A stretch of DNA of 64,000 bases from Macrocystis pyrifera (Eukaryota; Sar; Phaeophyceae; Laminariales; Laminariaceae), in NCBI GenBank assembly GCA_031763025.1, contig JASSKH010000026.1, forward strand, positions 9,474,408-9,538,407, given 5' to 3'. Under the pieces are notes generated by a model. It saw only the letters and a list, made by a program, of their open reading frames with translations. It did not search any database and was not told the DNA's origin. The translations under genes and the position numbers were made by a program. This document shows, in pieces, positions 1 to 64,000 of this stretch. The stretch's first letter is position 1. Each line of letters opens with the position of its first letter.

Positions 1-935
1 ACCCAAACATCCAAGAAGTGGAAACCCCGGGATTTCACCCCTAGCTGTCCTCGCCCACCCAGAACACAAAAATTCACGAACGGCAAGAGAAAGCAAGAGA
101 AAGAGAGAAGCAACTCGAAGTACTGCTGTACCTATCTATGATGCTGATATTGCTGTATATGGCACAACAAGAGACAATGAATACATATGGGGTATGATAC
201 AAACACAACACATTCACTTCTCCCTACTTCTGGCTGGCGTTGTCGTCTGCTTTCACCTTTACTGAGGCTTGCAAGCGTACTACTTGTTGGTCTTTGTTGT
301 GTAGACTGAGTCAAAGCGACAACAACAGATGATGATGCTTGCAGCAGCACAGCAGCAGCAGAGGTAGGTGCAAACTCTTCCCATCCGTAGCAGCTTACGA
401 CCGCCTTACCACCACCACCATCACCAGTTGTAGACCGAGTGTGATGTGCGTAGAGAGAGCTGGTGTGTACGGACATTATATAGGGATGTTGCTGCTGCTT
501 CTGCCGTGTTAATTGCTGTTGGGCCGGAGTGTTGTGTCAACAAAAAGAGAAACAACAACAGGACCCTTGCGTGCATGCTGCTGTGTGGGAGGCTATGATA
601 AGCGGTACAATGCGCGAGCGAGGAGCAGCACGAGCCTATTCACGGTAGTACAGCAGCAGTAGTATTGCTTGTGTGTGCGTGTGTGATCGGCTGGGCGCCT
701 TGCTTGCTCGCTTCTGCAGCTGCTGATGATGCATTCATATTTCATCGTCTCCTGCTGTGCCATATACAGCAGTATCAACATCACAGACAGATAGATAGGT
801 ACTACAGCACTACTTCGAGTTTTGTCTCTTCCTCGCTTTTCTCTTCTTCGTGTATTTTTGTGTTGTGGTGGGTGGGCGGGGACGGTTAGGGGTGTGATCC
901 CGGGGTTTCTTCTGTTCGGATATTTGGGTGTTGCT
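1..935. repeat. Foldback element with ~190 bp inverted ends
   Basis: The first ~195 bases and bases ~730-935 are imperfect inverted copies of each other. For example ACCCAAACATCC at 1 is matched by the complement of GGATATTTGGGT at 924-935, and both arms carry a CCCACC / GTACCTATCTAT / GCTGTATATGGCACA series in the same order. The middle is GC-moderate with CAG/CTG triplets and no recognisable gene. The left end may continue outside the window. It fits a non-autonomous foldback or MITE-like DNA element lying in an intron, or in 3' flanking DNA, of the minus-strand gene at 1130-3612. No transposase was seen. Confidence 0.6.
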
Positions 936-1129
936 TCTTTTTTACAACCCATGGGTTGTAATTAAGCGCTCCCACTGGATTCAAATAAATAAAAGCTCGG
1001 TCCGCACATGCCATCTGCAGTCCGAAAACCAACTGGATGAAAACATGAAAATAGCTGCTGTCGCGGCAAGTTTGAACATCGCGCTATACAGAGCAAAAGG
1101 GCCGGACGGACGTGCGAGTTGGTACTCAC

Positions 1130-2581
1130 TTCGCTTCTGGCGTGAAGAACCGGAAAGCGTCGAAGTGGGTGCACCCCATGTTGCCGCCTTTGCCTTCAAC
1201 CATTGCGTTGATCTGCCCGGCGCCGAGCACGAGATAGAAACGGAAGCCAGGTCAAAGACAAATCGCCAACAGCTCCGACAGTACAACAACAAAAGCACCA
1301 ATGACGACGATGCAGCAACCGGGTTCCCACCGACAGCGGCAGCGGAGACGGTGGGGATAGGGGACAAGAGATAGGGGCAGGAGACAGGGACAAGGGATAG
1401 GGGATAAGGGACAGGGTAGAGGGGACATGGAACAGGAGACAGGGGATAGGGGATAAGGGACAGGGGATGGGGGACATGGGAGAGGGGTATAGGCCAGGGG
1501 GCAGGGGGGGGGGGGGGGGGGGGGAACTGTCTCGCAAGGCACGCGTGGCACGAGAGTTACCGACGGAATCACGGAACCACCGGCGGGCAGTCGAGAGCAG
1601 CAACCCACTTCCAATACCCTAACATCGCGAAAAGGTGCTCGAGTGAACTGCCCTTGCTAGAGCAAACCTGTCCCAGTGGCGATACACGCACCCGCTGTCG
1701 CTTGAGTTAGCGCCCTCTCGCACATGCAACGAGGCCCCACGTTACAGAGTGGATCTCGTCTCGGTAGCAGTTGCGGAGCGCAGGGGCGACTTTCGAGTTC
1801 AGGAGAAACGCTGACAATCAAATGAACCGTCAGCGTCGAACACTATCGTCGTACCGGACCCGCTGACTCCTTGGGGTGCCGCTGTATAGGGATCCCACAA
1901 AACAAATCTCCAAAATCACCCCAAGCATCGCCATAGCAACCAAAACCACCACCACCATCACTACTCCGACAACAACCACAACCACTGCCACAACCCCCAC
2001 CTTAACAACCACCACCATTGCCGTCAATAGCACCAACACCCCAATCCCCTCACCCCTCCCACCCCCCCCCTCCCCCTCGCCACCCTTCCACCCGCACAAA
2101 AAAGGCCCCCGAGCAAGTGAGGCCTCTCACCTCTTCCTGGGACACCCGCAAGGGCAACGCCTGATGCAATCTTCGCGAGTCCCTCTCCACCCCGGCTGGG
2201 CGGTACAGCATCGCCCACTCATGCAACCCGTAGCAGTGGAAAACCGGCGGCCTAGCGCTGGTCACCCGGAGGAAGTCCCGCACCCGACGAACCGTGTCAC
2301 GCCTGTTCACGTTCAGCCCAAAAGGGTTGTAGCGCCCCCCTCTCCCCCGTCCCGATTCCCACGCCTTCTCAGGAAGTGGAGAACCTTCTCGGCGGCGGGA
2401 AATAACAGCCGAGGGAGTTGGAGAGGTGCAAGAAATACAGGGTAGCCCTCGGTTCTCGCTACAAGGAACTCGCGCCAATGGATACTTTATTTAGTAGCAC
2501 TGTGATACCAATATTTCTATTGAGTAGCATAGTAGCGGTGGCGGTAGTAACAGTAGTAGCAGTAGTAGCAGTAGTAGCAGC

Positions 2582-2646
<65 letters not shown>

Positions 2647-2653
2647 CAGTAGC

Positions 2654-2686
<33 letters not shown>

Positions 2687-3612
2687 AGTAGTACTACTCT
2701 GCAGTAGTAACAATAGTAGTGGTAGCAGTAGCGACGACTATTAATATCAACAGTACAGATCGGTAGTAGAGTGAGGGCTACACGCTCCTTCAGGCCACTT
2801 ATGGTATCACAGGTCTGAACAGCAGGCGAGCACCTCTCAAAGAAGGATCGGCGTCCAACAGGTGGACGCCGAACCCGGGCGTCCACTGTAACAGCATCCT
2901 GGGTTTGAAATGGTAGTACTCGAAGAGGAAGTTGAAGATGGGGTCTTTACGATCGTGGTGGACGGAACCGTCGGTCAGCGCTCGCACCCTGCGTCAAGAG
3001 CACGGCGTACACAGCGCATGATGCGGCCAGAAGTGGTGCGCCTCTGTACTCAATACGTTAGATTGACCATGTAAACGTAAACGATGGTCGGAATTGCGTA
3101 CCTGTCACATAGGTGCGTCGTATAGCAGTATAGCAGTATACAGCGGCTCTCACGTAACGATGTAATGACCCTGACCCGATAACGATACGTAGGTACCTCC
3201 GGAACAAAAGACATCACAAAGCAGTACACGCATAGTGCTGGGCCTTGGTTCCATATGTTTCCGTACGTACGGTTTCGGAAACGTCAACAACATGCCACTT
3301 TGTTTTAGCTGCAGCTGTTCGTCGCGCACGGAGCAAGACAAGAAATTGCGTGCTAGTACGTACAGTAGTACGTATACCTAAAGCTTTACTGTAGTAAAAG
3401 AAAAGTTGTAACCGACGGTCGTACGAGTAGTACGCGACAAACACGTAAAACACAGAGAAAGGCGCGAACGCGCGAACCACCGAACGAACAAAGCGCACCC
3501 CGAGAGCTTCCGCTAGCTACGATCAAGTCCAGCGCGCTACGCACACGCACCTGGCACGGTGAGTTTCCGCCCTCGCCATCCAAGCTTCGTGAGTCAACAC
3601 CTCTCGAGCCAT
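1130..3612 (-). CDS. Homologue of bacterial '3-methyladenine DNA glycosylase'-labelled proteins (5' part)
   Basis: This minus-strand gene is recognised from four exons. Exon 1 ends at 3551 (THRA + AG|GTGCGT; nearest in-frame ATG 3612-3610, giving MAREVLTHEAW). Exon 2 is 2834-2988 (DPIFNFLFEYYHFKP). Exon 3 is 2131-2384 (RPPVFHCYGLHEWAMLYR, then HQALPLRV). Exon 4 is 1130-1212 (GCTHFDAFRFFTPEA), donor A|GTGAGT. The phases join when exon 3 starts at 2384; an alternative acceptor at 2303 would need another small exon. From memory, the bacterial family reads HPVxDFLFxYY, then LHEWAMVYR, then CTHxDAFRFFT, and then a QPGCLHxxMDLYKW block. That last block is absent here and should lie left of base 1. 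The frame stays open upstream to 4086 and is rich in Arg/Ala/Ser, so a transit peptide starting near 4086 is possible. The family's enzymatic role is an annotation habit; no activity can be inferred here. Confidence 0.78.
1376..1524. repeat. GGGGATA/GGGACA minisatellite ending in a poly-G tract
   Basis: Purine-rich tandem variants of GGGGATAAGGGACA run from 1376 to about 1500 and end in an uninterrupted run of about 21 G at 1504-1524. It lies in the intron between the 1130-1212 and 2131-2384 exons of the minus-strand gene, where it is transcribed as poly-C. Reading frames across it (proline- or glycine-rich) are by-products of the repeat. Confidence 0.85.
2541..2695. repeat. (GTA)n microsatellite
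   Basis: About 150 bp of GTA/TAG trinucleotides with a few AGC interruptions. It lies in the intron between exons 2 and 3 of the minus-strand gene. It gives long poly-Val, poly-Thr and poly-Leu open frames that are not genes. Confidence 0.95.
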
Positions 3613-4345
3613 CACCTCGCGAGTCGAAACCTCCCGCTGAGTGAAAACTTCCGCCCCCCCCGCTCCGCCCGCGACCGCGACGCTCTCCTCGCTCGTCCCG
3701 GAAGCTGTCTCAAGCACAGCTTTATCACAGTCCAGTGCCCCGCTTTGGGCACCGGTACTCACTCCTCTTCTCCTCTCCACCCTCTGGCTTGTTCCCCCGG
3801 CCCTGGGATTGCAACTGCTACTTGTATTGCTGTTGTTGCGATTCGACCATGCGGTAGCATCAGTTCGAGATAGTGGGCCGGGGGCGTAACGGGTACCCGT
3901 GTGGGAGGCCGCGGTGTTGGTGGTCGGACGCTTGCTTCGTCTTCTGGGGTCAGTCGTCCCTTTTACGGCCAGTCTCGCCCCCCACGGCGCACGGGGGGAA
4001 GCCACAGCCACCAGGGTTCTCGCTTCCCACCGCAGGACGGGCATCACGAAGACTCTCTTCACTGTGGCGTGAGCACGAGTAACCAATGGGAACGACTTAG
4101 GAGCGAGTAACGGTCGCCGTAATCAGGGTTTCTACAAGAAGTTGTAAGGCTTGTAGAGTATATTATGAGTTTGAGCCTCACATTTGGCAGCGCGGCCTGG
4201 GCAGGCAGTGGGGCGAGCACGCTTAGCCAACTTGACCTGCTGTCACCTCCAGCTTGACCTTCTGTTACCTCCACCTACTCGGGTCTTCGTTGCACAGCTT
4301 GAGGCCTGTAACCCCTGCAAGTAAAGGCTGCATCCGAGGCGTAAA
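3613..4345. promoter_or_regulatory. Shared divergent upstream region
   Basis: This 733 bp stretch separates the nearest start codon of the minus-strand glycosylase-like gene from the EAPP start at 4346. If the minus-strand gene really starts at its upstream ATG near 4086, only 260 bp remain. The region is GC-rich and CpG-rich near 3560-4080. No TATA box or defined motif could be assigned. A bidirectional promoter is inferred from the head-to-head arrangement only. Confidence 0.4.
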
Positions 4346-5003
4346 ATGGAGGTGGATGAGGGGCCCTCGGCAGTAGCGACACCAACATCCCCCCTCAGCA
4401 AAGTACAGCAGTATGCCCTTGATAGCGACGACGAGACTTTGAGGTTCGACAACGACGACGACCTTTACAGCAGTGACTTGGACGAGATCGACGCCCGATG
4501 GGTCAGGAAACAGGTGACACAGCAGCCTTTGCGGGAATATCCGATGCAGTTCTCTTCGCTGACAGCATTTCCGTCGGCGTTGAATTATCTGCGGTTGCGG
4601 TTGACATGCTATTTGTAGCAAACCTGACAGTCCCGTCGTGCGTTTTACGTTGTCCCTTTCCCCCTCCTGCGTTGACGTGTCGTCGAGACACTCGGATCCT
4701 TGGGCAACGGCAACAGCACCATTCAGTTGTCGTCTTGCAGGCAACACCAGTTGCCACACTGTCTTGGTTTTCCCTGAGCTATCTCCCCCTCTTGTGGTTG
4801 TCCTTTGTTCTCGTCGTCCTTTTGCTCTCGGTTTTCCCGCCTGGGCTAGTCACGAGGTACCATGAATAATCCTGATAAAGGCTGCGTGGGGCGGGATGCC
4901 TTTGCAAAGGCGCTCCGGGGCGTTTACCATGTGCCTGGGGCACATTCTGGGGGGAAAAAAACTGGAACTTTCACGCTTTCGCCCCCCAGGGCGATACCAA
5001 AGT

Positions 5004-5070
<67 letters not shown>

Positions 5071-8000
5071 TCACGAACGTACCTCTCTCAAACACAAAAT
5101 AGATGTTAGTCATGTCGCAACTGTTAAGATCAAGGTCGGGACACTTTGTGTCCCTGGACAGGTTTGCCTGTTAAGCCGGTACTGGTTGATACCCACGTGT
5201 GTTGTTTGCTTAGAGATAGAAGAAGAGCAGCTTTATTCCTTTTGCGCGCGTGGACACTGAAACCAAGGCTCGTGACTCGCTGGGAAAACCCCTGATTGTC
5301 CATCTAAGATACGCCTCCCGAATACTACGAATACGATCCCAATACCTGAACCCAGGAATTACCGGGCTTGCAGCCTCATTCAAAGCAGTACCATAACACT
5401 AGCCCACTCTGATGAGCCGTATATGCAGAATTATGGGGAATCCGTGGAAACCCCGATTCCACAAGCTAGAACCTGAGTCGAACATGCGACCCCTCAACAC
5501 CCACTCCCACACCTCCGAACGGCAACGGTAACGAAGCCGGCAAGGTACGTCAGAAAAGAGAAAGGAAGGCCTAGCCTTAAGGGGCAGGGATACATCGTCA
5601 AGGAAATCCATCGCCATGTCACCCGCAACGTGGGGAGGGCGAGAAAAGCGCCACGGAAAAGCGAAAAGTGAACTAAAACAACGAGGTGGTCCTATTCCCC
5701 AGTAAGTGTTGTCAATTTTATCCAGATCGCCCCCAGCTCCCGAGCGGGGGAGGGGTCGGTATGACGGGAAGAAAAATAACACGGAATATATGAAGAACCA
5801 CCTAAACTTAGCCCACAACTCTGGAAACGTGTCCTGTGCCACAAATGAGTGGCCCGATTACCCAGACAGGCCCCGATACTGAGCGGGGGGGTAGGCAGGA
5901 CAAAATACGCAAAAACCATCCCCAACCCAGCCCAAGAAAAACAAACCAGGAGCATACCGAGCAGAAAACCCCCCCGACCCGAAAACTCGGAAAACGTCCA
6001 AAAATAGAAAACCACCCCCCATAGTCCAGGAAAACGGCAAGAAAAAAAAAAAAAACGAGTGCAGCCGAGAAGCGAAAATCAGCTATCCACGGCGCCGCCT
6101 CGAGATGCATCTACGTTACGCTGGACCCCACCCCGTGCGAACGCGCTAGCCAAGTGTATTTGCAGACACCACCCAGCTCTCGTCGAAGTGGTGTAGCGCG
6201 CCGGTTCCGGCAAAGCGCCCAACACCGACAACGGCACTGACGACCACTCAAAGTCCTGGCAAAAATGCCACATGTTTGCTTTCCTGTCCTCGTCCGATTT
6301 TGTCTGGAGTTTATGAGTGTTTCTCTTCTTTTGCCGCGGTATGATCGAATTTCTCTACCGGGTATATATGTTTTACTTTCTCTTTTCGCGCATACCGTTT
6401 TGCTAGCCTGTGACCATGCAGGATAGTCAGAACGCCTTCTTAGGGCCGTTCGTAACAAACAAACAAAAATCATGATTCGTGACTTTTGGACATCACAAAA
6501 TATCACGATCTGACATTTCAGGTCGAACAAAAATCGCTGAACAACGTCACATTTCGTGACATTTTTTCTAATTGCAAAAATTCCGATGTTTTAAACCCAA
6601 CGGTTTTTGCGGGTGGGGCCAACTCTCGCGGGTGGGGCACGCCCAGACCGGGCCGGGCCGACTGCGCCAGGCCCGGCCCGTCATGTGTTCAAATCACGGG
6701 CCGAAGCCTGACCCAGCCTATGAGATTCCAATCTCACCCGCCGTCGGCCAAGCCCGGTGCGCGAGATTCCAATCTGATCGGTCGTCTGCTTGGCCTGGCC
6801 CGTGATATTCTCAGTTTTTTTTTTTTTTGCTTTTTCTTTGCGCTGTGGCTCCTCCTCCTCGAGATTTTCGGGGCCACAACGTGCTCGTTAGCCCTCGTCC
6901 AGCGATGTCTTCGAGCAGCCGCCCGTTGTCCACATTCGGCGTACGAAACAGAGTTTACCATGCCCCTATACCTTCCTTCGGACACCAGTGGTGCGCGTGG
7001 GTTGGGCAGTGACCTGATCCGGCGTATTTCGAGCCACGGAAAAAAAAGTCACAAATCGTGATTTGTAGTTTTTTCAGAACAGCAAAAAAATATGGCGTCA
7101 CTAATTGCAAGGTTTTCGTCATGAATCATCACAAAAAAAAAAAGAAACCTCACGAATCGTGATTTTTGTTCGCCCTTAGTGCGAAGACGCACCACTGCCG
7201 CCACCATCATCACACCTTGCCGCCACCACGACGAACATAGATCTGTACAACCGCAGGAGTCAGTGTTACATTTCTCCTGTTTGTGAATGCGAAAGACTTG
7301 TGTTTTTAGTGTTTTGTGAAACTTGTACGTACATGAAATGCTAAGTACCTAGGTGAAGCTAGCTAGCTCCTCGCTGCCTGCTTCGGAAACATCGCTATCT
7401 TCCACACTCGAAGGACACGCCAGATCGACCCCGGGGTGTTTCCCCCGAAAAAATTAAAAGGGGCGGGACGCTTACCAGCACTAATGCGGTTTGCGCGTCT
7501 GGCCATGGGCGCGTGGTGCCCCAAGGCTGTTGGGGTTGGGCCGGCTCCGTATTCGTGATCGAAAGCAAGCCAGAGGCTGGAGGTCTCTGATGTCGCCAGG
7601 GTCCATTTGGGGCCGTCCTCAATGTGTCTAGCCTACATATGTACGAAGAGGACCTGCGCGTCTTTATGCCGATGGTGTAGGGACTGATGTACCGGGCAGT
7701 TTTGTTTTGCTCTTCCCGAGTAAACAGCTCGCGGCTTAGAACGTACACACGAAACGTACTTGCAACATGATTTCACTACTGCAACACTATATTTCACTCT
7801 ATTTCCAAGTGGTTCGGCCCCAGAAACGTGGGTGCAGCAGCTATGAAGGGGTTTGCTTTGTTTAACCCTTTTACCTGGTACTATTTAGCTGGTCCTTACG
7901 TATGCGCCGGTCTTACGTCGCCGTTTTACGCCACGTTGATGAATAGCTGCAGCAGGTTTTGGCGTTCATGTTAGTGTATTTAGTATTAAATAGTCGTGTA

Positions 8001-10454
8001 CTTGGAATTATCGTATCAGCTACTAGTTGTTCTTGGTCAGACGGCTTCCGCTTCCGGGCAGCAAGATGTCTGTCGCCTGTTGCCCGTTTCCAATCCACCT
8101 TTCACATATCACCATTGACCAATCACTAAGGCTGTGAGTTGGCTAAATATATATCGCCGGCTAGTTGTTGGTCGGCTATGTGCTAGTAGGTGTTGCAGTC
8201 ACCGTATAAAGTTACATGCGGTAATTATGGCTTGAATTGCGTTTTTTATGAATAAAACCTTATGCTAAAAAGTCAGTTAGTTGGCTTACTTCGCTTCCCA
8301 AGTAACGACTACTCGCAGCTGTGAAGTCCAAGCCGACCCACAGCTGCACCAGTCACCTTCAGCAGCCACCAAGCACCTTCGACTACCCGCCTCAAATTTT
8401 GGTGTCCACAAGGACCTCGCTCTACCGGAACGTGCTACGTGCACGACTCCCAGCGCCGACTTTGAAGACATGATAGATGCGCAACGTGTGCAATGCACAG
8501 GCAGCGCGCTGCAGTATGGACAAGGGCTTTGGGTGTGCATATCGATTTTTTTCACTTTATATATGGAAATGTCGTACTCTGAATGTTTGGCGTATCGTAT
8601 CGAACGCATTTTGCCCCCCATCCCCCTTTTTCGTTTGTTGGCAGCACCTCCCAGCCGCGGATTGCGGAGAACAACTTCCGGCGAAAAGCGCCGCCGGCGG
8701 CCGTGCTAATGACGACGATAGCGACGACGGCAACGATAATGATTATTATGATGACGTGGAAGACGATGACGATGACATGTCAGCAGCAGCAACACCCACA
8801 GCAGCAGCAGCGGCTGGTACGCCGCCTGCAACCGGTGACAACACCGGAGGCGCCGGGGAAGAAGGGAGGGAGAACGGGGGGAGGGGTAAGAAGCCTCGAC
8901 CGCAATTCAAGAAGAAAAAGGGGAGGGCGCGGAGCATGGGCGTGGTGAGCGACGCCCAACTGAGCTGCCCGCTGTGCTTCACGACGGTGTGCCTCGAGTG
9001 TCAGCGGCACGCCTTGTACTTCAACCAGGCGAGGATTACGGGTCGCGCTGGGAAGACTGTTGTATTGTAACCTGTGCGTGGGGGACAAATTACTGCTGTG
9101 CCTTGCCGACGTAGGCTGTTGTTGTTCTCACACTAACTGAATCCCTTCGGGACTCTAGAGGGAACGAAAACCATCGAAAATAACCGACGATTACCGCACT
9201 TGGCCTGGCGAAGCAGCACGGGCTGTTGAGGAGCTGAATGACACGCACGCTGCATCAAACCACGCAGCCGCACTGCTGTGCGCCCCAACTAAATAGAAGC
9301 TGATAAGACGGCACCTGGCATAGCTTTTGTCGCTTTGGTCCACCTACCCCCCAAAAGAGCTGAGTCATCGCCATAATCTAGTCCGTGGCCGCAAGAGACA
9401 AGCTCCAAGTCCTATATTTTTGTGCGTACCGCGATAATCGTGATTATTTTCCCCGCACGCTCTTGATCTGCTGACCTCGGGTTTTTTCCGGGGAGTTTGT
9501 TGAATACCAGGCACTGTGTTCGACATGGTATATGGTAGCGGTTTTTTTCTCTCCAGCAAACGACTGAAAACCCTGCGGTAATAGCTAGTATTAATAGTAA
9601 CTTGTTGAATTTACCTGGGCCGATGCTGTTGTGTTTCGTATACATACGTTTTTTTTTGCCGTCATCACCGCCACACTCCGTAAACGTAGCGCCAGTTTTT
9701 GCACTACACCGGTGCCACAACTTCCAGCCCCCCGCCCCCCCCCCCCGCCTCCTCCAAATCGCGCCCACTCACAAGCTAGTGGAGCCTTTCACACCACGCC
9801 GTTCACGCGCACCCCCCCCCCTCCTCCCCCTCTCCGCCTCCTCGAAATCGTACCCACTCATAGGTAACATTTTACACCACACCGCAACCCTTCCCTCGCA
9901 TCCCCTCCCTCCCCTCCCCTTCCCTCCCTCCCCCCCCCTTCCCTCCCTCCCCTCCTCCCGCCCACCCATCCCCCCCCCCCCCCCCCCCCCCCGCCCCCCC
10001 CCCCCCCCCCTCCTCCTAATGCCGCCTAATCGACCCCCTTTCCCCTAATGCCACTTCATGAATCTCGCGCAAACGCTTCACAGTTCCGCGCGGTGACCGG
10101 CATCAACATCGTGGTCAAGGGCGACGAATCGCTCACGATGGACCAGCTGTCGGCGGGGACACGCAAGCGTCAATCAAGGGGTGGAAAAGGAGTACGGGAT
10201 AATATCGCCATGCGAGCAGCGGCGGCGGCGGCAGAGGAAGAGGTTTCGCCGAAAGCGGGGGGGGGGCAGGGTCGGGGCGTCGAGTGGGGGTTGGCGGAGG
10301 GAGAGGCGGGGGGGGGGGGGCGGGTGGCGGAGGGTGGGGAGGAGGGAACGAGGAGACGTTTCACCCTGTTTGTTGCGGGGAGTGCGACCACCGTGTAGGC
10401 GTTATTGACGAGGAAGAAGTATTACACTTTTTCAACGTCATCGCCTCGGGATGA
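4346..10454 (+). CDS. E2F-associated phosphoprotein (EAPP) homologue
   Basis: Three exons are seen. Exon 1 is 4346-4513 (56 codons, acidic, with DDDLYSSDLDEIDARWV resembling the DELLYDPEKD..WV block of animal EAPP), donor CAG|GTGACA. Exon 2 is 8645-9028 (128 codons: Asp-rich and Ala-rich stretches, then LSCPLCFTTVCLECQRH), donor CAG|GCGAGG, a GC donor. Exon 3 is 10084-10454, opening FRAVTGINIVV and ending HPVCCGECDHRVGVIDEEE then VLHFFNVIASG and a stop. The paired CPxC and CxxC motifs suggest a zinc-binding C-terminal domain, as in EAPP. Exon 3 is 371 bp, and its start and end lie in different frames. Two G homopolymers, near 10258-10266 and 10308-10320, fall between, so a one-base length error or variant is the simplest cause; a small unrecognised intron is the alternative. 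EAPP is a nuclear regulator in animals; its role outside animals is unknown. Confidence 0.87.
5004..5069. repeat. Uninterrupted run of 66 G
   Basis: Sixty-six consecutive G within EAPP intron 1. Such a tract can form quadruplexes and is hard to sequence, so its true length is uncertain. The surrounding 4514-5270 has no recognisable gene. Confidence 0.95.
6437..7180. mobile_element. ~740 bp terminal-inverted-repeat element in EAPP intron 1
   Basis: The left end, CTTAGGGC then AACAAAAATCATGATTCGTGA at about 6438-6483, is matched in inverse by the right end AATCGTGATTTTTGTTCGCCC then TTAG at about 7155-7180. Internal hairpins of TCACAAATCGTGATTTG type lie near 6490-6550 and 7045-7160, and a GC-rich core (GGCCCGGCCCG) sits at 6650-6680. 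No transposase is seen, so it looks non-autonomous. Target duplications were not resolved. Confidence 0.6.
8127..8345. mobile_element. AGGCTGTGAGTTGGCT-ended inverted-repeat element
   Basis: It starts AAGGCTGTGAGTTGGCT and ends with its degenerate inverse, AGCCGACCCACAGC, about 300 bp before EAPP exon 2. The interior repeats TAGTTGGCTTACTTCGCT, also found at 19450-19480. It is related to the better-preserved copy at 20734-20985. Confidence 0.55.
9971..10012. repeat. Interrupted poly-C tract
   Basis: Two long C runs separated by single G/T bases, about 70 bp upstream of EAPP exon 3. They may contribute to the polypyrimidine tract of the intron's acceptor CAG at 10081-10083. Confidence 0.85.
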
Positions 10455-10494
10455 CACCGCCGCCGTGACGTGTTCAAGATACAGAAATGCAACT

Positions 10495-10848
10495 TCTTAA
10501 TTTCTTTATTTATTACCTGGTACTTATTTATTTATCATCACTATTACTTTCCAGCCTAGCTCGTAGAAGTTTTTTTTACTCTCAGCGATCTTCTGGACAA
10601 GCCGTGGTCAAAGGTGTCGTCCCTTCTCCCCCGGTACGTGCCTTAATTTTTTTGTCGCGCATATGGTTCAGAAATCCCACTGCTCGTCGATTTTTATTGA
10701 ATGTTGCTAACTCACGCTCTCGCGCTTTCCGCTAATCAATTTGTATGCAAGAAAAAATCCTCACGAGTATGCACTCGGTGAGAGTCGAACCTACGAAATT
10801 CATCTTGATAGGCACGCGGACCACCTACCAAGCCACCGGGGACGCCGG
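10495..10848 (-). mobile_element. tRNA-headed SINE, copy 1
   Basis: On the minus strand it begins GGCGTCCCCGGTGGCTTGG and carries a B-box-like GGTTCGACTC followed by TCACCGAGTGC. A ~230 bp unrelated body follows, with GCGAAAGCGCGAGAGCGTGAG and CACGGCTTGTCC-type segments, ending in an A/T-rich tail. It shares head and body with 54181-54513 and body with 53049-53307. A Pol III A/B-box head, a common body and an A-rich tail is the usual SINE structure. It lacks the fold needed for a functional tRNA call. Confidence 0.7.
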
Positions 10849-11399
10849 CTAAAACTTGAAGGACGAAAGCCAATATATTTTTATCGTCATATAGTTTGCA
10901 ATCGCGGTGCGTGCGGCCTTTTCGCCGAACGCGCTCCCGGAAAACATTAAAGAATACCTGGTGAATTGGTGAAGGTAAACCTAAAGCCCGGAACCGACGA
11001 GGGTATATGGTGGTGTAGTGCTCTGCATCCCTGCCTCCCTGTGTAGTAGGAGGTGTTTCCTCGCCGAAAATGACAACCAATGTCGAATACGGTGGAGTAT
11101 CAGATACATAGGAGCTGTGTATAGGCCGTGGCCCAGCTTTGAAAAATGGTTAAAATACACGTGACTCTAAATACCAACCCTAACAACCATGACTGCCTAG
11201 GAAAATTCTCGGCATTCAGTTTTCATGAGGAGTTTGTGCGCACTATGAATCAGTTTGTTGTTCCTGGGTCGAGTGGTGTACGTATTCCTCAGCTTTCCCC
11301 GGGGTTCTGCGGAAACCCCAAACGTATCGACCTCGAAAAAAAACTTTAGATGGTATACCGAGAGATGTGCTTTCCGCCAGTCGACGGTGTGCCAGATAT

Positions 11400-12060
11400 C
11401 ATAGTGGTATATAGGGGAAATCCGCCACAGAAAACCAGCTTTCAGTAAATACCGTCGAGCAGCGAGACGACTCTCTTTCCGAAGGTTCAGTAACGCCACA
11501 TCACAACAGCAGATGAGCAAAAACGCCGCTACATCAGGAGATACCATTGAATGGAGAGCGAGATTACTTTTTCTGGGGGATCGGCAACGGCAAAACGCCA
11601 CGTCACAAGAGATGGGCAAAAACGCCACCGTACCATGGGATATCGTTTGAACGCATAGAGCGAGTTCACTCTCTTCCTAAGGGATCACAAACGCCTCCAT
11701 GAGGCGGCACCATTCTAAGTTACGCCCACAAGTTGCGTGTGTTGCCGATCGATGTGGATTTAAAACGTCGAGGCTCATAACCTGTCGATATAAGGCGGCG
11801 TGCCGAGACTCTGCAGTTCTTCTCACGAAGACCCGAGAGCCTCGACACGCACCATTCCAACAAGGGACAAAAACGTCGCCATTGTTCCAGAGGATGATAC
11901 GAAACTGAGGCACCCACCCACCCTCGTGCGAAGCCGATAGTGCTCCGGGGGTCAGCGCGCGCCCAAAACGCTGAATCCAGGCCGGAAGACTCGAGAAAAA
12001 GACAATGACAGCTCCACAAAAAATGCCTGCAAAATCCAAGAGATAACAGCGACACCTGGA
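11400..12060. repeat. Degenerate ~115-125 bp tandem repeats
   Basis: Units share phrases such as GGGCAAAAACGCC, ATCAGGAGATACCAT / CCATGGGATATC and GAGCGAGTTCACTCTCTTCC, at about 11475, 11590 and 11660. Weaker copies reach 11880 (GGGACAAAAACGTCGCC). No gene is recognised. Confidence 0.5.
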
Positions 12061-14100
12061 GGTTTGCAGGGTGTGAGGTTTGAAAAGCGATGTCTACGCA
12101 GTGTGATAGGGCAACAAGCACCCGGCACGGGATGCTGGGAAGGTCGGGACTAACATCATCTTGATGCTACATGTAGGGGGGCATTGATGTCGCCGAGCAA
12201 GCGTACTTCGTACGTACATTTTTTTATGAATAATCTTCAATCGGCACCTATTTTTTCCCGCCGGCAAGACGTGTGTGTAAGGAAATAGACGGGTCAGGGG
12301 GTAAAAACAAAAATAGCCCTGCGATAGTCTACGACAGCACCAAAAACACGACGTTTACAGCATGGTAATCTACATCCACGGACAAATTTCGTGCACATGG
12401 TGCGGCATGCTGGGTAATGTATCTGCGGAGCGCACCCGTACGAAGTACGAGTTTCATTTACAGCCAAGCTCCTCGCTTCACCACCGCGCTACTTTTTCGA
12501 CTTCCTTATGCCCCGTAGAGCCGTGTGATCGCGGGCCGGCCCGCTGCCGCTTCGACGCAACACAGGAAACAGTGCGATCAATAGTAGCACTCTACTACGT
12601 GGGGGCGAAAGTAGTAATCAGAACCCATGATGGACCCTCTGATGTTTACCCACCATATTTTGTTATGAGTACTATCTTCCCCCGAAATATTACGAGTGGG
12701 CTAATGTTATAATCAGAACCCACGATGGACCCGAAAACAAGGTATCCTCCTATGTTTAGGCACAAACTTTGGTTCAGAGTGCTAGATTACGTTTATATTA
12801 CAGTCGTGTGAACCCTTGCGGCCCTTCAGAAGGTATAAAGGGCGGCACAAAACGACGACTACAGCGTTGATCACAGGAAGCAGCCCACGTATGGTAGTCT
12901 GCCTGGTCGGTCTGCCGGAAGAGAGGGTGGCATTACACATCCGTACTGAACTACACGGCCCGCGCGCTGCACGGCACTACTGCTCTACGAGCGTAAAATC
13001 CTTGGCCGCCATTTTTTCGTTCGGCATTCCTGCGCCCCAAACGGATTAATCGATTAATCGCGGTACGCATGCTCCTCCTACTACGTACAGCAGAATAGAT
13101 AGCGAAGGAAACTCCCCTACGAAATGCTACAGAAGACACTCCCCTGAAAAAAATGCTGTTTATACCTGGTATTAAATAATCTCCTTACAGTACTACATAT
13201 AGTGCCTTGATTGACACCTTCCAAAACAAAGTGTTACACAGTGGTGGTAGAAAATTCTGCTATGGACCGGATCCTTCCAACGCCCCTACAACAATACATT
13301 TCCTGTCAATAACTATGCTAGACAAGTTCCTGTGGACGGTTGCACAGGAGACATGCTATTACAAAGGCTACAAGTGCATATCAATAGCGCTATAAATAAC
13401 CACTATATACCTCAAATATTCAGTGAAAATCCGACGATATAATATTGCAGCAGACACCGCCCCTACGGCTATCAAAAGGCACAACCCTACAGCGGAAGGA
13501 TTACTAGCTAGACATATTCCCATGATACAATGAAGTACACACTCTTCTACGAAAAAAGCAGTAGCCGCCTCACACAGCAGTAGACGCTCTTCCGCGAAAC
13601 ATTAGTAGTAGACACTCTCCTACAGAGTAGTATCGACAACGCTAGACACTCTACCATAGCCCATACAGTAGACGCCCCACACAAAAAATACAGTAGACGC
13701 CCTCTTACGATATCCTCATAAAAAATAGCATAATGTTACAGCGTAGACAAATTCTCCATTACTACAGCAGTGTACACGCTCGCCACCCTTCCTACAGAAG
13801 GCGGCAAGGCACCAGAAAGTGTCAAATCACACCAAACAAACCAACCACCCCACACACCGTCACACTACGCTACACCACATCACCCCACGCCACCACCGCC
13901 GTACAACACCACACCACATCATGACACCTACACGACGAGGCGAGTTAAACTAAAAACTGATATTGGGTGGTGGCAATGGTCTATTTTGGTTCTCCGAGAA
14001 AATTTGTTACCTTCCTCTCTTTCTTTCCCCAACTTCCTTGTATCTATATACTTGTTTCTCTCTCTCGCTCTCTCTTCCACTAGCCCCTCCCCCGACTACG

Positions 14101-14145
14101 GCCATGCATGATATCGAGTACACCCCCCCCCCCCCCCCCCCCCCG
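14101..14145 (+). repeat. GGCCATGCATGATATCGAG box followed by poly-C, copy 1
   Basis: The box GGCCATGCATGATATCGAG then TACAC runs straight into a poly-C tract. The same box next to a C (or G) run occurs at 19656-19690, 21463-21490 and 47549-47580. It could be the end of an unrecognised element that carries the homopolymer. Confidence 0.65.
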
Positions 14146-14278
14146 TCTCTCTCGCGCTCCCTCTCTCTCTTCCCCCCCCCCCCCCCCACCCCCGCTTCTT
14201 TAAATGTTCCCTTAATCTCGGCTTCCACTAGTGATAGCTGCCAACGTTAAATAACAAGCCTCCCTCTGGGGGCTAGGC

Positions 14279-17200
14279 TTAGCCGAAAAGGACAGCGTTC
14301 GCCACTTCCGGCTCGTGCGCATCCACCAGTATCTGCACAAGACAACATTATTTGTCAAGGAGGCGGAATCATGTAGGGGACGTCGGAGGCGGGTGTTATG
14401 CACACGTTAGGTATGACAACATACGGACGTGTTCAAGACGGAAACATGTTGTTGATATCGTTATGGCTGTTGTTGTTTTGTTGTGATTTATAGGATTGCT
14501 GTTATTGTTAACCTTGTGGGTGCTGTTGGTTTCGTCCTTGTTGCTGTTGCTGTTGCTGTCGGTGCTGATGTTGTTGTCATTGTCTTCGGCGTGCGCGGGG
14601 TCTCTCACTTGCAACAAACAAAAACAATGCCGAAAACATAACACGTTGAAAAAAAAGTGGGTGCATGATTCGGTGCGAGCCGGAAGTGCGGACCGGCGGC
14701 GGAAAAGGCGGGGAGGACTCAACGCACTGCTGCCACCTCGTTGGCGTACTGCTGCTGCTGCTGTATCGCAGGTGCGCTGCTACAACGATACACACATAGG
14801 ACCGATCAGCTCACCGTAGCTCGGAGCTATTGATAGCTTAACTGTGGGCTAGCTTGATCAATATATGAAAGGTAATACAAGAACCATTTGGAGTCTGATA
14901 TGTATATCAAACGTAGCTTATACTTCTCGGTCAGCGTGGCATGTATCTGCAAGAGCCCCGTTAAATACTTACCAACACGTTAGTCGGGTGTGAGCTACTG
15001 TATATTAGATAGCTTCCTCTACACATGTTTGCTGGGGGGTGAGCTATATTATGGTGACAGATAGCTCTCCTGCACTGCCTGGTATGTTGTGCAACGGTAC
15101 ATAGCGCGCTGTTGTTGATGCTGCTGCTGCTGTGCCGTACCGTACTGGCAGGCTACATACACCCTCGGTCGAGATCGACCGTAAGGAATAATATTCCTAC
15201 CGTACTGGTATCAAATGGGGGTGACAAGGTATATCACACACCCGTGTGACTCGGCCAACCGCGAGGGGTGAAGGGAAAACGAAAATTTAAATCTGTATAA
15301 AACCTCTCGTCGAGCGATCTTTCTGTAACACACAGACGCGACCGCTCGTCGTTTGTACTCTCCACTCTCCCCGTTGTCGAGAAAATTACCTTGGAAATTT
15401 GTACTCGAGAAAATTACATTGGAAATTTGTCCGAGGGGGTGTGCTATCTTTTCACTCTAGGGTGATAGTGCGATAGTGTCATACGGTATAAACTTACATA
15501 AAGGCAGAAGGGAAGGCGGCGGAGCGGCGCAAGGCAGGGAGGAAGCGTGCTGTGCCCTAATCGCGTTATGATACTGTTAACGCGCTGCTACATCGCCAGC
15601 GGACTGCTGCAATATACCAGGTATATGCCGTACCAAAGCGCGCTCCCGACCTTGGTCGGCCTCTACCGCACCGCAAAACAATTCATGCCAGCGAATTACA
15701 GACCGTTCCATCCAACTTCGGAAAACAATCGACCGGGAGGGGGGGGGGGGGGGGGGGGGGCGTGATTCGGCGGACATCACGCAATATCACCACCCACAAG
15801 ATGGGTACTCGTAACATACATACCCTGGGTATAGGGTAAGACGGGTCTGGGAACACACAGAGAGGGCTCACCTCCTCCCCAAGAGTCACGCCGGCCCCCA
15901 AGCCCCTCTCCACTGCGCCTCCCTGTCCGAACGCGCCGGGAAACATCCACAACCATCTCCCACCCCCCCCCCCTCTCCCGCATTCTCTGAGGACGCCCAT
16001 TTCCGATAGGGCCGCTTCGACCAGTCGCGAGCATACATACGACGGCGGGGGCGGTGGTGGTGGCGGCGGGCGGGGTTTCCTGCTTTTCGAAGGCGATAGT
16101 GATCCGAGGATGTCCACCGCACAACTCCCCCCTTGGTCGACGCCGATGGCGGTTGCGGCGGTAGGAGAGCGCGGCGGTGTTGGCGTTGGCGAAGGGTTAC
16201 GACACGAAGGAGGCTTCTTTAGCGCAGGGGTGGGCTCCCTTGGCCACCCCGGGGTGAACGGGAGGGCGATACCGTATGCCTGCTGGTCAAGAACCGTGTG
16301 TGGGGGGATGGGTAGGCGGGCGGGGGCGGGCGAGTGGGGCGGGGATAAAAAAAGAGAGGGGTGGCGTTAAGTTTGGACTGCGGCTCAATCTAAACGTATT
16401 TACCTTCTGTGAGCCTTCTACGAATACTATTACGGGGGACCATAGTAAATTGGACCAAATATTGTTAGTAAAAATAGGGAAATATATAGTTTTTGTGTGA
16501 ACCGCAGGTCCTATTTACTATGGTCCCCCGTAATATTAATACGGAAAATTGTCCCACACTACGTATTTCCAAGCAGTTTCCCCCCCAAAAAAAACGTGTG
16601 GCGAACTTCTAACCCCCAGGGGGGGGTGACGAGGCGCGCCTACGTACGTCCTAGCGAGAGTTCGCTCAACGTGGCGAACGAGGTCATCAGTATCGATCCC
16701 CTGCCATGCCAGCCCGCTGCCCGCTCCTGCCATGACGAAAATGACAGCAACAGAAACAAAACAAACCAAAAAAAGTCAATGACACAAAAACATCAAAAGC
16801 AAACAACACAAACACAGTACGTGAAGAAAAAAAAACGAACTAAAACCACGAACAAAACCAAACGACAAAAAAAAAAAACGACCAAAAACCAACTAAAAAA
16901 AACGTTTGTTTTCAAGACACTTCCCCCTGCGTTTTCTCCCCCGCTCGGCCATCGATCACTAAATTACCCCACAAACTCCCTGACCCCCCTCCCCCCCCCC
17001 CCCCCCAATCCCCACCCCCCTGCTGCTATAGCGGAAAGCGCATCATCACCTTGCCCTCCGCCTGCCTCGCGAAAGCCTCGAGGCGCGACAACGCCTCGGC
17101 CGGGTGGGGACACGACAGTCTCCGAAACGCCATCTTAGATGCGAAACCCTGCTCGTGGTAGCCTCTGACCCGTTCTACCAGCGGGTACAGTCGTACCCCT

Positions 17201-20200
17201 GACGGTGTCGATTCCAGGAGCTCGAGGGGGCGGCTTGGTCCCGTCATTACCACCTTTCGTCGCCACGTAACGAATTTTGTTAGGGGTTGGCGTAAGATGG
17301 GCGGTGGGGCTTTTGCGAAGGAGACCACACTTCGGACAGTCCGTGTACAGATCATGTATAGATCATCTACAGATCATTCCCAGCTCATGATCTAGATCTT
17401 TCAGGGCAGATACATATACCTCTTCCTGATGTGTATGATCCGTATGATCGCGTTGCCGGGTGGGAGCCGTAAATAACCTGCATGATCTAGGACATGTTTC
17501 CTGGGTTGGATCTGTGCTATACAGATCCTGCACAGCATCTCATGACGGCAAGTAAGGAACTGCTAGATGATCTATCTGTCTAACGTGTGAAAGGTACAGA
17601 AACGCACAGCAACAGGCGAAATTCTCCGGGAAAAATGCGTGTTTTTTTGGGTAAAACGCAGACAAAAAATGCTGGAATATTTTCTGTTTTGTTTTTGCGC
17701 TTGTGGGGGGAAACGTGCAGGCAGAGATCTCCGGGTAATTTTCCTAAAAAAATGAAATTCTTTTTGGGATAAAAAACGCGCAGACAGGAACTTCGGGGGA
17801 AAATTCGCGCGTTGACTGCTGTGCTCGAGACAAAAGCATGTGCATTTGAATGCTACATTTAGTACACGAAACCAGTGGATAAAGGTCCAGGAAATTTCCT
17901 GTACGGTAACTATCAATGTTCATGGTGTAGACGGAGGAAAGCGTGTGTGCATATCGTTTCATGTAGTGCCCTTAAGCGATCAGCGTCAACGTAAGCAGAT
18001 TGACCCCTTTACAACTCAATAATACTGCAACCACCTTTCGGGGACAGACTGATATATCCGGGGTTACAGACGGGTTGTTTTCTACAGCTACGAAAGGGGG
18101 TACCGACACTGCTCGAAAAAAAAAAAGAGCTCGGACATTTACAATTGAGATTTTTTCTAGGTTGAGGGTCGGCTGATGTTCGTTGTATTGATGGCTAAAG
18201 TTGGGGGATGAAGACGACAAAATACTCAAGAGCGAACAAACAACATCGAATCAAGCAGTAACACGGTACGTAAAAATAGAGGACTTTGTTTTTTGCTCAT
18301 TTTCGTATTGCGCTTTTTGGTTTACTACTCACCACGCCGACGTGGTCCCATTCCGACCACGACACCCAGCGCTGCAGACGGCTCAGCAGCCCGCGGCACC
18401 GGAACAGAACCACGTCCCCGCCTCGCGCCGCCTGATCAAGGTCAGAAACCCTCTCCACCTTCTGCATCCCCTCTTCCCTCCCCCCCCCCCCTCCCTCCCG
18501 ATTGTCATTCCCCGCCCCCGCTCGTACCGACACCCCCCCCGCCGTTTCCCAAACCGCGTTATCGCGGTCATCGCCGACATGGCGGCCTTTGCTTCCTGCC
18601 AAAGTATTTCCACGATGCTCGCCGCTATCGATGCCACCACCATTGGTGTTGCTTTCTGGCCACCGAACGACTGCCCCTTCTCCGGCGGCGCCATCGTCTC
18701 CATCCATGTCGGAGATGGCCGTGGTGGTGGTGGTGGTGGTGGTAGCAGTGGCGTCGACGGCGGCAGTCTCAGTGGCATCACCTTCCTCGTGCTGGTGCTC
18801 CCCCGAGCCCCCTCCTCCTCCTCCTCCTCCTCTCCCTCCCCCGTCCCCTCCTCCTCGTCCACGCCCCCTCCCTCCTCCTGCACTTCTACCTCCCCTTCCT
18901 CTCTCCCCCCCCCCCCCCCCCCCCCCCCACCTCCTCCTCCCTCCCCCTTTCTCCCTCCTATGCCCACCACGGGACCGTTGGCCCTGGAAGAAAGTTCCGG
19001 TGCCCGTGGGCGTAGTGGCGTGGGCGCAGACAAAAACGCGGCGCCGCTATTGTCGGGCGGAGACAAGAAAAAAAAACGGGGCGAATGGGGTGTGGAGGGC
19101 GTGGCAAGGGGGATGGTGGGGGTGGTGAGGGCGGATGACGAGGAGGGTGGTACGTAGGGGTACATGAGGATGACGACGACGACGATGATGATTGTTCTCG
19201 GCTCATTTCCCTGGAATCTGGCCCGTTGTCACAAAACAGGCTATGGACCGCTATATATAAGCAAAAAAAAGCGCCTCGATGGAACCCAACTATAAGTCGT
19301 CGACTAAATAGTTGTTAGTTGGCACTAGCAGTTGGTTAGGTATTACAGGTAGCTGTGCGCGGCGGTAATCTGAGGATTTTTTTTCCGCGTCTTTGCATCT
19401 GACTCGACGAGGTTTTTGGCTCGACGCGTGTTTTGTTGATGAAATCGATAAAATATTAAGTCAGCTAGTTGGCCCACTTCGCTACCCAACTAATAGCTAA
19501 TAGCTAGCCGCGAAGTGCAGCCAACTCAGAGGCCTAGTGGTAGGGGTGATGGGGAGGGGGTGGGGGTGATGGGGGTGGTGGGGACGTAAGGGATAGAGGG
19601 GGTGGGGCGGGGGGGGGGGGGGGGGGGGGTGAATAGCCTTTCAACTCAGGGGGGGGGGGTGTACTCATTATCATGCATGGCCGTAGTCGTATGACCATAG
19701 ACCCTCACATCTCTACAATGCCGGGACGGAGAACATCGGGTTTTCACCGACCAGGCAGACATTGCTTGCACCAAGCGCGAAGCGCCGTGAGGTGTTGGGC
19801 GAGTCGCATGAAGGATGAGCTGCATCCTACTACGGGGGTCCATAGTTAATAAACCAAATATTGCTAGTAAAAATAGGTAAATATATAGGTTTTATGTATA
19901 CCATAGGTCCTATTAATTATGGACCCCCGTAATACTAAAAACCGCTTTAGAGGCGGATTTTGATGCATATGGATGACAGCATCAATGAATTGATTTAATT
20001 TCTGGTGTGGTCACTTCTATAGACAGCAATGAGTTTACTATGTAACTGTCTCGTGGGTGCCTCACCATATGCACACTGCCTGGTACGTGATACCATCATC
20101 TCCCTTGTGCGGAGTAAAGGCTCTCTCCGCACAAAAATGATCTAACTCGACCGCCAGCCGCTGTAACCGCCAAAACCCCCCCAAAAAACGGTACCCTGGT

Positions 20201-23200
20201 TATCTAGCTCACACAGTGAGAGGCGTGTTCTACAGTGTTGTCGCCAACCGACGCCAACCCAGGGGAGTCGGGGGGGGGGGTGGAGTGTTTCGCCTGACCC
20301 CCCCACCCTACGTCGTTTGGGGTTTGCTATAACATAGAGACGTGATTCAAATGCCGTGTAGGGGAGGAAGGGGGTGCGGGAAAGGTCCTGCCCAGGCAAA
20401 GCAGCGCGCATGCACACATTGCCGCGGTTCAAAACGGCTCCAAAAACGCTTCGCTTTGGAACACCCCAGAAAGCCTCTTCGCTTTCCACAACCTCTTCGA
20501 ACATGTAAAATTCCAACACCTCTCTTCCGTCAAAACATCTTCAAAACATCTTCGCCAACCCTCCAAAATTGAAACTTCGCCGAGGCGCACAGAAGGAGAC
20601 GGCAACCACCACCTATACTTGACCATTGCGGCGTGACGCCCGCGAAGTTTCACTGGCGACAAGACGGACGTGTGTCTATCACGGCGCGATTGAGTGACCA
20701 CGCCAAGCGCGCGTGGACGTTCCTTCAATCAGTAGGGCTGTGAGTTGGGCTGGGTTTCACGGCTTGTTAATAGTTGGATAGCGCGAAGTGAGCCAACTAG
20801 CTGTCTAAAATATCTCATCATTTTTTTTATCAACAACAGCCAGTTACACGCGCCGAGCCAAAAAAACGCGCCCAAGTAACATACAAAAAAGAGAAAAATT
20901 ATTAAATTCACCGCGCGCGAAGAAAACTGTAGTACCTAGCCAACTAATAACTAGTCGGCGACTTGGTCAGTCGACTCACAGCCCTATCAGCAAGGGATGA
21001 CGAAACGCGAAAGCGAAGTAAGCGCGAGCAAGGGTACGAAAAAAAATCATGTTCCTTTCAATTGATGACCTGAATTATTTCCTGGTGCGTTCAATCCGCT
21101 GCGGCGCGATTATCGATTCTCCCACACACGCACACCCCGAGCGTTGAAAAGTTGGAGGGGTCTCCATCAGGAGTAGGAACGGCGCTAGAGTATGATCAGG
21201 GCGATCGGCACTCAAGGGAGGGGACATCGAAGCGCAAACTACCGGCGTTAACAATCACGGTACACGACAGCGTCTTTACTCACCCGGTGGTAGACACGAG
21301 GCCCAAGAAGGACAGCACCGCGGGGTTAGTGACGGCCTCAGGAATCAGCAGGAGGTTCTGGGAGACGGACAAGGATGCCAACGGTGGGGGGAGGGGGGGG
21401 GGGCATGGCCTCAGGAATCAACAGCAGGATGTGGGAGACGATTACAGAGGCCAACCGTGGGGGAGGGTATACTCGATATCATGCATGGCCTTAAAGGGGG
21501 GTGGCCTCAGGAAATCAACAAGACCTTCTGGGAGGTAGGTCAAGAGACCGACGGGGGGGGGGGGGGAGGAAGGGGATTCGTTTAGGCCCATCCTCGCCCC
21601 TTTCTGTAATGGTTTGTTGCTGTCGACAGCAGATGTCTTCGTGCTCTGTCGGCGGCACTCGGTGCCTTCGAGACCATGAACGGGGCGAGGGGCACCCTTT
21701 TCAAACTATTAGAATCAGCATTGACTACATACCTGGTACGTATTATAATGACAACAAAATAAATACCACGTACCAGGTATACGACACGTCTGCAATGTCA
21801 AAGCCTTGAACCTTCGCAGGTAGAAAATAAACCACGCAGAGTAGAAGGTAGTAATAAACAGCAGAAACATCAACAACATCAACAACACCTCCCACAACAA
21901 CAATTAACACTTCCAACACCACCATCAAAGACAACAGCTGCGCGATTCGGGTGTCGTCGAAGCCAACAACAAACTGCAGACGGAAACGGAAGTCTCGTCG
22001 TCCCCCGTTCAAAAAGAAAAGAAGAGGCAACACGAAAAAACGGAGCGGCGTGTCGCATCGTACCGTATCCCATCCCATCGCAACGCACCCTACGCCACCG
22101 CACCCCGTACCGCACCGCACTGTGCCACATCGCATCGAACCGTTGTCCGTCATCCGTCCTCCGTCCTCCGGCATCCACCTTGGCGTGCGTCTGAGTCTGC
22201 GCCAGTGTCTACCGAACAGTTGTCGACACATGCACACAATGCCCCCGCCTCCGCCCCCCCCAGCTCCGCGAACACACGAAAACAGGTGTTGCCCCCCCCC
22301 CCCCGGGTCCCGGGAACGCTCTTACCTGTAGATACGCCTCCAGCTCGCCTCTCCGGAACCGTTCCGCCTTTTCTGGGAAAATTCTCATTAATCCGAATGT
22401 TCGCCTCGGCGGCTTCGGCAGCCTACAGAGGCGCAAAAAACGAAAAAAATGTGCTTCATTTCCTCATTTTTGTTGTTGTTGTTGAAGCAGCAGTAGTAGT
22501 TGCTGTTATCGTCGTTGCTGTATACCACTCCGCCCCGAAATATAGGGAACCGTGTTATAATAAATTAATTACAACACGTCCTCATATCTAGGGACAGAGG
22601 GGTATGGTAGTATTTGTTGTTGTCGCTGCTTGTTGTTGATGTTCATGTGGTTGTTGCTGTTGATGTCCTTGTTGCTTCGTTGCTGCTATCGTAGTTCTCG
22701 CATCAACTACAGCACTCACCATCATCTAGCCCGCGGTCACAAGACAACCCTCCGAAATTCTTGGGGGTGGAAGAAATATATAGCAGACCAGGAAAAATAC
22801 CACGTACGAGTAGAAACAGACAAAGCGAAGAAAACGTCAAAACAGCAGAACGTTACAGAGCTACTTATGCAAAATCTGTAGTTGGGTGTACAAATCGAAA
22901 TAAAGAGAAACTGCTGTAGAAGAAACAAAAACGCCCGACAAGGAAAAAACAAACAAACTTGAAACCATGACAGCTGATGAGTGTGCATTTCCATGGTAAC
23001 CTCCCCGTCCGGATGCCGCCGCGGCCTTCGAACATCCCTCGGAAACCCTCCAAATAAAAATAAATAAATACTCACCTGCCTTTCGAAATCCTCGCTCCCC
23101 CTCCCCGTACTCCCCCGCCCCCCCCTCCGCGCGCCCCCAGCCTCCTCCCAAGCCCCCCCAGCCCCCTGCCCCCCCCCCCCTCTCGCTACCCCCATTGAAC

Positions 23201-24795
23201 AACACCGCGTGTAGCTCCAGGAACTCCGAGAAACGCTTTTTTAGGTACCACATGAGGGAGGCGTTGGTGGCGACGGCGATGTGGTACACCCTAAAGCCTT
23301 TCCCGAAGGAGTCCGTCTCCCAGCTCGACCCGCAAACGCCGCAGCAGAGAGAGGGAAGGGGCGCCCGGGCGGACGGCACGGCCACTAGGGTGAGCACCGG
23401 CGGACAGGAGCAGTTGTGTTGGCGGTGTTGTTGGTGTTGGTGTTGGTGTTGGTGGTCGGGATGGCATCTCTGTCGGCGTGGCTGTCTCTGTGGATTTGCT
23501 GCGCTGGAGTACTCGTGCTGCTGCTGCTGCTGCTGCTGCTGCTGTCCAACGCCTCTTTCTTCCTCCGTCGAGCCTTCGCCCTTTTCAGCACTTTTCAGGC
23601 TGCGACTGCCGCCGCCGCCGCCGTCACCACCGCCACCATCCATGTTCTGCGCAACACCGGCGGCGGCCGCGGCCCACTGGCTCCTCAGGGAAGGTAGCAA
23701 CGGAGCTGCTTCATCCGTGACCCACAGCCCCGCCCCCCCCCCCCACCCCCACCCCTACCATTTCCCCCCTTCCCCCTCCTACCCCACCCCCCGCCTCTAG
23801 CTCGGCGCCCACCCCCACCCCCGCCTCCCACGCCTCCACCTGCGCGCCCCCCGCTACCCCCGTCCCCTCCCCCGCTAACCTATCGCCTGCCATCCCGTCG
23901 AAATTAGATGGGCCCAGACTTTTCGGGACACCCCCCCTCACCCGGAAAAGCAAGGAACAGAAAAGCGCCGGGGCGGAAACCCTTGCTGCGAAAGTGTAGC
24001 ACGATGCTGCACGGCCTTAGCTGAGCCTGGTAGGAGATAGACAACGAAGTTTCCCGGAGCGTTCTTGAGTCGGCGGCGGCGGCGGCAGCTGCAATGGCGG
24101 AAGCGGAGGCCATGGCGTTTCCCGCGGGGGCAGGGGCGGTGGCGTATTTGTTGTGGGTAGCGGTGGGTTTTTCCGCGACCTCGTCGGTGGCGTCTTCCGC
24201 GGGGGCGAGGTCCGCAGGGGCTACGATCGTACTGCTGGTCTGTGTCATGGCGGTCGATGTACTCTCGGCTGAGGTATTGCCGCTTGACGTATTGTCGCTC
24301 GACGTTTTTTCGAATGACGTATTGTCGACCGACGTAGTTTCGACCGACGTATTGTCGACTGACGTATTTTCAACCGACGTACTGTCGATCGACGTATTGT
24401 CGAACGACGTATTTTCGACCAACGTATTATTTACCAATGTACCGTCGGTAGACGTATTGTCTACCGACGTATCGTCGCCTGACGTATTGTCGACCGACAT
24501 ACTGTCGCTCGCCGTATTGCCGGTCGCCGTATTGTCGATCGACATACTATCGACTGACGTACTGCCGACCCTGCCGATCGACGTACTGTCAGCAGACGTA
24601 TTGTCACCCGACATATTATCGACCGACATATTGCCGGTCACCGCTCCCGTACCAGATACTACTACAGTCGCTGCTGTCGCGTCGTCGCCCTCAGACTCTT
24701 CTAGAAGAGACTTGACGATCCTGTGCGCCTCTTCCTTGATAGCCGCGGCGGACAGCGTCCGCAGTGTGCCCGGCAAGAGCCATAAGTCTACGTGG
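14279..24795 (-). CDS. PX-domain protein fused to a permuted papain-like (NlpC/P60-type) domain
   Basis: Exons on the minus strand, 5' to 3': 24795-23942 (LWLLPGTLRTL, hexapeptide repeats, LRPCSIVLHFRSKG); 23384-23076 or -23190 (VYHIAVATNASLMWYLKKRF then SEFLELHAVL); 22422-22326 (LPKPPRRTFG..GELEAYLQ); 21357-21284 (LLLIPEAVTNPAVLSFLGL); ~19046-18333 (low complexity, then GDVVLFRCRG..SEWDHVGV); 17253-17050 (LELLESTPSGVRLYPLVERV); 16279-15872 (AYGIALPF, polyproline, YVCSRLVEAALSEMGVL, GVTLGEE); 14332-14279 (ILVDAHEPEVANAVLFG, stop). The first three form a PX domain, which normally binds phosphoinositides. The rest matches a permuted papain fold, with candidate catalytic His in WDHVGV and Cys in YVCSRLVE. 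Phases agree at 21357, 17253, 16279 and 14332. Two joins do not (23.1/22.4 kb, and inside the 18.3-19.0 kb exon), and both span G/C homopolymers. The first exon was not found. Confidence 0.8.
15196..15491. mobile_element. CACACCC/GGGTGTG-ended inverted-repeat element, copy 1
   Basis: The left arm (CCGTACTGG..ATCACACACCC) and right arm (GAGGGGGTGTGCTATCTT..CATACGG) are inverted. The interior holds CTCTCCCCGTTGTCGAGA, shared with copies at 44020-44271 and 56278-56510. It lies in the last intron of the PX/papain-like gene. This is the most diverged copy. Confidence 0.5.
16429..16534 (+). mobile_element. TATTACGGGGG MITE, copy 1
   Basis: A ~107 bp element with perfect ends ATTACGGGGGACCATAGTAA and its inverse, and an AT-rich core (CCAAATATTGTTAGTAAAAA, TATATAG). 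It is flanked by TA-rich sequence. It lies in the intron between exons 17050-17253 and 15872-16279 of the PX/papain-like gene. Nine copies occur in the window. Confidence 0.9.
17340..17580. repeat. GATC-rich cluster
   Basis: About a dozen GATC sites in 240 bp, mostly within AGATCAT / ATGATCT hyphenated palindromes. They begin ~90 bp upstream of the 17050-17253 exon (on the minus strand). A smaller relative lies at 48340-48370. Its nature is unknown. Confidence 0.6.
18905..18928. repeat. Poly-C tract inside a probable exon
   Basis: A C run of about 24 inside the stretch that would encode the Gly/Glu-rich linker of the PX/papain-like protein on the minus strand. It separates the frame entered at the good acceptor at 19047 from the frame of the WDHVGV block, so its length decides whether that exon is open. 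Confidence 0.75.
19656..19690 (-). repeat. Poly-G followed by the GGCCATGCATGATA-type box, copy 2
   Basis: In inverse orientation to copy 1: a G run, then GTGTACTCATTATCATGCAT and GGCC. Homology with the 47549 copy continues into GTAGTCGTATGACC. It lies in an intron of the PX/papain-like gene. Confidence 0.65.
19829..19933 (+). mobile_element. TATTACGGGGG MITE, copy 2
   Basis: The left end TACTACGGGGGTCCATAGTT and its inverse flank the family core, only ~140 bp from the poly-G/ATGCATGATA box at 19656. It lies in an intron of the PX/papain-like gene. Confidence 0.9.
20734..20985. mobile_element. AGGGCTGTGAGTTGG-ended inverted-repeat element
   Basis: Ends are AGGGCTGTGAGTTGG and ACTCACAGCCCT, with a second inner inverted block (GCGAAGTGAGCCAACTAG versus CTAGTCGGCGACTTGG). 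ATCAG occurs on both sides and could be a target duplication. The interior is AT-rich and noncoding. Related degenerate copies are at 8127-8345 and about 19288-19536. Confidence 0.65.
21463..21490 (-). repeat. GGCCATGCATGATATCGAG box, copy 3
   Basis: The box (inverted) follows a GGGGGAGGG tract and sits between two partial repeats, GGCCTCAGGAATCA and GGCCTCAGGAAATCA (near 21329, 21408 and 21501), each associated with a G run. It lies beside the exon 21284-21357. Confidence 0.6.
22521..22607. mobile_element. ~85 bp hairpin MITE, copy 1
   Basis: The left arm TACCACTCCGCCCCGAAATA then TAGGGAACCG pairs with the right arm (CGTCCTCATATCTAGGGACA then GAGGGGTATGG). It belongs to the family with consensus arms TACCACTCTGG.CGGAAATAT and AAGGACCGTT. 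Confidence 0.65.
24243..24640 (-). repeat. 18-bp minisatellite encoding DNTSV[DE] hexapeptides
   Basis: About twenty imperfect 18 bp units (CGACGTATTGTCGACCGA on the plus strand) lie inside the first recognised exon of the PX/papain-like gene. They keep its frame throughout and give Ser/Thr/Asn/Asp repeats such as VDNTSVDNTSVE. A multiple-of-three period and unbroken frame suggest selection to keep the exon open. Such a tract would be unstructured and phosphorylatable. Confidence 0.85.
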
Positions 24796-27700
24796 CTGCA
24801 GCAGGGCGGGGGGCGGGGGCGGGGGGGGCGGGAGCGGGAGCGGGAAGAGAAGTGACATGGTTTGCGGGTGGAACTCCGCGGGTAAAAAGCATACTTCAAG
24901 TGCACGAACTACCGGGCTTCCGGCTTTTTGTTATTGGCTACTGATTGGTGTGAGCAGTCCGAGCGCAAGGCCCACGATTCTAAGTTATGCACGGCGACTT
25001 GCACGAGCATAGGACCGAGGAAGCATTCCCGTGATACGGTACGTAGGTGTAAACATACATAGAGCAGTAGACGATGCGCTACAAGCGTGAGCCACCCAAC
25101 CCCAACCCGAACATACAATGCTGGTCTTCCTGCTACGTAGTAGGAGGGAGGAAACCTACAGCTCTCGCTCTCGCTGCTTGATGCACCTAAAGCTGGTCAG
25201 TATAACGACCCGTGGTTCCGTAGCAGAACAAGTACCTTGGTGCCAGGGTATACGTATTATACGACGTACTGTTGTACTCGTACGAGTAGTGACTATCAAT
25301 AGTGAACAGCAGTACCGCTACCTGCGGGTATGACGTGGGAGAAACGTGGGAGATATTTTCACGTGCAAATAGTTTCGTGAGTATAATACCTTTGCTTGCT
25401 CGATGTGCGTACTGCTGCGTAGGCTTGCCGAATAAAATACGAACAAAAAAATTGAAGCAGGTCAAGTGATACCTGGCAAGGAGCAAGGAGCAAGGAGCAA
25501 GGAACAAGTGACATACCAGGTACCTCGGTACACAGAGCCAGGGCGCTGACACTATATGTGCTGTACTTTGAACTCTCTGGTTCAGCAGCGGTACTGCTGA
25601 CTCACTTCACTCGCTTCATCGTGGTGATTCATTGGTTGCTGACTGTATACAATTATCTACGTATAACCTGTACCACACTGCGAGCAAATACCTGTCCTCG
25701 TCGAAGGCGATCCGCACGCGGCCCACCCCACAACCCTTTTCACAGTAATCTTGGTTGCATTGATTCCAGGAGAGCAAGGAATCGTCACTCATGTCGGGCC
25801 CTGTGCTATGCGTACAACCTGTCAAGTCCAAAAATGTTTGTCGAGAGCGGAGTTCCGCTCTCCGGGGACGCGTTATTATTTTTTTTTTCCGTTACATTTT
25901 TCATTTTTCTCCATTTTGTTCTCGTTTCGTTTTCTCATTCTTTTTTCTTGCCGGTTCGCCGGTTCAAAAACGACGTTTCGAGTGTCGACGAACGACGAAT
26001 ACATACGGGGACAACGTATACGTAGCTCGTGGGGTTGCGAGTCTGACTGGCACTGGGATCGAGCCAAGTGACAGTGTCGTGCTATATACGAGCAGCATTC
26101 ATGTCCCTCGTGGGGTTGTGTCGGAGAAGAACGCCATTACAGATCTCTACAGCATGCGTACACCTCAAGTCCGGTACAGGCACATATAGGAATACGACCG
26201 CAGCAGATTCTGAACTGCTGTTGCACGAGTATATCATCAGTAGTTAGCCAGAGATACACAGCCGAAAAGCTGCAACCATTATATTTGGGACTTACGACGT
26301 ACTTGAAATTAGTGTGGTGGGACATTTTTTTTCAGTACAGGTACTCGTAAAGGATTTTGGTGTGCAGTAAAAACGTCATCATCATGCTGCACGCGTGTCG
26401 TACATCGTACGTATCATACTCGTACAGCTCCGTGCGTTGCAGAATCCACATTTGGACATACGTTGTCTCGTTCCCCGGTAGCTCGGGCTGCTTCGTGCGG
26501 CCGGGGCTGATAACGTTGCATGTACACTTAAGTTTGTGATTTTTTCTGTCTTTTTACAAGATATACAAACGAAAACAACAAACATCACTCGCGAGCTTTG
26601 GGCTCGATCCGTTCACTGCGTCGCGGGTGGCTACAACGAGTATATCTTTCCGACGTGTGTTTCCCTCTGACACCGGCGTCCCCAATGGTCCTCGGGAGGT
26701 GGTCTACTAAAGTACCACCAGGTAGTGGGTAAAATGTCAAGAGCCTTGTTCGCTTCGAGATCCCCCCCCCGAGGAAGACGTTTTAAATAGTAATAATGGC
26801 TGCACTAACTACACTATCTACGGCACAGGTAGCGGGTACACTCCCCTTGCACAATTTTGGCGTAAAAACATCCTGCTGTGTGGACAAGTTCAACATGTAG
26901 CGAAACCCCACGAAGTCAAGTGTCGACAATCTCTCAATTGGGTATGCCAAATGATGCACACTGAACATTGTTCAACCTCTTCTAAATGATCTGTTTACGC
27001 CCATATTATGCATGGGGGCGGTCCCGGCCACTTGTGGAGTACCAGGTAGCTGACGGTACGAGTAGGCAAGTGCGCACGCAGTCCGACGCGAGTCGACAAG
27101 GGAAGAAAAAGCTGAACTCTTTGCGCGATAAAAGTGAAGGCACGCACCGTAGTGGGGGCGGGAGAGAGCCCGCCACGTGACTTCGGATCTGAGTTTCGAA
27201 AAAGGGAGGGAACTGAAGAATAGGTCACATGTATTTACGAGCGTACAAGTAGATAGGAAGGAAGAATCTATACATTATCTACCCCCGAGGGGAGAGTATT
27301 CACCGGTAGTTGCCAATGTAATGCGCCACGGGGCTACTGGTAAAAAAATCGACCGATTTATCTTCTACCTCATAAACTGTATTTGCCACTGGGCAACTGG
27401 AAAAAATGTAACCGATTAGACTACCCCACCCACCGGCAGTTGCCAGGGTATTTCCCACCGGGCATACTTCTGTTCAACAAAAGGCTGACCGACTAGCCCG
27501 ATTAGCCCACCTAGAACGTCTTTCCCACTGAGCAACTGGATAAAATGAAACCGATTAGATTACCTCGCCCAGCGGAACCCTGATGTCACTCCCGCCCATA
27601 AAAGGCAGGATCTTCGGGACGCATCGGTTTATAGCCAGGAGAAGCCATTTCAACACTCTCTTGCCCCTAGGAACGGCGGAATCTTTTGAGACGAATCGGT

Positions 27701-28515
27701 TTAACGAGGTGGCGCTTTGGGTGCCGTGTCCGAACACAACCAGCTGCATATCAGCTGCAAATACGATACCAGGTACGTCGTCACCCAGATTAAAGCTCCA
27801 CCCTCGATTGCCGTGTGCAATGGTTCACTCTGTAATGACCATGTATGATAGACCCCCTTCACCCCCCTCTGCCGCCCTACCTAGCTCCTCTAGAAAGCCG
27901 TCGGATGTAATGCGTGCCGTGCAGTGTATTGCCCATGACCGCGGGCATAGGCGAAATACCGTTGTCACATATATCGCCCGTCCCGCAGGAAAGTTTGCGT
28001 TTTTGCTAGAAATGCCTTACACCGTCATAAATGTACTGTAGTTCTGCCAACCCGTCTGCTACAGCAGCGACAGCAGCCGTAGCGCGCCCGTTGCGCTGGT
28101 GTAGGCATATCGAGTGTAGCATGCTATGTAGAAGTGTGTATGAGGCACGCAAAACTTGGGACGAAAGGAAATAAGACCAGACGTTTGAGCATTCTCTCGA
28201 CTCTCTCGCTGTCACATCGATAAACTTACCGCCCGAAAACAAAAATCAAACAAAACCGAAACAAAAACAAAACGAACAGAACGGATCGGTTCAAATCCAA
28301 CCGAACTGAACCGCACCGAGTCAAGCCGGAGCGAAGCGAATCGCAAGGCGTAGGTAGTACCGAGTCAAACTGAACCGAGTTGAACCGACCGAACCGCAAC
28401 GGACCGACCGGACCTGAATCGACCCGAACCGCAACAACAGGAAAACGTGGCAGTTGTCTCCAGCTCTCGTGTTTGGCCTGCGAATAAAAAGTTGGGGGAG
28501 GTGGAGGCGCCGACA
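24796..28515. other. Region upstream of the PX gene and downstream of PGM
   Basis: This must contain the missing first exon(s) and promoter of the PX/papain-like gene and the 3' flank of the phosphoglycerate mutase gene, but neither could be placed. Visible content includes several TACCAGGTA motifs (25513, 27043, 27765), a 4-5 unit degenerate array at 27290-27560 and pentamer-like ACCGA repeats at 28260-28430. No other gene was recognised. Confidence 0.55.
27290..27560. repeat. Degenerate CCACTGGGCAACTGGAAAA array
   Basis: Four or five units of 60-90 bp share CCAC[CT]GGGCAACTGG, AAAATG[TA]AACCGATTAGA and GGCAGTTGCCAGGGTAT. They are noncoding, between the PX/papain-like gene and phosphoglycerate mutase. 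Confidence 0.65.
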
Positions 28516-31500
28516 TTACTTGGTCTGCGCTTTCACCGCCTCAATTCGTGCGCGGATTCCAGAAACGTCGCCGAGGTAGCGCGCCGAGAGGGGAGGGATA
28601 GCTTCCGGGTGAGCAATGGGCTTCAAGTTCTTGTCCAGCTCGAACACAAGCGGCACGCCTGAACAACACAAAACAAAACAGCGTGAACAAAAAGAAGATA
28701 AAAATATGGGGTTTGTTAGGCTGTTTCCTATGCGGTTCGATTTTTGAGCTTCAGATTTTGACCCGATCGCATTTTCAGATGTGAACTTGGCAAATAAAAA
28801 CGGTCCTGCTACGCGAAAAAAAACAGATTTATTGAGCGTGCAGAGTGCAGAGATTCGAGCAGACGCCGAGACCAACCGCTGTTGTTGTGGTCTGGCGCCG
28901 TGAAGAGACGCGCTGGATGCGCTGCACTGCGCGTAGGACCCAAGCGTCCGAGCCAACGCTGACTGCCTCTGGTCTGGCGGCGAAGATACGTGCCGAGTGC
29001 GCTAGCGTCAACCTGTCTTGGTATTTTGTATATCACAATGTGACTGACTGCCGCTGCTGCTGCTGCTGCTGCTGCTGTACGACTGTAGTTTGGCCACGGA
29101 GAGACGCGCCGCCCGCCGACCACGCGTCGGGCGCGAAGCAACGTCGCTGAACAGCTGTGTCTCCATCAAACTCATCGATCGTTCTGCTGCTGCTTGCTGG
29201 TCGTGGATAACATCTTGATCTCAGAGACATGCCATCTTTCGATTTGAAAATCTGATAATCCAAGTCGTCGGATTTGGGCCGAAATCTGACCACTTGGGCC
29301 ATCGGATTCTCGAATCGAAAAAATTCCGGTCAGATTTTGCATATTCGGATTGCATAAGCAGATGCTTTCAGTTTTTACATCGAAAAGTACAAATCTGAAG
29401 CTCGTTTTTGAGACAATTTCGGGTCGGAACTTCATTCCAGCGCCTGTGTTATTTCGCGTGCTTCACGGTACACTACATACACATGGCATTTCAATAAACC
29501 CCCCTATATACATGTGCTCTAGTACAGTTCTCTAAGCTACGCTACGCTACACCATACTCCACTACCTCCACTCTAATACACCTGCGAAGTTAGAGGCACC
29601 CTTTTCGAAATGCCACCTTGAAAACATCAAATAATTGGCTACTGTAGACGCGGCCACTATTATAGTTGATAAAACACTGACTACTACCGTAGACTTTGTA
29701 ATATGCATCATGTTCCAGCGAATTGTTAAAAAAAGAGCTCAACCTCACCACACTTCCACGTTCAAAATTCGTGTCGTGTCTCAATTTAACCCGCTCTTCC
29801 GTAGAAACAATATCGTTCAGCCCACACCGGTGGGGATGTCCAAGCCGGTGATCTTCACTACACTACATTTCACCCGTAGTTTACAAATTATACTGCTGTA
29901 GACAATATAGCTCATACACTATGTACGTGCACACCATTAATATACTGCAGTAGACTACCGTATCACGTGTGATATGAACACCCCCTATTACGGGGGACCA
30001 TAGTAAATACGACCAAACAGTGTTAGTAAAAATCGGGAAATATATTGTTTTTTTTATATATACCATAGGTCCTATTAACTATGGATCCCCGTAATACGAC
30101 GAATGGCGAAGCTTTCTAGACCACGGGGAGAGAACACACGCCGAGTGATGCATCTAAAGGCCTCGATGAGATATTTCCAACGCTCCCACTCTGGCTGCGT
30201 GTGCCCCTCCTGTGTTGGAGAAAGCCGGCCGCGAAATTCGTCCCGAGAGGGTGTGATACCTCACCACCCGTGCGATACGGGTATGTACACGTTTGATACA
30301 ACACACTTGAAGGCAGGACATACACACCACCTGGTAGAGGAGATAGCGTGCTATATACGGTACACTACAGCGTGCACACCAATCTGGGCGGAAATATAAG
30401 GACCGTTGGGCATGCATATTAATTCTTATACGGCCCCTTGTACTTTCGCCCAGAATGGTATAGACTAGAGTAGACTGCACCCAGACTCACTTCATTATAC
30501 TACTGTACAGATGACAAAATCAGGACTGCACTCACGTCTTTTAGGGAACGAATTACTTGGAATTAGTGCGTGGGGTCATTTTGGCAGTACCAAACGGGTT
30601 GAGAGCTCTCCGCCCACGATTTTTGGGGACACTTTGCTGCCAGGTACGGAGTATTACACGCGTTGACTCACCGGTGGGGATGTCCAAGCCCGTGATCTCT
30701 TCGTCCGAGATCTCGTCCAGGTGTTGGCACAGCCCGCGGATGGTGTTGCCGTGCGCCACGATTAGCACGCGCTTGCCGCTCTTGATGGCCGGGACGATCT
30801 CCGCCTCCCACTCAATTAGGAAACGGTCCTTTGTCAACTTTCGACGCGAACAAAGTACGGCAAGGCAAGGCAAGGCAAGGAAACGCAAGGTTAAGGTAAG
30901 GTCGAGTGGTATGGTAAGGTAAAAGTAGTATGGTAAAGTGGGATGGTAACGCAAGGCAAGGCAAGGCAAGGCAACGCAAGGCAAGGCAACGCAAGGCAAC
31001 GCAAGTAGCAAGACGCCCATGGGTACGCAGTCGAGCAAGACGCCTGTGGGTGCTGAGGCAAGCGCTGTTGTGCGAAAAATTTTGCAGGCACGAGGTACCT
31101 ACCCGGGAGTACAATGATAACGAAGACGAATACACCCCCCAAAAACACAAAATCAGATAGTACGAAAGTGTCGACTACATATGACGCGTTCTACGATAGA
31201 GGTAGCATATATCCGCTAAAACGGTACGGGGCTTTTTTTAACCCAAAATCGTCGGAATGCCAATCTTGTTTCGAAAAATGACATAATTGTATACTTGGGC
31301 CATGGGATTATCCATCGGGAAGCAATTTGATTTTTGCTGAAGTCAGTTTTCGGGTGATGTATGGAGCTCCTTAAGTGAGGGGCCTCAGGAAAAATACGGT
31401 GAACCTCTTATCGTAGAACGCCTCATATGCAAGCAGTCATTAAAATACTTTACTTGCGTTATACTTCCAAAGTACAGCTGACTATACGTACAGCCATTTG

Positions 31501-34500
31501 ATATTCTTCTAGTTAAATTATATTAGCAAAGTACTGCCGTGATTTCTTTCCTAAACGCGATACGAGGCAGGTCGAACGATGCCCGGCATCCCTTACGCCC
31601 ATCTACACGACACAACCAAGTATGATACCTGGTATGAAGTACATATATGGTACGAAGGAACCCTTCGCGAAACGACAACGTAGGTCGCCTTATGATAATT
31701 TCTCCTTCCAAAACGTTACGGCCTAAACACAGACGCCGGGCCGTGCATTACGAAACATGCCCATTCCAGCTTTCATTGGATCGAAACCCCATACCTTGAG
31801 AGACTCCGCACGGGGCAGGTTTTCCTTGGGGATGCCGGCGTATCGGCGGTCAAGCTCGGGGAGCTGGTCGCTGCGATTGCGCAAATAAAAAAACGTGTCA
31901 ACAAATAAAGGCGAGCTCAGCGGCGACATCGGGAGGAAAGGATAGCAGAGAACCACAATACATATGTACAAAGAAAGCTGTAATACATCAAACGTGAAAA
32001 TCAACCACCAAAAGAGAAAAAAAACGACAACGAAAAAAAAAAACCATATCTCTGACCCGAAATATAGGGACCGTTAGCATATAATTGTTCAATCAAAATG
32101 ATCCTTATATTTTGAATCAGAGTGGTAGCACAAAATAAACCAAAAGTATAAAAAAATGAAAAACCATGAAACCAAAATCGAAAAAGACACTCAGATACAT
32201 CGCCGGGAGCTCGTGGCTGTTAGCCCATTTGTGTTCACATTCGTCCTGTTTGGCATTTAAAACCAGAACGCTTAATATAATCGAGAATGACTTTGGTAAA
32301 CGCGGCATCAAATGCCCCCCTCCCCCACGGGGCTCTATTTTTCATTTTTCTCGTAGCTTAAATGTTTTGACGTCCCGGTCTGTTCGGGCTTGAAACTGCA
32401 AGAAGTATCAGTACTGCAATTCACCTTACAAGTGCACCCATGTTCAAGGGTAGAAATTACATGGAAAATAGAAGTAGTCGTACAAGGGTTAACCTTGTAT
32501 ACGCAACCTCTTCTACAAAACGTTAACTCCGTTCTGGAGACGAACCACTTCGAATTTTACAGTACTCTGATATTCGCAGGGAAACTTTTGTTCTCAGTCT
32601 TCAAACTCTTTACAACGCTGTGCCACCGTGCTGGGAGACGAACGGCATGGAATTGAAGTACGCTAAATTTCGCAGTATACAGAAGACGTTTCTTAACCCC
32701 TCTTGACAAAGCCGTACCCCCGTTCTGGGGACAAACCGCCTGGATTTAGAGTACGCTATTTTCGCAGTAGACTAATGGGTTTTAGCATTACAGCCCCTTG
32801 ACCAAGCTGTACCCCTGTTTTGCGACCACTTGGAAGTACAGGACGTCGATTTTCCCTGTTGAGGGACCAACTTCGAAGTAGAGCACGCTGATTTTCGCAG
32901 TAGAAAAAACATGTTATAGTCTTAACCCCTTTACAAAACTGTACCTTTACAAAACTGTACGTACCTCCGTTTTGGGGACTAATCACTTGGAGTTAGAGTG
33001 AAACCAAAATTCGCAATACCATACTGTACAAAAAAAAAGGTTTTCAGTATTGACGTATTAACCCCCCCTCGACAGCACTGTACCACCGTTTAACGCACAA
33101 ACCACATGGAATTAGATAAGTACGCTAATTTCCGCACTAGAAAAAAAGGGCTTCAGTCTAAACCCCTCTTCACAAAACTGTACCGACGTTTCGGGTACAA
33201 ACCACGTGTTACTAGAGTGGCCTAATTTTCGCGGTAGAAAACAAGGGTTTTACCTTAGCCCCCTTCGCAAAACTGTACCCCGGTTTTGGGGACAAACGTT
33301 CGGACTTGAAAATCAGAGTACCTGGTATGATAGTTTAATCTGCAGTCAAAAGTAAATCGGTGAAAACCCGCTGGTAGCTTAAGCCTACAGAAAAAGACAG
33401 CCACATCTTGAGAGGTGTGTCAGTACGAGCACGTAACATGCTAGCGCGACCGAAGTCGCAGCAGCAGTCGGTTCTGCTGTAGCAAACGGGAGTGACGGGT
33501 TAAATTGACACATGGCACGCATTTATATGTTCAAGTGTGATGAGCTCGAGCTTCAAACCTAAACCAATCCGCCGGACGACACGATAAATAATATAAACAC
33601 ACGTACAGTACCTGTCGTCATCAAGTAAAGGGGGAGGAGTGGTGTAGCTCCTGCGCCAGATCATGACCTGGTCCATTCCGTGCTTCGCCACGGTTTGTTT
33701 CTTGTCCAGTCCCTAAAAAAAACGAGATCCGGTCACACCAGACCGCACCACACCACGGAATATCGACAGGCAACGGTCCGGTGTCAAACGAGATTTAAGT
33801 CTACGATACACAATCAAACAAGACTCGTTCAATGCCTGGAATGCCCAGGCCACACCTACTGCAGTGTTGGGTATCGATATCAGAGTCGAGTTCATGAAAA
33901 ACTATCGTATTCGATACGATCTCGATATTTGACAGATTGACGCTTTTAGTATCTGCACAAAAAACAAGAGAGAATGCCTGGGAATGGAGGGCAAAACTCG
34001 TTTGATACGCCGATCGTTTCGGAGCATCGGGAACATTCGACACGATATTCAACACTAGTGGGCACCACTCCACCGAACGACAGGCATCGGCCCAACGAAG
34101 ACCGGTAACCAATCGAGCTACAATCGAACTTAAAAAAAACATAAAAGACGAAACTAACCAACCCACAATCGCCACCAGCATCAACCATCACCAAATCATA
34201 ATTAACTACAAGTCAAGAACGAAGTAGATCAAACCATTGACCACACATCACACCATCAAATCGGACTTTTTTGGTTTTGTCGACGCCACGGTAGGACCAC
34301 GCAACGCAACGAAACGCAAAACAATGGTAGGAGTAAAAAAAAACAAATATATACCTGGTATATATATTTTAAAAAAAAACAATCATCTCAATTAAGTCAA
34401 CACTAAAAGCACATCAACACTCCAACCTCGACGGCTACGGGGGAGTTTTCCGACTCCTTCACGACGTACCACTCATCTCCAAATTATAAGGAGCATTGTT

Positions 34501-37286
34501 TATCAATAATTAATACCTGGTACCAGGTATGACAATCCATACATTTCGGTCGGGACAGCGTGGTATCACGCAGGTTACAATTGAGGATATTAGCGACCTC
34601 GCACTCACACGAGGCGTACTTTCAGTAACTACCTCGTACACGCTCGAGACATGGGAGACACCCAGACGACAATGAATTGTGATCGTTAGATGCCCTCCGA
34701 TGTTATCAACTATTGTTGCTACTAGTATACTACGAGTTCGAGGTACTCGTATTAGCCTTCGGTCCGATTTCATATTTTAAGACGTGTCTATTGCGTAGAT
34801 TATATGTATCAACATACCATTTCCTTTCGCTGGTCGCTAGCCTTGAGACTATAAACGGCCGGTAGGCCTTTCGTTTTCGTCAGCTGCACAGCACGTCAAC
34901 GGTTTTTACCTTGCGTCACCCCCACCCCACGTCCGAATGCCTCCCTCGTACGGGAAACCCTGTACTACACAAACAAAAACACGATAAAAAATACACCAGT
35001 TTTGTGTCCCACCGATTGATTGAACACGGTAGAAGTCAATACTCCGCTTCGCAAGCTGCGTGATACGCCAGCCTACGCGTCGATTCGGAGGGGGATATTG
35101 TTCCACTCGTTCGCCAAAAAAAAGTGTAAAGGAAAGAAACGACAAGCCTACCTGGAGGGCGCCGTAGTGCCTCTCGTTCAAACGCCAACTCCGGATGACA
35201 GGGATCCACATCAAGTCGGTCTTTTCCAGGATGGACCACAGCGTGTTGATTGCTCGCTGCGCAATTAACAAAAAAACACAACAGTATGGAACACGAACAC
35301 AACAAAAAACACGCAGAAAAACAAGTAGTACACAGGACATAAACGCAAAAAAAAACGCAAATAAGAGAACAGCAAGAAAACATAAAAGACAAGAAAAACA
35401 CACAAAAACGGGTATCCCGGGTTCCGGTAGCCAACATCACGACATGGCAGAGCACGGCACATGAGAGAGAGGGAGGGAAGCGGGGAGTAGAGAGGGATGG
35501 GCGGAGACGATGGTAACGAGTCAGCAGCGGATTGGACCCTGCGTGGCGAAAACGAATGATAACACGAAAACACACAAGAAAAAAAAAAATCAGAAGAAGT
35601 GGAAGAGACTCGAGCTTCGCCCTCCCCGACCATGGAATTTAGAAAACGAAATCCTCAACAAAAGAAAAATAGGACACCTCAGCGTGAGGTCCAGAACTTC
35701 GTCGAAGCTCATTTTCTGCGCAATAAGTGTCCATTTCGGGTGCTACGGGGGTGCATGGCCTCATTAAACATGTATGATACGACTCTGGACGGAAGCGCAA
35801 GGACCGTTCTGTCTTCATATTGACGTTGACACACACCCTCCTTATATTTCCGTCCAGAGGGGTAGGTCGGTGACCACCCTCGGTGACAGTAAAAGGGTCA
35901 CCAGGACGATATTTTGTATGCTCTATGCAGCAAAAACAGCAAAAAAAGGAGGGCTACGCTGTGGATAGGGACACGTTGTACAGTACTACTCGGACTTTCA
36001 GCTGGGAAAAAATTACAGGAGGAAAAGGGTACATACAACTTGTCTCCGACTATTCTATACGAAAACAGTACCCTTAGAGGAAAAAGGCTGCTCACGATAC
36101 GAGTTGAGCAGGAAAGAAAAAAGAGACAACGAAAAATAGATTTAACTTAACTGTGATCCCACGTAGTTTCGTTCCGAAAAACATGGGAAAAGTCCTTACA
36201 TGTGTAACACCACTCTTGGGGTCGGAATAGAAGGGTCGTTTTGCCATTAATATTTCATCCGAATCGTCTTTATATTAGGCGACAGAGTGGTATAGGTGTG
36301 CGTAGACACCGACCGACGAACCTTGAGTACCGACGTGTAGGCCACGTCGAAGGTGAGGCCGGACTCGGCGATGAGGTCACCACACTGCGCCGCCTCCTTA
36401 ACGCCCTTCTCCGACAGAGGCACGTCCTTCCACCCGGTGAAACGGTTCTCGTTGTTCCAGGTACTCTCCCCGTGCCTGGATAGATGAACAATAATATGTA
36501 AAAAAAATGAAAAAATGAAAAACTGAAAAAATAATAAGACAACAAAAAACGGCGTTGGTCTTGCCTGACGCTCCGAACGTCAACACCCAATTCTGCTGCG
36601 TTAATGACAACGAGATACGTTGCGCACGACCAAACCTAGGCATCCGACTCGCGCGCAGCAAAACAAAAAACAAAAACGAAAGCAATAACACGACAACACC
36701 ACCACACCAACACCAACAACCAACACCAGTCAAAACAGTTACTGATACCGTGACAATCACATCAACCACAGCAACCACAACACAAACGACACAAACAACA
36801 CCATCAACGAAGTAGGGATAACAAGTATGATGCCAAGGAAGAGAGGTATGTAGGAGTCTTCACGGAGAGAAAGTGCGATATTTGTTCCTTCAGAGTGATG
36901 GGATAGAGACTACTAGTACTAGTACTAGTACTACTAGTACTACTAGTACTACTACTACTACTACTACTACGACGTACTACTACTACCACTACTACTACTA
37001 CCACTACTGCGGTATTATACGTAAGGACATTCGATTCAAGTTGCACTGGAACATGAATATACATACCGTATATTGTCGGAGGGCAAAAATAAAAATTAAA
37101 AAAAGAATTAAAAAATGCATCATACGACTCGCCTGACAACCACCACCGTGTAGGTTTCGGGCGCGGCCATCATCATACCACCCGCCCTCTTTCCGGCAAC
37201 AGCGCCCGAGAACGAAAGCGCCGCATTGCCGCGGCTGACCACACGCGCGCCGCCGGCCCTCGCGACAGCCGGGGATGCCACAAACC
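28516..37286 (-). CDS. 2,3-bisphosphoglycerate-dependent phosphoglycerate mutase, probably plastid-targeted
   Basis: Seven exons join in phase: 37286-37133, 36475-36322, 35256-35152, 33712-33612, 31870-31795, 30837-30672, 28658-28516 (stop TAA). They give 298 residues. The enzyme interconverts 3- and 2-phosphoglycerate in glycolysis. Hallmarks are all present: [20 protein letters not shown] with the phospho-accepting His, [41 protein letters not shown] with the second His, LDIPTGVPLVF and ARYLGD. Before the mutase core (Met-Met-Met-Ala at codons 37-40) the first seen exon encodes [20 protein letters not shown], which is basic and Ala/Ser-rich and begins at a Phe, as after signal cleavage in stramenopile plastid proteins. 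A signal-peptide exon further upstream is therefore expected but was not found. Intron 1 has a GC donor (CAG|GCGAGT). The other donors are GT. Confidence 0.95.
29825..29854 (-). pseudogene. Partial copy of a phosphoglycerate mutase exon end
   Basis: Thirty bases in the last intron match 30669-30698 with one difference. On the minus strand this reads ATC ACC GGC TTG GAC and ATC CCC ACC GGT, the ITGLDIPTG end of the sixth exon, with its splice donor G changed from GTGAGT context to GTGTGG. It may be a duplicated exon remnant. It cannot replace the true exon because it is too short. Confidence 0.75.
29987..30095 (+). mobile_element. TATTACGGGGG MITE, copy 3
   Basis: ATTACGGGGGACCATAGTAA and its inverse (with GGATCCCCGTAAT) bound the family core. 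It lies in the last intron of phosphoglycerate mutase, ~130 bp from the partial exon copy. Confidence 0.9.
30377..30462. mobile_element. ~85 bp hairpin MITE, copy 2
   Basis: Arms CTGGGCGGAAATATAAGGAC and ACTTTCGCCCAGA then ATGGTATA are inverted around an AT-rich loop with ATATTAATTC. It lies in the last intron of phosphoglycerate mutase. Confidence 0.75.
30861..31010. repeat. AAGGC/AACGC pentanucleotide repeat
   Basis: Roughly 150 bp of AAGGC, AACGC and AAGGT pentamers. The repeat begins ~25 bp upstream of the sixth mutase exon, so on the minus strand it forms the pyrimidine-rich tract (GCCTT)n leading to the acceptor CGAAAG. It may serve as the splicing polypyrimidine tract. Confidence 0.9.
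32043..32129. mobile_element. ~85 bp hairpin MITE, copy 3
   Basis: The left arm TCTGACCCGAAATATAGGGA then CCGTTAG pairs with the right arm GATCCTTATATTTTGAATCA then GAGTGGTA. It lies in the mutase intron between exons 33612 and 31870. Confidence 0.7.
32450..33310. repeat. Tandem array of ~100 bp units
   Basis: About eight degenerate units share CAAAACTGTACC, CCGTTTTGGGGACAAACCAC, TTGGAATTAGAGTACGCTAA, TTTTCGCAGTAGAAAA and TTTTAGTCTTAACCCC. It lies inside a mutase intron. The GTTTTGGGGACAAAC.ACTTGGAATTAGAG portion is the same as in the GGACTGCAGTCC hairpin elements at 46438-46622, so the array probably grew from one of them. Confidence 0.8.
33863..34056. mobile_element. AGTGTTGG-ended element, short copy
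   Basis: Ends are AGTGTTGGGTATCGATATC and GATATTCAACACT (inverse of AGTGTTGAATATC). The interior has ATGCCTGGGAATGGAGGGC, also found subterminally at 60398 and 63970. It lies in the mutase intron between exons 35152 and 33712. Larger relatives are at 59089-60487 and from 63053. Confidence 0.65.
35775..35866. mobile_element. ~85 bp hairpin MITE, copy 4
   Basis: Arms ACTCTGGACGGAAGCGCAAG then GACCGTT and CCTTATATTTCCGTCCAGAG then GGGTAG are nearly perfect inverses. This is the clearest copy. It lies in the second mutase intron. Confidence 0.85.
36206..36296. mobile_element. ~85 bp hairpin MITE, copy 5
   Basis: Arms ACACCACTCTTGGGGTCGGA and GGCGACAGAGTGGTATAGG sit immediately beside the second mutase exon; its right end is ~26 bp from the exon boundary at 36322. 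It may affect that intron's donor context. Confidence 0.65.
36910..37012. repeat. (ACT)n / ACTAGT microsatellite
   Basis: About 100 bp of ACT/CTA triplets with ACTAGT hexamers, in the first mutase intron ~120 bp from the GC donor. Ser/Thr/Tyr runs in its open frames are artefacts. Confidence 0.9.
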
Positions 37287-37319
37287 CTACCCGAAAAAAG
37301 AGGGGGTGTGGCGCGGAAA

Positions 37320-37960
37320 ATCATCACACATACTCAGTCAGGGGTGAAGGGGAGTGGAGGAAAACGAAGGTGGAGCGTGGAAATAAATCGAATATAGAAC
37401 AAAAGCGCCTAACGTATCATGCAGCTTGCAAAGTTGAGTGCCAACCACCCTATCAGTCGAACTGACAGTCGACGTATCTGCAGTACTTTGATAAAGTCCT
37501 GAACGCATATTTAGTCGGGGGTCAGAGGGGAAGCGGAGAAACGTAAAGCGACCATAGGGCGTGGAAATCCAACATGCATATTCAGTCATGGATCGGAGGA
37601 AATGGAGGAAAGCAAAGGTTGGGCGTGGAGATCCTCTAGACGGATTTAGTCAGCGGTCGGGACAAGTGAATATAAGGCACCTATTGTAAAGTGACGGTAT
37701 GGCGTGGAAACCCACCAAACGCGTTTAGTCAGGGGTCAGGGGAAGTGGAGGAGAGCGAAGGAGGGGCGTGGAAACACATCACAGCCTTCGATCTAGTCAG
37801 GGGTCAGGGGAAGTGGCGAGACGTTCTCACTATCATCTTAGTCCTGGGATGCCACAAACCCTACCCGAATAAACGAAGGTGGGACGTGGAAACCCACTAT
37901 ACATCTGTATTCAGGGGACAGGGGACAGGGGACGTAGAGAAACGTCCTCACTGCCCCTCA
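37320..37960. repeat. ~75 bp array copying the mutase exon boundary
   Basis: Seven or eight irregular units share GTCAGGGGTCAGGGGAAGTG, GAGGAGAGCGAAGG and GGGCGTGGAAACCCA. Bases 37847-37869 repeat exactly the 23 bases at 37273-37295, which span the acceptor and first 14 coding bases of the first recognised mutase exon. So the array includes, or was built from, that intron/exon border. Confidence 0.75.
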
Positions 37961-38888
37961 CTGATGACAGTACTCACTCAGACTGATCATTGTATACCTC
38001 AAAATGTATTGCATTGCAGTTCCAAGTAGTTTGTCATCATGACGAGTTGTAAAGGGGATTATAACACACCAGGTATAGCGTAGTACAGGCACATTTCGGC
38101 ATTCCACCTGAAACGCCTTCCTTTCCTGTTGAAATCCTCTGAGAACCGATTCACAATTTTCACACAACGTTTCGGTTGTTTTTATTTGTCGGGTTTCAGT
38201 TAAACTTTCCATTTCCTCGACACTGTCTCTCGAGGTTTGCGCGTAGGTGTCGGGTGATCTCAATTTCACATCGAAGTACTTGCCCGGACTCCGGGGACGA
38301 GAAGGACGGAACGACTCTTTGCTTCCCTGCTTTTTACTCATTTGTTTGTACGCATTTCGACGGACAAAAAAAAAAATGTACATACCACACCCACGTACCA
38401 GGCACTACATAATACCGGTAAGTCATGTCAATTTACTGACACAAAAACAAAAGGGCTGAAGGCGTACTTCGTATAGTTGAGATGGATACACGATACATAG
38501 AGCGGGCGGGGGTGTGTACTCTCGTACTTGATCGGTTTCGCAACAAAAGAGAGGTGCAATATAATTCCAGAGGTACACACGAAATCATCGAAGAGTACGC
38601 GCGCCCGAGTGCGCGGCGGAAACTATTAATGGCCTCCTTTGGAATTAACTGCTGGTCTTCAACCACTTCCTGGGGGGATGAAGCACTTGGAACCACTGCA
38701 GAGAAGGGCATTTTTACCGCAGCGGCGGCGGCGAAAGGGTTGACTTACTTTTTCAAAAATTGTCCCACCCACACAAATTCGAAGCAGTTTTGTCACCTAA
38801 AACATACTAACTGCTGCACTGCTTGCTGTACATGAACTACTGTACATCTGACCCCAAGCACGAGTAATTTGCCCACAAAACGCGAGTG

Positions 38889-39470
38889 CAGTCCCGTTTT
38901 GAGGACAAGCCTACTTATTTTCGGGACCGCAGTCCCGTTTTGGAGACAAACTACTCATTTTTTGGCACCGCAGTCCCGTTTTGGGGACAAACTGCTTATT
39001 TTTGGGACCGCGGTCCCGTTTTGGGGGCAAACTGCTTATTTTTGGGACCGCAGTCCCGTTTCGGAGACAACCTCCTTATTTTTGGGACCGCAGTCCCGTT
39101 TTGGGGACAAACTACTCATTTTTTGGCACCGCAGTCCCGTTTCGGGGACAAAGTGCTTATTTTTGGGCCGCAGTCCCGTTTTGGAGACAAGTCACTCATT
39201 TTTTGGCACCGCAGTCCCGTTTCGGGGACAAACTGCTTCTTTTTGGGGACCGCAGTCCCGTTTTGGGGACAGACTAGTTATTTTTGGGACCGCAGTCCCG
39301 TTTTGGAGACAAAGTACTCATTTTTTGGCACCGCAGTCCCGTTTTGGGGATAAAGTTCTTCTTTTCGGGACCGCAGTCCCGTTTCGGGGACAAAACTCTT
39401 TATTTTTGGGACCACAGTCCCGTTTGAGGAGACAAACTACTTGTATTTTGAGTGGTTTGTCTCCAAAGCG
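38889..39470. repeat. 41-bp minisatellite, ~14 units
   Basis: GCAGTCCCGTTTTGGGGACA then AACTGCTTATTTTTGGGACC recurs every ~41 bp from 38889. The last unit runs into GTTTGTCTCCAAAGCGGGGC then AGCAGTCCTAAAATGGTTAA, the expected right end of a GGACTGCAGTCC hairpin element. The unit has no stop in any plus frame, so a 251-codon open frame crosses it; that frame is not a gene. Confidence 0.9.
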
Positions 39471-40329
39471 GGGCAGCAGTCCTAAAATGGTTAAATACCA
39501 AACAAGAAATTTGACGAGAACGAAACAAAAAGAGGCCGAGAGAGGGGGCGGGAAAGTTGGCGGGACGCGCCGGAACTACTACTACTACTTCTGTGTTAGT
39601 ACACATGCTACGTACCACTGCTAACATCAACATGGGACATATTTTGTGGGCGGTGCGAGACAGGCCGGAGGCGCGTGTCCCGAGCGGGGACTTGGCAAAG
39701 ATAACCTTCAGGAAGCGGAACAGGACGGCTAACATAGCATGAATGATAACGATACCTTCCTGGGAGTTCAGACGGGAAATTTGTCGAACAAATGAGATGA
39801 GAGACAGGTCAGAGGCACCGTGTCACGAGCGGGGAATTGGCACGGGTTAACCGGTTAGATCAAGCTTCGGGAAGCGGGACGGGACAGCAATAACACACGC
39901 ATAGCACGAACGAAACCTTTTGGACTTCAGAGGGAAAAAAATGTCAAAAGAGGAAATTGACGACTATATTGGGAGATGTGAGCATTGGACCGACCAAAAG
40001 TACCAAGTGTTGCTGCGTCGCGCGGAGCAACTGAATAAATCATACTGCTCCACGGTGGCTTTGTGGTTTACCTAGAGTACAAGACTTGGAAGACTGCTTG
40101 TTTGTACAGCCAAACCTACTCTATGCTATTTCTTCACGACACAGCACGAGGGCCTGAGCATTGGCGACAGCACGAAGCAGCCCGGGTTGGTGGGGTAGGG
40201 GGTACATGCACATATGGGATGTACCCGAAGTGCAATCTAAAGAAACTCCCCACACGCGCGCGCGGCACGATGACACTTGCACTCTGTTGCATGCTCTCCC
40301 TAAAAAAATGATAAAGATGCGTTTTTCTG

Positions 40330-40570
40330 GATGGGTGGGCGGCGTTGGTGGGTGAGTCGGCGGGTGGGTTGTTGGTTGGTACTGTATGGGTGGGTGGCTG
40401 TAATACAGTCGTACAGCAGTAGCAGTATTGTCGGGTGCCGTACAGCCGGGTGGGTGGGTGGGTGATGGGTGAGTGGGGGGTGGGTGGCTTGATGGGTGGA
40501 TGATTTGGTGGATGGGTGAGTGGGTGGTTGCGTGTGTGGGTGAGTGGGTGGTTGCGTGGGTGGGTTGGCG
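40330..40570. repeat. GGGT-based minisatellite
   Basis: About 240 bp of GGGTGGGT, GGGTGAGT and GGTGGTTGCGTG variants, interrupted by a normal stretch at 40370-40440. It could form quadruplexes on the plus strand. Confidence 0.85.
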
Positions 40571-40969
40571 GGTGTGAGTGGATGACCGTCTTACGCTTCG
40601 CAACAGCAGTAGTTCTACAGTATGTACTGTAGTCCACTGGTGCTGCGTTGTACCACTAAATCGTTGTACCAAGGGTTTCCGTGTAATTTTCCTCAAAAAA
40701 TGTAAACATATATACAAGGTTCCCCTTCGGGATGTGGGTAACGTGAAATCCCGGGGCCGTCGCAAGGCGAAAAGGGAGTCACAGGCAACACCCGTGCAGC
40801 TGTTCTTGGCGGAAACGGGAGCCACGGGTTAGCGTGTTGCTCGAAGGAAAGAGTAACAATGATTAATAGTAGTCGGAAGGAACCGAGTACTACTCTTTTT
40901 TGGTGGTGGACACTACGCTACTACATGCACGCGGTACCATCGGTTGACTACTATACCGTCACTATACAC

Positions 40970-41850
40970 CACCACCACCACTACTACGCAGATGTTGTAC
41001 GGGTAGAAGCAACATGCACTCTACAAAATACTACCTGGTACACTACTGCGACTACCAACTATACTGCTACAAAGCACTACAGTCCTACTGACCAAACCCT
41101 CATAAAATCTACAGACAATCTCAAACAGAGAGGTCGTATAACCACGCGGTACCATGGATAGGGGCATGACTGCTATAATATACTGTTACTACACACCACC
41201 AGTAATACGTAGATAGATGCAGTACAGGTAGAAGCAGCATGAATAAATACTGCACTACAATACCTACTACTACAGAACTGTTTGTTCCTATGATAGCACT
41301 AAAGCTTCCCTACAACGGCGACGCAGCATGCAAGCGGTACTATGAGTTGGGGGCATTACTATATATACTGCTACTCTTCTTGATGTACACCAATACAACT
41401 ACGCAGATGGATGTACTGCTGTAGTAAAAATGGTAGAAGCAGCAAGCACGCTACAAACTACCTGGTACTACAATACTATCACGACTACTCTTAACAATGA
41501 TGATTTCGTAAATGTACAGGCTACCTATTCTATACGGCGGTTGATGGCATCTACTGCTATTGGCCACAGCGGTACCATGAGTTGGGGGCATGACTATTAT
41601 TATTACTATACTGCTGTGTTACTCTTAATGTAAACCACAACTACTACGCAGATAGATGTACTGTAGTAAAAGCAGAAGCAGCATGCACGCTACAAACTAC
41701 CTGGTAACATAATACTACAACTACTCTGTAATATACGAATAATAGATGATTTTGTACATGTACAGGCTATCTACGAACCTGTTCTATACGGTTGAGGGCA
41801 TCTACCGTAGTAACTGCAGCACATGCTATGGGCCAGGTATAAACATAGCA
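40970..41850 (+). repeat. Satellite-like array, four ~220 bp units
   Basis: Units start near 40975, 41205, 41405 and 41645 with ACTACGCAGATAGATGTACT. They share GTAGAAGCAGCATGCACGCT, ACAAACTACCTGGTAC, and a TACGGTTGAGGGCATCTAC / GAGTTGGGGGCATGACTAT block. Copies differ by small insertions. Three of the four carry a TACCTGGTA motif at the same place. Confidence 0.8.
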
Positions 41851-43139
41851 GCAGCAAGCAGAGGTAGACGGGCCGAGGTAGCCAATTCTGTGTTAGCGTA
41901 TATGTGCTCGATGTGAGGTGTGTGGTGTATACGTCAAAGGGCTAGGTGAAACATATACGACGCTCGACAGACGTGTATTGCTGCTGCTTGCTGGAGGTTG
42001 ATAAAAAGCGGGCGATTTCAAAATTATTGAGATTTTCAACGCAGAGAAAATTCTATAGGCAGGGAAAATTCTCGTGCTCGTGCGGGATTGATTACATTGT
42101 TGACTGCTGCGAGCTCGCGGGTAGGTTTCCAAGCCCATTGCACCTAAAAAAAAGAGTACGGGACCACGATCACTCGATTGCTCGACCTGGTGAACACTGC
42201 ACACATACTATGCGAACACTGCTGTTGTACTGCTGCTGCTGTTGTAGTGCGCACCGTGGCTGCACGTTGCTTTCGAAATACGAAGGAGGTGTGAGTTCGT
42301 ACGAATCGTCGTCCTGCCCCTGCGCAGCACACCTTTCTCGAGATTATGTACGTGTATGTGTTCGTTCCTATTTCCTAGGTTGACAGGAATCACGGCCCAC
42401 ACACGCACACACACACAAACAATGCGCTATCCGTGGCCGTCACGCAAGGGAGAGCTTGATGAACGACCGTTGCTGTGCCGTGGCTGCCTCTGTAGAGAGC
42501 TCGAGGGACGGTGTGTGATCAGACATGATGTACGAGTAGCAGCAGCCAGTTTTCAGAAATAAAATTTTGAAATTGTGGGGTTTCCAATGTCCTGCTTGGC
42601 TCTAACAGGTCGGAATCATTCCCCGTAGTTATTTGCCAGAATTCGCGACTTCAGAGGCCCAGAGCACGCGCCACGGACCTGGGCCGGGGCTCGCATTAGC
42701 GCCGTGGTGTACACGCGGGCTCCCTGTGCGCCACGCAGCCTAGTGTGCGAGAGGAGACCCGCGGTCGGACGAGAAAAGTAAAGTATTCCGGAAAAAAAGT
42801 CGATTTGGTACTATATAATATATATATGTGTGTTTTGTGTTGCACGATTTTAAAACACCCCGTTTTTGAGGGCTACTCTTGAGCTGTTTGCAAAGTATAT
42901 ACCCGGTACTACGCACCAGGTATACGGTATCATGAGCAAGTAGCAAGCTGCAACAAGGTTACGTACCAAACTGTTTTTCGAAAGCATCAAGCTGCCTAGA
43001 GCACCATACACAGGGCAACAACATCCATACCCATTTGGGGCGGTGGCAGCATTCGGTGGCAACATTAGTAGTACAAGAACGATGGTGCGACTTTTCGGCC
43101 ATGGGGGGGGGGGGATAGCTTTTATAATCGTGATCGGCG

Positions 43140-43570
43140 CAAGGTGGCCTCCAAAAAGCAACACTAAATTCCATCCAACAGCGCAAAATATATATATATA
43201 TATACGAAGTATATATATTGAGACCGAAACATATTTCAAGAACGACCGAGCTCGCTGGAACACCGCACACAAGACAACACAAAGCTTCCCTCGCTTGCTG
43301 TTGCGACGCCATGAGCAGTAGGAACAAGGTGCTGCTGGGGTTAACTAGTGGCGGGCCCGACAGCTTCCGTAGTCGTGAGCGGAGTGAGGTCGTTCACTCG
43401 AAAAAGCAACCCTAATTTCCACCTTAACAGCACAAAAGTTTCAAAAGAGATCGAAACGTATCCGAGCTCGCTCGAGCATCACACACAAGACAAGATCAGC
43501 CTCACCTGGTGGCTGCGGTGACGTCATCCGTACTACTACTGTAGGAGCAAGGTGCTGTACTCTAGTTGGG
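43140..43570 (+). repeat. Tandem duplication of ~220 bp
   Basis: 43150-43345 and 43395-43570 share, in order, AAATTCCA, ACAGCGCAAAA / ACAGCACAAAAG, CGAGCTCGCT, CACACAAGACAA, and GTAGGAGCAAGGTGCTG near the end. The first copy has gained an AT microsatellite (43188-43210). Confidence 0.65.
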
Positions 43571-44019
43571 TACGCGATAGCTGTCGTTTGCGCTGTCTGC
43601 TGCTGTCGCGATCGCCGGGACCAAAAAGTGGAAAAACTATTTTGGCACGCCAATGGGGCTACTCGGGTCTACACTCCACTGCAGTTGTTTTGAAAGGAGC
43701 AAAAACACAAAACCAATGGAACCTGTCCAATAAATTCACGACTTACGAAAACGCTCCACCACAGTTTTTGACAGAGAAAAGGACGCGGTGCAACGCGGTG
43801 CAACTTTCGAAACAGAGAATTCTGGGAACCAGACCGATACACAGGGTGATTTGTTCTTACATGGAAACCCTATACCCGGTAATACTCCCCGTACTGAAAC
43901 CCGTCTTCTGATCACGGACTAGATCACGGCGATGCGCGATAGGTTCATGGGATAACAACAACAACAACAACAACAACAACATCAACAACAGCAACGAAAG
44001 CACCAATAACAACTCGTAC

Positions 44020-44271
44020 ATAGCATACCGTATCACACTGGGTGATAAGATAACACACCCCCTGGGACGACTTTCAGACCCGGTTTCCCCCAAAACATGG
44101 GGAGCACACAGAACGAAAACGGTGGCTTAGGAAATAATTCGTCGAGAAGGTTGCACAGACGCATCGCTCGACGTACTCAGTACGCCCTCCCCGCTGTCGA
44201 GACACCCTGCTTTGAAAATCGTCAGAGGGGGTGTGCTATCTTAAGTGTTACACGGAAGGTGCGATATGCAC
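44020..44271. mobile_element. CACACCC/GGGTGTG-ended inverted-repeat element, copy 2
   Basis: The left arm GCATACCGTATCACACTGGG then AAGATAACACACCCCC is matched in inverse by GGGGGTGTGCTATCTTAAGT then GTTACACGG and GATATGC. The interior has ACGAAAACGGTGGCTTAGGA, GACGCATCGCTCGACGT and CCCCGCTGTCGAGACACCCT. It is highly similar inside to 56278-56510, which it helps to define. Confidence 0.75.
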
Positions 44272-44700
44272 TGTTGTATAAAGTATATTTCATACCTTGT
44301 ACCTGATATAGTGTGTCCCGGGTTGAATGTTGAATTAGGTTGGTGAGCATATTTTTCTCGAAGAACAGACGACAGAACGGACCGATGAAAAATCAGCCAT
44401 GGTTGGCTATTCATGGTGTAGCATCAGCACCAGCTCTAGAAGATAGAACAATGTTGCCGGGTTTCGACGATGAGCTCAACGCCTGCCAATCGATTGGTTG
44501 AACGCGATATTTTGTTGCGTTCTTTTTCGCCCAAAAAAGACAAGAGTTAACAAGCAGATATACAATACCTGGTATACCGGTACACTATCGATTTCCAGCG
44601 AGGCGGTACTCCCGTAGAAAACCTACGATCCCTGAGAAATCTTGTTTTGCAGACTCGATTCTGTGAGACAACTTCATAGATCAAACACTACTATACTGGT

Positions 44701-44807
44701 ATTACGGGAGACCGTAGTTAATAGGACCAAATATTGTTAGTAAAAATAGGTAAATATATAGGTTTTTATGTATAACATAGGTCCTATTAACTATGGACCC
44801 CCGTAAT
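44701..44807 (+). mobile_element. TATTACGGGGG MITE, copy 4
   Basis: ATTACGGGAGACCGTAGTTA and its inverse flank the family core. It is intergenic. Confidence 0.9.
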
Positions 44808-46437
44808 AGTAGTATTGCTTGATGGTTTCAGAGGGTTGCAGAGTGAAGGACGAGTGGTGGCAACGACTTCGAAGCCGGGAGGACCCTTGTCGACATGAAA
44901 AAATATGCATTCAAAGTCTGACAGGTTCGTACGTAAAAAATCTTGGTCGGTGCTGTTACTCGTACTGGCCGCTGTGGTACCCTATAGGCTACGATAGTAA
45001 GAAAAAACTTACAGTTATCGCCCACGGCGGGACCACTACGAGAGGCTCCTCTTTCCCCCCTCCTCTCTTCTCATGAGTTTAGTTCATGATAAGAAAGCGG
45101 GTATATATTCATGCATCAATAGCGCTACCTGATAAAAAAAGTGGGGCCCAATGCCCACCTTCGACCTCGATACCATCGGTACTTACATACCAAAAAGCGC
45201 CACGTTGCCCCGTCCCGCAAGCCACGTCTACCATAAAAACCCACAACTTCCCCTGCATATATTGGGAAAACGACAATCACGATCGCACACGTACATACGT
45301 AAGAGACATACATCACGAGCACGGGGACAGTTAGGAGGCATCCCCGGGTTTCAGGCTTTGCGTTTTTTTGCTAGGGCTGGGTGTCTATCTCGAGGTCGGG
45401 GAGAGCTGCAGTGATGGTCTCGAGGGCTGTGAAGACTGCAGCGACGGGACACTGACGGGTCTACGGCGTGATTCTACGCCACGACAGAAGCGCCCAAAGG
45501 GCTTCGCTGTCGCCACGCGCCGGGATGGTGGGGGAACGAGAGTGCCATGTGTAGTTGTCCGGAAAGGTGCGAGAAAGCCGGACATTCAGCTTCCGGCGAT
45601 GGCGACAAAGCCAGACAGATAGACGCCACCCCTGCTGCTCCCTGCAGGAGGGCTTCGGGGAGGAGGGAGCAGGAAAAGGAGAAACAATAACGAGCCCGTT
45701 GGGAAGGAGAAAGCAGAAAAAAAGAGATATGAGCAGGCCCGCAAGGTGGCGGGCAGGCGCACGATTCACAAGGATCAACGGATGGCGGGTCTGGCTCGGG
45801 GCAGAGCAACAAAGGGGGAGCAGAGACGGGACAGCCAACGGCGGAGACGCGCGGGGAATTCGGGACGCGCGCTTCATCCGGGGCGTGGGAGCGCAAAACG
45901 CTAGAGTGTAGAAGGCCCGATGCATCACTTAGTTTTCAGAGTTGAGTACGAGCATATACCACCCCATCGGCCGAATTCACATGTGTAATAATTATATAAA
46001 AAGTTGAACGCAAAAAAATATGAATCAAGTATTTCGGACAGCCACAGGGGAGCTGATGTACTGGGCATTCGGCATGCGCAGTCAGAGTCAAGTCAGTCCA
46101 CTAAGGGTGTGCAATCGCAAAAAGCTTCCATGTTGATTTTGGACGCAGAAAATGACAACCTGGGCTTGTAACCTCTTGAGTAATACAGCCGAACTCAGTG
46201 TAGAAGCCCCCCACAGATTGTTACAACATATCATAAAATAAATGGACTATTAATAACACGATCAGGTAGACAATACAGCATACCTTAAAGTATAGCATCA
46301 GGTAAATACATATGAATAGTATGTATGAATAAAGTTATCAACCTTATTGTTAATAGCACTAAAACAATTTACTCCTGCGCTGCACGGCTACATACACAAA
46401 ACATTCAATTCCAAATTCGAGTGATGTGTCCGGCGAA

Positions 46438-46622
46438 ACGGGACCGCGGTCCTAAACGGGTTGTTTGGGGACAAATTACTTAGAGTTTGACTGGTTTGTC
46501 CCCAAAACGGGACTGCAGTCCGAACAGTCCCATTTAGGACTGCAGTCCCGTTTTGGGGACAAACTACTTGGAATTAGAGTGATTTGTGCCCATCACGGGA
46601 CTGCAGTTCTAAAAGGGTTAAG
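46438..46622 (+). mobile_element. Two adjacent GGACTGCAGTCC hairpin elements
   Basis: 46438-46530 and 46527-46622 each run GGGACTGCAGTCC-type end, CGTTTTGGGGACAAACTACT, TGGAATTAGAGTGATTTGT then the inverse end. They lie head to tail and share a border. This is a dimer of the ~95 bp hairpin from which the 41 bp and ~100 bp arrays appear to derive. Confidence 0.8.
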
Positions 46623-46845
46623 AAGGGAAAAATGACGAATAAATACGGCAATGGCAGCATCGGCACCACGAATCAACGTGGGCTGCTATACAGCAGAATA
46701 GGTCCACGGACATGAAATTAAGTACAGCAGTACAGTACCAGGTGTGTAGAGTTAAGAACGTAAGACTCACTTTTTGGGGGACGCGTGAGAAAGTTATATT
46801 TCAAGAAATCATGCGAAGCGGCGAGCGCTACACTACATCCTGCTG

Positions 46846-46932
46846 TAACACTCTATCCAAAAATTTAGGGATAGTTAGAATATCGATATTTCATTCAAAC
46901 ATTCCTTACAGCAAGGGACAGGGCGGTAAATG
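46846..46932. mobile_element. ~85 bp hairpin MITE, copy 6
   Basis: Arms AACACTCTATCCAAAAATTT then AGGGATAGTT and ATTCCTTACAGCAAGGGACA then GGGCGGTA are degenerate inverses with an ATATCGATATTTC loop. Confidence 0.5.
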
Positions 46933-47052
46933 GAATAGCCTACAGCAGTATATGCTCAAGGTTGACCATGGATGGTGTCACAACAAGAATCTAAGGCTTG
47001 CTCATACTATAATCAATTAATAGGTGTTTCTTGTTGGCGGGTCCATACTGCT

Positions 47053-47146
47053 CTATCGCTCTGGGCGTATGTATATAAGGATGGATGGCTTTGTCTTCTT
47101 ATTAGTGTCTGAATGGTCCTTATATACCCGCCAAGAGGGGTATAGG
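47053..47146. mobile_element. ~85 bp hairpin MITE, copy 7
   Basis: Arms GCTCTGGGCGTATGTATATA then AGGATGG and GTCCTTATATACCCGCCAAG then AGGGGTATAGG are good inverses. Confidence 0.7.
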
Positions 47147-47548
47147 TAAGGATACTATGGGTTTTAATGCCGGAGTCCAACGCACAATGCACGGAAGCTG
47201 CGATTACAATGCCCAGAGATGCACGGCTCGCGCGTATGAAACATGACGATCGTATATATAGTTGTATTTATATGCGTACATGGTGCATGGTGCGGTGTTT
47301 GGCATATTTCTACTTCTTCTGTAGTCCCGTACAGGTATACGGATAAAGTTAGTAGGTGTCCTTTCCTTCCCCGTTTTGCTTTCGTATGACATTTTACTTC
47401 ATGGGGCTTCATAGCCTCACTGGTGTGGGGTGTTGGCGTGCGTTTTGAGGAGCCGCTTCTTCGATTCGTGTTCTAGTTCTTGGAACCGGCGTGCCATCGT
47501 GTACGCCCCCACGCCCCCCCCCCCCCTGCTCTCAAAGGTCATACGACG

Positions 47549-47580
47549 TCGGCCATGCATGATATCGAGTACACCCCTCC
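47549..47580 (+). repeat. GGCCATGCATGATATCGAG box followed by CCCCTCCC, copy 4
   Basis: The box follows TCATACGACGTC, extending its homology with the 19690 copy to about 40 bp, and precedes a C-rich stretch. A poly-C tract (CCCCACGCCCCCC) also lies at 47507-47526. Confidence 0.65.
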
Positions 47581-47668
47581 CGCGGCTACGCTCTCGGAAA
47601 GGTCACACTTGTCAGTAACTGCTGTATCCCTCATCGCCATTGTAAGCTATTAATCATATAAACATAGT

Positions 47669-47775
47669 ATTACGGGGGTCCATAGTTAACGGGACCAATT
47701 TTTGTTAATAAAAATAGGTAAATATATAGGTTTTTATGTACACTATAGGTCCTATTAACTATGGACCCCCGTAAT
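47669..47775 (+). mobile_element. TATTACGGGGG MITE, copy 5
   Basis: TATTACGGGGGTCCATAGTT and its inverse flank the family core. It is intergenic and only ~200 bp from copy 6. Confidence 0.9.
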
Positions 47776-47978
47776 AGTATTAGTATAGACATGGTCCCAC
47801 AAGGATGAAATCAACGATTTCATACAACGATTTCATACGTTTGCCCGCACCCACACGCGCTTCCATGTACCCATGGATACTTAAAGGTAAAGGTTTATAT
47901 CGGTCCGATAATATACCTGGTATATACCAGTATGATATGATGTATAGGTCCACTCGTACGCACACGTACTGCTGTTGT

Positions 47979-48085
47979 GTTACTGGGGACCATAGTAAAT
48001 AGGACCAAATAGTGCTAGTAAAAATAGTTCAATACATAGGTTTTTGTGTGTACCGTAGGTCCTACTTACTATAGTCCCCCGTAAC
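47979..48085 (+). mobile_element. TATTACGGGGG MITE, copy 6 (diverged ends)
   Basis: TTACTGGGGACCATAGTAAA and GTCCCCCGTAAC bound the core. The left end differs from consensus at a few bases, suggesting an older copy than its neighbour at 47669. Confidence 0.85.
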
Positions 48086-48663
48086 AGTGCGTTGTCCAGA
48101 CCCATACACAGGTGCGTAAGTACAAACGTTTTCGGGCACCCATACATAAAACAGCAGCATCATCGATCATATATAGCATCTGCATAAAAGCGGGGGGAGA
48201 TTCAAGAGGGGACGACGGTCCACCCAAAAGCCCCGGGGGGTGGGACAAGAACAGGAACAAGAACAAGAACAAGAAGCGCGCGCGACGTCATGCCCGCAGT
48301 TTCTTACAGTAGACTGTTTCACACGTGGGACAAATCACGATCTACAGATAGATCAGACAGATCATGTAGGGGTTAGCTGAACCATGGAGAGCAATGCCGC
48401 GACAACAACGACGCGTGGCGGTGGTGGCAGCGGTTGTGGCGCCGGCGGTAGCTGCTGTGGTAATGGCGGTGTTCGTAGTGGTGGTGGTGGTGGTGGTAGC
48501 GGTGGTGATAGAGGTGGATGTCGTCGTCGTGGTCAAACCACCCGGAATTTGCCATCGATCACGCGCTACACACGGCGATTGTTGCACCCTCATCAAGCCA
48601 CCCACGGCGAGGGCACGAACTACTTGGAACTAGAGTAGGATGCGCTTCGACGAAGTACCCTAT

Positions 48664-48790
48664 CTACACCACCCTGAACAAAAAAACAAGAACCGTTTTG
48701 TATCGGTAGGCGTGTTGGTTCCGGGGACATGGTATCCACAGTTTGGTCTTATACTCCAACGGTCCTCACATTTCCTTGTAAAACGGTAGA
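48664..48790. mobile_element. Possible ~85 bp hairpin family member with an insertion, copy 8
   Basis: ACACCACCCTGAACAAAAAA then ACAAGAACCG on the left faces CAACGGTCCTCACATTTCCT then TGTAAAACGGTAG on the right. The arms fit the family but the spacing is ~40 bp longer than usual. Confidence 0.35.
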
Positions 48791-49042
48791 CTTTTCTACT
48801 GCAAAAATTACCCCACCCTAAATTCCGAGAATCGTGTGTCTCCCCTCGCATCTATCTCGAATTCTAATAATTGGTCCCCCCCCCAAAAAAGCAGTGCCTA
48901 AAGGGGTTTTGCAGGAATTGTGTATCGAAAACATTAATATCCATAGTACGTAATTGTAGCTTGCTGCTGCGTACGATATTTTTCTTTTTCTTTTTCTTTT
49001 CTTTTATCCTCCGGCGGATTGGGAAAAATAAAGCTTAATTAA

Positions 49043-49125
49043 GCTTATGTAATGGTATAACCTACTGAGCTACGGGGGTAAAAGATCGATCGATTACCCA
49101 GCCCAGGGTAATCCTTGTAACACTC
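49043..49125 (-). mobile_element. tRNA-like second SINE family, copy 1 (fragment)
   Basis: On the minus strand: TAAGGATTACCCTGGGCTGG then GTAATCGATCGATC, then TAGCTCAGTAGGTTATACCA with an A-box-like TAGCTCAGTAGG. The same leader and A box occur at 55585-55700 and in part at 55836-55925. This copy lacks a B box. Confidence 0.5.
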
Positions 49126-50215
49126 GCCACAGCAGTCGCTGTTTACGATCTGTTGTTGCTTCGGGCCGCTTGGGTCGGAACGGTTCAAGCTCTTGTATCG
49201 TTTTATCTCCCGCCGCCTCCTGGTGGAGAGCCGTACCGCAGCAGACCACTTCGCGGTACAAACAGATCTATACCTGGATACCTGGTACCTGGTACGTATT
49301 ATCCTCCGATAGCACTCGCGTATCTGATATACAAACGTACTCGTACTTACAGCATACATGAGCAACAAATATCATCCTCTTACTATTACTTTTTAATAGC
49401 GGGTCGAAACGCTGAGCAGAATCATCCATACGCTGGATGAAAAGTGAACTCGAGAAATCCAACCGCGATATATTGCGGCGGTATGTTTGTTACTCATGTA
49501 GCTGGCGGGAGTTCAGGGGCTCGGGCCGAAGACTATGACATGTGTTGCAATGGAAAATCGGCCGACCGTTTCATCCCGAGCCATCCTGTAAGCGGTTGCG
49601 CGATGCGGTGGGGCGATCAAGTGGCACTGCTGTGTACCTGCGGCCCCTTGCTTTTGCTACGATGAACATACCATACTACTGCTGTATTAATAGTCATCAG
49701 TATAATACGTCGTACGTACTGCTGTACGTATAAACAGCAGTAGTACGACCAAGGCGGGGATGTGAGAGCAAGGGGAAAACTTTGGAGTATTGTGCTGCAA
49801 CCGAGAAAAATCGAGGCCGCCTCTATCACGCTGGGCACGGACGTCCTCGCCTGTGCGCGCAGCGGTGTGCCGTAACATGCTCTTCGAGAGGGGAAGTTCG
49901 CGTGGATAACTAGGCAGTCGCGACAACGGTTCGGAGAAGCTTTGGGGGGAAGTGGGTGGGCGAGGGGGGCGAGGCGACATGAACTTTCAGTTTGTGACGA
50001 TGATCTCTCTGCTTTCTGGCTCTGCCTGCTGGGTGTCGGATGAACTCCGCGGGTTTCTCTGCGTTTTCAGAAACACGTAACACACATGACGATCTTGATC
50101 TCGTGACAACTTGCGGAATACCGCCGCCGCTACAAACAATGCAGCTAGCTCATGGTGTGCAGTGCTTGCGGCGTTTGTTGGCAAGCAGCACACGAGCATG
50201 CTTGGGGTGGGGAAG

Positions 50216-50233
50216 GGGGGGGGGGGGGGGGGG
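50216..50233. repeat. Poly-G tract
   Basis: A run of about 18 G in noncoding DNA upstream of RagA. Confidence 0.9.
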
Positions 50234-50398
50234 GACTGGCTGTGCGCACCTACCTACCTGCTGCTTCTGTTTCAAAGAAGGTGCAGGAAAGGATTGCGGG
50301 ACAAAAAAAAAAGGCCTGATTACGTATCAGGTCACGAGTACGTACACACCCAAAACACTACACCAAGCAAAGACAAAACTGAAAAATCAACTATTTAA

Positions 50399-50490
50399 AA
50401 CCCTTTCAGAACCGCAGTCCCACTTGGGGACAAACCAGTCAAATTCCAAGTAGTTTGTCCCCAAACTGGGACTGCAGTCCTTAAAGGGTC
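50399..50490. mobile_element. GGACTGCAGTCC hairpin element, single copy
   Basis: ACCCTTTCAGAACCGCAGTC then CCACTTGGGGACAAAC is inverted in GTTTGTCCCCAAACTGGGAC then TGCAGTCCTTAAAGGGT, around the short loop CAGTCAAATTCCAAGTA. The ends ACCCTTT/AAAGGGT define the full element at ~92 bp. Confidence 0.85.
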
Positions 50491-51688
50491 AAGAACTGCC
50501 AACATTTATTTACAACATCAACCGCCAACACTCCGACCCACCTAAAGCCGCTCTCGCTTGGAGGAGGAGGCACGCCACCACCGCTTGGCCCTGCAGCGGC
50601 ACCGACGATTGTGGCAGCAGAGAGGCAGCGGCGCAGTATTAATATGATACAGCATCGTCTCACACAACGCTTGTGTCTTCAAGCAAACAGGAAACGGCGC
50701 AGTACGTTACTTTCTCTCACGTCATATGTACGCAGATGTTGAACAATAAAATGTGTTTCGTGCGTTTTCTTCCTGGTACAGGAACAAAAACCTGAACATG
50801 CACGTGAAGGGACAGCGCGCGGGTGTGTACTGCTGTCATTCGGTCACATAAATCAGCCTGGATATATGTTGAGAGAACATGTTTTCGTTTCGGCATTGCA
50901 AAGTGATGGAATGCCATGTTTGTTTTTTCCGGTGAACCGAATGCCACTCGTGTTTGGCATCCGTGTGGCAATCCGCGGCAATGCATCAGCATGCGGAACC
51001 CCGAGGCTTTCGTGCTTTGCATCGTCTCATCGTCTCGTGGACAGGAGACACGCGCCGAGGCAGTTCAGGGTAAAATATTGCCGTGCAGCAGAGGCGAGAT
51101 GGCTGCGTTGCCACGTGCGACAGCCGCTCGCTTGCTTCGATAAACGACAACTCACCTTCATGGTTTTGCTCTGGCAGGATATCCCGCGGTACGGACTACC
51201 AGAGACGATATCACGCGAGCAACGGCACGAAGCGACGAGATGAGTGATGTGGGCAGCGGGGGAATTTGCTTCTTGGCGGGTGGTGTCTGGTCGTTTGATT
51301 GCCGGTTTGGGGGGACATCAGAGGATTTCTTGCCGCAATAGACACGCCGCCAGGAATGATCGAACACCGAGCGGAACCTCCAGCAGCATCAGCAGCAGAC
51401 GGCCATACTTCTTAAGTTCTTGCAGCAGCAGTAGGGCTGTAGTAGTACACCTCCAGCGGGCTCTCCCGCCAAGCACAACAACCGAAGTGGTGGCAGTCTC
51501 CTCTCGAAGGAATTCGGACGGAGATTTCCTACCTGCGGCATTGTGTGCGGCCCCTACAACACGGCCGGCTTCCACGCTTGCAAACAGAAAAAGGCGGAGT
51601 AGAAGGGCGAATAAAGCCCAGCAGACCGTCCGTCCGGGACGTGGAGTGCCTCGGTCGTCGTGTATCTCGTTGATCGAGCTCACTCGTC

Positions 51689-54586
51689 ATGAAGAAGAAG
51701 GTGTTGCTCATGGGCAAGTCCCGATCGGGCAAGACCTCGATGAGGTCCATCATCTTCGCCAACTACGCCGCCAAAGACACCATGCGGCTTGGTCCCACCC
51801 TGGACGTTGAACACTCTCATGTCAGGCAAGTACCAAAGTGACCGTATGATACCTCTACCCGACTTGTACTGACTACCCACCCATGATATGATACCATGGC
51901 CATGACCACGACCAGCGTACAACGTAAGAACGTGCCAGCTCTGAAGTTGACATTTCAGTGTATAAAATCCAAGGGCTTCGCGTACTAACATTTTTCGCCG
52001 ACCCAGATCAATTCGTCAGTGCTTTGCCAGCGCGCATGTCGAGGACGGGGGATGGATCGCGCATGTTTTTCTACCAAGCAGGACTGCTGCTGCTGCTGCT
52101 GCTGCTGCGGCTGCTGCGGCTGCGGCTGCTGTTGTACGAGTGTGTGTGCTTCGTATCCCAGTCGAGTGAGAAGTTCCGGTTTCTAGATTGCCCTAGGGCT
52201 CTGTGGTGTACATTCTCGTTTCCCGAATGTTCAAATTTTCGCGTGATTCATCAAGTCGGTCTCCCAGGTTGATGATGCCTGCTGGCTGCCGACCGATGCC
52301 TCGCTTTCTCATCCTCAGAATTGCCCCTCACACTCTCTAACAGATACCTGTGTTATATTCTGCCTTTTGTCTCTATTAATACTGAACTAAAATTAATAAG
52401 TGTACTATAGATACCGTGATGATGCTTGTGTGTACAACACCAGTTAGTACCCGTATGATATCATAACGGTAAATGGTGCCAGGTACTCCTTGCTGTCTGT
52501 GTACCTCGGTATCTACCTGGAGTCTTTGATACCTGTCGCGAAGAAATGGCGCAGCAGGATACTTGTTCCTGTCGTCAACTTGTGTGCGTCGGTGGACGGC
52601 AAACCGGCACGTCGGACGCTCCAGGCAGCTCAAAAGGCGTACCTGGTACCTGGATGCACCTAATATTGGGCGCCGTCAAAACTCGACTTCGCTCGCAATC
52701 ACAAGCCAGCGCAGCACAAGCACGCTTTCTTCGTTCACTTGAATCTTCGGTAGCGGCGAGTAATTCCACTACTCTTTGGCGCTATGCATAATAGTCCCAC
52801 GGCCGCAGCAGAAACAACACGCATCAGGTAAACAGAGTACATACTATACATGCACGCACACACGCACGTTCACGTGTTCACATGCACCAGCAGCACCAAC
52901 ATCAGCACCCAGCCCCAGCACCACTTCGCATCAGTACGTAGTGCCGCATCTCTTAAGTATACCAGGTACCTGGTGTACCAAGTACGGCAGTGTTAATTAC
53001 GGGGGTCCATAATTTTATTTTTATTTTTTTGGCTTTTTTTTTTAGGACCTATGCTCGCAGGGACTTTTTCTTGCATAAAAAAATCATTAGCGGAAAGCGC
53101 GAGAGCGTGAGGTAGCTACATTCGATGAAAATCGACGAGCAGTGGGAAGGCTAAACCCTATGTGCGACAACAAAATAAAGGCATGTACCGTGGGGGAGAA
53201 GGGACGACACCTGTGACCACGGCTTGTCCGTCCAGAAGCTCACTGAGGGTAAAACCTCCTACGAGTTAGGCTGGAAAGTAAAAGTAATTGAAAAAAAAAA
53301 AAAAAATGGTTTACATAAAAACTTACATGTTTACCGATTTGTACTGACAACATTTGGTCGTATTTACTATTATGGTCCCCCGTAATATTAATAGTGTAGA
53401 TCATCTGTGGGTTGGTTGATACATGTCGAAATCAAAACTAAGCTCCGTTCTTTGCTGTTTGCCATCCATGGCCGTTGTCGTATTCCCACTAATTGGGAAC
53501 AAATTTGTTCATACAAAAAAAAAATCATCTCCTTTTTTGTCCGCGCTGATGCTATTTTAATAGTCAGTTACCTGGTAGTTCCCATGTATATATCATATGT
53601 TCGAAAAAGTAAGGACCGTTTGTAATATTCACATCAATATCCAAACGGTCTTTACATTTCCGGATAGGGTGGTTGTTGCATCGTGCTTTCGTTTGTCCGC
53701 CTCCCGCCTTGGTTTGTTGTACGTCGTATTGCAGCCTGCCCTCAACTTAACTCAGTTGTCGTGAAAAATTGTTCAAAACTTTCTGCCCAAACTTGCATGC
53801 GCGGCGATACTTGCTTGTTTTTAATAGTTGACATGTCAGGAGACGTACAACAAGGCGAAACGTGGAAATGTCAGGAGACATTTATTAATAGAACAAGGCA
53901 AAACGTACGGTGTCAAGGGTGTAGGGCCGAGTGTTCCACGCTACGTACGAAAACTTTATGGTTTAGTGGCATTAAAAGCATGTCAAAGGCAAAAGTTGCT
54001 GTCTGTCGAGGGATGGAAGTACTGCTGTCTCTTGGTATATTCGGTTGTTATCGCACGCTAAAACTTTCATGTAGTAGCGATACCTATTATAATACACTTA
54101 CGTATGAATATAAATACACAAATTTCACAGCTTACTCGTACGTTGTTGAAAAAAAAAGAAACGCATAGAATATGTTTCCGTTTTTTTTTTTTTTTTTTTT
54201 ATCATCACTTTTATTTTCCAGCCTAACTCGTAGGAGGTTTTACCCTCAGCGATCTTCTGGACAAGCCGTGGTCACAGGTGTCGTCCCTTCTCCCCCCCGG
54301 TACGTGCTTTTATTTTTTTAATCGCGCATAGGGTTCAGCATTCCCAGTGCTCGTCGATTTTCATGGAATGTACAGCTAACTCACGCTCTCGCGCTTTCCG
54401 CTAATCAATTTTATGCAAGAAAAAGTCCCTACGAGCATGCACTCGGTGAGACTCGAACTCACGAAATTGATCTTGATAGGCTCGCGGACCACCTGCCACC
54501 GGGGACGCCGGATACAACTATTAATATCAAGTTGAATGAATTGCCCCCTCGTCGTGCCTTCGATTTTTTTATCTTTCCATCTTTTG

Positions 54587-54617
<31 letters not shown>

Positions 54618-54762
54618 CTGCTGCTGCTGTCGGATGTCGGATGTCGGACGGAGCAGGCTTCTGGGCGACATGGTCCTCAACCTCTGGGACTGTGGAGGGC
54701 AGGACTCGTTCTATGAAACGTACTTCAACGTACAACAAGATTTTATCTTCCGATCCGTTGAG
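51689..54762 (+). CDS. RagA/Gtr1-type Ras-related GTPase, first two exons
   Basis: Exon 1, 51689-51825, encodes [40 protein letters not shown] and EHSHVR. It holds the G1 P-loop GKSRSGKTS and the switch I Thr ([12 protein letters not shown]). The donor is CAG|GCAAGT, a GC donor with an otherwise perfect consensus. After a 2.8 kb intron, exon 2, 54657-54762, encodes [20 protein letters not shown] then [15 protein letters not shown] with the G3 motif WDCGGQD, donor GAG|GTGTGT. The AG|G split arginine codon joins in phase. RagA/B pairs with RagC/D on lysosomes to signal amino-acid status to TORC1. The remaining exons (NKxD-like motif and roadblock C-terminal domain) were not recognised before 64000, so the gene is partial here. 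RagA rather than RagC is judged from DVEHSHVR. Confidence 0.93.
52996..53386 (+). mobile_element. TATTACGGGGG MITE, copy 7, split by a SINE
   Basis: The left half 52996-53048 (ATTACGGGGGTCCATAATTT..TAGGACC) and right half 53308-53386 (TGACAACATTTGGTCGTATT..CCCCCGTAAT) are the two ends of a MITE interrupted by the SINE at 53049-53307. It lies in RagA intron 1. Confidence 0.85.
53049..53307 (+). mobile_element. tRNA-headed SINE, 5'-truncated copy nested in a MITE
   Basis: It has the SINE body in plus orientation: CTTTTTCTTGCATAAAAAAA, GCGGAAAGCGCGAGAGCGTG, GTGACCACGGCTTGTCC and CTACGAGTTAGGCTGGAAAG, then an A17-type tail. The tRNA-like head seen at 10848 and 54513 is missing. The A-tail, 5' truncation and clean insertion into the MITE fit target-primed retroposition. 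Confidence 0.85.
53596..53674. mobile_element. ~85 bp hairpin MITE, copy 9
   Basis: Arms TTCGAAAAAGTAAGGACCGT and ACGGTCTTTACATTTCCGGA then TAGGGTGG are inverses around ATTCACATCAATAT. It lies in RagA intron 1. Confidence 0.7.
54181..54513 (-). mobile_element. tRNA-headed SINE, full-length copy
   Basis: Read on the minus strand: head CCGGCGTCCCCGGTGGCAGG, B box GAGTTCGAGTCTCAC, the body shared with 10495-10848, and an A tail (T18 at 54181-54200 on the plus strand). It ends about 140 bp upstream of RagA exon 2, in the same intron as the nested copy. Confidence 0.8.
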
Positions 54763-54961
54763 GTGTGTCGGCGGTCGGCGTGTCGTGTGTCATGTTCGTG
54801 CGTTTACGTTGCTATGGGATTAGATGGTTGATGGATGCACGGAATGGGTGGAGGGATGCTGAAAACGTCGACGAAATTGTGGAAGCGTCTCCGCTGTGCT
54901 GCCGTGGAACTATTAATTGTCACTAAAAAGTAGACTATTAATAATCATAGTTGTCGTCATA

Positions 54962-55230
54962 GTGTTGTTGTTGTTGTTGTTGTTGCTGTCGTTTTCTTCA
55001 CATTAGACCGTTCTTTCTACCTGTCGACATCCAGCACAACCAGTGTCCGTGCTGATTAGTGTGCGCTCTGCCTTCTCCCCTTTTTTTCGTATGGTGTTTT
55101 TGTGGTTACCAGGTTCATACAGGATACTCTGGTAGGGATATATGTTGTTGCTGTTGTTGTTTTCTTCACATTAAACCGTTCTTTCTACGCGTCGACATCC
55201 AGCACAACCAGTGTTCATGCCGATTCTTCA
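54962..55230 (+). repeat. Direct duplication containing a TTG repeat
   Basis: GTTGTTGTTG-type runs followed by TTTTCTTCACATTAGACCGT then TCTTTCTACCTGTCGACATC and CAGCACAACCAGTGT occur at ~54965-55055 and again at ~55145-55225. They are about 175 bp apart with few differences, indicating a recent duplication. Confidence 0.8.
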
Positions 55231-55574
55231 AACCTAGAGAGATACAAGTTCTGTGGTCACAAAGCTACGCCACAGAGATACTACGTTGCCACGTATGTAA
55301 TGCAATGCCATGTCATCATACTGCGTACGACAGGCACGACACACACATTCCATGACCTAGAGAAACAAAACGAAACAAAGAGAAATATATTATTGTAATA
55401 TTAATATTTAATAGTACAGACGTGGAGAATACGTATGTGTTCACGGGTTCATTGGTTGATTGTTCAAGGCCATGTTTATGTGTGGCCCGTGGTGCATCTC
55501 CCCTATACGTGCATGGTTGCTGACGCGAAGTACCGCGTGCTCTCTCCTCTCTCCTCTACTGGTGTGGATTCCCT

Positions 55575-55705
55575 CGTGTTAATGAGATTCCCCTGGGCTG
55601 GGTAATCGATTTTTCACCACTACTATAGCTCAGTAGTTAATACCATCGTCACATTTGACGTCGTCGAGGACACGGGTTCGAATTTCACTTCGAACGTTTG
55701 TTTTT
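55575..55705 (+). mobile_element. tRNA-like second SINE family, copy 2
   Basis: The leader CCCTGGGCTGGGTAATCGAT is followed by TATAGCTCAGTAGTTAATAC (A-box-like) and, ~45 bp later, GGGTTCGAATTTCAC (B-box-like). The spacing suits a Pol III promoter. It cannot be folded into a convincing full tRNA, so a tRNA-derived retroposon is preferred. Copies share leader with 49043-49125 and 55836-55925. Confidence 0.5.
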
Positions 55706-55835
55706 TTGAAGCGCTTGCGCGTGCGTCGCTGAACACCTGCATTTCCCTGGTTCCCCAGATATTAAAACGAAGCGGGTAGCTCAGCGTACGGCCGTGTACG
55801 GTACCGACGCCCCAAATATCCTGCGGTTCAGAGGG

Positions 55836-55925
55836 GGGAAAGAGTGTTGTAAGGATTGCCCTGGGCTCTGGGCAATTGATCGATTTCTCACCCCTTTTGG
55901 CTCCGTAGGTAACTCCTTCACACGG
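55836..55925 (+). mobile_element. tRNA-like second SINE family, copy 3 (degenerate)
   Basis: GAGTGTTGTAAGGATTGCCC then TGGGCTCTGGGCAATTGATC is followed by GGCTCCGTAGGTAACTCC in place of the A box. It lies 160 bp from copy 2 in the same orientation. Confidence 0.4.
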
Positions 55926-56277
55926 GGGTATCAGTTTAATGTGAAGAACAGACACATTGACCTGCGTATATACCGGTACAATGCACCCCGGAAATTGTCA
56001 GGTTATTCAACGTCGAGAAGAGGAACAGCAACATGATGTGCAACATATTGTGCGTGTAATAGATGCCTGCAGAACGGTGGCATAATAGGTATCCGAAATA
56101 CGAGTGTTTACGCAAGAGTTGGGGGTGTGGTGTGTCGTGCCTATTTTACACGCATACATTGCCAGCAACAGCGAGCAGCAGCAGCAAGAGGTACCAGCCT
56201 TGCGTATCGTCTACTTTCTTGTACGGAGTGCTATAGAGTGCCCGAGTTCGAGCACGATAGGAGTAGATGCTGGAGAT

Positions 56278-56510
56278 TTTTATACCGTGGACCGGTACCT
56301 AACACGAAAGATAACACACCCCGCTGGTCACGAATTTCATAGCCAAGTTTTCTCCAAACCATGCCTTGAGGGGGGTACAGACAACGAAAATGGTGGCTAA
56401 TAGACGCATCGCTCGGCGTTTACACCATCCCCGTTGTCCAAAGAACCTGCTTCGAAAATCGTCACAGGGGGGTGTTATCTTGCCTAGTGTATCACATGTA
56501 CGGCAATGCA
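56278..56510. mobile_element. CACACCC/GGGTGTG-ended inverted-repeat element, copy 3
   Basis: The left arm AAGATAACACACCCCGCTGG is inverted in GGGGGGTGTTATCTTGCCTA. The interior CGAAAATGGTGGCTAATAGA then CGCATCGCTCGGCGT matches copy 2 closely. Confidence 0.75.
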
Positions 56511-57454
56511 TTACGCGTCGAGCGCCGAACACAAAAAAAAGTATGACTCGGAGTATCTCGGAAGACTTTGTGCCTGTGTAGGTAGGTAATTTGCTGTCAA
56601 ATTCTACACCAGTGCGTACGTACGTGGCTATATATCATACTTGCAGTACAGGGTACAGCATACCGGCTGATTTCTGCTTGTAATTGCTGCTGCTAAAAGT
56701 CGTTTGCTGTACTAGTATTTTGTTAGGAGTGTCTCAATGCCCGGTTGTGATGTAACCGAGCCCCACCGACGCAGCAGTAATTGGAAAGCCTAAAAGACTA
56801 CAACTATGATATATATATATATATATATTTTTATACCGGTACATGTATATGTACGCAACATGCAGATGTGCTCTTATTATGTGCCAAAAAGTACGGCTGT
56901 ATATGCGTTGGGCTTCATGGGCGAAAAGCATACCAGGTACATATTTACTAGAGGTAAGCCGAAACATCGAATTGCGAAAAGTGAAAATTGGTCGTGCTCG
57001 TAGAAGTATCGACGTATCGAAATGTCGCAGTATCGCAAGATCATACATCAGGATTATCGAAATGTCGATACACCAGGTACCTACTACATGTATAGCAACC
57101 CGGGATATTTTCTACTTTTTTGTGTTTGGTTCCCAAATTTGAGTGTGGGATTTTGTGATAATCCTCCTCGCCACCTCTTATTGTAGTTGTTAACCCCTCT
57201 GGGTTGTTGAAGAGAGCGGTCAGCACAATGATTGGTAACTCTGGTGTTATGGACCGTGTGCAAACAGCGTGCGCTCCCAGCAGTACTGATCATGTTGCGC
57301 CCGTGCAGTACGACTCCTTCCATTCAACCATTGTAACTCGGACAGCCACATGTACATATGTCTGTATCGTCCCTCGATCACGCAGTGGTCGTTGCTGTGA
57401 TCGTCCGTTTTTTTTCCCGTTATTTATTGTTAATATTCCTCGCTGAAGTCCCGA

Positions 57455-57665
57455 GGGCAAACTACGGTCCCGTTTTGGGGACAGATGACTCAAATTAATA
57501 TTACGGGGGACCTTAATAAATAGGACCAAATATTGTTATTAAAAATAGGTAAATATATAGGTTTTTATGTGTACCATAGATCCTATTAACTATGGACCCC
57601 CGTAGTAGTAGTGTGCCGCCAAAACGGGACTGCAGTCCTACTGCTCTATATAGTAAAAGGGTTAA
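57455..57665. mobile_element. GGACTGCAGTCC hairpin element split by a MITE
   Basis: The left half CTACGGTCCCGTTTTGGGGA then CAGATGACTCAA and the right half AAAACGGGACTGCAGTCC then AAAGGGTTAAT are the two ends of a hairpin element. The TATTACGGGGG MITE at 57500-57605 sits between them, so the MITE inserted later. Confidence 0.8.
57500..57605 (+). mobile_element. TATTACGGGGG MITE, copy 8, nested
   Basis: ATTACGGGGGACCTTAATAA and GGACCCCCGTAGT bound the family core. It lies inside the hairpin element at 57455-57665. Confidence 0.9.
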
Positions 57666-58165
57666 TATTACCATGCCGACAACTCTTGCCGCACTCGACG
57701 CATGCTGTCGGGGCATCAATTAGCTGTTGCGCTGTTGCGCTGGCGCAACATTTGAGACAGATTTTGCAGCTTTTCGAGACAGGCGCCGGAAGGCGTGTTT
57801 CAGCGCAAAAACGGGCCGATGGTTTTCGCCTCAGACGGAAAGAAAACGTTTGCGCGTGTTTAATTCGCCGTAGGCGAGAAAAAAAAAACGAAAACAAGAG
57901 AAAATGTTGTCATAGGCATCTTCTTTACGATCGCCGTAGGCGAATAAACACGTTTTTAGGCATCTAACCACACTTTTCAGGTGGTTATCTGGCACATTTT
58001 CACGACTATGTCGCATTTTTCGCGCAACAGACGCCGGAGCCCTGGTCAAGGCCCTGGTATGATCTGGACCCGCCAGATGGAGCATCTAATTAATATGAGC
58101 AAGACTTCTACACCTTTCTACTGCAACACCAACCTTGAACATATGCTACTATTAATAACGACTTT

Positions 58166-58250
58166 GGACACTCTGGACGGAAATGTAAGGACCGTTGGGG
58201 TACATATTTGAGGACCAAAAAGTCCTAACGTTTCCATTTAGAGCGGTATC
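58166..58250. mobile_element. ~85 bp hairpin MITE, copy 10
   Basis: Arms ACACTCTGGACGGAAATGTA then AGGACCGTT and AGTCCTAACGTTTCCATTTA then GAGCGGTA are inverses. Confidence 0.75.
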
Positions 58251-59088
58251 GAGTTGTACCGGTATTGCTCACTGTAGCGCTCTTGCCGCTGAGCGCGATT
58301 TATCACAAGTCCTTCCAGAACTTGGCTAAAAAAACAATTTATCCCACGCTAGTAATTGCAAATTGCAAATAGTTTTGAGCCCATACCAAAGAGTTTGCGC
58401 CCGAAAACGTGGGTGCAGGTAGCTCTGTTGTAGTTATTTTGAGACCTCCAAAAAGTAAGCCTGACGTTTTTGTCGGGTTCGTGTTTTTTCGTGGGCCTAT
58501 ACTGTGAGGGGAGGGTAGTGCACTCAGCAGCAATCAGCAGAAATCAACAACCCTCACCCCGCGGGAGGGAAGGGGGGAACGCAGCAAGAAGGGGAGGGAG
58601 GAGGGAAGGCCTGACATGCAGCGTTTTCCGAGTTGAGGGCGCAGTCGATTGTCTGCAGCTTCGAATCGAAGTTCAAGTAAGTTCGAGTCTTGAACCTTGA
58701 GCCTTTTGAGCCTGCTCTGTGCCCGCGGGCTTGTTTTTTCCGTATTTCGACGCGATGCTGAGCATGTGATAATGACATCGCGGCAGCATTGTCCGTGGTT
58801 GAAGTCTATTGAGACTTGAGGCTTAAGCCTTGAGCCTGTGCTATGGCCGCGGACTTTTTTTCTGTATTTCGAAGCGATGGTGAGTTTATGAGTTTATATG
58901 AGTTTCTTGAGTGTATGGTACTGCAGTAGTAGTAATATTTATAGTACTATCTGTAGTATTAATCGTGATAGGAGTCGTAGTACACTCTGTCAGATTCTGC
59001 TGCGATATTGCTAGTAATGATACCTAGCATCCTCTGGACCCACCCCGGCTGAGTTCATTTTGGTTAGTTTTCCTCGTATATACTACGT

Positions 59089-60487
59089 AGTGTTGGATAT
59101 GGAACGAGGATCGAGTTCGATACGATACCGATAAACAAAAGCAGATATCGATTCGATGTTGATATTTGACACATCGAAATTTCCGTTTGGTTGTCCACTT
59201 CCACGAAAAAATGCTTGATATTAATTGAGGAAGCCGAAATGGTGGGGGGGGGGGGACTGCCCTGGCCCGTCCGCCCCCTGCATGCGTACGCCTTCCTTAC
59301 TCCTATATAAAATAGCCGGCGGACGATCAGTCTTCAGCAGGAGGGTCGGGCAACAACGACGACGGTAGAGTGCGAGCAAATACCCTGAGTGGCCTGGGTA
59401 CGAGTAGGAACGTGCACTTTGAGGGTAGCCAGACAGTACACCAAGGAGCTCACATGCGGTCGGGTAGGAGGGGTTACACGTCGCAGGGTAGGGGGCATGG
59501 GAACGGCTCGTATGGGAACCGCGAGCAGTCCAACTCCATGCAACATGCCCCATTGCAGCGCAACGACCAATTTATTCCGCGTGGAATAAATTGGTCGTTG
59601 CGCTGCAATGGGGCATGTTGCATGGAGTTGGACTGCTCGCGGTTCCTATACGAGCCGTTCCCACGCCTCCTACCCTGCGACGTGTAACCCCCCCTACCCG
59701 ACCGCATGTGAGCTCCTTGGTGTACTGTCTGACTACCCTCGAAGTGCACGTTCCTACTCGTACCCAGCCCACTCAGGGTATTTGCTCGCACTCTACCGTC
59801 GTCGTTGTTGCCCGACCCTCCTGCTGAAGACTGATCGTCCTCCGCGTTATCGGCCGCCCCGTTCCCTTGGGTCGATCCCCGCCTTGGCCCTTGGCCTCCC
59901 ACAAGATTGTCGTGCTCCTCGTCCTGCTGCTGTATCGCGGTAAGAGGTTCCCCCATCCTGCTCGTCGACCCTCCCAACGCACAGGCTCAACGACTGCTGA
60001 CAACTTGACGACTCCTTGACGTCCCTTGCCCTGTAAGAAAAACAACTAGACGACTCCCTGACGTCCCTTGCCCGGTTCTATTCAGCTCGTGCAGGGCCTT
60101 GCCCGTCCGCTATCTATTCTGGATACTCGCTGCACCGACGACCCCGCTTCACACCGCTCTTCCGCTGCTTGCTCGTATCTGAACTGCGTTGGTCTTTCTT
60201 CATCAATCATCCGGAACTTCTATTATTTTTCATTCTTACCCCCGTATTAAACATCCCTTGTTATTATATGGGAAACCCTCCGAAACCGTCTCATTGCTTC
60301 ACTGGTTTATCTTTTTTACCCGTTACCCCCCAAACACCAGGTTGCCCCTACGACAACCTTCCTCTAGTGTCAGCATAACAAACACGAGGATGCCAGGGGA
60401 TCGAGGGCAACACACGTCCGATACGATATATCGAAAGATCGATATTTCGAGATGTATGTCGAAACTTTCGATGCGATAGCCAGCACT
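59089..60487. mobile_element. AGTGTTGG-ended element carrying a large palindrome
   Basis: Left end AGTGTTGGATATGGAACGAG then TTCGATACGAT; right end CGATGCGATAGCCAGCACT, the inverse of AGTGCTGGCTATCG. Subterminal ATGCCAGGGGATCGAGGGCA at ~60390 is shared with the short copy at 33863-34056 and the copy cut by the right window edge. Its centre is the palindrome at 59321-59840. Open frames (up to 167 codons, Gly/Asn/Gln/Ser-rich) exist on both strands and have no recognised domain. Confidence 0.65.
59321..59840. repeat. 520 bp palindrome without spacer
   Basis: The two ~260 bp arms meet exactly at 59580/59581 (GACCAATTTATTCCGC against GTGGAATAAATTGGTC). The outer limits are GGACGATCAGTCTTCAGCAG at 59321 and its inverse ending 59840. 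Only scattered mismatches separate the arms, which implies a recent origin or gene-conversion-like correction. Each arm encodes the same ~70 residues, so both strands show nearly identical open frames. Confidence 0.9.
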
Positions 60488-60668
60488 TTTAATAGTATGT
60501 GCCTAAACTCCGTGTGCCTTTTCGTGGCCGCGGGCTAGATTTTGGCACAATGACGAAATGACAAGATTAGTTCGTGTGAGGTCATCGACAGCAGCAATGT
60601 CGTAATTCGTCATTTTGATCGTCAGCCTTCCACGAAGTTGTTTATATGGGGCTGTTGTACCGCCGTTG

Positions 60669-61480
60669 AGTGTTACATGTATCCGAAGTTTCTATTTTCG
60701 AAATATTCAACCGAAATATCGAACTCTCGGTATATCATATCGAACGCGTTGTGCGTTTTTCTCTCCATCCCTTGGCATCCCCGCATATCTTGCGCTGATA
60801 CATACCTCGTATTTGGAGGCACGCCACAGGCGCTTTCGGGCCCGTGGAGATAAGCACGCCGCAGGGAATTTTTGTTCAGATGGACAGGAAGATAGTCATA
60901 TGCCTGAAGTGCCTGAATGTGCCCCAAACGTGTCTGTCTGCTTGAGGTTTTTGCCTGAAACAATGCCTGAGGCGTGCCTGCGAAATTGTCCTACACTACA
61001 GCAGTAGTTCACGCTGTGTTGATTCAAAGGGTGGAATGTCTGAAGAAAGGAAAAAATGCCTTATATTTGCCTGGACGAGATAGGCACGAAAACAGTGATT
61101 CAGGCACGCCTATTTCAGAAAAGGTTCGTAGTTCAGGCGTTTTTTTCAGGCATGCACAGACCCCATATTTTACATCCCATTTCCCCTGACTTTAAGAGTT
61201 CCCGACTAACGGCGTTTTTTTTTAGGCCCTGCAAGTGCCTTCAGGCGTGCCTGACGTGCCTGGTGGAATATAGGCAAGATAGGCACACAAACAGTAGTTC
61301 AGACACGCCTGTTTCAGAAAAGGTAATTCAGTCATTTTTCCAGGCTAGGGCCTACTCGTACTGCACTGCTCTACTAAACGAAAAGTCTGTACGTGCCAGG
61401 TATCGACTGTCGACATCTTGTCATTTGCTTTTTCCTTTTTTCGATGTCGTATCGAACTTGGGACGTCGTTCGATATCCCT
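60669..61480 (-). mobile_element. Probable AGTGTTGG-family relative, inverted
   Basis: It begins GAGTGTTACATGTATCCGAA then ATATCATATCGAACGCG and CTCCATCCCTTGGCATCCC, the inverse of the family's subterminal motif, and ends near TCGTATCGAACTTGG..CGTTCGATATCCC. Inside, a block of TTCAGGCACGCC / TATTTCAGAAAAGG phrases repeats at ~61090-61150 and ~61280-61345. The right end is followed by a MITE at 61489, so its terminus is unclear. Confidence 0.45.
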
Positions 61481-61488
61481 TTACTACT

Positions 61489-61595
61489 ATTACGGGGGAC
61501 CATAGTTAATAGGACCTACGGTACACACAAAAACCTATGTATTTACCTACTTTTACTAACAATATTTGGTCCTATTTACTATGGACCCCCGTAAT
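61489..61595 (-). mobile_element. TATTACGGGGG MITE, copy 9, inverted core
   Basis: Ends as in other copies, but the core reads ACCTATGTATTTACC..CTAACAATATTTGGTCC, so it is in the opposite orientation. Confidence 0.9.
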
Positions 61596-63052
61596 AGTGG
61601 TCAGTACTGCAGCTGTACCTATTACCAGGTATATAGCATGTCTGGTGCAAGTCTCTGCCATGTGTATACGAGGCTCGACCTACAGCAGTAGAGCAGTGCA
61701 TACACCTACCAGTATATATTTAAATATATAGAGCTCTATGTTAATCACCATAGTGGTTTCTCAGACACTTGGGCCGTATCACTGCAGCTGCTGCATCAGG
61801 TGCCTGCATCACCACGAATGGTGTTTTTGTCACGTACCTTGTTTGCCTTTTGATAAAGCTTGTACAATACCAGTATACTGGCACGTATTTAGCCGGTAGG
61901 CTCGGCGCGTCACACTGCTCCGGTTTTCCTGGCGGGCACTACTCGACACTCCCCGATCCCGTCTTCCGACGGAGCTCATGGGCAGGCAGCTAAACATGGC
62001 CACGAACAAGCCCAACCACTGCTGTTTGTACTCCGGTCCTCGATTCAAAATTATTTAATTGCAACGCTTTTTATGCTGTATTTTTTTTTCTTGTGCTGAT
62101 GTGCATGATACCCTGATACGTATTTATACGAGCAGTGGGGAGTGTTGATTGCAGTACATATGAGGAACATCAGATTATCGAAATATCTACCTGACAGAAT
62201 AAGAAAAATCATGAAAGAAAACCAAGATATCAAACTACAAAATATGTCAATCAAACCACGATTATTGTCAAGAAAACCAAAACAATAATACTGCTACGGT
62301 ATAAACTACTACATACCTGGTAAATATATCAAAATGTCAGAATATCGAATTTTCAACATATAATAGTACAATCTTAATATTGAAATATCAAAGAGCAGCA
62401 TGTTGACCTTGTGGTACTTTGTGACTCGGTGACAACGGAACTGTGCATCGCTGGAGAAATCAGAAGAATCTTCACAGATTCCACGTGTGCTGGATGCTGG
62501 ATGCCGTTGGCGGTCAGTTGTTGAGTTGGAGAAACAGTTTACCTCTTGTGCTACATGCCACTATTTACCGACTTATACGGATTGTTTGGATATAATGTTA
62601 ACATACAAGTGTTCATTATATGTAGGGATACAGAGTGGTACAGTAATTTCAAATGCTGCAAAACTGAATATGATCTGAACCCTGTGCTACAGTAATTCCA
62701 GTTAGGAATAGTTTGTCCCCGAAACGCGTGTGCTTTTCGTCCAAAATGCTACCATATCAATATGAACCCCTTTGGAGCTTCACTTGATTGTAGTATCGAG
62801 GAGACAAGTATCAAAAGTAAATGATGAGTTCGGCTTTAACCACAAAGATCAACGCCGATTGCTGGGTTGGGGCAAGTTTAAGACGGTATTTTGCCAGGGC
62901 AATATGACCGCCTTATCCGGAAGCCGGCTTATTCATTCCAGGTTATGAGTGCAGTTCTCCAGTTGCGCCAAGCTTTTTTGACCGCCTTATATCGGGATCC
63001 CGCCTTGCTCGGACCGCACTATGGGGAGGACCCCTACTCTGTAGTGTTCGAT

Positions 63053-64000
63053 ATGGAAGGAGAATCGAGTGCGATACGATAATGACGAGCAAAAAAACTT
63101 CGGTAATGGAGGTCCGCGGCCGTAGCCAGCAGATACGTAGGGATGACAGCATCCGCGTCGGCGTCGAACGGAGCGAAACGTTCGCGAGACACGGCCTTCA
63201 TCCAGGCAGACGCTTTACCACTGTCGGAGGGGTTCGGGAAATCATACGCGGCATTCCCACGGGACAGCCGGCGGTCGCAGAACCCAGGGAAAGACTAGGC
63301 TAGAAGTTTGGGAATGATGATAAAGGAAAGGTACCCGCACGAGAAAGGATAAGAGATGATCGAGCGGCGACACTGAGATAAGAAAAGGGAAACAAGTATG
63401 GGTGTGACCTCATGCCGCAGCAGAGAGGCCTCATTGATCCCAAACTATATACGAATTAACCTACGACGCTATGTTACAACAGTAATCTCGAAGGAAGAAG
63501 AGAGGGGACGCCAGCAGGGCGAACCCCTCTTCGGAAAAAGCCTCTTGTTGTACTGGGAGGCAGTGGTTAAAGCCCACTCCGTGGTCGACACCGCAGCTCG
63601 ACAACAGCACGACAAAGTAGAAAGAGGCTAGGGAAAACAGACCATCCCGCCCGCCCGTCGTTGGTAGCGAAGTGTACCGTCGACAACGACATCAGTTGTT
63701 TTAGTGTGTATTTTACCGGGGTAGCTACTCTCTGCGACGACGTGCCGCGTTGATTGCCAGAGAATCAACGCGGGGGTAGTAACCCCGGGTGAGAGTCTCC
63801 GGCTGATCGCAGCAGGAGGCCTCATTGATCCCAAACTATATACGAATTAACCTACGACGCTATGTTACAACAGTAATCGATACGATCGCGGTATGTGATA
63901 CCTGGTGTATAGTATACGAACAGTAGATTGAAGCTTTCGTTCAATGTCAGCATAAAAAAACCACAGGGATGCCAGGGGATGGAGGGCGAAAGACGATATT
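63053..64000. mobile_element. AGTGTTGG-family element cut by the window edge
   Basis: It starts AGTGTTCGATATGGAAGGAG then CGATACGATAATGACG. The subterminal GATGCCAGGGGATGGAGGGC at ~63970 shows the right end is near, just outside the window. The interior has short open frames without a recognised domain and a 62 bp exact direct repeat. Confidence 0.6.
63426..63878 (+). repeat. 62 bp exact direct repeat, 391 bp period
   Basis: 63426-63487 and 63817-63878 are identical (AGGCCTCATTGATCCCAAAC at the start, TATGTTACAACAGTAATC at the end) and both follow CGCAGCAG. The identity suggests a recent internal duplication within the surrounding element. The bases between have no recognised gene. Confidence 0.9.

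Follow-up and report, generated by a model that had tools for sequence, protein, structure and literature searches.

Three GC-AG introns in one window of the Macrocystis pyrifera genome and a probable excess of GC donors beyond it

Introduction

Three introns that begin with GC lie in one stretch of kelp DNA (hereafter the window; 64,000 nucleotides, C207:9474408-9538407), raising the question of whether this genome accepts such donors more readily than most or whether a few rare introns happen to lie together. According to Iwata and Gotoh (2011, PMC3033335), the GC-AG share is usually 1.3% over 61 species, and Frey and Pucker (2020, PMC7072748) put it at about 1% or less in model organisms. 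The assembly from which the window comes has 537,376,219 bases and 223 contigs; Table 1 of the genome report (PMC10498591) lists 537 Mb, 223 contigs, and 50.37% G+C. No brown-algal GC-AG figure was found among the open-access papers listed, and a term search of brown-algal genome papers likewise returned none.

Results

Junctions of the three window introns

Kelp exons were aligned with human RRAGA, PGAM1, and EAPP, and frame-consistent junctions were scored; inside the window it was the protein match, not the splice context, that decided where each intron was placed. The initial annotation had placed GC donors at 9029 in an EAPP-like gene, at 37132 on the minus strand in a phosphoglycerate mutase (PGM) gene, and at 51826 in RagA, and in each case the GC-AG junction was the best protein-fixed one, so that on sequence evidence we regard the three introns as confirmed (Table 1, in which a slash marks the splice site, as in the text). 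The PGM junction scored 60 compared with at best 29 for GT-AG. For RagA, the GC-AG reading scored 65 and the best GT-AG reading, which carried four inserted residues, scored 51; a CA-AG reading scored equally and gave the same product by a 3-base shift, but without donor context. For EAPP, GC-AG scored 42, followed by AG-AG at 31, and a frame-consistent GT-AG junction was absent within the range searched. The EAPP acceptor side reads CACAG/TTC, and the junction product is CQRHALYFNQ/FRAVTGI when compared with human EAPP.

Of the three introns, that of EAPP is the least certain, because the match 3' of it is short (human YRAMFVM versus kelp FRAVTGI) and the strong C-terminal match lies in a different frame. 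The frame of that C-terminal piece differs from the one at 10084, so that the coding sequence must either be spliced again or lose its frame downstream; a second intron, a homopolymer of variable length, or a broken frame may account for the change. A long G run is present between the exon start at 10084 and the piece at 10350 (window 10084-10448). Elsewhere in the window, a repetitive ORF with tandem FGTAVPFWGQT-like units occupies 38836-39624 on the plus strand. The second intron of RagA, with a length of about 15.7 kb, covers window 54763-64000 and continues to about 70.5 kb, and the gene extends to about 80.7 kb (window numbering). A Pfam scan of 10 window ORFs gave no family at 0.01, and an Rfam scan of the window gave nothing at the gathering threshold.

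Table 1. Coordinates of exons and introns in the window
Feature	Position	Strand	Size and phase	Splice sites	Remarks
EAPP-like gene, exon end (CPLCFTTVCLECQRHALYFNQ)	8966..9028	+			tblastn, E 1e-6
EAPP-like gene, GC-AG intron	9029..10083	+	1055 bp, phase 0	CAG/GCGAGG...CTTCACAG/TTC	
EAPP-like gene, beginning of next exon (FRAVTGINIVVKGDESLTMDQLS)	10084..10152	+			junction scoring; row end need not be the exon 3' end
EAPP-like gene, C-terminal piece (EETFHPVCCGECDHRVGVIDEEEVLHFFNVIAS)	10350..10448	+			E 1e-8; frame differs from 10084
PGM, GC-AG intron 1	36476..37132	-	657 bp, phase 2	CAG/GCGAGT...TATCCAG/GCA	
PGM, remaining exons and introns	28519..36475	-		donors 36321, 35151, 31794, 30671 all GT	junction 4 uncounted
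RagA, exon 1	51689..51825	+			E 4e-20
RagA, GC-AG intron 1	51826..54656	+	2831 bp, phase 2	CAG/GCAAGT...GGAGCAG/GCT	
RagA, exon 2	54657..54762	+		GT donor GAG/GTGTGT at 54763	

Eight donors were resolved within the window, three GC and five GT (the four further PGM donors of Table 1 and RagA 54763); the count omits PGM junction 4, the remaining junctions of EAPP, and two additional genes, one of them PX-like. The initial annotation had taken about 11 other donors to be GT, which held for these five, the remaining six or so giving no resolved junction, and its ratio of 3 in about 14 accordingly keeps its numerator and becomes 3 of 8. At least three GC donors in eight would arise by chance with P = 5e-5 at a 1% share and 4e-4 at 2%, values that are not a fair significance because the window was picked for these introns.

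Donor counts outside the window

Homology-resolved junctions in the 200 kb around the window yielded 15 GT and 0 GC donors (PPIE, EXOSC10, STAMBP, RagA, and NELFCD). A TFIP11 gene in these flanks, identified via the PDB match 8ro2_TF (E 1.7e-34) and with its exons linked by coding score and splice context, yielded 11 GT donors and one GC donor among 14 exon pairs; of the two pairs dropped, one was a GG/GT near-tie and the other had a top-ranked GC donor in poor context, with an exon probably missing. Against human TFIP11, the counted GC donor (CAG/GCGAGC) scored 49 versus 43 for GT. The flank total was therefore GC in 1 of 27 resolved donors. No usable junction was obtained for 10 of the 30 pairs in the homology set, among them STAMBP 113/126 (AA above GT), RsmG (GG top), RagA 263/253, PGM 129/138, and EAPP, the last of which was resolved by separate scoring; for NELFCD, three of four pairs were left out.

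The CCT/Cpn60 genes provided the sole genome-wide sample. A whole-genome search with the Cpn60_TCP1 family returned 54 exon matches, covered by 54 short regions, and 23 of the 26 pairs adjoining in the profile were resolved (L071-L072, L082-L083, and L087-L088 were left out), with 18 further pairs skipped for a profile gap. These junctions comprised 21 GT and 2 GC donors. The donor dinucleotide itself was unscored, and for both CCT and TFIP11 calls the context was scored alike for all dinucleotides; at L079-L080, CG ranked above GT and the donor was entered as GT from the CCT3 sequence. The two GC donors were GAG/GCAAGA in a CCT7-like gene (junction ISMSQDAE/VGDGTTS) and CAG/GCGAGT in a CCT8-like gene (junction YKHGESQ/TGLDQYAI), and GT was absent from all 19 and 57 frame-consistent candidates, respectively. 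VCP, CLTC, ACTB, and the tubulins were compared with 264 kb only.

Several other exon ends resemble GC donors and were not counted. An EXOSC10 donor, CAG/GCAAGG at 113341 (window numbering), is suggested by context and coding edge and was kept out because homology gave no decision. The tail of a CCT6-like exon (L067, contig C218) is followed by CAG/GCAAGT, probably a GC donor, the next exon not having been found. At 99444 on the minus strand (window numbering, L015), an exon ends in GAG/GCAAGT, a likely GC donor in a sequence without a homologue. A 40-kb stretch of contig C190 was rejected as a junction source, its low-complexity ORFs giving no usable junctions; long Q/E-rich ORFs of this kind fill about 10 kb at C190:3,018,904-3,028,805 (L033-L034).

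Pooled outside the window, GC occurred in 3 of 50 resolved junctions (6%, 95% interval 1.3-16.5%), a result with P = 0.014 at a true share of 1%, 0.027 at 1.3%, and 0.078 at 2%. The CCT set alone, picked regardless of donors, gave 2 of 23 (P = 0.022 at 1%), and adding the EXOSC10 donor gave 4 of 51 (P = 0.0017 at 1%). Window and outside together held GC in 6 of 58 junctions.

One alternative is that GC donors in kelp amount to an ordinary 1-2% and that the window is a chance cluster, of a kind bound to appear among many windows. The window was indeed selected, its flanks gave just 1 of 27, the strict unselected sample is compatible with 2%, and the window (3 of 8) differs from the outside (3 of 50) by a Fisher test (0.029) in which the window side had been chosen for its GC donors. 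Shares of 1% and 1.3% are nevertheless disfavored by the pooled sample, and 1% also by the CCT set on its own; furthermore, the uncounted EXOSC10 and CCT6-like donors look like GC as well. We consider a chance cluster improbable, though not negligibly so. The genome-wide GC-AG share is probably above 1%, a few times the usual, and we infer an estimate of roughly 3-12%; a share of 20% is not supported. The proposal in the initial annotation that this genome uses GC donors freely, far above 1%, is thus supported in part by unselected junctions, with an effect smaller than 3 in 14; the share near 1% that it named as its refutation is disfavored, a share of 2% is not.

Repeats within the introns

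The GC introns might instead be introners, introns of recent transposon origin; in Micromonas, many GC donors lie in introner elements and 53% of one introner class is GC (PMC3879977). In addition to this precedent, CAGGC occurs at both ends of the PGM and RagA introns and could be a target-site duplication, and the GC intron of TFIP11 ends in a dispersed repeat. The CAGGC repeat is, however, absent from EAPP, TFIP11, CCT8, and CCT7; the EAPP and PGM introns had no repeat match in the approximately 355 kb searched, a small part of the genome; five introns contained no long terminal inverted repeat (best 20-base end match of 9-12, a figure without a random baseline); and the five donors had no common sequence beyond the splice context. 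Introners are therefore an unlikely source, as judged within those 355 kb.

Partial repeats were found in the same sequence within the RagA, TFIP11, and EXOSC10 introns, those of RagA and EXOSC10 having repeat stretches in common. The TFIP11 repeat (L029) spans the last 320 or so bases of the intron at 79-87% identity and ends just before the acceptor; further copies lie near window 2731 and in L033. In its main text, the PNAS introner survey (PMC9860276) makes no mention of Phaeophyceae, Ectocarpus, or Saccharina.

Donor context and U1 snRNA

All six GC donors read AG/GCRAG, whereas AG/GTRAG was found in only 6 of 52 GT donors (Fisher 2e-5); excluding the three from the window, the comparison is 3 of 3 versus 6 of 52 (Fisher 0.003). 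Matches to the U1 complement at the other eight positions were also more numerous in GC than in GT donors (Mann-Whitney 0.00095). The remark in the initial annotation that AG precedes the GC and that the remaining positions are consensus thus applies to all three window donors. A strong flanking consensus is typical of ordinary U2-type GC-AG introns. The compensating AG/GCRAG context is as expected of genuine GC donors handled by the major spliceosome. Under another explanation, the donors have been placed wrongly and the true sites are GTs nearby, the C is a sequencing error, or the genes are broken. In its favor are the equal-scoring shifted reading in RagA and the frame change further downstream in EAPP, but EAPP, CCT7, and CCT8 have no GT-AG alternative, that of PGM is far worse, and six of six GC donors in one strong context are unlike errors, so we give this explanation the least credence of all.

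The same annotation had called for a check of the U1 snRNA. Rfam RF00003 gave 14 matches, 13 of them above the cut-off, and all 10 of the loci that were read carried the normal 5' end, ATACTTACCTG; an altered U1 is therefore not needed. The matches are clustered at C189:22.14-22.20 Mb (six) and C206:3.48-3.50 Mb (five), with two more on C191 and one on C214. As established from the genome assembly, junction positions, donor contexts, and U1 genes agree with U2-type GC-AG introns: the introns start with GC, end with AG, and restore the reading frame, their donors lie in a strong compensating context, and the 10 U1 loci have a standard 5' end. U12-type introns were considered and rejected, the donors (GCGAGG, GCGAGT, GCAAGT, GCGAGC, and GCAAGA) not being of the ATATCC type described for the U12 5' splice signal (PMC3033335).

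Gene-finder comparison of dinucleotides

A reference-free gene finder, too noisy for a rate, was used only for comparing dinucleotides, GT being allowed together with one of 15 alternatives at equal prior under two settings. GC gave the greatest score gain in both, with 158.7 in the first (GG 139.0, AG 135.3) and 106.3 in the second (GG next at 83.9). By number of intron calls in the first setting, GG (45), CA (43), AG (40), and CG (38) all exceeded GC (34). In the strict setting, [ACG]AG/GXRAG (or AT) contexts, tallied for four dinucleotides, made up 7 of 20 GC, 0 of 19 GA, 3 of 24 GG, and 0 of 14 AT calls. When all 16 dinucleotides were allowed at once, GC was barely prominent: after filtering it had 6 calls versus 5 each for AG and GG, and then 5, equal to TG, and without the filter the second setting gave more TG calls (7) than GC calls (6). 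One GC call from the all-16 run, at 123309, was contradicted by homology. The comparison gives weak support to GC donors.

Discussion

We assign a probability of about three in four to the reading that these are ordinary U2-type introns with C as the second base, recognized by a standard U1, at a share raised across the genome. The normal U1 snRNA would pair with a GC donor despite one mismatch because the AG before and the RAG after keep the site near the U1 complement. The sites are presumably spliced as drawn, with U1 as the likely recognizer, and the GC introns would extend beyond the window to housekeeping genes on several contigs. A known intron kind is thereby found in a lineage for which we encountered no report.

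We hold a bolder version more tentatively, giving it somewhat less than even odds: kelp-type brown algae may splice GC-AG introns at 5-15%, with balanced G+C and without introners, owing to a tolerant U1 snRNP. Such a snRNP, used to weak average donors (as in the GT set above), would also accept GC. If the 5-15% figure is true, neither explanation offered for Aureococcus and Micromonas would apply, because G+C is balanced and introners are lacking. Gene predictors that allow GT only, or GC with a 1% prior, would cut short or displace a noticeable fraction of the gene models in kelp. Were the share confirmed, a brown alga would offer a mid-G+C test case for acceptance of C at intron base 2 by a normal U1; what permits this acceptance is a question left by Micromonas and by Aureococcus, which is also a stramenopile.

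The kelp introns resemble the U2-type GC-AG introns that animals, fungi, and plants carry in their GC donor, AG acceptor, and presumed use of the major spliceosome (PMC7072748), and differ in frequency, about 1% or less there compared with the 6% (1.3-16.5%) estimated here. In the copepod Eurytemora affinis, GA and GG donors account for about 12% of introns (PMC5714493), and a U1 variant is suspected (PMC7072748). This case is similar in that a single class of non-GT donors has increased in a particular lineage and can lead to faulty gene models, but the dinucleotides are different and the kelp U1 genes that were read are normal. Closest in kind are Aureococcus anophagefferens (39.6% GC-AG, 69.5% G+C) and Micromonas pusilla (22.2%), for the latter of which Iwata and Gotoh thought the U1 sequence an unlikely cause (PMC3033335). 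Both exceed the usual 1.3%, as kelp probably does, and U1 is not blamed there, as the normal kelp U1 5' ends would also have it; their genomes have 66-70% G+C, compared with 50.4% in kelp, and the kelp share is lower and accompanied by no clear introner signature.
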